From Silanimonas sp. (GTDB lineage Bacteria; Pseudomonadota; Gammaproteobacteria; Xanthomonadales; Xanthomonadaceae), in NCBI RefSeq assembly GCF_027531545.1, contig NZ_JAPZSC010000039.1, positions 1-34,379 of the forward strand: DNA of 34,379 nt. Direction: 5' to 3'. A program made the translations under genes and the position numbers. The notes under the pieces were generated by a model. It was not told where the DNA came from, did not search any database, and worked only from the letters and a program-made list of their open reading frames with translations. Of the stretch, positions 1-34,379 are shown one piece after another. How positions within the stretch are numbered: the first letter of the stretch is position 1; each line of letters begins with the position of its first letter.

Positions 1-2
1 GG

Positions 3-152
3 GACGGGATACGGTACGTGTCGCGGCAGATGAACAAGGGGTTCGCCTACGCCATCTTCGAGCGCAGCGGGCTGCACAAGCTGCGCGCCGAGAAGCTCAA
101 GGCGCGGCAGGTCGATGACCTCTGCGATCGGTTCAACGTCATCGCGGTCTGA
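3..152 (+). CDS. C-terminal end of an unidentified protein (partial)
   Basis: An open reading frame enters from the left edge and ends at a TGA at 150-152, giving 49 residues that finish in DRFNVIAV. The composition (mixed charged residues, RSGLHKLRAEKLKARQVDD) looks like genuine coding sequence with an amphipathic helix near the end. I do not recognise the family; a recombination or DNA-processing protein is possible, but nothing visible proves it. The gene starts outside the window. It lies just before direct-repeat copy 1 and is probably the gene next to the left edge of the duplicated block. Confidence 0.45.
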   Translation, partial: DGIRYVSRQMNKGFAYAIFERSGLHKLRAEKLKARQVDDLCDRFNVIAV

Positions 153-231
153 CGGCGCGGCGGTCCGACCGCGAAGGACGGCGACCTGGTGTGCACCGGC
201 CGTTCATCGGCGAATGTCGGTCGGCTCTACT

Positions 232-1007
232 CGGCCATCAGGAGACATTGGCGAAAGGCAGGTTTGTGGTGCGCCGCCTTGCCCATCTCACGATAGACCC
301 AACCGGTCCAGCTTGCGGCGGCACAGGGGCGCGCGGCCAGGTGTTCCTTCGATCAAGCACCATCACAGACCGGTGAGGCAGTGGCAAGCGATCTACAGCT
401 TCGACGCCCGTTTCAGGAACAGCAGGGAAGCGAGGTGCCGCTTGGCAGCAAGGCGTCGACTCCGGACTTCAACGCAGCTGCCTCAGCCGGCCAGCCCCCT
501 CGTCAAGGCGGATCGCGTCGGCGCAAGGTCTTGCGCATGCACGCCTTGCCCGGCGACGTCGTCCGGTAGCGGCAGGCCCAGCAGCAGGGCCGCCGCAGTG
601 CGTGCCAGCGAAGGGGCCATCTGGATGCCGTAGCCGCCTTGCCCTGCCAGCCAGAAGAAGCCCTCGGCGGCTGCGTCGTAGCCGACCACCGGCGAGCGGT
701 CGGGCACAAAGCTGCGCAGGCCGGCCCAGCGGTGGTTGAGCTTGCGCGCGCGCATGCTCGTCGCAGTCTCGAATCGGTCCACCGCGATGGCAATGTCCAT
801 CTCGTCGGGTGTGACGTCGCAAGGGTCCATCGGGTCCTCGTTGGCCGGCGACAGCAGCAACTGCCCGGCATCGGGCTTGAAGTAGAACTGCTCGTCGACA
901 TCGATGACCAGGGGCCATGCGCGGATGTCCAGCCCCGGTGGCGCGGGCAGCGTCACCGCGGTGCGGCGCATCGGCTGCAAGCCGACCGTCGGCACACCTG
1001 CCTGCCG
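232..1007 (+). repeat. Long direct repeat, copy 1 (left flank of island)
   Basis: This 776-bp block matches 29900-30675 in the same orientation at a constant offset of 29668. I counted about 36 mismatches by eye (roughly 95% identity) and no net gap. It contains gene-free sequence (232-482) and the last part of the FAD oxidase gene, which is complete on this side. Similarity stops sharply inside the coding sequence at 1007, while the left end (CGGCCATCA) is less sharp. The stretch 153-482 contains no gene that I can support. Confidence 0.9.
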
Positions 1008-1628
1008 GGCCACGCTGTCGGCCCAGGCCCCCGTCGCATTGACGAGGACGGGCGCCTCGTAGTCGCCGGCCCGAGATCGCACGCGCCACGAACCGGCGGC
1101 GCGCTCGATCGCGACCTCGTAGGCGCCGAGCACCAGCCGGGCACCCGCCTGCCGCGCCTGGCGGATGAAACCCTGGTGAATGGCGGCCACATCCATGTCG
1201 CTGCCCGATTCGTCGATGGCCGCAGCCGCAATCCAGTCGGGCCGCAGGATCGGGCACAAGCCCATCGCCGCTTCGGCCGACAAGGCACGCAGCGTGGCCG
1301 GCGCATCGGGTGCGTCGAGCATGGCGCGCAGCGCCGCCAATCGCTGCGTGTCGCACACGAAGAGCGCGCTGCGCGGCGAGAGCAAAGGCGCTGCAGCAAA
1401 CCCGGCCGGTGGGCGTTCCAGAAAGGCCCGGCTGGCTCGCGTCAAGGCGCGCACGGTGGCGTTGCCGTAGCTCTCGAAGAACATGGCCGCAGATCGACCG
1501 GTCGCATGCCGCCCAGGCTGGTCCTCGATCTCCACCATGACCACCTTGCGGTGCGGCGCCAATTCGGCGGCCAGCGATGCACCCGCCATGCCGGCGCCGA
1601 GGATGATGACGTCGCTTGCCGTGAACAT
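483..1628 (-). CDS. FAD-dependent oxidoreductase, DadA/glycine oxidase (DAO) family
   Basis: A flavoenzyme of 381 residues, probably oxidising an amine or amino acid to an imine in the cytoplasm. The N-terminus holds the Rossmann motif GAGMAG (residues 11-16) in a typical beta-alpha-beta unit (VIILGAGMAGASLAAELA). NATGAWAD (197-204) matches the conserved NAAGxWA region of the DAO family, and GQGGYGIQ near the C-terminus matches the family's last flavin-contact segment. I chose the ATG at 1626-1628, preceded by GGAGC, because the frame extends upstream only by running into the VOC gene. It lies 73 nt downstream of that gene, likely in one transcript. Substrate (D-amino acid, sarcosine-like or other amine) is unknown. 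The C-terminal part is duplicated at 30151-30675. Confidence 0.85.
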   Translation of the reverse strand: MFTASDVIILGAGMAGASLAAELAPHRKVVMVEIEDQPGRHATGRSAAMFFESYGNATVRALTRASRAFLERPPAGFAAAPLLSPRSALFVCDTQRLAALRAMLDAPDAPATLRALSAEAAMGLCPILRPDWIAAAAIDESGSDMDVAAIHQGFIRQARQAGARLVLGAYEVAIERAAGSWRVRSRAGDYEAPVLVNATGAWADSVARQAGVPTVGLQPMRRTAVTLPAPPGLDIRAWPLVIDVDEQFYFKPDAGQLLLSPANEDPMDPCDVTPDEMDIAIAVDRFETATSMRARKLNHRWAGLRSFVPDRSPVVGYDAAAEGFFWLAGQGGYGIQMAPSLARTAAALLLGLPLPDDVAGQGVHAQDLAPTRSALTRGLAG

Positions 1629-1701
1629 GGTAATGTGCTCCGAACGTCCCTTGGGATGGGCTTGCCCGTGGTTGTGGCGCCATCTTGCCCCGGCCCCATG
1701 A

Positions 1702-2364
1702 TCAAAGACCCAGGCCCCGGCCCGACCCCACCAGCCTGTAGCACTGTGCCCCGTGGGCCAGCGTGACGACGATGGCTGGCCGGTTGCCGGCATGCACGGG
1801 GATGTCGAGGTCCAGCACGGCGTAAATCGTGCGCAGGCCCTCGGGCTGCGGATGCGCCACGAAGACATCCTGCACCACCGCACCCGCCGGTGCCGTGGCT
1901 GAAGGGTGCATTGAGTCCATCCAGTCGATGTAGAACGGCACCAGGCCGCGGTACAACTCGTGGTCCAGGTACAGGCCCTGCCAGCGCAGCGTGTGGCCCT
2001 GCGGCGTGACGCGTGAATTGGCCTTGCTCGGGCGCACGCCCAGTCCTGCTGCCAGCGCCCGCGAATGCACGGCCGGCAGGTCGGACGTGGCCACGGCGAA
2101 GCTGATCACGTCGCCTTCGGGCAGAGCGGCCACGCTCTGTGCGAAGGGCGGCCGCTCGGCGCCCGCGGCTGGCGCAGGGGCCAGCACCTCGAGGTAGCAC
2201 CCCGGGCCCAGCGACAACAGCGCATTGCAGGTGCCGTAGTCAGCCGCGTGTTCGCCGCCGTAGAGCGGCGTCAAGCCCAGGCCGGCGGCCAGCGCGTCGT
2301 TGGCGGCCTGCAGGTCGGGAACGGCATGGACCAGGTGATCGAATTGCGGGTTTTGCATGGCCAT
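1702..2364 (-). CDS. VOC (glyoxalase-like) family protein 1
   Basis: A protein of about 220 residues with a vicinal-oxygen-chelate/glyoxalase_3-like fold. It begins FDHLVHAVPDLQAANDAL followed by LGLTPLYGGEH, and the opening FDH histidine is the usual first metal ligand; YLEVLAP supplies the matching acidic residue of the first module. VOC proteins use a divalent metal for isomerisation, C-C cleavage or hydrolysis, so the reaction here is open. The start is set at the ATG at 2362-2364 (a second ATG at 2356-2358 is equally possible); the longer frame to 2421 adds an arginine-rich tail unlike the family. It is divergent from amidohydrolase 1 and is the first gene of the pair with the FAD oxidase. 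Two other VOC genes in the window also sit beside amidohydrolases. Confidence 0.8.
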   Translation of the reverse strand: MAMQNPQFDHLVHAVPDLQAANDALAAGLGLTPLYGGEHAADYGTCNALLSLGPGCYLEVLAPAPAAGAERPPFAQSVAALPEGDVISFAVATSDLPAVHSRALAAGLGVRPSKANSRVTPQGHTLRWQGLYLDHELYRGLVPFYIDWMDSMHPSATAPAGAVVQDVFVAHPQPEGLRTIYAVLDLDIPVHAGNRPAIVVTLAHGAQCYRLVGSGRGLGL

Positions 2365-2426
2365 CGGGCTTGGGTGGCGGTCAGGGTGCGGCGCTGCCGT
2401 GCAGCGCCGCAAGGCTGACACAGAAG

Positions 2427-2441
2427 TTCACTGAAAGTCAA
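2427..2441. promoter_or_regulatory. Putative operator site A (TTCACTGAAAGTCAA)
   Basis: An imperfect 15-bp inverted repeat, centred 70 bp upstream of the VOC1 start. It matches site B at 12 of 15 positions. On the minus strand it begins TTGACT, which could also serve as a -35 element; no convincing -10 follows at the right distance. Confidence 0.45.
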
Positions 2442-2573
2442 TGCATCACATGCGAGGCCCGTTTCCATACCAGCGCCATTCGCATCAGCCATCCGGCCAG
2501 TATCTCCTGCAATTGTCGCAGGGAGTCCGCGATCCCGGCAGCCGCCAGATAGACTGAATCGCCACGCAACAAC

Positions 2574-2588
2574 TTGACTAATAGTCAA
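2574..2588. promoter_or_regulatory. Putative operator site B, perfect palindrome TTGACTAATAGTCAA
   Basis: A perfect 7+1+7 palindrome in the 268-bp divergent region between VOC1 and amidohydrolase 1, centred 52 bp before the chosen ATG of the latter. TTGACT could be a -35 with a weak -10 (TACCCT, 2596-2601, 16-bp spacing), so a protein bound here would block the promoter. Related sites occur at 2427-2441 and 10414-10428. Confidence 0.6.
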
Positions 2589-2632
2589 TGTTTGGTACCC
2601 TGCGCTTCCCGACTCTGCGCCCCGAGTACCGC

Positions 2633-3964
2633 ATGTCAACAGCCATCGCCTTCGAGCACGCGACCGTACACACCATGGCCGGGGACGAAGCCCTGCAGGA
2701 TCACACCCTGGTCGTGCGCGACGGCCGCATCGCGGCGCTAGGCCCCACGGCGGCGTTGGCAGTTCCTGCCGACGCGCAGCGCATCGACGCCACCGGCTGG
2801 CACCTCCTGCCTGGCCTGGCTGACATGCACGTACACCTGACGCCGCTGGGCGTGGGCGCGGCCGATGGCTTCGCCTCTGACGAAGCCGCCGCGCTGGCCC
2901 GCAGCGCCCAGGTGCTGCAGGTCTACCTGCTGCACGGCGTGACCACGGTCCGCAACATGGCCGGCACGCCCTGGCACCTGCAGCTGCGACAGGCCGTGCG
3001 CGAAGGCCGCGTGGCCGGGCCGCGCATCCACACCACCGGCCCCATCCTGGAAACGCGCTTCACCTTCGCGCAGCTGGCCGACTTCGGGCAGCTGGTGCGC
3101 ACGCCGGAAGAGGCGCGCGCCGCCGTCATCGCTCAGCACCACGCCGGGTACGACGCCATCAAGGTCTACAACGACATCGACGCCGAGGTCTACGACGCCA
3201 TCGTCGCCACCTGCCGCGAACTGGGCCTGCCGATGGTGGGCCACGTGGCCTACGCCAAGGGCCTGGCCGGCGCGCTGGCCGCCCGGCAGGATTCCATCGA
3301 GCACTTCCGCTCCTATGACTTCGCGCTTGACACGCGACCGGCACCCGATGGAGCGCGCTTCGTTGGCTGGCTGCACACCACGCCGGCACGCATCCGCGAG
3401 GTGGCCGAGCGCACCGCCGAGGCCGGTACTTGGAACGTGCCCACGCTGGTGATCGAGCAGGCCCTCACCAATCTGCCGCCCGCCGAGCCGCCACCGCGCC
3501 CGCGCTGGCTGCCCGCCTGGCTGCACGACGAACTGCAGGCAGACACCACACGCTCGGTGTTCAAGCCCGAGTTCCTGCAGGCCATCGAGGCCGGCCGCTA
3601 CCGCCGCTACGAGCTGCTCTCGGCACTGGACCGCGCCGGCGCGCCACTGATGGCCGGCAGCGACTGCCCGGGCTGCGGGCTGGTGCCCGGCCAGTCCTTG
3701 TTGGACGAGTTGGACCTATACGTCGAGGCCGGCCTCACGCCCCGCCGCGCGCTGCGCGCGGCCACCGTGGACGCGGCGCGTTTCCTGGGGCTGGGCGACG
3801 AACTAGGCACCTTGTCCACGGGCAAGCTGGCCGACGTGCTGGTGCTGCGCGCCGACCCTGGCGCCTCCCTGGCGGCGCTGCGCCAGCCGGTGGGCGTGGT
3901 GGCAGCCGGCGTGTGGCACCCGGCCGATGAACTGGCCGCAGCCATGGCCGCCAGCGCGACCTGA
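2633..3964 (+). CDS. Amidohydrolase 1 (imidazolonepropionase/prolidase-like)
   Basis: A metal-dependent hydrolase of 443 residues, expected to cleave an amide, peptide-like or cyclic C-N bond. All hallmarks of the binuclear amidohydrolase superfamily are visible: HVH (His66, His68) after LLPGLADM, Lys177 in AIKVYND as the likely carboxylated lysine, His204 in MVGHVAY, His224 in SIEHFRS and Asp344 in MAGSDCPG. The small N-terminal beta domain (VVRDGRIAALG) and the C-terminal GKLADVLVLRADP are typical. I prefer the ATG at 2633 over the one at 2588, because the latter overlaps the operator palindrome and adds 15 atypical residues; the ribosome site is weak. There is no signal peptide, so it is cytoplasmic. 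It lacks the CCPxH N-terminal extension of its two paralogues. Confidence 0.88.
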   Translation: MSTAIAFEHATVHTMAGDEALQDHTLVVRDGRIAALGPTAALAVPADAQRIDATGWHLLPGLADMHVHLTPLGVGAADGFASDEAAALARSAQVLQVYLLHGVTTVRNMAGTPWHLQLRQAVREGRVAGPRIHTTGPILETRFTFAQLADFGQLVRTPEEARAAVIAQHHAGYDAIKVYNDIDAEVYDAIVATCRELGLPMVGHVAYAKGLAGALAARQDSIEHFRSYDFALDTRPAPDGARFVGWLHTTPARIREVAERTAEAGTWNVPTLVIEQALTNLPPAEPPPRPRWLPAWLHDELQADTTRSVFKPEFLQAIEAGRYRRYELLSALDRAGAPLMAGSDCPGCGLVPGQSLLDELDLYVEAGLTPRRALRAATVDAARFLGLGDELGTLSTGKLADVLVLRADPGASLAALRQPVGVVAAGVWHPADELAAAMAASAT

Positions 3965-4034
3965 CAGGCAGGCCCGGCCGAGCCGCCGCTTGCTCCGCTT
4001 CAACCCCTTCGCCGCTTCCTCCAAGGAGACATCC

Positions 4035-5633
4035 ATGCACCCCACCCGCCTGCCCACCCAACCCGCGCCAATGCAGCGCCCCGGCCGCTGGCGCAGCTTC
4101 TGCTGCCCCATGCACATGGCCTGGGCGCTGCCCATGGGCATGGGAGCGGCCACCCAGGCCCCAGCCCCCGCCGGCCCGGTGCCCAGCTTTGTCGACGGCA
4201 CCGTGCACACGCTGTCGCCCTTTGCCACGCGCGGCGACGAGGCCACGCGTGACCTCTACGACACCGTGGCGCCGGACAGGCTGCTGGTGATCGAGGGCGC
4301 CACCGTCATCCCGATGCGGGGCGCCCAGGCCCTGCCGGCACACGATGTATTGGTGCGCGGCGGCCGTATCCGCGCCGTTCAGGCCACCGGCGCGGCCGTG
4401 CCCGAAGGCGCGCTGCGCATCGACGCCACCGGCCTGACGCTGCTGCCCGGCCTGGCCGACATGCACACGCACCCGGGCACGTCCACCTCGGCGCAGATGT
4501 GGGGCGCCATGCTGGGCGTCAGCGCCGACGTGATGACGCTGCCCTACGACCTGCAGATGTTCCTGTACCTGGCCGGCGGCATCACGCGCATCCAGGTGAT
4601 GGCCGGCACGCCCGAGTACCTGGCGCTGCGCGAGTCGCTGCGCAGCGGCCGCCTGCGCGGGCCGCGCATGCGCGTGGCCTCGCCGGTGATCGACGGCTAC
4701 CCGGCCGTCTGGTCGCCCACCATCACCTGGCAAGTCAGCGACGCAGCAGGCGGCCGCACCGCCGCGCGCCAGGTGCTGCAGGCCGGCTACGACTTCGCCA
4801 AGCCCTACACGCGCATGCCCTACGACGCCTACGTGGCCTTCAGCGCCGAGTGCAATGCGCTGGGCGTGGAGCGCACCGGCCACATCCCGGCCGAGGTGCG
4901 GGTGGAAGAAGCGCTGTTGCGCGGCCAGCGCGGCGTGGCCCACACCTTCGAGCTGTTCTACAACGACCCGCCCGAGAGCCGTACCAACCTGGGCCTGCTG
5001 GCCCGGCGCGCGAAGCTGTGCGCCGAGCTGGGCGTGACGGTGCAGACCACCTTCTGCGTGTCGCGCGCCTTCGAGTACGACATCGGCCAGGTCGGCCCCG
5101 ACGCCTACCCGCTGCACGACCTGCTCGACCCCGTGCTGCGCTGGCTGATGCACCCGGCCTCGCCCTTCCTGAAGGCCTTCGGGCAGGACCCGCAGATGCA
5201 GTACCAGGGCCGCGACTGCATCGCCCACACGCTGAACATGCTGCGTGCGCTGCATGCCGAGGGCGTGCGGCTGGTCACCGGCACCGACATCCCCAGCAGC
5301 AACGCCGCAGGGCACCACACTGCGCACGACGAGTTGGAGGTGCTGGTGCGCGACGTGGGCCTGAGCCCGCTGGATGCGCTGCGCACCGCCACCGTGAACG
5401 CGGCTGCGCACATGGGCGACAACGAGTCGGGCACGGTCGAGCCCGGCCAGCGGGCCGAGCTGGTGCTGCTGCGCGGCAATCCGCTGGACGACATCGCGGC
5501 GACCCGCCAAGTCGAGGCAGTGCTCATGGGCGATGCGCTGCTCACCCGCGCCGCCATCGAGCGCGGCCTGGACCGGGTTCGGGATTTGTATGGCGCGATG
5601 CCGGTGCCGCAGCACCCGGCAACCGAGCCCTGA
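4035..5633 (+). CDS. Amidohydrolase 2 with CCPxH N-terminal extension
   Basis: A paralogue of 532 residues. Metal-site residues are His144 and His146 (ADMHTHPG), Lys256 (YDFAKPY), His283 (TGHIPAE), His303 (VAHTFEL) and Asp418 (TGTDIPS). The ATG at 4035 follows AAGGAG at 7-nt spacing. An N-terminal extension of about 80 residues carries WRSFCCPMHM (19-28), matched in amidohydrolase 3 by WRTWCCPLHF. A hydrophobic, methionine-rich stretch follows (AWALPMGMGA), but there is no clear signal peptide. It lies 70 nt after amidohydrolase 1 and 20 nt before a VOC gene; the amidohydrolase-VOC order recurs at 13254-15811. The bond cleaved is unknown; its similarity to amidohydrolase 3 (e.g. GYDFAKPY, ELFYN) makes related substrates likely. 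Confidence 0.88.
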   Translation: MHPTRLPTQPAPMQRPGRWRSFCCPMHMAWALPMGMGAATQAPAPAGPVPSFVDGTVHTLSPFATRGDEATRDLYDTVAPDRLLVIEGATVIPMRGAQALPAHDVLVRGGRIRAVQATGAAVPEGALRIDATGLTLLPGLADMHTHPGTSTSAQMWGAMLGVSADVMTLPYDLQMFLYLAGGITRIQVMAGTPEYLALRESLRSGRLRGPRMRVASPVIDGYPAVWSPTITWQVSDAAGGRTAARQVLQAGYDFAKPYTRMPYDAYVAFSAECNALGVERTGHIPAEVRVEEALLRGQRGVAHTFELFYNDPPESRTNLGLLARRAKLCAELGVTVQTTFCVSRAFEYDIGQVGPDAYPLHDLLDPVLRWLMHPASPFLKAFGQDPQMQYQGRDCIAHTLNMLRALHAEGVRLVTGTDIPSSNAAGHHTAHDELEVLVRDVGLSPLDALRTATVNAAAHMGDNESGTVEPGQRAELVLLRGNPLDDIAATRQVEAVLMGDALLTRAAIERGLDRVRDLYGAMPVPQHPATEP

Positions 5634-5653
5634 CCAGAACCTGGAGAGCCGGC

Positions 5654-6511
5654 GTGTCACCCAAGACCCTCGACCACTTCGTCATCCTTGTCGAGCCACT
5701 GGAGCCGGCCGTGGCCGACTACCAGCGCCTGGGCTTCCACGTGCGGCCCATCGCACGGCACCTGAGCATCGGCTCCTCAAACGCCGTCATCCACCTGCAC
5801 CACACCTACCTGGAGCTGTTCACGCTGGGCGATGCGCCAGCCCTGTTCCAGGACGCCTACCGCCCGCGCCTGCAGGCTGGGCCCGGTCTGTGCCATGTCA
5901 GCCTGGATAGCCAGAGCCTGGAAGCCGACCAGGCCCGCCTGCAAGCCGCCGGCCTGCAGCCCGGCGCCATCGCCAGCGCGCGTCGCCGCATGGTGCACCC
6001 CGATGGGCGCGAGGACGAGACCGCCAGCTCGTTCATGTACTGCTGGCGCGAGCAGCACCGCTACCTGTCGCTGTTCGTCTCGCACCATGCCAAGCCCGAA
6101 ACCATCTTCATCGACGGTCACGTCAACCACGCCAACAGCGCGCAGGAGGTGACACGCTGCGTGTTCCAGTCGGAAGAGCCCGCACTGGACCTGCCCTACT
6201 TTCGCAGCCTGTACGGCCGCGCCGCGACCGACCGCACGGTGGACGGCTTCCGCTTCCTCGGCCCGCGTGGCGAGGTCAGCGAGGTCATCACTCCCGCCGC
6301 CGCGGCCGCCCGCTACGGCGCGGCGACGCCGGCAGCCGGCCTCGCCGGGCTGGGGGCGCTGCCGCTGGCGCTGCACTACCGCGTGGGCTCGATGGCGCAG
6401 TGCGAACAACACCTGCGCGGCGCGGGGCTCGACTCGGCCGCCGTGGGCGGCCGCTTGGTCGTGCCGGCCGCGCTGGCCTGCGGTGTGGTCACGGTCTTCG
6501 AGGCGGCTTGA
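5654..6511 (+). CDS. VOC (glyoxalase_3-like) family protein 2
   Basis: A protein of 285 residues starting at GTG 5654 behind GGAGAG. It opens with LDHFVILVEPLEPAVADYQRL, the first beta-alpha unit of the VOC fold with the usual metal-binding His (His8), then NAVIHLHHTYLELF. It shares this layout with VOC3 (NHIIQFHSNYFELL), so these two are closer to each other than to VOC1. A second, weaker module occupies the C-terminal half. It directly follows amidohydrolase 2, probably in the same transcript, and may act on that enzyme's product. The open frame upstream of the GTG is only an out-of-frame reading of amidohydrolase 2. Confidence 0.8.
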   Translation: MSPKTLDHFVILVEPLEPAVADYQRLGFHVRPIARHLSIGSSNAVIHLHHTYLELFTLGDAPALFQDAYRPRLQAGPGLCHVSLDSQSLEADQARLQAAGLQPGAIASARRRMVHPDGREDETASSFMYCWREQHRYLSLFVSHHAKPETIFIDGHVNHANSAQEVTRCVFQSEEPALDLPYFRSLYGRAATDRTVDGFRFLGPRGEVSEVITPAAAAARYGAATPAAGLAGLGALPLALHYRVGSMAQCEQHLRGAGLDSAAVGGRLVVPAALACGVVTVFEAA

Positions 6512-6543
6512 GCGCAAGCCTGCAGCAACCCACATCACCCGCC

Positions 6544-7286
6544 ATGACCGCCGTCGCCTTCAACGCCCGCATCACCGCCGAACTGCAGGCCCTGCAGGAC
6601 GCCGGCGTGCGCAAGACCGAGCACGTCATCACCAGCGCTCAGGGCGCATCAGCGACGGCGTGTTCTCGATGGACGGCCGCATCGCGCAGCTGGCCGAAAA
6701 GCGGCGCCTGTGCGACGAGCACGGCGCGCTGCTGGGCGTGGACGACTGCCACGCCACAGGCGTGATCGGCCCGCACGGCCGCGGCACGGCTGCGCACTGC
6801 GGCCTCTTCGGCCGCGTTGACCTCATCACCGGCACCTTCGGCAAGGCGCTGGGTGGCGCCTCGGGCGGCTTCACCGCCTGCAGCCGGCCCGTGGCCGATC
6901 TGCTGCGCCAGCGCTCGCGGCCCTACCTGTTCTCGAACACCATGGCGCCACCGCTGGTGGGCGCGGCGCTGGCCGCGCTCGACCTGCTGGAGAGCTCGGA
7001 CGCCGCCGTACAGCGCGTGCAGGCGCACGCGGCACGCTTCCGCACCGCACTGCAGGCACAGGGCCACACGCTCATCGGCAGCGGCCACCCAATCGTGCCG
7101 ATGATGCTGGGTGACGAGCAAGCGGCCAAGGCGCTGGCGCTGAAGCTGCACCACGCCGGCGTGCACGCGGTGTTTTCCTACCCGGTAGTGCCGCGGGGCC
7201 GGGCGCGCATCCGCACGCAGCTCAGTGCGGCGCACACCGGCGCCGATCTCGACGAGGCCGTGGCAGCGTTCGCCGCGACGGGCTGA
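6544..7286 (+). pseudogene. Broken kbl-like alpha-oxoamine synthase (internal deletion plus frameshift)
   Basis: The first 35 codons (from ATG 6544) match the N-terminus of the intact kbl product at 31687-32889, including DAGVRKTEH against DAGLYKTER and the following QGA. Reading then jumps at about 6648 into another frame at SDGVFSMDG, which is residue 183 onward of the intact protein. Some 146 codons are missing, along with the glycine-rich N-terminal active-site region, while the PLP lysine region [14 protein letters not shown] is kept. The downstream frame is open to the stop at 7284-7286. It cannot make a functional enzyme as a whole; a separate C-terminal peptide is conceivable but unlikely. 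It lies 32 nt after VOC2 and is the last gene of this run. Confidence 0.85.
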
Positions 7287-7294
7287 CGGGCATC

Positions 7295-7320
7295 GGCCTT
7301 GTCTGGCTCAAGCCAGGGCC
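7295..7320. terminator. Possible bidirectional hairpin between convergent genes
   Basis: CTGGCT and AGCCAG separated by 2 nt, flanked by GGCC on both sides with a 4-nt bulge, can form a G+C-rich hairpin. It lies between the convergent ends of the broken kbl-like gene and the XRE regulator. There is no T-run, so the terminator call is weak. Confidence 0.3.
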
Positions 7321-7350
7321 AACAGGTGTACGGACCCAGGCAGCAGGACC

Positions 7351-8028
7351 TCAGGGGATGCCGCGCGTGCCCTTGCCCAACTGCCCCGGGTTCATGCCCG
7401 TCGAGGTGAGCCAGCCCTCCACCGCGAGCACCTCCAGCGGCCCGGCGGGCAGGTCGACCATCTCGTGCGGCACCTCGCCGCGGTAGGTCAGCGAGTCGCC
7501 CGGCCGCAGGTGGTAGCGCCGCTCCCCGATCTGCATGATCAACTCGCCGTGGATCACGTGGTCGATCCAGAAGCCATCGAACTGCACGGGCTTCGGGAAA
7601 CGGCAACCGGGCGCGGCAAGCATTCGCAGCAGCCGGATCTGCATGCCCGGCAGCTCCATAGAGCCCAGCAGGGTGAGCTGCACGCCGTCGTGCAGGTCGC
7701 CGCCCGGCAACACCGGCTCCTGCCCACGGCTCACCAGTTCGGGCTCCATCGACGCTGCCGGCCCGCCGAACAGGTCGGACAGCTCAATACCCAGCCCCTC
7801 GGCCAGCGCCAGCAGCACCGGCACCGAGGGCATGCGCTCGGCGCTCTCGATCTTCGAGAGCATGGCCTTGCTGATGCCCACGGTCTGCGCCAGCGCCGAG
7901 GCCGTCATGTGCTGGTGCATGCGGTGGGTGCGCAGCCGCCGCGCCAGGGTGTGGCGCAGGTGGCTCACGCGTGGGTGGCCGTCGTCGGCTACTTCGTCGA
8001 TGGGTTCGGGGCGGTCGTGGTCGCTCAT
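7351..8028 (-). CDS. XRE-family regulator with C-terminal cupin domain (regulator 1)
   Basis: A DNA-binding protein of about 225 residues. A helix-turn-helix of the lambda-repressor type occupies about residues 25-86 (TASALAQTVGISKAMLSKIE followed by a short linker and LLALAEGLGIELSDLF). A cupin barrel follows at about 150-205 (HVIHGELIMQIGERRYHLRPGD, then VPHEM). Such XRE-cupin proteins sense a small metabolite through the cupin and usually repress catabolic genes. The ATG at 8026-8028 (MSDHDRPEP) is preferred; in-frame ATGs at 8035-8037 and 8056-8058 are alternatives. It lies 48 nt downstream of the TonB receptor on the same strand and may be co-transcribed with it. It is the simplest candidate to bind the three TTGAC...GTCAA sites (inference). 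Confidence 0.85.
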   Translation of the reverse strand: MSDHDRPEPIDEVADDGHPRVSHLRHTLARRLRTHRMHQHMTASALAQTVGISKAMLSKIESAERMPSVPVLLALAEGLGIELSDLFGGPAASMEPELVSRGQEPVLPGGDLHDGVQLTLLGSMELPGMQIRLLRMLAAPGCRFPKPVQFDGFWIDHVIHGELIMQIGERRYHLRPGDSLTYRGEVPHEMVDLPAGPLEVLAVEGWLTSTGMNPGQLGKGTRGIP

Positions 8029-8076
8029 CACCCGCATGCTAAGCCGTGCCGCCCGCATGGCGTCCCGATCGCCGCT

Positions 8077-10290
8077 TCAGAACCGGTAGGTGCCCGCCAC
8101 GCCAATGGTGCGCGGCCGCAGCGTCGACACCGTTTCCGGCCCAAACACGGTGGACGACAGCAGCGGCCGCTCGTCGGTGAGGTTGTTCACGAAGGCCGTC
8201 AGCGTCAGATCGCCGATGTCCACGCCGAAGCGCAGGTCCATGGCCGTGTAATCGCCCAGCGTGCGCCGGGTGGCCGGCGTGTAGCTGCTCTGGTAGCCGC
8301 CGACATGCTGCAGGTTGAAGCCCAGGTTCGCAGGCCGCCCCGCCACGTCGAAGTCATAGCGCACAGAGCCGTTGGCCGTGACGCGCGGGATGCCGGCGCT
8401 GCGCGTGCCGCCCGGCGTCACGCCGCCGGTGGAGTCCAGGCCCACGACGTTCTGGCTGAAGGTGCTGTCGGTGTAGCCCACGCCGGCTGAGAGACGCAGG
8501 TTAGACGAGGGCCGCGCCACCACCTCAATCTCGAAGCCCTGCACGTCCACCGAAGCGCCCGGGTTCAGACGGCCCAGCGAATCGACATAGGTGAAGCCCC
8601 CCACCGCGGGCGGCGAAGCAAGTGTCAGCTGCGGGTTCTTCCACTTCGTCTGGTACACCGCCGCGTTGAGGTTGACGCGGTTGTCGGCCAGCGAGAGCTT
8701 GGCGCCGGCTTCGTAGGTCCACAGGCTGTCCGACGTGGCGAATGGCGGCACGAAGAAGGTGACACCGGGCGGAATGGCCAGCGGGAAGTTGGTCTTGCCC
8801 AGCCGGAAGCCCTTGGATGCCTGCACGTAGTAGGTGCTGCGCGTGTCGCTCCAGCTCAGCGAGACGTGCGGCGTGGTCGGCGTTTCCTTGATCACGGAGC
8901 TGTTCACCGTGGTCGCGCCGAACTGCGTCAGGTTCACCTGGTCGTCGCTTTCGTAGCTCGTGCGCCGCAGGCCGGCGTTCACGGCCACGCCATTGCCAAA
9001 CTTGTAGCCCAGCTCACCGAACAACGCCGTCTGGCTGCGGTCGATGATGGTGTCGCTGCCGAAGGCGTTGCCCAGCCCTGGCACCGGTGTGGTGCTGTAG
9101 TTCAGCGTCTTCTCGGTCGACCAGAACAAGCCAGCCGACCAGGTCAGCCCCGTGGTCGCCTCGGCCGACACCAGCCGCAACTCCTGCGCGGCCACGCGCG
9201 AGTCGAATCCGCCGAAGAGCACCCACTGCGTGTCGGCGGGCAAACCGAAGGCGGCGTTGAACGGGCCGAACGACGCCGTCAGGTCACTGACATACCGCGC
9301 CTTCTTGTCGAAATAGGACGTGGCCGACACGATGTCGAAGCCCGGCATCTTGTAGGTGATCGACAGGTTCGCGGCCTGCAGCTTGTCGCTCTGCGGTTCG
9401 AGCACGGCCTTGCTGCCAATCTGCAGGTCGGTGCCGACGTTGTAGACCGAGGTCGAGTCCTGCTTCAGGTCTTGCAGGTAGAGGCGGCCACTCACGCTGA
9501 GTTGCGGCGTCGGCTGTGCGAACAGCGCGATGCGCGCGCCGCTGGTGACGACCTTGTCGACGTCCTTCCCAAGTGCCCCGGCATCGATCACGCCGGCCTG
9601 CTCGGTGCGGTAGGCCGTCAGGCCCAGGGCCACGACGTCCTTCACCAGCGGCACCGAGACGCCCGCCACGGCCTCGCTGTTCCAGTCACTTGCGCCGTTC
9701 GTCTTTGACAGGCCCAGCCGACCGTACGACTCCATCGCCTTCAGGCTGGGGTTGCGGGTGGTGATCTTGATGGTGCCGCCCAGCGATGCCGAGCCATACA
9801 AGGTGGAGCGCGGGCCGCGGATGACGAGCACGTTCTCGATGTCGAACAGGCCCAGGTCGATGTTGCCGTTGCCCTGCACCACGCTGGTGGGGATGTCGTC
9901 GATGTACATGGCCACGGTGGACTGCGTCAGGCCGACGGCCGCACCATCCGAGACACCGCGGATGGCGATGCTGCGCGTCAGCGGCGAGCCCGCCTTGGTG
10001 AACACCACGCTGGGCTCGCCCGGCAGCGCCTCTTCGAGGCTGGACACGCCGCGACGCTCCAGTTCGTCGCCGGTGATCGCCTTCACCGACAGTGGCACGG
10101 CCTGCAGCGTCTCGGTGCGCTTGGTGGCGGTGATGGTGATGGTCTCGACGCCGGTGTTGGCCGCTGGCGCCTGCTGTGCCGCGGCACCCAGCGGAACCCC
10201 AAGGGCGGCGGCCAGACAGGCGCTCAGCGGCGACAGGCGCGGCGCGGAACGGACGAACGAAGACCGGCGGTGGGAGCAGATGCGGGACAT
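8077..10290 (-). CDS. TonB-dependent outer-membrane receptor
   Basis: A receptor of 737 residues for energised uptake across the outer membrane. It has a signal peptide (about 1-38, ending LGAAA-QQ), a TonB-box-like segment ETITITATK (49-57), a plug domain with the conserved DIENVLVIRGPRSTLYG and GGTIKITTRNP, and a 22-strand-type barrel ending in the required C-terminal phenylalanine (GTYRF). The start is supported by GAGGAG 5 nt upstream of the ATG. No siderophore biosynthesis gene is nearby; with an XRE-cupin regulator downstream and a divergent catabolic operon, uptake of an organic substrate is more likely than iron. The promoter region carries operator site C and a TTGACA -35-like element. 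The ligand cannot be read from the sequence. Confidence 0.92.
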   Translation of the reverse strand: MSRICSHRRSSFVRSAPRLSPLSACLAAALGVPLGAAAQQAPAANTGVETITITATKRTETLQAVPLSVKAITGDELERRGVSSLEEALPGEPSVVFTKAGSPLTRSIAIRGVSDGAAVGLTQSTVAMYIDDIPTSVVQGNGNIDLGLFDIENVLVIRGPRSTLYGSASLGGTIKITTRNPSLKAMESYGRLGLSKTNGASDWNSEAVAGVSVPLVKDVVALGLTAYRTEQAGVIDAGALGKDVDKVVTSGARIALFAQPTPQLSVSGRLYLQDLKQDSTSVYNVGTDLQIGSKAVLEPQSDKLQAANLSITYKMPGFDIVSATSYFDKKARYVSDLTASFGPFNAAFGLPADTQWVLFGGFDSRVAAQELRLVSAEATTGLTWSAGLFWSTEKTLNYSTTPVPGLGNAFGSDTIIDRSQTALFGELGYKFGNGVAVNAGLRRTSYESDDQVNLTQFGATTVNSSVIKETPTTPHVSLSWSDTRSTYYVQASKGFRLGKTNFPLAIPPGVTFFVPPFATSDSLWTYEAGAKLSLADNRVNLNAAVYQTKWKNPQLTLASPPAVGGFTYVDSLGRLNPGASVDVQGFEIEVVARPSSNLRLSAGVGYTDSTFSQNVVGLDSTGGVTPGGTRSAGIPRVTANGSVRYDFDVAGRPANLGFNLQHVGGYQSSYTPATRRTLGDYTAMDLRFGVDIGDLTLTAFVNNLTDERPLLSSTVFGPETVSTLRPRTIGVAGTYRF

Positions 10291-10413
10291 GGAGACTCCT
10301 CGGGGGTTGTAGGGGGGTGCAGACCGGAATGACAGCGATACAGGGCGGCGGGTTCGCCGCCCGTCCCGGCCCGTTCAGGGTGCGGCAGGGCGTGCCGAGA
10401 CTGTTCCATCGAG

Positions 10414-10428
10414 TTAACCTATTGTCAA
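10414..10428. promoter_or_regulatory. Putative operator site C (TTAACCTATTGTCAA)
   Basis: It lies in the 220-bp divergent region between the TonB receptor and the MFS gene, 131 bp from the former's start and 90 bp from the latter's. It matches the perfect palindrome of site B at 11 of 15 positions. On the minus strand it contains TTGACA, a perfect -35, with AACAGT 17 bp further on, so it may overlap the receptor promoter. Confidence 0.5.
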
Positions 10429-10510
10429 CTTCTAGGAATCCCGGTAGCGTAGTCGCCACACGCGGCAGCAATGAGACTCCGAATGATCAGCACGGAGTCC
10501 GTAACCCTCG

Positions 10511-11893
10511 ATGACGACGCAAAGTACATCCTCTGGATTGCCTATCGCACCCTCTGCAAGCGCCTGGACGGCGCGCTCGCTGTTCGGGCTGGGCGCGCTG
10601 CTGGCGGTGCTGCTGCTGTCCACCAACCTGCAGATCCAGACGCTGCTGGTGGAACCCATCCGTGCCGAGCTGAGCCTGACCGACTTGCAGCTCGGTCAAC
10701 TGCATGGGCTGACCGTGCTGACGCTCGGGGCCCTGGCGGCCTGGCCCATCGGCTGGCTGGCCGACCGCTGGGACCGGCGCTGGGTGCTGGCCTTGTGCGT
10801 GGTGGTGTGGTCGACGGCCACCTACGGCGGCGGCCTCAGCCAGGGTTTCGACGGCCTGCTGTGGGCGATGGTAGGGCTGGCCATCGGAGAAGCGGCGTTG
10901 CTGCCCATCGTCTATGCGCTCACGCCGCAGGTGGTGCCGGCGAAGCGCCTGCCGGTGGCCAATGCGGCGGTGTACGCCACGCTGGTGCTGGGCAGCGGGC
11001 TGGCGCTGGTGGCCGGCAGCGCGGTGTATGAAGCGCTGTCCACGCATGGGCAGCGCCTGCCCTGGCCCGAAGGTACCCCTGCGTGGCGGCTGATGTTCTT
11101 CGTCACGGCGCTGTTGGGCGTGCCTGTGGCGTTCTTGGTGCTGGGGATGCGCCTGCATCCTGCCGGAGGGGCGGCAGCGGCGGACCCGGGCGCCGGGGCT
11201 GTTGCGCCGCCTTCGCTGTCGCACAATCAGTTCGGGCACTACCTGCGCGAGCACGGGCTGTCGCTGGTGATGGTGCAGGCCTCGTTGTCGCTCATCACGC
11301 TCGGCTGGTTCCAGCTGATGCTGTGGACGCCGGCCATCCTGGGCCGCAGCTTTGGCAGCACGGTGGGCGGGGCGGGCCTGGATTTCGGGCTGGTCGTCAC
11401 CCTGGCCAGCGCCGTGGGCACAGTAGCCGGCCTGTACTGGGTGACGCGCCCGGCCAACCGAGACAACCCGGTGGGCAACTTCCGCCTCGTCTGGCTGGGC
11501 GGCCTGGCCGCGCTGCCGCTGGTGGTGGCCATGGCCTGGGCGCCTTCGGCCGGCCTGCTTCTGCTGCTGGCGGGCCTGGCCATGACCTGCCTGGTCGTCG
11601 GCGTTTCGCAGGCGCCCGCGCTGCTGCAGCAGATGTCGCCGCCAGCGCTGCTGAGCCGCTCGATCGCGCTGTTTCCGTTGGTGGCACTGCCGCTGCGCGG
11701 GTTGCAGGCGCCGGCCGTGGGCTGGCTGTCGGACCGCTTCGGCACGGCCGACCCCCGCGGCCTGCTGCACGCCATGGTCATCGTCGCGGCGGTCACGCTG
11801 GCCCTCGGCGTGCTGGCGCTGTGGCGGCTGCAGGGCTACTACGTCCGTCTGGCGGTGCATGCGCGCGGCGCCACCCCCAACTCCAACGCCTGA
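10511..11893 (+). CDS. MFS transporter (spinster-like)
   Basis: A 460-residue inner-membrane carrier of the major facilitator superfamily, with about 12 hydrophobic segments. Motif A is seen as GWLADRWDRR (81-90) between segments 2 and 3, and the preceding LTDLQLGQLHGL is typical of the spinster-like branch of organic-solute carriers. A second motif A-like GWLSDRFG occurs in the C-terminal half. It is the first gene of a 17-gene plus-strand run and is followed only 5 nt later by the BAAT-type hydrolase. Being divergent from the TonB receptor suggests it moves the same compound or a breakdown product across the inner membrane; direction is not determined. No strong ribosome site is visible before the ATG. 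Confidence 0.88.
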   Translation: MTTQSTSSGLPIAPSASAWTARSLFGLGALLAVLLLSTNLQIQTLLVEPIRAELSLTDLQLGQLHGLTVLTLGALAAWPIGWLADRWDRRWVLALCVVVWSTATYGGGLSQGFDGLLWAMVGLAIGEAALLPIVYALTPQVVPAKRLPVANAAVYATLVLGSGLALVAGSAVYEALSTHGQRLPWPEGTPAWRLMFFVTALLGVPVAFLVLGMRLHPAGGAAAADPGAGAVAPPSLSHNQFGHYLREHGLSLVMVQASLSLITLGWFQLMLWTPAILGRSFGSTVGGAGLDFGLVVTLASAVGTVAGLYWVTRPANRDNPVGNFRLVWLGGLAALPLVVAMAWAPSAGLLLLLAGLAMTCLVVGVSQAPALLQQMSPPALLSRSIALFPLVALPLRGLQAPAVGWLSDRFGTADPRGLLHAMVIVAAVTLALGVLALWRLQGYYVRLAVHARGATPNSNA

Positions 11894-11898
11894 GCCCC

Positions 11899-13224
11899 AT
11901 GACCGTTGCACTCCACCTGCGCCCCGCGCCCTACCTCTACAACGAATGGGTGCCCTTGCGCGCCAGCGGCCTGGCGCCGGGACAGATTGTCACGCTCGAA
12001 CTCGAGCACGTGGATGACGTCGGCCAGCGCTGGCGGGCCACGGCCGAACTGAGCGCCGATGCCACGGGCGGAATCGACACCGCCGACGCGCCCAGCCGCC
12101 GCGGCAGCTACCTCGGCACCAGCCGCGACGGGCTGCTGTGGTCCATGGCCCCGGACGGCGTCACCGACCGCACCGCCTTCATGACGCAGGGCCGCAGCTT
12201 CATGCACATGGCCGGCCAGCCCGGCGGCGACAAGCTGCAGCCGCGCCAGCACACGCTGCGCGTGCTGGACGGCGGCCGCGTGCTGGCTGAAGGCCAGTTC
12301 AGCCAGACGCGCCTGGGCCCGGGCGTGCGTGTGCAGGAACTGGCCGAGGACCCCGTGCGCGGCCTGGCCTTCCACCCCGCGCCCGGGAACGCGCCAGCCC
12401 GCGGCGCAGTGTTGTCGCTCACCGGCTCGGGCGGCGGCGTCGAGAACAGCTGGGCACCGCTGCTGGCTTCGCACGGCATCCCGGTGCTCAGTGCGGCCAC
12501 CTTCGCATGGCCGGGCAGACCCGAACTGATGCAGCACATCGACCTGGCGTACTTCGAGCAGGCGGCGTTGTGGATGCGGCAGCATTTCGGTGTGCAGCGC
12601 ATCGCCGTGCAGGGCGGCTCGCGCGGCGGCGAACTGACGCTGGTGCTGGCGTCGTACCGCCCCGACCTGTTCTGCGGCGGCGTGGCCATGGTGCCCTTCC
12701 ACAACGTGGTGGCCGGCTTCGACCACCTGCGCAACGTGCACGAGCAGCCCAGCTGGGTGCTGAACGGCCAGCCGCTGCCCTATGCCGACGTGCAGCTGAC
12801 CCTGGACGGACCCAACGCGGTGTACACGCCCGATGGCCTGGCCGCCACACCCGACTATCTGCGTGACGCCGCGAGCGCCGAGGCCGACACGCGCTGCGGC
12901 ATCCCGGTGGAACACTGCAGCGGGCCGCTGCTGCTGATCTCGGGCCGCGACGACGCCATGTGGCCCAGCGCCTACGGCGGCGACCGCGTCATCGACCGCC
13001 TGCGCCGCCACGGCCTGGCGCACCGCGCCGAGCACCTGGCCTTCGAGAACGTGGGCCACTACCTGGTGCCGCCGGGCCAGCCCACGGCAATGTGTTCCTC
13101 GCTGTACCACCCGCTTGCCAAGATCACGCTGGCCTGCGGCGGCCAGCCGCGCGCCACGGCCGAGGCGGGCCGCACCGCCATGGACCGCATGCTGCGCTTC
13201 TACGGCGAGCTGTTCGCAGACTGA
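11899..13224 (+). CDS. BAAT-type acyl-CoA thioesterase/acyltransferase-like alpha/beta hydrolase 1
   Basis: A protein of 441 residues with the two-domain layout of the bile acid-CoA:amino acid N-acyltransferase/acyl-CoA thioesterase family. An N-terminal beta-sandwich (about 1-130) is followed by an alpha/beta hydrolase. The nucleophile is Ser241 in GGSRGGE, where animal BAAT enzymes have Cys; likely partners are Asp351 or Asp352 (SGRDDAMWPS) and His387 (NVGHYLV). Serine favours hydrolysis of a thioester, ester or amide over amide synthesis (family knowledge). It has no signal peptide and is cytoplasmic. The ATG lies 5 nt after the MFS stop, so the two are translationally close. A paralogue lies at 16738-18087. 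Confidence 0.82.
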   Translation: MTVALHLRPAPYLYNEWVPLRASGLAPGQIVTLELEHVDDVGQRWRATAELSADATGGIDTADAPSRRGSYLGTSRDGLLWSMAPDGVTDRTAFMTQGRSFMHMAGQPGGDKLQPRQHTLRVLDGGRVLAEGQFSQTRLGPGVRVQELAEDPVRGLAFHPAPGNAPARGAVLSLTGSGGGVENSWAPLLASHGIPVLSAATFAWPGRPELMQHIDLAYFEQAALWMRQHFGVQRIAVQGGSRGGELTLVLASYRPDLFCGGVAMVPFHNVVAGFDHLRNVHEQPSWVLNGQPLPYADVQLTLDGPNAVYTPDGLAATPDYLRDAASAEADTRCGIPVEHCSGPLLLISGRDDAMWPSAYGGDRVIDRLRRHGLAHRAEHLAFENVGHYLVPPGQPTAMCSSLYHPLAKITLACGGQPRATAEAGRTAMDRMLRFYGELFAD

Positions 13225-13253
13225 ACCTCATCCACCTCGGGAGCCCCACCACC

Positions 13254-14906
13254 ATGACTCCTCTGTCGCCACTGGCCCAGCAAACCGCCGCACGCACGCA
13301 CGCCGCCGCACCCTGGCGCACTTGGTGCTGCCCGCTGCACTTCATGGGCGGGTTCTCTCCCGACCGCGACGCCCGGCGAGGCTGGCTCGCCAGCGCCCCG
13401 GGTGCGGCGGATGCCGCCGCCTTGCCCTCGTTCTCGGACCAGACGCCGAAGACCCGCAGCGCGATGTGCACCGCCGACGCCGCGCTCACCGCCGGCCTGA
13501 TGCAGCGGCTGGACGCCGAGCGCGTGCTGGTGTTCCGCAACGCCCGCGTGCTGACGATGCGCGGCTGGCAGGCCCTGCCGGCACACGACGTGTGGGTCCA
13601 GGGCGGACGCATCGCCGCGGTGCAGCCCACCGGCGGCGCGCTGCCCGAGCACGCGCTGGTGGTCGACGCCAGCGGCAAGACGCTGATGCCCGGCCTGTCG
13701 GACATCCACGCCCACCCCTTCACCGCCCCCTGGGCGCAGGCCTTCGCCGGCATGGTGCAGGGCGGCGGCGACGGCCAGTGGTACGTGTTGCCTTATGCCC
13801 TGCAGCTGTGGGAGCTGCTGGCCTGCGGCATCACGCGCATCGAAGTGATGGCCGGTTGCCCCGACGCGCTGTGGCTGCGCGACAGCGTGCGCAACGGCCA
13901 GCTCGCCGGCCCGCGCATGGCGGTGGGCAGCCCGCTGGTGGACGGCGCGCCGTTGATCCACACCCCGCTGATGAGCTATGCCGTGGCCGACCTGGAAGGC
14001 GGCCGCCAGGCCGGCGAGCGGATCGCCGACCTGGGCTACGACTTCGCCAAGCCCTACAGCCACCTGCCGGCGGACGGCTACGAAGGCCTGATGCAGGTGC
14101 TGCAGCGCCGCGGCGTGCGCGTGATGGGCCACGTGCCGGTGTCGGTGGGCGTGGAAGCCGCCGTGCGGCGCGGCCAGCACGGCATCGCGCACAGCGCCGA
14201 GCTCTTCTACAACGAGCGCGGCCCCGAGCGGTACGACCCGGCGCGGCTGGAGCGCCTGGCGCGGCTGATGGCCGAGCACGGCACCTGGCTGCAGGGCACG
14301 GTGGTGGTGAGCGAACGGGTCGAGGCGCTTGGCGGCCGGAGGCCGCTGGGCTCGGTCGACGAGGCGCACATGCCGACCTTCCACCAGACGGTGTTCCACC
14401 GCGACAGCCCGATGATGAACATGATGGCGGCCAACCCCGAGAAGCAGTACCTCTTCGACGAGACCTACCGGCTGAGCTGCCTGGCCGTGGCCGCCGCCCA
14501 CCGCGCCGGCGTGCGTGTGCTGACCGGCACCGACTACCCCAACCCCTACGTGGTGGCCGGCTACTCGCTGCACGAGGAACTGGTGCACCTGACGCAGCAG
14601 TGCGGCCTGCTGCCGCACGAGGCCCTGCACGCCAGCACCCGCCGCGCGGCCGAGTACCACGGCGGCGGCGCCGAAGACGGCCTGGTGGCCGTGGGCGGCA
14701 TCGGCGACCTGGTGCTGCTGGACGGCAACCCGCTGGACGACATCCACCACACGCGCCGCGTGCACGCAGTGCTGGCCGGCATGCACTACATCGGGCCCGA
14801 CGCGCTGGCCGCCGGCAAGGCGCGCATCGCGCAGGCCTATGCCGCGATGCCGCCGGTGGTGATGGCCATGCCGCCGCAGGCCGCAGCGCCGGAGGCCGCG
14901 TCGTGA
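13254..14906 (+). CDS. Amidohydrolase 3 with CCPxH N-terminal extension
   Basis: A 550-residue paralogue of amidohydrolase 2. Metal-site residues are His152 and His154 (SDIHAHPF), Lys266 (YDFAKPY), His293 (MGHVPVS), His313 (IAHSAELFYN) and Asp427 (TGTDYPN). The N-terminal extension carries WRTWCCPLHF (21-30), and the catalytic domain starts near residue 90. The ATG at 13254 follows GGGAG. Its stop overlaps the GTG start of VOC3 by 4 nt (GTGA), so translation of the two is coupled. This is the strongest evidence that amidohydrolase and VOC proteins work as a pair. It contains more Met and His in the loop at 372-398 than its paralogue. Substrate unknown. Confidence 0.88.
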   Translation: MTPLSPLAQQTAARTHAAAPWRTWCCPLHFMGGFSPDRDARRGWLASAPGAADAAALPSFSDQTPKTRSAMCTADAALTAGLMQRLDAERVLVFRNARVLTMRGWQALPAHDVWVQGGRIAAVQPTGGALPEHALVVDASGKTLMPGLSDIHAHPFTAPWAQAFAGMVQGGGDGQWYVLPYALQLWELLACGITRIEVMAGCPDALWLRDSVRNGQLAGPRMAVGSPLVDGAPLIHTPLMSYAVADLEGGRQAGERIADLGYDFAKPYSHLPADGYEGLMQVLQRRGVRVMGHVPVSVGVEAAVRRGQHGIAHSAELFYNERGPERYDPARLERLARLMAEHGTWLQGTVVVSERVEALGGRRPLGSVDEAHMPTFHQTVFHRDSPMMNMMAANPEKQYLFDETYRLSCLAVAAAHRAGVRVLTGTDYPNPYVVAGYSLHEELVHLTQQCGLLPHEALHASTRRAAEYHGGGAEDGLVAVGGIGDLVLLDGNPLDDIHHTRRVHAVLAGMHYIGPDALAAGKARIAQAYAAMPPVVMAMPPQAAAPEAAS

Positions 14907-15811
14907 AGCGTTGCCTCGACCACGTCATCGTCTCGGTGCGCGACCTTGACGCCGCCGCCGCGGCCTATCGGCGCCTGGGCTTTGCGGTGATGCCGCGCGC
15001 CGTGCACCATAACCTGGGTACGGCCAACCACATCATCCAGTTCCACAGCAACTACTTCGAGCTGCTGGGCGACTTCCACAAGTACGCCGACCCGGCGATG
15101 CGCGAGTTCATGAGTGCGCGCTTCCAGGGCGAACCGGGTGAAAGCGGCGAAGGCGGCCTGTCGATGCTCTCGCTGAGCTGCACCGACCTGGCCGCCGACC
15201 GCGAGCGGCTGATCGCGCTCGGCCACACGCCCTCGGCCATCATGAACTCGGCCCGCGAGGTGGTGCTGGCCGACGGCAGCCCCGACGCCACCGCCAGCAG
15301 TTCGATGCTGAACTGGCGCGCCGCGCCGCGCCGCTGGAGCACGCTGTTCTACAGCTTCCACGGCAAGCCACACACCATCTGGTACGAACCGTGGCAGACG
15401 CACCCGAACACGGTGCACACGCTGGCGGGCATCACCTACTGCAGCAACGACTTCGCGGCCGACACGCCCTACGTCAACGACATGCTGTGCGCCGCGCCGG
15501 CTGAACACACCTCGCAGCGCTGCCTGTGGCCCACGCCGCAGGGCGAATGGCTGGAGCTGCTGAGCCCGGCCGTTCTGGCCGCGCGCTTTGCCGTGCCGGT
15601 GCCGGCAACGCCCTTTGCCGTGTGGCCGGTGGCGCTGCGCTACCGCGTGCAGGACCTGAGCGCCTGCCGGCAGGCGCTGCGCAACGGCGGCGTGCCCTTC
15701 GTCGAGCAGGCCGGCCTCATCACCGTGGCGGCCGAGCACGCGGCCGGCGCCATCAGCGAATTCACCGAGTCCACCGAAGCCCCAGCCCCTCCACAAGGAC
15801 CGCAAGCATGA
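14903..15811 (+). CDS. VOC (glyoxalase_3-like) family protein 3
   Basis: A protein of 302 residues starting at GTG 14903, which overlaps the stop of amidohydrolase 3. It opens CLDHVIVSVRDLDAAAAAY with the usual His (His7), then NHIIQFHSNYFELLG, the same arrangement as VOC2. A second, more diverged half contains WYEPWQTHPNTV and ends RCLWPTPQGEWLELLSP. Its stop overlaps the next gene's start (ATGA), so it is coupled at both ends. A metal-dependent isomerase, lyase or hydrolase acting on an amidohydrolase product is plausible; no substrate-specific residue can be recognised. Confidence 0.8.
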   Translation: MKRCLDHVIVSVRDLDAAAAAYRRLGFAVMPRAVHHNLGTANHIIQFHSNYFELLGDFHKYADPAMREFMSARFQGEPGESGEGGLSMLSLSCTDLAADRERLIALGHTPSAIMNSAREVVLADGSPDATASSSMLNWRAAPRRWSTLFYSFHGKPHTIWYEPWQTHPNTVHTLAGITYCSNDFAADTPYVNDMLCAAPAEHTSQRCLWPTPQGEWLELLSPAVLAARFAVPVPATPFAVWPVALRYRVQDLSACRQALRNGGVPFVEQAGLITVAAEHAAGAISEFTESTEAPAPPQGPQA

Positions 15812-16698
15812 AGATCCTCAAGCGCGAACCCAGCAACAGCATCGCCCGCACCGAACTCTGGACGGTGCAGGGCGACGCCATCGAGTACCCGTTCCTGGTC
15901 TACGTCACCACGCCCATGCCGATGACGCCCAAGCCCGAGAAGGGCTGGCACGGCATCGTCGTCACCGACGGCAGCCTGGGCACGGGTGCGATGTCGTCGG
16001 TGGCCGGCTACCTGGGCATGGGCGAGATGCCGCCGGCCGTGGTGGTGGCCATCGGCTACCCGCTGGACAACGCCATCCCGGCCGTGGTGGCGCGCAACCG
16101 CGACCTGACGCCCGTGCCCTGGCCCGAGTGGGACGCGCCCTACGGCCAGATGCTCGGCGCGCCCGCGCCGCCCTCGGGCAGTGCCGAGGCGTTTGCCACC
16201 TTCGTGCATGGCGAACTGATGCCCTTCATCGAAAGCGAGGTTGGCGTGAACCCGGCCGAGTGGACGCTGGCCGGCCATTCGCTGGGCGGCCTGTTCGCCA
16301 CCTACTGCCTGCTCACGCGGCCCGGCGGCTGCCGGCGCTACCTGGCCGTGGGCTCGTCGTACTGGTGGAAGCGGCCGTACCTCTTCGACCGCGCGCGCGA
16401 GTTCGCGGCGGTGGAGCGGCCGCTGAACGTGTCGGTCTACCTGGCCGCAGGCGACCAGGAAACCACGGCGGGCTTCAGCACCAGCTGGCACCGTTACCTG
16501 GACGCCGATCTGTGGAAGGACTACCTGACAGTGATGCGCGGCATCCCCGACATCGTGGCCGAGACGCGCGAGATGGCCGGCCTGATCGGCCAGCGCTGGG
16601 GCACGCGCGTGCGCTGCGACATCCTCGACGACGAGACCCACGGCAGCGCCGTGTTCGCCGCCTACAGCCGCGGGCTGCGCTGGCTGCACAAGGTCTAG
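15808..16698 (+). CDS. Alpha/beta hydrolase, putative esterase (esterase D/Fes type)
   Basis: A 296-residue serine esterase of the family that includes esterase D, Fes and antigen 85. The nucleophile elbow is GHSLGG with Ser158, the acid is probably Asp216 (AAGDQE) or a neighbouring acidic residue, and His278 lies in DDETHGS, in the usual place near the C-terminus. There is no signal peptide, so it acts in the cytoplasm. The ATG overlaps the VOC3 stop by 4 nt. It likely hydrolyses an ester of the imported compound or of an intermediate. The Fes-like fold next to a TonB receptor might suggest a siderophore, but no other siderophore gene is present and the rest of the operon points to carbon/nitrogen catabolism. 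Confidence 0.8.
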   Translation: MKILKREPSNSIARTELWTVQGDAIEYPFLVYVTTPMPMTPKPEKGWHGIVVTDGSLGTGAMSSVAGYLGMGEMPPAVVVAIGYPLDNAIPAVVARNRDLTPVPWPEWDAPYGQMLGAPAPPSGSAEAFATFVHGELMPFIESEVGVNPAEWTLAGHSLGGLFATYCLLTRPGGCRRYLAVGSSYWWKRPYLFDRAREFAAVERPLNVSVYLAAGDQETTAGFSTSWHRYLDADLWKDYLTVMRGIPDIVAETREMAGLIGQRWGTRVRCDILDDETHGSAVFAAYSRGLRWLHKV

Positions 16699-16737
16699 CC
16701 GCCCCGCGCCTGCCCCTGCCCTCCACGAGAACCCCTC

Positions 16738-18087
16738 ATGAACACACCCACCCTCACCGCCACGCCCGCCGTGGCGCTGCAGCCCACGCCCATCGGCATC
16801 GTCGCCGCCGGCTTCGTGCCGGGCCAGCGCGTGTGGCTGTCGTCGCGCCTGGTCGACGACGCCGGCGTGGCCTGGACCTCCCGCGCCGTCTTCGTGGCCG
16901 ATGCCGCCGGGCGCATCGATCTGGAGGACGCGCCGGCCGAGGAGGGCCACTACACCGGCATCGACCCGGCGGGCCTGTTCTGGAGCCTGCGGCCCGAGCC
17001 GGTGAGCGACCGCAGCTTCATGCTGGGCGCCACCGAGAAGGCGCACAAGCTGGGCCAGCCGCACATCGCGCCGATGAAGTCGCACGTGTTCGAGCTGCAG
17101 GCCACCGTGGAAGGTCAAGCCACCCCCTGCGCCGCCACCATCGTGACGCTGCAGCGCCTGGTGGACGGCATCGAGGTGCTGCCGCTGCGCGACGGCCGGC
17201 TGCGCGGCCAGGTGCTGCGCTGGAAGGAACGCCGGCTGCCCGATGGCCGCGCGCGCGGCTGCATCTTCAGCTTCACCGGCTCGGGCGGCGGGCTGGAGCT
17301 GGGCTACGCGCCGGTGCTGGCCTCGCTGGGCTACGACGTGGTCAGCCTTGCCTACTTTGCCTATGAGGACCTGCCGGCCTTCATCGCCGGGATTCCGCTG
17401 GAGTATTTCGAGGAAGGCTTTGCCTGGGCACGGCGCGAGCTGGGCTGCGAGCGCATCGGCATCCAGGGCGCGTCGCGCGGCGGCGAGCTCGTCATTACGC
17501 TGGCGAGTTACCTGCCCGAGCACATCCAGGGCGTGGTGGGCATCGTGCCCATGTACACCACCAGCATCGGCTGGGACCCGGCCAAGGGCATGGGCGGGCC
17601 CAGCTTCACCTTCCGCGGCCAGCCCGTGCCGCACAGCAAGCCCGGCGATTCGCCGTCGTTGGAGGAGATGAAGCGCCTGGGCGAGAGCGAGCCCAACGGC
17701 TACGCCGCCACTCCCGGCTACTACGCCACGCTCAACGATCCCGAGACGCGCGCCACCGCCGCGCTGCCCATCGAGCAGTCGTCATGCCCCGTGCTGCTGA
17801 TCAGCGGCGTGGACGACCAGATGTGGCCCAGCGCCTGGGGCAGCGACCTCATCGTCAACCGGCTGCGCGCCCAGGGCTTTGCGCACCCGGTCCAGCACCT
17901 GTGCCTGCAGGAAACCGGCCACATCACACCGCTGCCCAACACCGTGACCACCTTCTGCCCGGCGCTGCTGCATTCGCTGCTGGGCATCTTCCTGGCCTGC
18001 GGCGGCACGCCGGCCGGCAGCGCGCGCGAAAGCCGCCGCACCTGGGACGCGCTGCGCGCCCACTACCGCACCGTGTTCGGGCACTGA
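16738..18087 (+). CDS. BAAT-type acyl-CoA thioesterase/acyltransferase-like alpha/beta hydrolase 2
   Basis: A 449-residue paralogue of the protein at 11899-13224, sharing the N-terminal sandwich (about 15-130), FTGSGGGLE, the nucleophile elbow GASRGGE (Ser246), [10 protein letters not shown] (acid Asp359 or Asp360) and TGHITPLP (His395). Again the nucleophile is Ser, not Cys. It starts at ATG 16738, 39 nt after the esterase. Two divergent copies in one operon suggest two related thioester, ester or amide bonds in the substrate, or two chain lengths (inference). Confidence 0.82.
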
Positions 18088-18103
18088 GCCGCAGAGCCGG
18101 TCG

Positions 18104-19225
18104 ATGAGCGATACACACACGCAGCGCCGCACCTGGGTGCGCAGCGCCATCCGCCGCATCGAGGCCGACTTCCAGCGCTCGGCCGACACCCACTTGCTGC
18201 CGTTGCCGCTGCCCGGCCTGCCGGGCGTGGACCTGTACCTCAAGGATGAGAGCAGCCACCCCACCGGCAGCCTGAAGCACCGGCTGGCGCGCAGCCTGTT
18301 CCTGCACGCGCTGTGCAACGGCTGGCTGCACGAAGGCAGCACGGTGGTGGAGGCCAGCAGCGGCAGCACCGCCATCAGCGAGGCCTACTTCGCGCGGCTG
18401 CTGGGCTTGCCGTTCGTCGCCGTGATGCCGCGCAGCACCAGCCCGGCCAAGGTGCAGGCCATCGAATTCCACGGCGGGCGCTGCCACTTGGTGGACGACC
18501 CGAAGCAGGTGTACGCCGAGAGCGAGCGCATCGCGCACGAGACCGGCGGCCACTACATGGACCAGTTCACCCACGCCGAGCGGGCCACCGACTGGCGCGC
18601 AAACAACAACATCGCCGACAGCATCTTCCAGCAGATGCGGCACGAACCGCACCCCGTGCCGCACTGGCTGGTGGCCAGCGCCGGCACCGGCGGCACGCTG
18701 GCCACCCTGGGTCGCTACGTGCGCTACTGCCGGCACGACACGCGCGTGTGTGGCGTGGACGCCGAGCGCAGCGTGTTGTTCGAGCACTACCGCAGCCGCG
18801 ACCCGGCGCTGACCATGGCGGCCGGCTCGCGCATCGAGGGCATCGGCCGGCCGCGGGTGGAGCCCTCGTTCCTGCCCGACACGATGGACGCAATGCTCAA
18901 GGTGCCCGACCGCTGGAGCCTGGCGGCGATGCTGGCGCTCAGCGATCGCCTGGGTCGCCAGGTGGGCGGCAGCACCGGCACCAACCTGGTGGCCGCGCTG
19001 TGGTGCGCCAGCCAGATGATGGCCCAGGGTCAGGCCGGCTCCATCGTCACGCTGCTGTGCGACGACGGCCGCCGCTACCAGACCAGCTGCTTCGACGCCG
19101 CCTGGCGCCACGAGCAGGGCCTGGACTGCGCCGACGCGCAGGCGCAGGTGGCGCACTGGATGGACACCGGCATCGTCCCCGATGAAGTGTTCTCCGCGAT
19201 GCCCCGCGCCGGCACCCTTGCATAG
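18104..19225 (+). CDS. PLP-dependent enzyme of cysteine synthase / Cds1-type cysteine desulfhydrase family
   Basis: A 373-residue fold-type II PLP enzyme. The Schiff-base lysine is Lys58 in [22 protein letters not shown] binds the substrate carboxylate; [14 protein letters not shown] is the PLP phosphate loop. The C-terminal extension (to DEVFSAMP) and the [11 protein letters not shown] form resemble the group annotated as L-cysteine desulfhydrase Cds1 rather than CysK/CysM. It would eliminate or replace a beta-substituent of a serine- or cysteine-like amino acid, releasing sulfide, ammonia and pyruvate in the desulfhydrase case. It lies 16 nt after BAAT2 and 39 nt before the ABC genes. No sulfate-assimilation genes are near, so a catabolic role on a released amino acid is more likely. 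Confidence 0.8.
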
Positions 19226-19264
19226 ATGTCGCTTCGACCTTTCCACACCACCTGAAGGAGTCCC

Positions 19265-20350
19265 ATGGTCACGCTCCCGCTCAAGCGCATTTCGATCCTC
19301 TTCGCTGCTGCCTTCGGAATCGCTGCATCAGCGCTGCCGGTTCAGGCCCAGGAGAAGGCCGTGTTCGGCATTCCAGGCCCGCACAACGTGCAGTTCTCCT
19401 ACCTCTGGTACGGCAACAAACTGGGCCTCTTCAAGGACGAGGGCCTGGCGCTCGACGTCATCACGGTCACCGGGTCGGGCGTGCTGCTGCCCCAGGTGGC
19501 CGCCGGGCAGGTTCACATCGGGTATGCCAACCCGGACCTCACCATCATTGCCGCGGCCAAGAACGAGCCCTTGCCGGTGCGCTTCGTGATGAACTGGCTG
19601 CGCAGCCAGACCTTCGAGTTCGTCACGCTGCAGTCCAGCCCCCTGAACACCCTGGCCGACCTCAAGGGACGCAAGCTGGGCGTCGGCGCGATGACCTGGG
19701 GCAACCTGCCCTTGTCCCGCGCCATGCTCGCCAGTGTCGGCGTCCAGTGGCAGAAGGACGTGGAGGTGCTGCCCATCGGCCTGGGTGCTGCGGCGTGGCG
19801 TCGCCTGCAGGCCGGCGAGGTCGATGCCGTGAACCTGTTCGTCGGCGAACACGGCCGCATGGAGCTGTCGGGCATCCCCATCAAGCGCCTGCCAATGCCG
19901 GAGCAGTTCCGCACCCTGTTCTCCAACGGCTTCGTCACCAGCGAGAAGCTGATCGCCGAGAAGCCCAAGCTCGTGGCCGGCATGGGCCGCGCCATCACCA
20001 AGTCGTGGATCGCCTGCAAGGCCAATGCCGAGGCCTGCGTGCGCGCCTACTGGGACGCCAACCCCACGGCCCGCCCGGCCCCGGGCAAGGAAGCCGAGCA
20101 GATGAAGGCCGACCTGAGGCAGGTATTGGTCGACCGCCTGCAGGTCGACGACTTCGCGGCGGGCGCGCCGCGGCGCTATGGCCAGTTCCCGGCCGACTCG
20201 TGGAAGCGGCTGATCAAGGTCATGCACGACGAAGGCCTGATCACTCGGGCCGACATCGACGTGTCCAAGCTCTACACCGACCGCTTCGTCGACGAGGTGA
20301 ACGCCTTCGACGTGGCGGCGGTCGAAGCGCAGTCGCGTGCGGCGCGCTGA
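19265..20350 (+). CDS. ABC transporter periplasmic binding protein (NMT1/SsuA-like)
   Basis: A 361-residue solute-binding protein. Residues 1-28 form a Sec signal peptide (positively charged start, ILFAAAFGIAASALPVQA, cleavage before QEK). The mature part shows the NMT1/TauA/SsuA pattern: YLWYGNKLGLFKDEGLALDV, then GQVHIGYAN and LADLKGRKLGVGAMTWGNL. Family members bind sulfonates, nitrate, pyrimidines, thiamine precursors or aromatic acids, so the ligand is not defined. AAGGAG lies just upstream of the ATG. It is the first of four adjacent importer genes. The Trp- and Asn-rich ligand region (residues about 107-145) may recognise an aromatic or amide group, but this is only a guess. Confidence 0.88.
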   Translation: MVTLPLKRISILFAAAFGIAASALPVQAQEKAVFGIPGPHNVQFSYLWYGNKLGLFKDEGLALDVITVTGSGVLLPQVAAGQVHIGYANPDLTIIAAAKNEPLPVRFVMNWLRSQTFEFVTLQSSPLNTLADLKGRKLGVGAMTWGNLPLSRAMLASVGVQWQKDVEVLPIGLGAAAWRRLQAGEVDAVNLFVGEHGRMELSGIPIKRLPMPEQFRTLFSNGFVTSEKLIAEKPKLVAGMGRAITKSWIACKANAEACVRAYWDANPTARPAPGKEAEQMKADLRQVLVDRLQVDDFAAGAPRRYGQFPADSWKRLIKVMHDEGLITRADIDVSKLYTDRFVDEVNAFDVAAVEAQSRAAR

Positions 20351-20359
20351 AGGCCCTTC

Positions 20360-21142
20360 ATGCACCTGTCCGTAGAACGTGTCTCGCTGGTCTACCCGAC
20401 CAGCCGCGGGCCGCTGACGGCGCTGCAGCAGCTGTCGTTCGGCGTCGCGCCCGGCGAGTTCGTGTCGGTGCTCGGCCCGTCCGGCTGCGGCAAGTCCACG
20501 CTGCTGAAGCTGGTGACCGGCCTGCTGCGGCCGGCCGAGGGCCGCCTGGCCCTGGCGGGCCGCACCATCGACGGGCCGCGTGCCGACGTCGGCATCGTGT
20601 TCCAGCAGCCGACGCTGCTGCCTTGGAAGCGCGTCATCGACAACGTGCTGGTGCCCATCCGCGCCCGTGGGGGGTCGGTGGCCGAGCACCACGACAAGGC
20701 GATGAGCCTGCTCGAACTGGTGGGCCTGTCGGCCTTCGCGAGGCACTACCCGCAGGAGCTGTCCGGTGGCATGCAGCAGCGGGTGGGCATCGCGCGCGCG
20801 CTGCTGGCCGAGCCCAACCTGCTGCTGATGGACGAGCCCTTCGCCGCGCTCGACGCCATGACGCGCGAGTCGATGATGGACGAGCTGCTGCACATCTGGC
20901 AGCGCAGCGGCAAGACGGTACTCTTCATCACGCACTCGATTCCCGAGGCGGTCTACCTGTCCGACCGCGTGCTGGTGATGAGCCCGCGGCCGGGTCGCAT
21001 CGTCGACTCGGTGCGCATCGACCTGCCCCGGCCGCGCTCCGTCGAGACCATGGCCGCGGCGCGCTTCGGTGAACTCTGCAACGAGCTGCGGGCGCGCTTC
21101 CGCAGCCTGCCCACAGCCCCCGGCGAGCCCGGCCATGCCTGA
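20360..21142 (+). CDS. ABC transporter ATP-binding protein (SsuB/TauB-like)
   Basis: A 260-residue ATPase with all nucleotide-binding motifs: Walker A GPSGCGKST (39-47), Q-loop FQQPTLLPW (81-89), signature LSGGMQQ (134-140), Walker B LLLMDEP (154-160), D-loop AALD and the switch His192 (THSIPEA). The TLLPW Q-loop form is typical of the nitrate/sulfonate/taurine importer group. It follows the binding protein by 9 nt and overlaps permease 1 by 8 nt. It would power import by the two permeases downstream. Confidence 0.93.
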   Translation: MHLSVERVSLVYPTSRGPLTALQQLSFGVAPGEFVSVLGPSGCGKSTLLKLVTGLLRPAEGRLALAGRTIDGPRADVGIVFQQPTLLPWKRVIDNVLVPIRARGGSVAEHHDKAMSLLELVGLSAFARHYPQELSGGMQQRVGIARALLAEPNLLLMDEPFAALDAMTRESMMDELLHIWQRSGKTVLFITHSIPEAVYLSDRVLVMSPRPGRIVDSVRIDLPRPRSVETMAAARFGELCNELRARFRSLPTAPGEPGHA

Positions 21143-21941
21143 GATCCGCGCCCGCTTCGCCGCCATGGCCTGGCCCATCTCGGGCCTGCTGTGCCTGGTG
21201 TTGCTGTGGCAGGGTGCCACGCAAACCGGGCTGGTGCCCAGCTTCCTGCTGCCATCGCCCGGCAGCGTGCTGCGCGCACTGCTGCGCGCCGCCGGGGAAG
21301 GCACGCTCTGGCGACATCTCGCGCCCACGCTCACGGCCACCGTGATGGGCTACGTCATCGGCTGCACGGTGGCCGCCGTGGTGGCCGCGCTGGTCGCCGA
21401 GTTCAAGCGGCTCGAGCGGGCCCTGATGCTGCACCTGCTGGCCTTGCAGTCCATCCCGAAGGTGTCGGTAGCACCCCTGGTCTTCCTCTGGGCCGGCTTC
21501 GACATCGGCGGCAAGGTCGTGCTGGTGGCGCTGATCTGCTTCTTCCCGGTGTTCGCCAACACCCTGGCCGGGCTGCGCGCCACCGACGCCGACCGCCTGG
21601 ACCTGCTGCGTGCGGCGGGTGCCAGCCGCTGGCACGTGCTGTGGCACCTGAAGCTGCCGTCGGCGGCGCGCTCGATGTTCGCAGGCCTGGAGATCTCGAC
21701 CGCCTTTGCACTGATCGGTTGCGTGGTGATGGAGTTCATCGGTTCCACCCGGGGCATGGGCTTCCTGATCCAGGACGCGTCGTCGACCTACGATCTGCCG
21801 CTGTCGTTCGCGGCCATCGTGACGCTGGGCGGCATCGGGCTGCTGGCCAATGCCGGTGTGCGCGTGCTGCGGCGGCGCCTGCTGTTCTGGGAAGCGGACA
21901 CCGAGCCGAGCCCGGCAGCCCAGGGAGACAGCGGTGGCTGA
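21135..21941 (+). CDS. ABC transporter permease 1
   Basis: A 268-residue inner-membrane permease of the binding-protein-dependent group. It has about six hydrophobic segments and an EAA loop (LRAAGASRWHVLWHLKLPSA) that docks onto the ATPase. Its ATG lies inside the last codons of the ATPase gene (8-nt overlap), which is why I chose it over an upstream in-frame ATG at 21069. It resembles permease 2 in layout, and the two probably form a heterodimer, unlike SsuC or TauC, which act as homodimers. Confidence 0.9.
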   Translation: MPEIRARFAAMAWPISGLLCLVLLWQGATQTGLVPSFLLPSPGSVLRALLRAAGEGTLWRHLAPTLTATVMGYVIGCTVAAVVAALVAEFKRLERALMLHLLALQSIPKVSVAPLVFLWAGFDIGGKVVLVALICFFPVFANTLAGLRATDADRLDLLRAAGASRWHVLWHLKLPSAARSMFAGLEISTAFALIGCVVMEFIGSTRGMGFLIQDASSTYDLPLSFAAIVTLGGIGLLANAGVRVLRRRLLFWEADTEPSPAAQGDSGG

Positions 21942-22710
21942 ACCGATCAAGGTGGCGCTGGCCACGACCGCTACGTTCCTGCTGCTGATCGCGACCTGGA
22001 CGCTGGCCATCGACGTCTTCGAACTGTCGCCACAGATCCTGCCCTCGCCTGCAGCAGTGGCCGAGGCCTTCTGGTACGGCTGGTCGCGGGGCGCCTTCGT
22101 GCCACACGCGCTTTTCACGGTGCAGGGCGCACTGGGTGGCTGGGCCATCGGCGCGGTGCTGGGCGCACTCGCCGGCGCGGTCGTCGCCGAGTCGAACGTG
22201 GCCAGGCGCGTGCTGTACCCCATGGTCATCGCGGTGCAGTCCATGCCCACGGTGGCCATCGCGCCCCTGATCGTCGTCTACTTCGGCGTCGACCTGCCGT
22301 CCAAGCTGGTGACGGTCGCCTTGCTGTGCTTCTTCCCGGTGTTCGTCAACACGGTGGCCGGCCTGACCTCGGCCGACACGCGCCTGCTGGACCTGTACCG
22401 CGCCAACGGCGCTTCGCGCTGGCGCACGCTGATCGACGTCAAGGTGCCCAGCGCTGCCGACGCCGTGTTCGCGGGCGCACAGGTTGCCATCGTGCTGTCG
22501 TTCATCGGTGCCGTGGTCTCGGAGTTCGTCGCGTCGCGCGCCGGGCTGGGCCACCTGATCAAGACCTTCGCGAACGACCTCAACGTCGCCGTGATGTTCG
22601 CCGCCATCGCTACGCTGGCCGTGCTGGGCGCCGGCATCGGCACCGCGTTGGCCCGCCTGCGCGAGGCCGTGGTCTTCTGGAAGCCCCGGCACGACTCACC
22701 GCGGCGCTGA
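21934..22710 (+). CDS. ABC transporter permease 2
   Basis: A 258-residue permease starting at GTG 21934 behind GGGAG and overlapping permease 1 by 8 nt. The EAA loop is YRANGASRWRTLIDVKVPSA. The mature protein has about six membrane segments (e.g. LIVVYFGVDLPSKLVTVALLC in part). A longer frame from ATG 21850 adds a cysteine/arginine-rich stretch that is only the shadow of permease 1. It completes the importer; the 80 nt that follow before the next gene are the longest gap in this part of the run and could hold a promoter or processing site. Confidence 0.9.
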   Translation: MAEPIKVALATTATFLLLIATWTLAIDVFELSPQILPSPAAVAEAFWYGWSRGAFVPHALFTVQGALGGWAIGAVLGALAGAVVAESNVARRVLYPMVIAVQSMPTVAIAPLIVVYFGVDLPSKLVTVALLCFFPVFVNTVAGLTSADTRLLDLYRANGASRWRTLIDVKVPSAADAVFAGAQVAIVLSFIGAVVSEFVASRAGLGHLIKTFANDLNVAVMFAAIATLAVLGAGIGTALARLREAVVFWKPRHDSPRR

Positions 22711-22790
22711 GACCCGAGAACAGGCCCGGCGCGGCGCACCGATCGAACTGAACTTCCCTGAAGACACCCACAACGACTGGAGATGAGCCC

Positions 22791-23819
22791 ATGACTCCGA
22801 CCATGAAAGCCGCCGTGGTCCATGCCCACGGTGGCCCCGAACAGACCGTGTTCGAACCCGCCTGGCCACGCCCGGCCGTGCAGCCCGGCTACGTGCTGCT
22901 GCGCGTGCGCGCCTGCTCGCTGAACTACCACGACATCTTCACCCGCCGCAGCATGCCCGGCATCAAGGTGCCGTTGCCCATCATCATCGGTTCGGACATC
23001 GCCGGCGAAGTGGCCGAGCTGGGCCCGGGCGTGAGCGGCTGGACGGTGGACGACCGCGTGATGGTCGACCCGCTGCCGGTGGCCGGCGAGGGCGCGCCCA
23101 AGGGCATGATCGGCGAGATGTACGACGGTGGCCGCGCCGAGTACTGCCTGGCCTGGGCGCAGCAACTCGTCAAGCTGCCCGACGACGTCGGCTACGAGGT
23201 GGCCGCCAGCCTGCCGCTGGCCTATGCCACCGCACATCGCATGATGGTCACCATCGGCCAGGTGAAGGCCGGCGAGACGGTGGTGGTGCTGGGCGCCAGC
23301 GGCGGCGTGGGCACGGCCTGCGTGATGCTGGCCAAGCTGGCCGGTGCACGCGTCATCGCCTGCGCCGGCAGCGCCGACAAGGCCGAGCGGCTGAAGGCGC
23401 TGGGCGCCGATCACGTGCTGAACTACCGCGAACAGAAGGTGATGGACGCCGTGCATGCGCTGGTGGGCAAGCCGCGCATTAGCGGCAGCGGCGGGGTGGA
23501 CGTGGTGGTCAACTTCACCGGCGGCAACAGCTGGCAGGAAGGCATCCGCTGCCTGAAGGTGGGCGGCCGGCTGCTGACCTGCGGCGCCACCGCCGGCTTT
23601 GATGAGCACATCGACGTGCGCTACGTGTGGACCTTCGAGCTCAAGCTGATGGGCAGCAACGGCTGGCGCCGCGAAGACATCGTGTCGCTGCTGGAGCTGG
23701 CACGCAGCGGACGCATGAAGCCGGTGATCGACAAGGTGCTGCCGCTGGAGGACATCCGCGAGGCCGAGCGCCTGATGGAGGAGCGCGAGGTGTTCGGCAA
23801 GATCGTGGTGACGCCATGA
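22791..23819 (+). CDS. MDR-family NAD(P)H oxidoreductase (quinone oxidoreductase/alcohol dehydrogenase-like)
   Basis: A 342-residue medium-chain dehydrogenase/reductase. The catalytic GroES-like domain (CSLNYHDIFTR, IIGSDIAGEV) is followed by a Rossmann domain with GASGGVG (168-174). Asn45-Tyr46 in place of the catalytic-zinc Cys, and the absence of the four-Cys structural zinc lobe, point to a zinc-independent reductase such as quinone or enoyl(-CoA) reductase rather than an alcohol dehydrogenase. The ATG follows GGAGATGAG. Its stop overlaps the start of the hotdog thioesterase (ATGA). With the acyl-CoA ligase and thioesterase it forms a tight CoA module; reduction of an enoyl or keto group on the acyl part is plausible. 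Confidence 0.85.
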   Translation: MTPTMKAAVVHAHGGPEQTVFEPAWPRPAVQPGYVLLRVRACSLNYHDIFTRRSMPGIKVPLPIIIGSDIAGEVAELGPGVSGWTVDDRVMVDPLPVAGEGAPKGMIGEMYDGGRAEYCLAWAQQLVKLPDDVGYEVAASLPLAYATAHRMMVTIGQVKAGETVVVLGASGGVGTACVMLAKLAGARVIACAGSADKAERLKALGADHVLNYREQKVMDAVHALVGKPRISGSGGVDVVVNFTGGNSWQEGIRCLKVGGRLLTCGATAGFDEHIDVRYVWTFELKLMGSNGWRREDIVSLLELARSGRMKPVIDKVLPLEDIREAERLMEEREVFGKIVVTP

Positions 23820-24247
23820 GCAGCGGCACCGATCAGCTCGACCCCGTCGCCAGCCTGCAGCGGCAGTGCGACGCCTCACCCTTCATCCGCTTCGCGGCCA
23901 TCCGCGTGCTGAGCGTGGACATGAAGGCGCAGACCGCGCGCTTTGCGATGCCCTTTCGGCCAGAGTTCGAGCGCGGCCAAGGCACCGGACAGTTCCACGG
24001 CGGGCCGATCGCCTCGCTCATCGACACGGCCGGTTGCATGGCGCTCATCGCCGTGGCCGGGCGCGGCGCCGGCACGGTGGACTTCCGCACAGACTACCTG
24101 CGCCCGGCGGCCGGGGAGTTGCAGGCGCAGGCCCGGGTGCGCCGCGCGGGCCGTACCATGGGCGTGGTGGACGTGGACGTGACCGATGCCGCTGGCCGGC
24201 TGTTGGCAACAGGGCGCGGCACCTTCTTTCTGGAAGCGACAGCATGA
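23816..24247 (+). CDS. PaaI-type hotdog thioesterase
   Basis: A 143-residue single hotdog domain. The motif GQFHGGPIASLIDTAGCMAL (HGG at 61-63, Asp70) is the active-site segment of PaaI/YdiI-type acyl-CoA thioesterases, and TVDFRTDYLRPA is the second family signature. It would hydrolyse an aryl- or acyl-CoA, often as a safety valve that frees CoA. It overlaps the MDR gene and the acyl-CoA ligase by 4 nt each, so ligase and thioesterase would be made together. Confidence 0.88.
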   Translation: MSSGTDQLDPVASLQRQCDASPFIRFAAIRVLSVDMKAQTARFAMPFRPEFERGQGTGQFHGGPIASLIDTAGCMALIAVAGRGAGTVDFRTDYLRPAAGELQAQARVRRAGRTMGVVDVDVTDAAGRLLATGRGTFFLEATA

Positions 24248-25827
24248 CACCGCTGGATCAACGCACCGACCTGACCGTTAACCTGGGCATGACGCTGGAC
24301 GCCACGCGCGGGCGCGAGGCACTTGCCGTGATCGAGGTCCATGCCGATGGCACGCTTCGCAAGCGCTGGACCTACGGCGAACTGGACGACCTGATCAACG
24401 CGCTCGCCCGCGGCCTGTTGGCCCGCGGCCTGGTGCGGGGCGACCGTGTCGGCGTGATGGCCGCCAACAGCGTGCACGCGCTGGCGCTGATGCTGGGCAC
24501 CCTGCGCGCAGGCCTTGTGAGCGTGCCGGTGAGCCCGCGCGCCGGGGCCGAGACGCTGGCCTACATGGCCGAGGACTCCGCACTGCGCCAGGTGCTGGCC
24601 GATGCCGATCTGATGCCGCTGGCCCAGGCCCTGCCCAGCGCGGCGTCGGGCACGCTGCCGGTGCTGCCGCTGCAGGGCGACGGCTTCGCCGCGCTCGCCG
24701 ACCACGGTCCCTTCGAAGCCGTGGTGCCGTCCGCAGACGAGGTGGCCCTGGTGCTGTACACCAGCGGCTCCACCGGCCGGCCCAAGGGCGTGCTGCTGTC
24801 GCACCGCAGCCAGGTGCTGATCGCTGCAGGCTACGCCACCGACTTCATGCGCCAGTGCCTGGACAGCGGCCCTTCCATCGTGGCTGCACCGCTGTTCCAC
24901 ATGAACGCCACCGTGAACACCACGCACGTGTTCATGCTGCACGGCGCCTTCGTGCTGATGCCGCGATTCGATGCGGCAGGCTTCATCCGCGCGGTGAGCG
25001 AGCATCGCGTCAGCGTGCTGTCGGGCGTGCCGACGATGACGGCCATGGTGGCGCAGCAGCGCGCGGCCCTGGCGCAGGCCGATCTCGGCAACGTGAAGCT
25101 GGTCGTCATCGGCTCGGCGCCCCTGTCGGCCACGGTGCTGTCGCAGGTGCAGGCCCTGTTTCCGGCGGCTGCCGTCATCAACAGCTACGGCACCACCGAG
25201 ACCGGCGCCGGCTACTTCGGCGCACACCCGGCCGGCGTGGCACGGCCGTTCATGTCGGTGGGACATGCACAGCCGCACGCACGTCTGCGACTGGTCGACG
25301 GCGAGGGAGCGGAAGAGACCGGCGCCGAGGCCACGGGCGTGCTGGAGGTGCATTGCGCCACGCGCATGAACGGCTACCAGAACCGCCCCGAGCTCAGCGC
25401 CGAAAAGATGCGGGACGGCTGGATCCACACCGGCGACATCATGCGGCGGGACGCTGACGGCTGGTACTACTTCGTCGGCCGCGCCGACGACATGTTCGTC
25501 TGCAGCGGCGAGAACGTGTACCCCGGACAGGTCGAGCGGCTGATCGAGCGCCACCCCGACGTGCTGGAAGTTTGCGTGCTGCCGCTGGCCGACGAGCGGC
25601 GTGGCCACATCCCGGTGGCCTTCGTGGTGCCCAAGCCAGGGGCTGCGCCCACCGAGAAGCAACTGCAAGAGCACGTACTGGCCCTTGCCGCGCCGCACCT
25701 GCACCCCCGCCGCGTGTGGTTCCTCGAGCAGATGCCGCTGGCCGGCACCAACAAGATTGACCGCAGGGCGCTGGCCGAGCGTGCCGCGGGGTTGGCCGCC
25801 GCGGTGCCGGGCGGCGGTGGCGGGTAA
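24244..25827 (+). CDS. Acyl-CoA ligase (AMP-binding, ANL superfamily)
   Basis: A 527-residue adenylating enzyme that activates a carboxylic acid to its CoA thioester with ATP. Motifs: P-loop YTSGSTGRPKG (172-182), YGTTET (315-320), TGD (397-399), hinge region GRADDMFVCSGENVYP (412-427) and the catalytic lysine Lys504 in GTNKIDR. The acid-binding pocket region APLFHMNATVNTTHVFML includes the usual aromatic/His before it. Length is normal for fatty-acid, benzoate or phenylacetate-type ligases; the acid cannot be named. It starts at an ATG overlapping the thioesterase stop. There are no beta-oxidation genes in the window, so the CoA ester must be processed elsewhere or by the MDR and VOC enzymes here. 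Confidence 0.9.
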   Translation: MTPLDQRTDLTVNLGMTLDATRGREALAVIEVHADGTLRKRWTYGELDDLINALARGLLARGLVRGDRVGVMAANSVHALALMLGTLRAGLVSVPVSPRAGAETLAYMAEDSALRQVLADADLMPLAQALPSAASGTLPVLPLQGDGFAALADHGPFEAVVPSADEVALVLYTSGSTGRPKGVLLSHRSQVLIAAGYATDFMRQCLDSGPSIVAAPLFHMNATVNTTHVFMLHGAFVLMPRFDAAGFIRAVSEHRVSVLSGVPTMTAMVAQQRAALAQADLGNVKLVVIGSAPLSATVLSQVQALFPAAAVINSYGTTETGAGYFGAHPAGVARPFMSVGHAQPHARLRLVDGEGAEETGAEATGVLEVHCATRMNGYQNRPELSAEKMRDGWIHTGDIMRRDADGWYYFVGRADDMFVCSGENVYPGQVERLIERHPDVLEVCVLPLADERRGHIPVAFVVPKPGAAPTEKQLQEHVLALAAPHLHPRRVWFLEQMPLAGTNKIDRRALAERAAGLAAAVPGGGGG

Positions 25828-25881
25828 GCTGCGCCTCGCCGACCCCGACGTTCCGATGACCTGCTCCACAGGAGGCCGCTC

Positions 25882-26304
25882 TTGAGTCCCCACCCGAAGA
25901 GACCGGGGTTCCACTTCCGGGTGCGCTACGCCGAGTGCACGGCCCACGGCGAACTGGGCCTCGCCGGCTACATCAACTACTTCAGCGAGGCCGCGGCACA
26001 GGCGCTTAGCGAACGCGGCATGGATCTGCGCACGTTGACGTCCCGCTCCGGAGCCCTGCGCGAGGCCGGTTACGAAGTGGCGATCCAGGCCTCACCGGGC
26101 TACGACGACGAGTTGGAGGTCGAAGTGCGGCTGCACGAGCTGGACGAGCGCGGCTTCACGCTGGGCTTCGGGCTGCAGGCCGCGCGCGGTGGCAAGCCGC
26201 TGGCACGTGGCGCCATCCGCTACGACGCACGGTCATCGGGCCCCGATGGGGCCTGCCGCCTGCCTCTTGATCTGCACGGACTGCTGCAAGAGTGGCTCGT
26301 CTGA
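25882..26304 (+). CDS. 4HBT-like hotdog protein with altered active-site motif
   Basis: A 140-residue hotdog protein starting at TTG 25882, well supported by CAGGAGG 6 nt upstream. The segment RYAECTAHGELGLAGYINYF aligns with the 4-hydroxybenzoyl-CoA thioesterase motif (Y-x-D/E-x-D-xx-G...NY), but the catalytic Asp is replaced by Thr20. It may have weak or different activity, or use another residue. It lies 54 nt after the acyl-CoA ligase. The 3' part is ordinary beta-strand sequence ending LLQEWLV. Confidence 0.75.
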   Translation: MSPHPKRPGFHFRVRYAECTAHGELGLAGYINYFSEAAAQALSERGMDLRTLTSRSGALREAGYEVAIQASPGYDDELEVEVRLHELDERGFTLGFGLQAARGGKPLARGAIRYDARSSGPDGACRLPLDLHGLLQEWLV

Positions 26305-26374
26305 CCTGCAAGCCGACCGCCAGATCGGCGGGCGGAGTGCCTCTTCCAAACTACACCAGGCCGGAGCATCGTTC

Positions 26375-26845
26375 ATGACACAACCCCACCTTCAGCTGCA
26401 GCAACTGGGCATCGTGCTGCCCGCGGTGAGCGCGCCGGCTGCTGCCTATGTGCCCTGGGTGCGGAGCGGCGATCTGCTTTTCCTGTCGGGCCACCTGGCC
26501 AAGCGCAATGGCCAGGTCTGGGTGGGCCAGCTAGGTGCCACGCTGGACACCGCGCAGGGCCAGCAGGCGGCGCGAGCGGTCGCCATCGACCTGATGGGCA
26601 CGTTGGCCGCCGCGCTGGGGGGCGACCTGGGGCGGGTGCGCCGCATCGTCAAGCTGCTGAGCCTGGTCAACAGCACGGCGAGCTTCACGGAACATCACCT
26701 GGTCACCAACGGCTGCTCCAGCCTTCTGGTGGAGGTCTTCGGCGCCGACATCGGCAGCCACGCCCGCAGCGCCTTCGGGGTGGCGCAGATTCCGCTGGGA
26801 GCCTGCGTGGAGATCGAGCTGATCGCCCAGGTCGATCCGGCCTGA
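26375..26845 (+). CDS. RidA/YjgF family protein
   Basis: A 156-residue protein of the RidA family, which hydrolyses reactive enamine/imine intermediates made by PLP enzymes or amine oxidases. SGHLAKRNGQVWVGQLG and HARSAFGVAQIPLGACVEIELIA (split here for reading: HARSAFGVA and ACVEIELIA) are the conserved ends of the fold, and Arg131 corresponds to the arginine (Arg105 of E. coli RidA) needed for deaminase activity. The ATG follows GGAG. Both a possible imine producer (the FAD oxidase) and a PLP eliminase are encoded in the window, giving it obvious substrates. It lies 70 nt after the second hotdog gene. Confidence 0.85.
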   Translation: MTQPHLQLQQLGIVLPAVSAPAAAYVPWVRSGDLLFLSGHLAKRNGQVWVGQLGATLDTAQGQQAARAVAIDLMGTLAAALGGDLGRVRRIVKLLSLVNSTASFTEHHLVTNGCSSLLVEVFGADIGSHARSAFGVAQIPLGACVEIELIAQVDPA

Positions 26846-26873
26846 TGGGCACTCACCACCAGACGGAGTCCGC

Positions 26874-27704
26874 ATGAAGAAGCTGTTCATCAGCGCCGAC
26901 ATCGAGGGAGTGGCCTGCATCAGCGCGCCCGTCGAAGTGGACAAAGCCCACCCGGCCGAGTACGCGCCGTTCCAGCGGCAGATGACGGCCGAGGTGGCTG
27001 CGGCCTGCGCCGGCGCCTGGGCGGCCGGAGTCGAGTCCATCGTGATCAAGGACGCCCACTGGACGGCCCGCAACATCGATCCGCACCAGCTCGCCGTACC
27101 GGCCGGCAAGGCACTGAAGCTCATCCGCGGCTGGAGCGGCCATCCCTTTGCCATGGTGCAGGGCCTGGACGAGAGCTTCGACGCCGTGGCCTTCATCGGC
27201 TTCCACGCGGCGGGCGGCTGTGGGGGCAACCCGCTGGCACACACAGTCTCCAGCCGCGCCTTCGCGCGCGTGGAGCTCAACGGGCGCACGGCCTCGGAGT
27301 GCCTGATCTACGCCTACGCCGCTGCCAGCGTGGGCGTGCCGCTGGTGTTCCTGTCGGGCGATCAGCAGCTGTGCGACGAGGCCTCGGGCCTGATCGATGG
27401 GCTGCAGACAGTGGCCACGCTGCAGGGCTTCGGCGCTTCGGTGCAATCCATCCTGCCCGCCGAGGCCGTGCAGCGCATCCAGGCCGGCGTGCAAGCGGCA
27501 GTGCAACTCTCGGCCCGAGGCCCCGTGGTGGCACCACCGGCGCTGCCCGAGGCGTTCAACTTCAAACTGTGCTTCAACAAGGCCAGCGACGCCTACGCCA
27601 AGTCGTTCTATCCGCAGGTGCAGCAGGTGTCGGATACAGAACTGGTACTGGAAACACGGCGCTACTTCGACGTGCTGACCTTCTTGTGGTTCGCAGCGCA
27701 GTGA
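26874..27704 (+). CDS. D-aminopeptidase, DppA family (peptidase M55)
   Basis: A 276-residue zinc peptidase of the M55 family, which releases D-amino acids from the N-terminus of short peptides. Likely metal ligands are Asp9 and Glu11 (SADIEGVA), His62 (KDAHW), His111 (GFHAA) and Glu142 (GRTASECLIYAYAA), with His123 (LAHT) at the place of the catalytic His115 of B. subtilis DppA. It has no signal peptide. ATG 26874 follows GGAG. It is the last gene of the 17-gene run, 28 nt after RidA. It gives the operon a possible D-amino-acid end product, which could feed the FAD oxidase at the island's left end (inference). Confidence 0.87.
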   Translation: MKKLFISADIEGVACISAPVEVDKAHPAEYAPFQRQMTAEVAAACAGAWAAGVESIVIKDAHWTARNIDPHQLAVPAGKALKLIRGWSGHPFAMVQGLDESFDAVAFIGFHAAGGCGGNPLAHTVSSRAFARVELNGRTASECLIYAYAAASVGVPLVFLSGDQQLCDEASGLIDGLQTVATLQGFGASVQSILPAEAVQRIQAGVQAAVQLSARGPVVAPPALPEAFNFKLCFNKASDAYAKSFYPQVQQVSDTELVLETRRYFDVLTFLWFAAQ

Positions 27705-27780
27705 CTTGCGCGGGCGAACCAGCACTTGTAGGAACTGACCAGCACTTCGAGAGCCCGCTTTCAGTCCTCGAACCGTAGGA

Positions 27781-27837
27781 GCTGAACGACAGCAGTCGAC
27801 AGCGTGAGTTCGCGGCTTTCAGATGCAGTCGTTCAGC
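27781..27837. repeat. Inverted repeat between convergent genes (possible terminator/repeat)
   Basis: GCTGAACGAC at 27781-27790 is repeated inverted as GTCGTTCAGC at 27828-27837, extendable to 13 of 14 positions. It lies in the 305-bp gap (27705-28009) between the convergent DppA-like and MFS genes. The rest of the gap holds no gene and no T-run. It may be a transcription barrier or a degenerate intergenic repeat. Confidence 0.45.
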
Positions 27838-28009
27838 CGGGATCTTCTCCCAGTCGATGCTGGTCACCTGCGAACGACAGCCGTCGCTGTCGCCAAATTC
27901 TTCATCGGCTCAGAATTGGATCGGCGCATACACTCTTGACCGGCCGGCAGAGCAGGTTGCGCATGGGCGGGTCTGGCTGCGGCTCATTCCACCGCCGTGC
28001 CCCGCCCCG

Positions 28010-29290
28010 TCACCCGGTCGCGTTGGCGGGCGCGTTGCGCGGCAGCAGCACCGATCGCCAAGTCAGGGCAATCGCCACCACCATCGCCAGGCCCAGCCCG
28101 ACGTAGCCCATCACCAGGCCGCGGAAGCCCAGCACCGGGATCAGCGCGCCCGCCGACAGCAAGCCCAGGGGCAGGGTGTAGATGGCCAGCATGCGCACAC
28201 CCATCACCCGGCCGCGGAAGCGCTCGTCGCTGCCGCGCATCAGCAAGACGGCCAGGGCCAGCATGCTCAGGCTCTGGCAGAAGCCTGCGGCAAGATAGAG
28301 CGCCATCGCGCTGGACGCCGTGATGGGCAGCGCCAGGCCCAGCAGGCACAGGTACCACGCGGCGCACGAGGCCAGCATCGTGCGTGCCGGGCGCAGTGCG
28401 GCGCCGCGGCTGCTCATCACCAGCGAGCCCAGCAGCGCGCCGCTGGCATAGCTGGCCACCAGCCAGCCCAAGCCCTTCTGGTCCAGGCCGAAGACGTCGC
28501 GTGCGATGTAGGGCATCAAGCCGCCGCTGAGCGGAAAGGCGCACAGGTTGACCAGCGCAGCCACCGCCATCGCGGCACGCAGCGCAGGCGTGTGCCAGAC
28601 ATGCTGCAAGCCTTCGACCAGTTCGCGCCAAGGTGACGACGTGCGGGCCGGCGCGGCAGCGGCCGTCTTCACGCCGGCCGGACCCGATCGCAAAGTCAGC
28701 ACCACACCGACGAGGTACAGGGTGACGATGACGCCATACGCGCTGAGCATGCCAAGACTGACCATGAAGCCGGCCCCGGCCAATGCGCCGCCGATGCGCG
28801 CCGAATCCCCCGTGGTACGCGATATGCCCATCGCAGCGACCAGTTGTGAAGGCGGCACGGCGGCACTGACCAGGGCCGTGCGTAGCCCAATGTCCGAGGG
28901 CTTGATCAAGCCCACGAGGAAGGCCACGACCAACACGCCGGTCGGGCTCAGCTGGTCCGTGGCGGCCAGCAGCAGGATCACGCAGGCCAGCAGGGCGTAG
29001 CTCATGCGCATGCCCGCCAGCACACGACGCAGACCCAGCCGGTCGCCAAGCGTGCCCAGCACGGGCGACAGCAGCGTGCCGACGTACATCAGCGCGCCGA
29101 AGATCGTCAGCTGAAGCACCGAGCCCGACTCCACGAGCACGTACCAGCCCAGGATCAGCGTCTCCATCTCAAGCGCCCAGGCGGTGCACAGGTCGGCCGG
29201 CCACTGAGTGCGGAAGGCGCGCGTGCGCAGTGGGGCCAGCGCGGGCCAGCGGGCTGGTGCGGCAGAGCCTGAGGGCCGGGGCGACTTCAA
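28010..29290 (-). CDS. MFS transporter (EntS/MFS_3-like)
   Basis: A 426-residue inner-membrane carrier with about 12 hydrophobic segments. Motif A is GTLGDRLGLRR after segment 2, and the start (LRTRAFRTQWPADLCTAWAL) matches the first segment of the EntS-like exporter group. The frame has no ATG before residue 42; I chose the TTG at 29288-29290 because the first membrane segment needs the residues before Met42. The ribosome site is weak. It points toward the DppA-like gene on the opposite strand. Export of a product or toxic intermediate is typical for this branch, but uptake cannot be excluded. Confidence 0.83.
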   Translation of the reverse strand: MKSPRPSGSAAPARWPALAPLRTRAFRTQWPADLCTAWALEMETLILGWYVLVESGSVLQLTIFGALMYVGTLLSPVLGTLGDRLGLRRVLAGMRMSYALLACVILLLAATDQLSPTGVLVVAFLVGLIKPSDIGLRTALVSAAVPPSQLVAAMGISRTTGDSARIGGALAGAGFMVSLGMLSAYGVIVTLYLVGVVLTLRSGPAGVKTAAAAPARTSSPWRELVEGLQHVWHTPALRAAMAVAALVNLCAFPLSGGLMPYIARDVFGLDQKGLGWLVASYASGALLGSLVMSSRGAALRPARTMLASCAAWYLCLLGLALPITASSAMALYLAAGFCQSLSMLALAVLLMRGSDERFRGRVMGVRMLAIYTLPLGLLSAGALIPVLGFRGLVMGYVGLGLAMVVAIALTWRSVLLPRNAPANATG

Positions 29291-29899
29291 CGCGCGGACC
29301 TGCCCAGTGTCTGACTGCTCATGGGCGCTGGCGGCAGCTGCCGCACGGCATAGCTATCCGGCAAGGTGGGGTGGAAAGGCATTGATCAGGCGGAGGATAG
29401 TGTTTTCAAACGCCCTCTTTCCTTCCCCATGGCACCCCGAACGCGACAGAGCACGGCGCTTGGTGCGCTTGAATCTTTCTTCGGAGGCGGCTGCGGTCCG
29501 TTGCGCGTTGACAGCGCCGCCGACAGTCGTCCTTTTCGACCGCCGTTTGCGGCTTATCCCTCGGCACCAGGGCACTTCCACAGATCCCTGTGTGAAAACT
29601 CGGCCGATGCGCAATATCCAGGGTCATCGCACCCCTCCCGCGATGACGGTCGTCGATCCTGGGCCGCACTGGAAGGTCGACTCTGCGCGCTATCACTCGA
29701 AACCCGAGTTTTCACACACCTTCGGTCGAGACTTGCCTTCCGATGCTCGTCGACGCGAGCGACTGCTTTAGGGCGACCAATCAGGCGGGGCGGATGACCG
29801 GAACGGGTCGAAGTGCGACCTTGACCGTCGCCTTCCTGGCGCGTGACCTCGGCGGCTGATCACGAACGTCAGCTTCGGCTTCGGACGACCTCACAGTGC
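29291..29899. other. Gene-free stretch before direct repeat copy 2
   Basis: About 600 bp without a gene that I can support; short open frames here lack family features and ribosome sites. The base composition is a little lower in G+C than the genes. It contains the 130-bp element bounded by inverted repeats listed separately (29589-29718), and probably the promoter of the MFS gene. Confidence 0.6.
29589..29718. repeat. 130-bp element with perfect 15-bp terminal inverted repeats
   Basis: TGTGTGAAAACTCGG (29589-29603) and CCGAGTTTTCACACA (29704-29718) are perfect inverted copies around 100 bp of non-coding sequence. Ends of the form TGTGTGAAAAC are common on insertion sequences, so this may be a miniature (MITE-like) or deleted IS. 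No target-site duplication is evident and no transposase is present. Confidence 0.5.
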
Positions 29900-30675
29900 C
29901 GGCCATCAAGAGACGTTTGCGAAAGGCAGGTTCGTGGTGCGCCGCCTTTCCCATCTCACGATAGGCCCAACCGGTCCAGCTTACGGCGGCACGGGGGCGC
30001 GCGGCCAGGTGTTCCTTCGGTCAAGCACCATCACGGACCGGTGAGACAGTGGCAAGCGATCTACAGCTTCGACGCCCGATTCAGGAACAGCAGGGAAGCA
30101 AGGCGCCGCTTGGCTGCAAGGCGTCGACTCCGAACTTCAACGCAGCTGCCTCAGCCGGCCAGCCCCCTCGTCAAGGCGGATCGCGTCGGCGCAAGGTTTT
30201 GCGCATGCACGCCTTGCCCGGCCACGTCCTCCGGCAGCGGCAGGCCCAGCAGCATGGCCGCCGCGGTACGTGCCAGCGCGGGCGCCATCTGGATGCCGTA
30301 GCCACCTTGTCCTGCCAGCCAGAAGAAGCCGTCGGCGGCGGCGGCGTAGCCGACCACCGGCGAGCGGTCGGGCACAAAGCTGCGCAGGCCGGCCCAGCGG
30401 TGGTTGAGCTTGCGCACGCGCATGCTCGTCGCAGTCTCGAATCGGTCCACCGCGATGGCAATGTCCATCTCGTCGGGTGCGACGTCGCAAGGGTCCATCG
30501 GGTCCTCGTTGGCCGGCGACAGCAGCAACTGCCCGGCATCGGGCTTGAAGTAGAACTGCTCGTCGACATCGATGACCAGGGGCCATGCGCGGATGTCCAG
30601 CCCCGGTGGTGCGCGCAGCGTCACCGCGGTGCGACGCATCGGCTGCAAGCCGACCGTCGGCACACCTGCCTGCCG
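29900..30675 (+). repeat. Long direct repeat, copy 2 (right flank of island)
   Basis: The same-orientation copy of 232-1007, about 95% identical by eye count. Homology ends at the CCTGCCTGCCG sequence at 30675, where it joins a umuC remnant. Copy 2 carries only the C-terminal part of the FAD oxidase, so copy 1 is the parent. Confidence 0.9.
30151..30675 (-). pseudogene. Truncated FAD-dependent oxidoreductase (C-terminal copy)
   Basis: The minus-strand frame reads QAGVPTVGLQPMRR through to TRGLAG, equal to residues 209-381 of the complete oxidase at 483-1628 with scattered substitutions. The whole N-terminal half with the GAGMAG flavin motif is missing, and the upstream frame continues into unrelated umuC-derived sequence. 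No stop or frameshift has arisen in the copied part, so the duplication may be fairly recent or the frame has simply not decayed. Not expected to bind FAD. Confidence 0.88.
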
Positions 30676-30910
30676 CCTTGGCCAGGGTCTTAGTCGGTGC
30701 GAAGCCCACCGCCGGGGCGGGCCCAAATCCTGCAGCACCGCGGCATGCAGATGCCTGGAACTGGCTGTCAGATTACCTGTGATCCCACTGAAGTCGATGA
30801 AGGCTTCGTCGATCGAGCAAGGCGCCTGACTGGGCAAGTAGCGCCACGAGACCGCGGCCCTGCCGCGGATGACGCACCTGGAACGAGGGTTGCGCCATCT
30901 GGTGGATGAA
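30671..30910 (-). pseudogene. umuC: umuC remnant (Y-family DNA polymerase), frameshifted and deleted
   Basis: Three UmuC landmarks occur in the right order on the minus strand but in different frames: MAQPSFQVRH plus GLVAL (from 30898), SIDEAFIDFSG (about 30817-30785) followed by LTASSRHLHAAVLQDLG, and VGFAPTKTLAKAA (30709-30671). In UmuC these lie near MGxPxFQxRHxxxxxGLVAL, YSIDExFIDxxG and GIGxTKTLAKLA. The first two are closer together than in an intact gene, so about 25 codons are lost. The gene breaks off at TLAKAA, exactly where the FAD oxidase copy starts. The family assignment is from memory of the motifs. Confidence 0.75.
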
Positions 30911-30988
30911 GGTGGTGATGACGCCCTGCAGCCCGGCTGCAGGTGCCGCCTTCGGCGCTGTGAGGTTGAGTGTCCTGGGGAAGCAGCG

Positions 30989-31561
30989 CTACGCCGGATG
31001 CACCACCACCAGCAGGGCATGCGCCACGCCCTTGCCGGGGTTGCGTATGGCGTGGGACTGGTCGGCGCCGTAGCGCGCGGTTTCGCCCACCTTCAGGCGC
31101 GTCACGGCTTCGGCCGACTGCACTTCGAGGCTGCCGCTCAGCACGCTGAGGTGCTCGCGCGTACCAGGCTCGTGCGCCTCCGACGCCAGGGCACCGCCCG
31201 GCTGCACTGACAGTTCGTACCACTCGTACTGCCCGGCGAGTTCGATCGGACTCAGGATGCGCAGCTCGCAGCGTCCGTCCGGACTGCGCATCGAGGGCGT
31301 GGCATGCGAGGCCACGGTGGCGATCGCCGGCGGCACTGGCTTATCCGCGCCCAGCAGCTCGGCCATCGGCACGCCCAGGGCGTTGGCCAGGCGCCAGACC
31401 ACCGCCACCGTGGGGTTGGCCTGGTTGCGCTCGATCTGCGAGAGCATGGACTTGGACACGCCTGCCTGCCGCGAGAGCTGGTCCAGCGACAGCGCGCGTG
31501 TTTGACGCAGCGCGGCCAGGGTTTCGCCCACGCGGGGCGGCTCGGGAGGAGAACGGCTCAT
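30989..31561 (-). CDS. XRE-family regulator with C-terminal cupin domain (regulator 2)
   Basis: A 190-residue regulator. The helix-turn-helix (about 11-70) contains LSLDQLSRQAGVSKSMLSQI and ends in the typical ALGVPMAELL; a cupin barrel follows (about 112-188) with HLSVLSGSLEV and VGETARYGADQSHAIRNP. It is the usual length for this group. It is divergent from kbl-tdh, and the region between them holds two palindromes; autoregulation and control of kbl-tdh are likely. The ATG is at 31559-31561. It is distinct in sequence from regulator 1 (shorter, different cupin), so two separate signals are probably sensed. Confidence 0.88.
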   Translation of the reverse strand: MSRSPPEPPRVGETLAALRQTRALSLDQLSRQAGVSKSMLSQIERNQANPTVAVVWRLANALGVPMAELLGADKPVPPAIATVASHATPSMRSPDGRCELRILSPIELAGQYEWYELSVQPGGALASEAHEPGTREHLSVLSGSLEVQSAEAVTRLKVGETARYGADQSHAIRNPGKGVAHALLVVVHPA

Positions 31562-31574
31562 GGGGCGAGAAGCC

Positions 31575-31603
31575 TTGACGGATCGAAGTGGCTTGATGAT
31601 ACT
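31575..31603 (+). promoter_or_regulatory. Probable sigma-70 promoter of kbl-tdh
   Basis: TTGACG (31575-31580, 5 of 6 to the -35 consensus) is followed after 17 bp by GATACT (31598-31603, 4 of 6 to the -10 consensus). Transcription would start near 31610, so the palindrome at 31612-31627 covers the first transcribed bases, an ideal place for repression. Confidence 0.6.
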
Positions 31604-31611
31604 GCACGGAG

Positions 31612-31627
31612 GTTCGATATATCGAAC
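31612..31627. promoter_or_regulatory. Perfect 16-bp palindrome GTTCGATATATCGAAC (operator)
   Basis: A perfect palindrome in the 125-bp region between regulator 2 and kbl, 60 bp before the kbl start and 51 bp before the regulator's start. It follows the -10 element of the kbl promoter directly. The most likely ligand is regulator 2. Confidence 0.7.
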
Positions 31628-31633
31628 ATCTGT

Positions 31634-31649
31634 CGTTTCAGTGGAAACG
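31634..31649. promoter_or_regulatory. Second inverted repeat CGTTTC-AGTG-GAAACG
   Basis: Perfect 6-bp arms with a 4-bp centre. Its centre lies 22 bp (two helix turns) from that of the first palindrome, so it faces the same side of the DNA. The half-sites begin similarly (GTTC against GTTT). It may be a secondary operator. Confidence 0.45.
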
Positions 31650-31686
31650 CATGCTAGCTCAGTTCAACACCGCCCAGGACCCGACC

Positions 31687-32889
31687 ATGGCCACCGCTTC
31701 CGACTTCCTTGCCACGCTGCGCACCGAGCTCCAATCCATCCGCGATGCCGGCCTGTACAAGACCGAGCGCATTCTCAGAACACCACAGGGTGCGCATGTC
31801 CGCACCGCAGACGGCCGCGAGGTCCTCAACCTGTGTGCCAACAACTACCTTGGCCTGTCCAGCCACCCGGCGGTGATCGAAGCCGCGCACGAGGCGCTGC
31901 GCACCCACGGCTATGGGCTCAGCTCGGTGCGGTTCATCTGCGGCACGCAGGACATTCACAAGACGCTGGAAGCGCGCCTGGCAAGCTTTCTGGGCGCCGA
32001 GGACGCGATCCTCTACGCCGCAGCCTTCGACGCCAACGGCGGCCTGTTCGAGCCGCTGCTGGGCGAGGCCGACGCGGTCATCAGCGACGAGCTGAACCAT
32101 GCCTCGATCATCGACGGCATCCGACTGTGCAAGGCGCAACGCTGGCGCTACAAGCACAACGATCTGGCCGATCTGGAGCGCTGCCTGGCAGAGGCCGCGG
32201 CGAAGGGTGCCCGCTTCAAGCTGGTGTTCACCGACGGCGTGTTCTCGATGGACGGCACCATCGCCCGGCTCGACCAGATCCGCGCCGTGTGCGACCGCCA
32301 CGACGCGCTTCTGGGCGTGGACGAGTGTCACGCCACCGGTTTCATGGGCGCGCGCGGCCGCGGTACGCACGAACACCGTGGCGTGTTCGGCCAGATCGAC
32401 ATCATCACCGGCACGCTGGGCAAGGCGTTGGGCGGTGCTTCCGGGGGCTTCACCGCGGCGCGCAGGGAAGTGATCGACCTGCTGCGCCAGCGTTCACGTC
32501 CCTACCTCTTCTCGAACACGGTCGCGCCGAACATCGTGGGTGCCTCTATCGCCGTGCTGGACCTGCTGGAGGGCTCCACGGCGCTGCGCGACCGGCTCCA
32601 GGCCAACACGAGCTACTTCCGCACGGCCATCGCCCAGGCCGGCTTCGAGATCAAGCCGGGCGAGCATCCGATCGTGCCCATCATGGTCTACGACGCGGCC
32701 AAGGCGCAGCAGTTGGCCGCACGCCTGCTGGAACTTGGTGTCTACGTCGTGGGCTTCTTCTTCCCGGTGGTGCCCCAGGGCCAGGCGCGCATCCGCGTGC
32801 AACTGAGCGCGGTTCACGAGCAGGCCGATCTGGAACATGCCGTGGCCGCCTTCCGACAGGCGGGGCTGGAACTGGGGCTGATTCGATGA
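31687..32889 (+). CDS. kbl: 2-amino-3-ketobutyrate CoA ligase (glycine C-acetyltransferase)
   Basis: A 400-residue PLP enzyme of the alpha-oxoamine synthase family that splits 2-amino-3-oxobutyrate with CoA into glycine and acetyl-CoA. Length matches E. coli Kbl (398). The N-terminal [39 protein letters not shown] (Asp212) and [14 protein letters not shown] with PLP lysine Lys246 are all typical of Kbl rather than BioF. I chose ATG 31687 (MATASDFL); an upstream in-frame ATG at 31651 adds 12 residues and lies closer to the operators. Its last codons overlap the tdh start (ATGA). Control by regulator 2 is likely. A broken paralogue is at 6544-7286. Confidence 0.93.
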
Positions 32890-33836
32890 GCGGCACGCCC
32901 AGGGTCCTGGTCGTCGGTGCAAACGGGCAGATCGGCACCGAACTGGCCGAGGCGCTGGTCCGCCAGTATGGTGCGGCGGCGGTGGTCACCAGCGACGTGG
33001 CGCCCGAGGGCCGCGTGCCCGCGGCGCGTCACGAGATGCTGGACGTGACCGACGCCGGCGCGCTGACGGAGACGGTTGAGCGGCACGGCATCACGCAGAT
33101 CTACCACCTCGCAGCTGCTCTCAGCGCCAGGGGAGAGCAGCATCCGATGTGGGCCTGGAGCCTGAACATGAAGGGGCTGCTGAACGTGCTGGAACTGGCC
33201 CGCACGCACAAGCTCGACAAGGTTTTCTGGCCCAGTTCCATCGCCGCCTTCGGCCCGACGACACCCCGTCACCAGACGCCGCAGAAGACGGTGATGGAGC
33301 CTGCCACCGTCTACGGGATCTCGAAGCTGGCCGGCGAAGGCTGGTGCGCCTGGTACCACCGCGTGCACGGGGTCGATGTGCGCAGCCTGCGCTACCCGGG
33401 CCTCATCAGCTGGAAGACCCTGCCCGGCGGCGGCACGACCGACTACGCCGTCGAGATCTTTCACGAGGCGCTGAAATCGGGTCGCTACACGAGCTTCCTG
33501 GCCGAGGGCTCCCGCCTGCCGATGATGTACATGCCCGATGCGATCCGCGCCACGCTCGAGCTGATGGCGGCGCCGGCTGGGCAGATCCGCGAGCGCCACG
33601 CCTACAACCTCCGCGGCGTGAGTTTCACGCCGGCGGAGATCGCATCTGCCATTGCGGAGGAACTGCCCGACTTCGAGATCGGCTACGCGCCCGACTTCCG
33701 CCAGGCCATTGCGGACTCCTGGCCCTGTTCGGTGGACGACAGCGCTGCGCGGGCCGACTGGGGATGGCGGCCCGAGTTCGACCTGCGTGCGCTGGTGCGC
33801 GACATGCTGGCGAACCTGCCACTGGTGGTCGGGTAG
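32886..33836 (+). CDS. L-threonine 3-dehydrogenase, NAD-dependent epimerase (SDR) type
   Basis: A 316-residue extended short-chain dehydrogenase. The NAD motif is GANGQIG (11-17), Ser117/Ser118 lie in [10 protein letters not shown], and the catalytic pair Tyr143 and Lys147 in YGISK. The segment [20 protein letters not shown] (171-190) is characteristic of the UDP-galactose-epimerase-like threonine dehydrogenases of archaea and some bacteria, not the zinc MDR-type Tdh of E. coli. It oxidises L-threonine to 2-amino-3-oxobutyrate, the substrate of Kbl. Overlap of 4 nt with kbl supports coupled translation and direct hand-over of this unstable intermediate. Confidence 0.92.
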
Positions 33837-33867
33837 CAGCCGCCACGGCCGTCCCATAGGGCCTGGC

Positions 33868-34180
33868 TCAGGTCGCGCGATGCCGTCTGACCGTCTCCGG
33901 CAGGCTCGGCCACATGACGGTCGCCAACAGGAAGCTCACCGAGGCCAGGCATATCACCAGTGCCAGGCCGAAGTGCTCGGCCAAGGGCGCGCAGCGTGGA
34001 CGTAGAAACATCGGCGAACAGGTAGAACGGGATCAGCACCGCACCGGCCAGCGAGCCGATGGCGCTGCCGATGAGCTGCCGATGAGCTGCCAGCCCAGGA
34101 TGTCACGGATGGCCGCATCGGGGATGCCATTCGGCCAGACCTCGCCGCTGTACTGGCACGCGCTTGTTGAAGGTTGAGGC
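33868..34180 (-). pseudogene. C-terminal remnant of a membrane transporter, possibly MFS (two frameshifts)
   Basis: The minus strand encodes SGEVWPNGIPDAAIRDILGW, then QLIGS, an 11-bp tandem duplication (GATGAGCTGCC twice, 34070-34091) that shifts the frame, then AIGSLAGAVLIPFYLFADVS, a second shift near 33986 (run GGG in the + strand), and GLALVICLASVSFLLATVMW with SLPETVRRHRAT and a stop at 33868-33870. Removing the duplication and one base restores a single frame with two hydrophobic segments, as at the end of a major-facilitator-type carrier. The start is lost. It is convergent with tdh. Confidence 0.6.
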
Positions 34181-34379
34181 TGGGGGCTTCGAGTGGCCGC
34201 TCCGGGACGGCGAGATTGGAACAGCCGATGTCTGTTCAGGGTCGTTGGCCGTCCGTCACCAGTCGCCGCTGAAGGTCAGCTGACCGTCTCATCGCCGACA
34301 CCCTGGCCTCCGGGATGCGGCCGCGGGCCTCACCGGCCAGGCTTGGCCGCGCCAAGCCCGGCGGCGCGCTCCACCAGCA
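34181..34379. other. Right end of window, nothing recognised
   Basis: Non-coding in appearance on both strands. I see no ribosome site, palindrome or family motif. It may hold the decayed 5' part of the transporter remnant or the end of a gene that lies beyond the window. Confidence 0.4.

Follow-up and report, generated by a model that had tools for sequence, protein, structure and literature searches.

What pathway, if any, is encoded by the clustered amidohydrolase, VOC, hydrolase and uptake genes of this locus, and do they act together? An earlier note on the window (the whole stretch analysed, 34,379 nucleotides) had proposed one joint catabolic pathway containing three amidohydrolase-VOC modules. 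The genes listed there (a BAAT pair, an esterase, a TonB receptor, an ABC importer, an MFS carrier and a CoA module) are confirmed by Pfam, NCBIfam and self-comparison. AH1, AH2 and AH3 belong to PF01979, and VOC1, VOC2 and VOC3 to PF13468. The TonB receptor, the NMT1-type ABC importer, the MFS carrier and the AMP-binding CoA ligase are likewise identified; RidA and an M55 peptidase are present, and the 4HBT thioesterase match is weak. A glycine C-acetyltransferase remnant and a Cds1-like PLP enzyme had both been left unnamed. The features are as follows.

486..1628, minus strand: DAO1, FAD-dependent amine/amino-acid oxidase (PF01266).
1702..2364, minus strand: VOC1, short PF13468 protein, distantly related to VOC2 and VOC3.
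2427..2441, no strand: operator-like copy of the palindrome with 1 mismatch, near VOC1.
2574..2588, no strand: perfect palindrome TTGAC-N5-GTCAA, 44 bases before AH1.
2633..3964, plus strand: AH1, prolidase/aminoacylase-like amidohydrolase.
4035..5633, plus strand: AH2, amidohydrolase paralogous to AH3, extended at the N-terminus by a WR-x-[WF]CCP[LM]H segment.
5654..6511, plus strand: VOC2, two-module VOC protein; paralogue of VOC3.
6508..7286, plus strand: disrupted glycine C-acetyltransferase (KBL) gene, of which L027 and L028 carry intact copies.
7351..8028, minus strand: HTHc1, XRE-type regulator with cupin domain; candidate island regulator.
8077..10290, minus strand: TBDR, TonB-dependent outer-membrane receptor.
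10414..10428, no strand: operator-like palindrome between receptor and MFS1, 1 mismatch; also in L025, L027 and L028.
10511..11893, plus strand: MFS1, inner-membrane carrier.
11899..13224, plus strand: BAAT2, acyl-CoA thioesterase/BAAT-type serine hydrolase (GGSRG).
13254..14906, plus strand: AH3, amidohydrolase with CCP-x-H extension as in AH2.
14903..15811, plus strand: VOC3, two-module VOC protein; 4-nt overlaps with AH3 and EST.
15808..16698, plus strand: EST, PF00756 esterase (GHSLG).
16738..18087, plus strand: BAAT1, acyl-CoA thioesterase/BAAT-type serine hydrolase (GASRG).
18104..19225, plus strand: Cds1-like PLP enzyme (L-cysteine desulfhydrase family).
19265..22710, plus strand: ABC importer, accessory, made up of an NMT1-type binding protein, an ATPase and two permeases.
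22791..23819, plus strand: ADH, zinc-type dehydrogenase/enoyl-reductase-like; G247 has a copy with 62% identity.
24244..25827, plus strand: ACS, acyl-CoA ligase; G247 has a copy with 42% identity.
25882..26304, plus strand: 4HBT-type thioesterase, weak match.
26375..26845, plus strand: RidA-type enamine/imine deaminase, not found in L027.
26874..27704, plus strand: M55 D-aminopeptidase (DppA-like).

The gene order is the same in all four close loci from metagenome-assembled genomes, all of them Burkholderiales; with that of the window, three lineages are represented. All 15 genes tested, 14 of them in the window, are under purifying selection (dN/dS 0.07-0.37; AH1, DAO1, ACS, the thioesterase, RidA and the ABC genes are outside this set). 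Recurrence of the island together with purifying selection is more than chance. At one mismatch or fewer, the window has three matches to the palindrome TTGAC-N5-GTCAA, where 0.34 are expected and none of 100 shuffles reaches three; every match lies in one or other of the two divergent promoter regions. The exact form occurs once each in G000 (the assembly of the window), G102 and G103, always 44-45 bases before AH1. At two mismatches or fewer, the window shows no excess over chance (7 vs 5.3). The distribution of the palindrome supports one regulon. HTHc1, tied to the palindrome by position, may bind it and would control the gene set through this operator. Unrelated small operons, neighbours by chance and without a joint pathway, are very unlikely: divergent promoters, and the coming and going of the ABC, RidA and DAO1 genes, would fit them, but against them stand the order kept in three lineages, the shared palindrome, the genes overlapping by 4 nt and, in a distant genome, a partial counterpart. 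The earlier proposal of one joint pathway is thus backed by conserved order, shared palindrome and purifying selection. A co-regulated catabolic island by which an N-acylated peptide-like compound is imported and hydrolysed is the reading held here to be fairly probable.

The partial counterpart is found in G247, a distant genome of the same order. AH, TBDR, VOC, ADH, ACS, AH and POT-family transporter genes lie there in one locus with a contig break within it; the VOC protein is 47% identical to VOC2. This genome yielded no BAAT domain, and those of its stretches that were searched yielded no Cds1-like gene. Its contig C88 (9.4 kb) has no palindrome at one mismatch or fewer. Several genes vary within the close group. 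The ABC importer, present in two of five genomes (window and L028), is an accessory and not a constant part of the island. An intact acetyltransferase occurs in 2/5 genomes, DAO1 in 4/5 and RidA in 4/5. DAO1 adjoins VOC1 in four of five genomes, not in L041 (G102); L042 has the first 60 residues of DAO1 only, at a contig end. Since these parts are not constant, the end reactions may vary by lineage.

The three amidohydrolase-VOC arrangements are as first described: VOC1 (minus strand) is divergent from AH1 (plus strand), AH2 and VOC2 are separated by 20 nt, and the end of AH3 (14906) overlaps the start of VOC3 (14903) by 4 nt. This overlap is kept in L025, L027 and L028, all three other loci read. 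The pairings are not independent, because AH2-VOC2 and AH3-VOC3 are paralogous pairs and VOC1 is a distant VOC protein: the three modules reduce to a single pair, duplicated, and to VOC1, which is unrelated and lies opposite AH1. The repeated pairing, taken earlier as a sign of VOC-amidohydrolase coupling, is therefore largely one duplication. Adjacency in other genomes, on which the earlier note had staked its proposal, holds only inside the island lineage and, loosely, in G247. Other loci of the two-module VOC family numbered 28 (20 genome stretches, six plasmid stretches, L122 and L123; island and G247 excluded), from a collection covering 20 of the 25 VOC matches outside this assembly and six of 77 plasmid records. 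One of these loci has such an amidohydrolase, as a weak match (L102, E 1.1e-10) about 2.2 kb away. From the amidohydrolase side, a VOC gene of the island family occurs in one of 11 wider neighbourhoods (G247). A general AH-VOC adjacency is rejected on these counts. An M20 amidohydrolase, unrelated to the AH type, adjoins the VOC gene in 3/28 loci; the three M20 genes, first seen by annotation (L047) and tblastn (L100, L122), are also the training set of the M20 profile. A milder coupling survives, as the same VOC family stands beside this unrelated amidohydrolase. In the ABC/luciferase-monooxygenase operon of Pantoea (L047), for example, a two-module VOC gene is likewise directly beside an amide hydrolase gene, annotated 'amidohydrolase' and which we take to be of the M20 family; the hydrolase family and the remaining operon differ from those of the island.

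We know of no function for the family of two-module PF13468 VOC proteins. VOC1, VOC2 and VOC3 score 117.2, 80.4 and 94.9 bits with PF13468, all above the Pfam cut-off of 25.1; the literature passage found on this family gives no tested activity. H7 and E53 are invariant in 37/37 two-module sequences, 8 of them island-derived, and align with positions of methylmalonyl-CoA epimerase that are presumably metal ligands. The likeness of VOC3 to this enzyme is weak (profile E 0.012 to solved chains; 20.8 bits with TIGR03081, cut-off 114.95 not reached), and VOC3 alone matches no PDB chain up to E 1. VOC2 and VOC3 might be metal-dependent epimerases (racemases) that act on N-acyl-amino acids or peptides and feed a stereoselective amidohydrolase; this is unlikely. 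It would explain why one VOC family accompanies amide hydrolases of two unrelated kinds (the AH type in the island, the M20 type in Pantoea, G465 and G897), and also the weak epimerase likeness and the D-amino-acid enzymes of the island. If true, both stereoisomers of a D-residue-containing substrate would be used, in a VOC-fold counterpart of the racemase-aminoacylase pairing.

HxH, Lys, His, His and Asp residues, which we take to be the metal site of cog1228-type amidohydrolases (HxH, carboxylated Lys, two His, Asp), are present in AH2/AH3 (alignment of 8 sequences) and in AH1; metal binding is predicted. These residues are common to AH1-AH3 and the cog1228 (prolidase/aminoacylase) branch, from which AH2 and AH3 differ by the extra N-terminal CCP-x-H extension. 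AH2 and AH3 form a separate clade among 33 sequences treed, and AH1 groups with AHb of G247. Solved relatives, compared for AH1 and AH3, include prolidases, arginine carboxypeptidase Cc2672, amide hydrolase LlADH and bottromycin amidohydrolase. AH1-AH3 are far below the 500-bit cut-off for Xaa-Pro dipeptidase NF051886 (131, 99.6 and 80.1 bits). A metal-dependent bile-salt hydrolase is reported in the same superfamily (PMC13081902).

BAAT1 matches PF04775 and PF08840 (84.3 and 77.5 bits). BAAT2 is 38% identical to BAAT1 and passes for BAAT_C (PF08840, 102.6 bits); BAAT_N was run on BAAT1 only. The nucleophile elbows GASRG (BAAT1) and GGSRG (BAAT2) are kept in 4/4 sequences each, and BAAT domains are confined to the island in G000 and G102 (2/2 matches each). 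The gene at 18104..19225 is called Cds1-like only, because its nearly full-length match to NF052478 (553.6 bits, E 2.1e-166) is under the curated cut-off of 600. The island could instead make a small molecule, built by ACS, ADH, an alpha-oxoamine-synthase-type enzyme and the thioesterases, exported by MFS1 and re-imported by the receptor in metal-loaded form. An enzyme of the alpha-oxoamine synthase family is intact in L027 and L028 (392 residues), the best NCBIfam match of TBDR is a siderophore-receptor subfamily, and the nearest solved chains of EST are BES and siderophore esterases. Receptor and esterase are, however, far under the siderophore cut-offs (102.4 vs 223.5 and 23.6 vs 222), and the L027 enzyme scores above the threshold set for glycine C-acetyltransferase (582.3 bits vs 493, TIGR01822), an enzyme of threonine breakdown, but does not reach those for BioF and serine palmitoyltransferase. 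No NRPS or PKS domain occurs in 30 window frames (Pfam scan); three amidohydrolases, RidA, the Cds1-like lyase and M55 are of degradative families. Biosynthesis is accordingly held to be improbable.

For catabolism, the most parsimonious reading is still a substrate in which amide and ester bonds join acyl units to amino-acid units; it may contain D-residues and Cys. The sequence of the steps, the class of compound, each enzymatic activity and the part played by VOC are inferences. Uptake of the compound would run through the TonB receptor and MFS1, with the ABC importer added in some lineages. Ester or thioester bonds would be cleaved by the Fes-like esterase together with the two serine hydrolases of BAAT type. 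AH1, AH2 and AH3, as metal-dependent enzymes of the cog1228 branch, would cleave acyl-amino-acid or peptide amide bonds, their substrate being prepared or processed by the putative VOC metalloprotein. The freed acid would enter CoA metabolism via ACS, ADH and the thioesterases. Of the amino-acid part, D-residues would be handled by M55, oxidative deamination by DAO1, and beta-elimination followed by 2-aminoacrylate removal by the Cds1-like lyase and RidA; glycine C-acetyltransferase may take part where intact. Two-module PF13468 proteins are linked through the island with the hydrolysis of amides, in two settings unrelated to each other, and solving the substrate could give this VOC family a function. 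It would also name a catabolic trait of Burkholderiales, here seen in metagenome-assembled genomes only. The palindrome is a direct handle on the inducer.

Paucibacter toxinivorans is a member of the Burkholderiales. Although it lacks mlr genes, it breaks down microcystins, anabaenopeptins and aerucyclamides, by enzymes given as unknown (PMC8068134); the island might be one such mlr-independent route for cyanobacterial peptides of this kind. The handling of D-residues, Cys and acyl groups would fit, and L028 has genes for arginase, ornithine cyclodeaminase and one MlrC-family protein 0.3-3.8 kb beyond the island. MlrC-family genes are, however, not tied to the island, because they are absent in G000, G101 and G247 and present in 4-7 copies in G100, G102 and G103; the literature search gave no paper on the habitat of the metagenome-assembled genomes. 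A cyanobacterial peptide as the substrate is doubtful. A link to the mlr microcystin system through MlrC-family genes (the one mlr family examined) is rejected, these being not constant among carriers.

TonB-dependent catabolic loci for large substrates are a known kind of system, in which receptor, hydrolases, carrier and CoA ligase likewise stand together under a local regulator; none with the gene set of the island is described in the literature searched (open-licence PMC papers). AH3 has matches in 25 other genomes of 99 among relatives, none above 35% identity. The AH profile (E 1e-50) finds 4 other genomes of 397 order-wide; the VOC profile finds 2 others of 397 order-wide (E 1e-20) and 1 other of 320 class-wide (E 1e-30). 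In the family of G247, none of the 38 other genomes gave a match. Matches to AH3, BAAT1, VOC3 and TBDR in 72,556 plasmid records are all below 60% identity. The named-genome scan used two peptide patterns, by which diverged relatives may be missed; its fifth locus, L029 (Anaerolineaceae), matches with 40% over 86 residues.

The island gene set was assigned with Pfam and NCBIfam, and the gene list of the earlier note proved correct. The window is contig C8 of the Silanimonas sp. assembly G000 (3.82 Mb, 73 contigs), with a G + C content of 70%; no tRNAs and, at the gathering threshold, no Rfam matches were found in it. The BAAT-type hydrolase BAAT2 was identified by 38% likeness to BAAT1 and by PF08840. 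Absent from the earlier list are a Cds1-like PLP enzyme (553.6 bits, below the cut-off of 600) and, 3' of VOC2, a broken gene for glycine C-acetyltransferase (KBL) at 6508-7286, of which two parts survive in different frames around an internal loss. Outside the island, at 30992-33839, lie a second XRE-cupin regulator, an intact KBL gene and a weak D-erythronate dehydrogenase match (99.6 vs 325 bits), the latter two perhaps an ordinary threonine-breakdown pair. No published description of the island gene set was found in a literature search.

Relatives were sought in a collection of named genomes by one scan with an AH2/AH3 amidohydrolase alignment and two peptide patterns. The scan matched 235 stretches, of which 8 encoded a relative, giving five loci:
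L025, L026, L027: close loci, Rubrivivax sp. MAGs
L028: close locus, Burkholderiales MAG
L029: fifth locus of the scan, weak

The match tables of L025 and L026 are identical and both are close to the window, so three lineages are counted. All four close loci keep the gene order of the window (VOC1 divergent from AH1-AH2-VOC2-KBL, then the HTH regulator and the TonB receptor TBDR, reversed, then the carrier MFS1 and BAAT2-AH3-VOC3-EST-BAAT1-Cds1-ADH-ACS-thioesterase-M55). Their proteins are 81-100% identical to those of the window, with two exceptions: the thioesterase (55% in L027, 80% in L028) and KBL, for which the window's other KBL served as the reference. KBL is intact in L027 (582, above the glycine C-acetyltransferase cut-off of 493) and L028; its remnant is common to the window, L025 and L026. 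The ABC importer is present in the window and L028 only, and RidA was not found in L027. The FAD oxidase gene DAO1 does not adjoin VOC1 in L041, which is the L027 contig; L042 holds only its first 60 residues, then the contig ends. With start codons chosen by the analyst, AH3/VOC3 and VOC3/EST overlap by 4 nt each and AH2/VOC2 are separated by 20 nt in the window, L025, L027 and L028. Between lineages dN/dS is 0.07-0.37 for 15 genes, with KBL taken from L027 and L028 only and AH1, DAO1, ACS, thioesterase, RidA and the ABC genes outside the set. Past the island in L028 (L043:3133-13726) are arginase, ornithine cyclodeaminase, MlrC-family and thiolase-like genes, ABC ATPase genes (one oligopeptide-type) and another TonB receptor gene.

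A more distant counterpart occurs in G247, a genome of the same taxonomic order but a different family (65% complete), on two contigs:
C88: amidohydrolase, BNR-repeat protein, S15-type hydrolase, second amidohydrolase (37% to AH1), TBDR, start of VOC (47% to VOC2, 164 residues)
C187: rest of VOC, AraC-type regulator, ADH (62%), ACS (42%), third amidohydrolase, POT-family transporter, then amino-acid biosynthesis genes

The contigs between which this VOC gene is split overlap by 98 bases with one difference. A search of G247 for BAAT domains gave none, and at E 1e-15 the VOC profile found nothing in the 38 other genomes searched in its family.

The amidohydrolase tree joins AH2 to AH3 as its sister (100/99) and places AH1 with one G247 amidohydrolase (94/95). 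In the VOC tree, VOC2 and VOC3 share a clade with the VOC of G247 (100/99), its internal branching order not settled, and VOC1 lies far outside. Most simply, therefore, AH2-VOC2 and AH3-VOC3 would derive from one pair by duplication. The three amidohydrolase-VOC modules of the earlier note would thus reduce to this duplicated pair, with VOC1 facing AH1 as a separate case. The adjacency is kept in the four close loci. Outside the island, members of the VOC family have a patchy distribution (22 further genomes out of 298 in the phylum, E 1e-20), mostly with other neighbours; an amidohydrolase occurs in 1/28 of the stretches beyond the island and G247, as a weak match about 2.2 kb away. An M20 amidohydrolase is directly beside VOC in 3/28. 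In four stretches (L088, L094, L096, L099) VOC adjoins a gene about 50% identical to a FAD oxidase; at two plasmid loci its neighbourhood includes an aminotransferase, a FAD oxidase and ABC genes of the peptide type. An ADH 56% identical lies about 1.1 kb from VOC in G711 (L095). On a Sagittula plasmid (L045:1-9840) a two-module VOC lies some kb from an annotated L-2-amino-thiazoline-4-carboxylic acid hydrolase, another pointer that hints at cysteine-derived substrates.

AH1-AH3 keep the residues of the metal-site motif of amidohydrolases. AH1 and AH3 resemble prolidases, arginine carboxypeptidase Cc2672, the amide hydrolase LlADH (an ochratoxin hydrolase) and bottromycin amidohydrolase. An N-terminal WR-x-[WF]CCP[LM]H is common to AH2 and AH3 (8/8 sequences):
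4035-4130: CCP-x-H stretch of AH2, conserved N-terminal motif
13254-13345: CCP-x-H stretch of AH3, conserved N-terminal motif

In the two-module VOC family H7, H35, E53, R118, H167 and N169 are invariant (37/37 sequences, 8 of them island rows; two VOC1 rows were excluded). H7 and E53 align, weakly (E 0.012), with the region of methylmalonyl-CoA epimerase that holds metal ligands; a putative epimerase partner is the boldest reading of VOC compatible with the data. The serine nucleophile elbow is present in BAAT1 and BAAT2 (4/4 sequences each). From the gene parts we infer a pathway, each enzyme step from its family and the order as a proposal: a compound would be imported, its ester or thioester and amide bonds hydrolysed, the acid activated with CoA, and the amino-acid part broken down, with D-residues and beta-elimination involved.

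According to one paper, several cyanopeptides are broken down by P. toxinivorans, which lacks mlr genes for the task (PMC8068134). A metal-dependent bile-salt hydrolase is reported from the amidohydrolase superfamily (PMC13081902), a long-chain aminoacylase is described in passages that cite cog1228 prolidase work and do not give the enzyme's own branch (PMC10781821), and PF13468 is mentioned without an activity (PMC12424672).

Alignment across lineages places the same palindrome in the VOC1-AH1 and TBDR-MFS1 intergenic stretches. With at most one mismatch, TTGAC-N5-GTCAA has three matches in the window, every one in these stretches (0.34 expected; at least three in 0/100 shuffles); with at most two, the 7 matches do not exceed the chance level (5.3). 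L027 and L028, as stretches without the AH1 promoter, have one match each, which falls in the TBDR-MFS1 interval just as it does in the window; as single counts these are not significant (at least one in 10/100 and 22/100 shuffles, respectively). The exact palindrome occurs once per genome in G000, G102 and G103, each time 44-45 bases 5' of AH1. Because the backward control pattern turns up 1, 2 and 2 times, roughly one match per genome can be expected by chance, and the informative point is the repeated place. L106, a contig of the G247 pair, gave no match with at most one mismatch. The XRE-cupin protein HTHc1 is the natural candidate for a putative regulator acting at the palindrome.

Compared in 500-base bins, the window and L025 are 99.4-100% identical at 6000-18000, 83-96% in the aligned parts of 18000-26000 and 98-99.6% at 26000-28000, with a smaller dip (95-98%) at 4000-5500. 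The ABC importer (19213-22787) is missing from L025; L028 matches the window at 95-97% identity over 20000-22500 and mostly less well in other parts. Recombination thus probably exchanged the segment with the importer (18000-26000), a likely case of allelic exchange. G000 carries two different rpoB genes (C34 and C39): one shares 98.4% identity with rpoB of a same-genus genome, the other about 89% with rpoB of the Rubrivivax-type MAGs G100 and G102. G000 is thus a mixed bin despite an estimated contamination of 1.37%, which makes it uncertain which organism truly carries the window. A direct repeat of 776 bp (95.4%) lies on either side of the island (232-1007 and 29900-30675). It contains the 3' part of DAO, the right copy without the front of the gene, and is present as one copy in the viewed stretch of each of L038 and L039.
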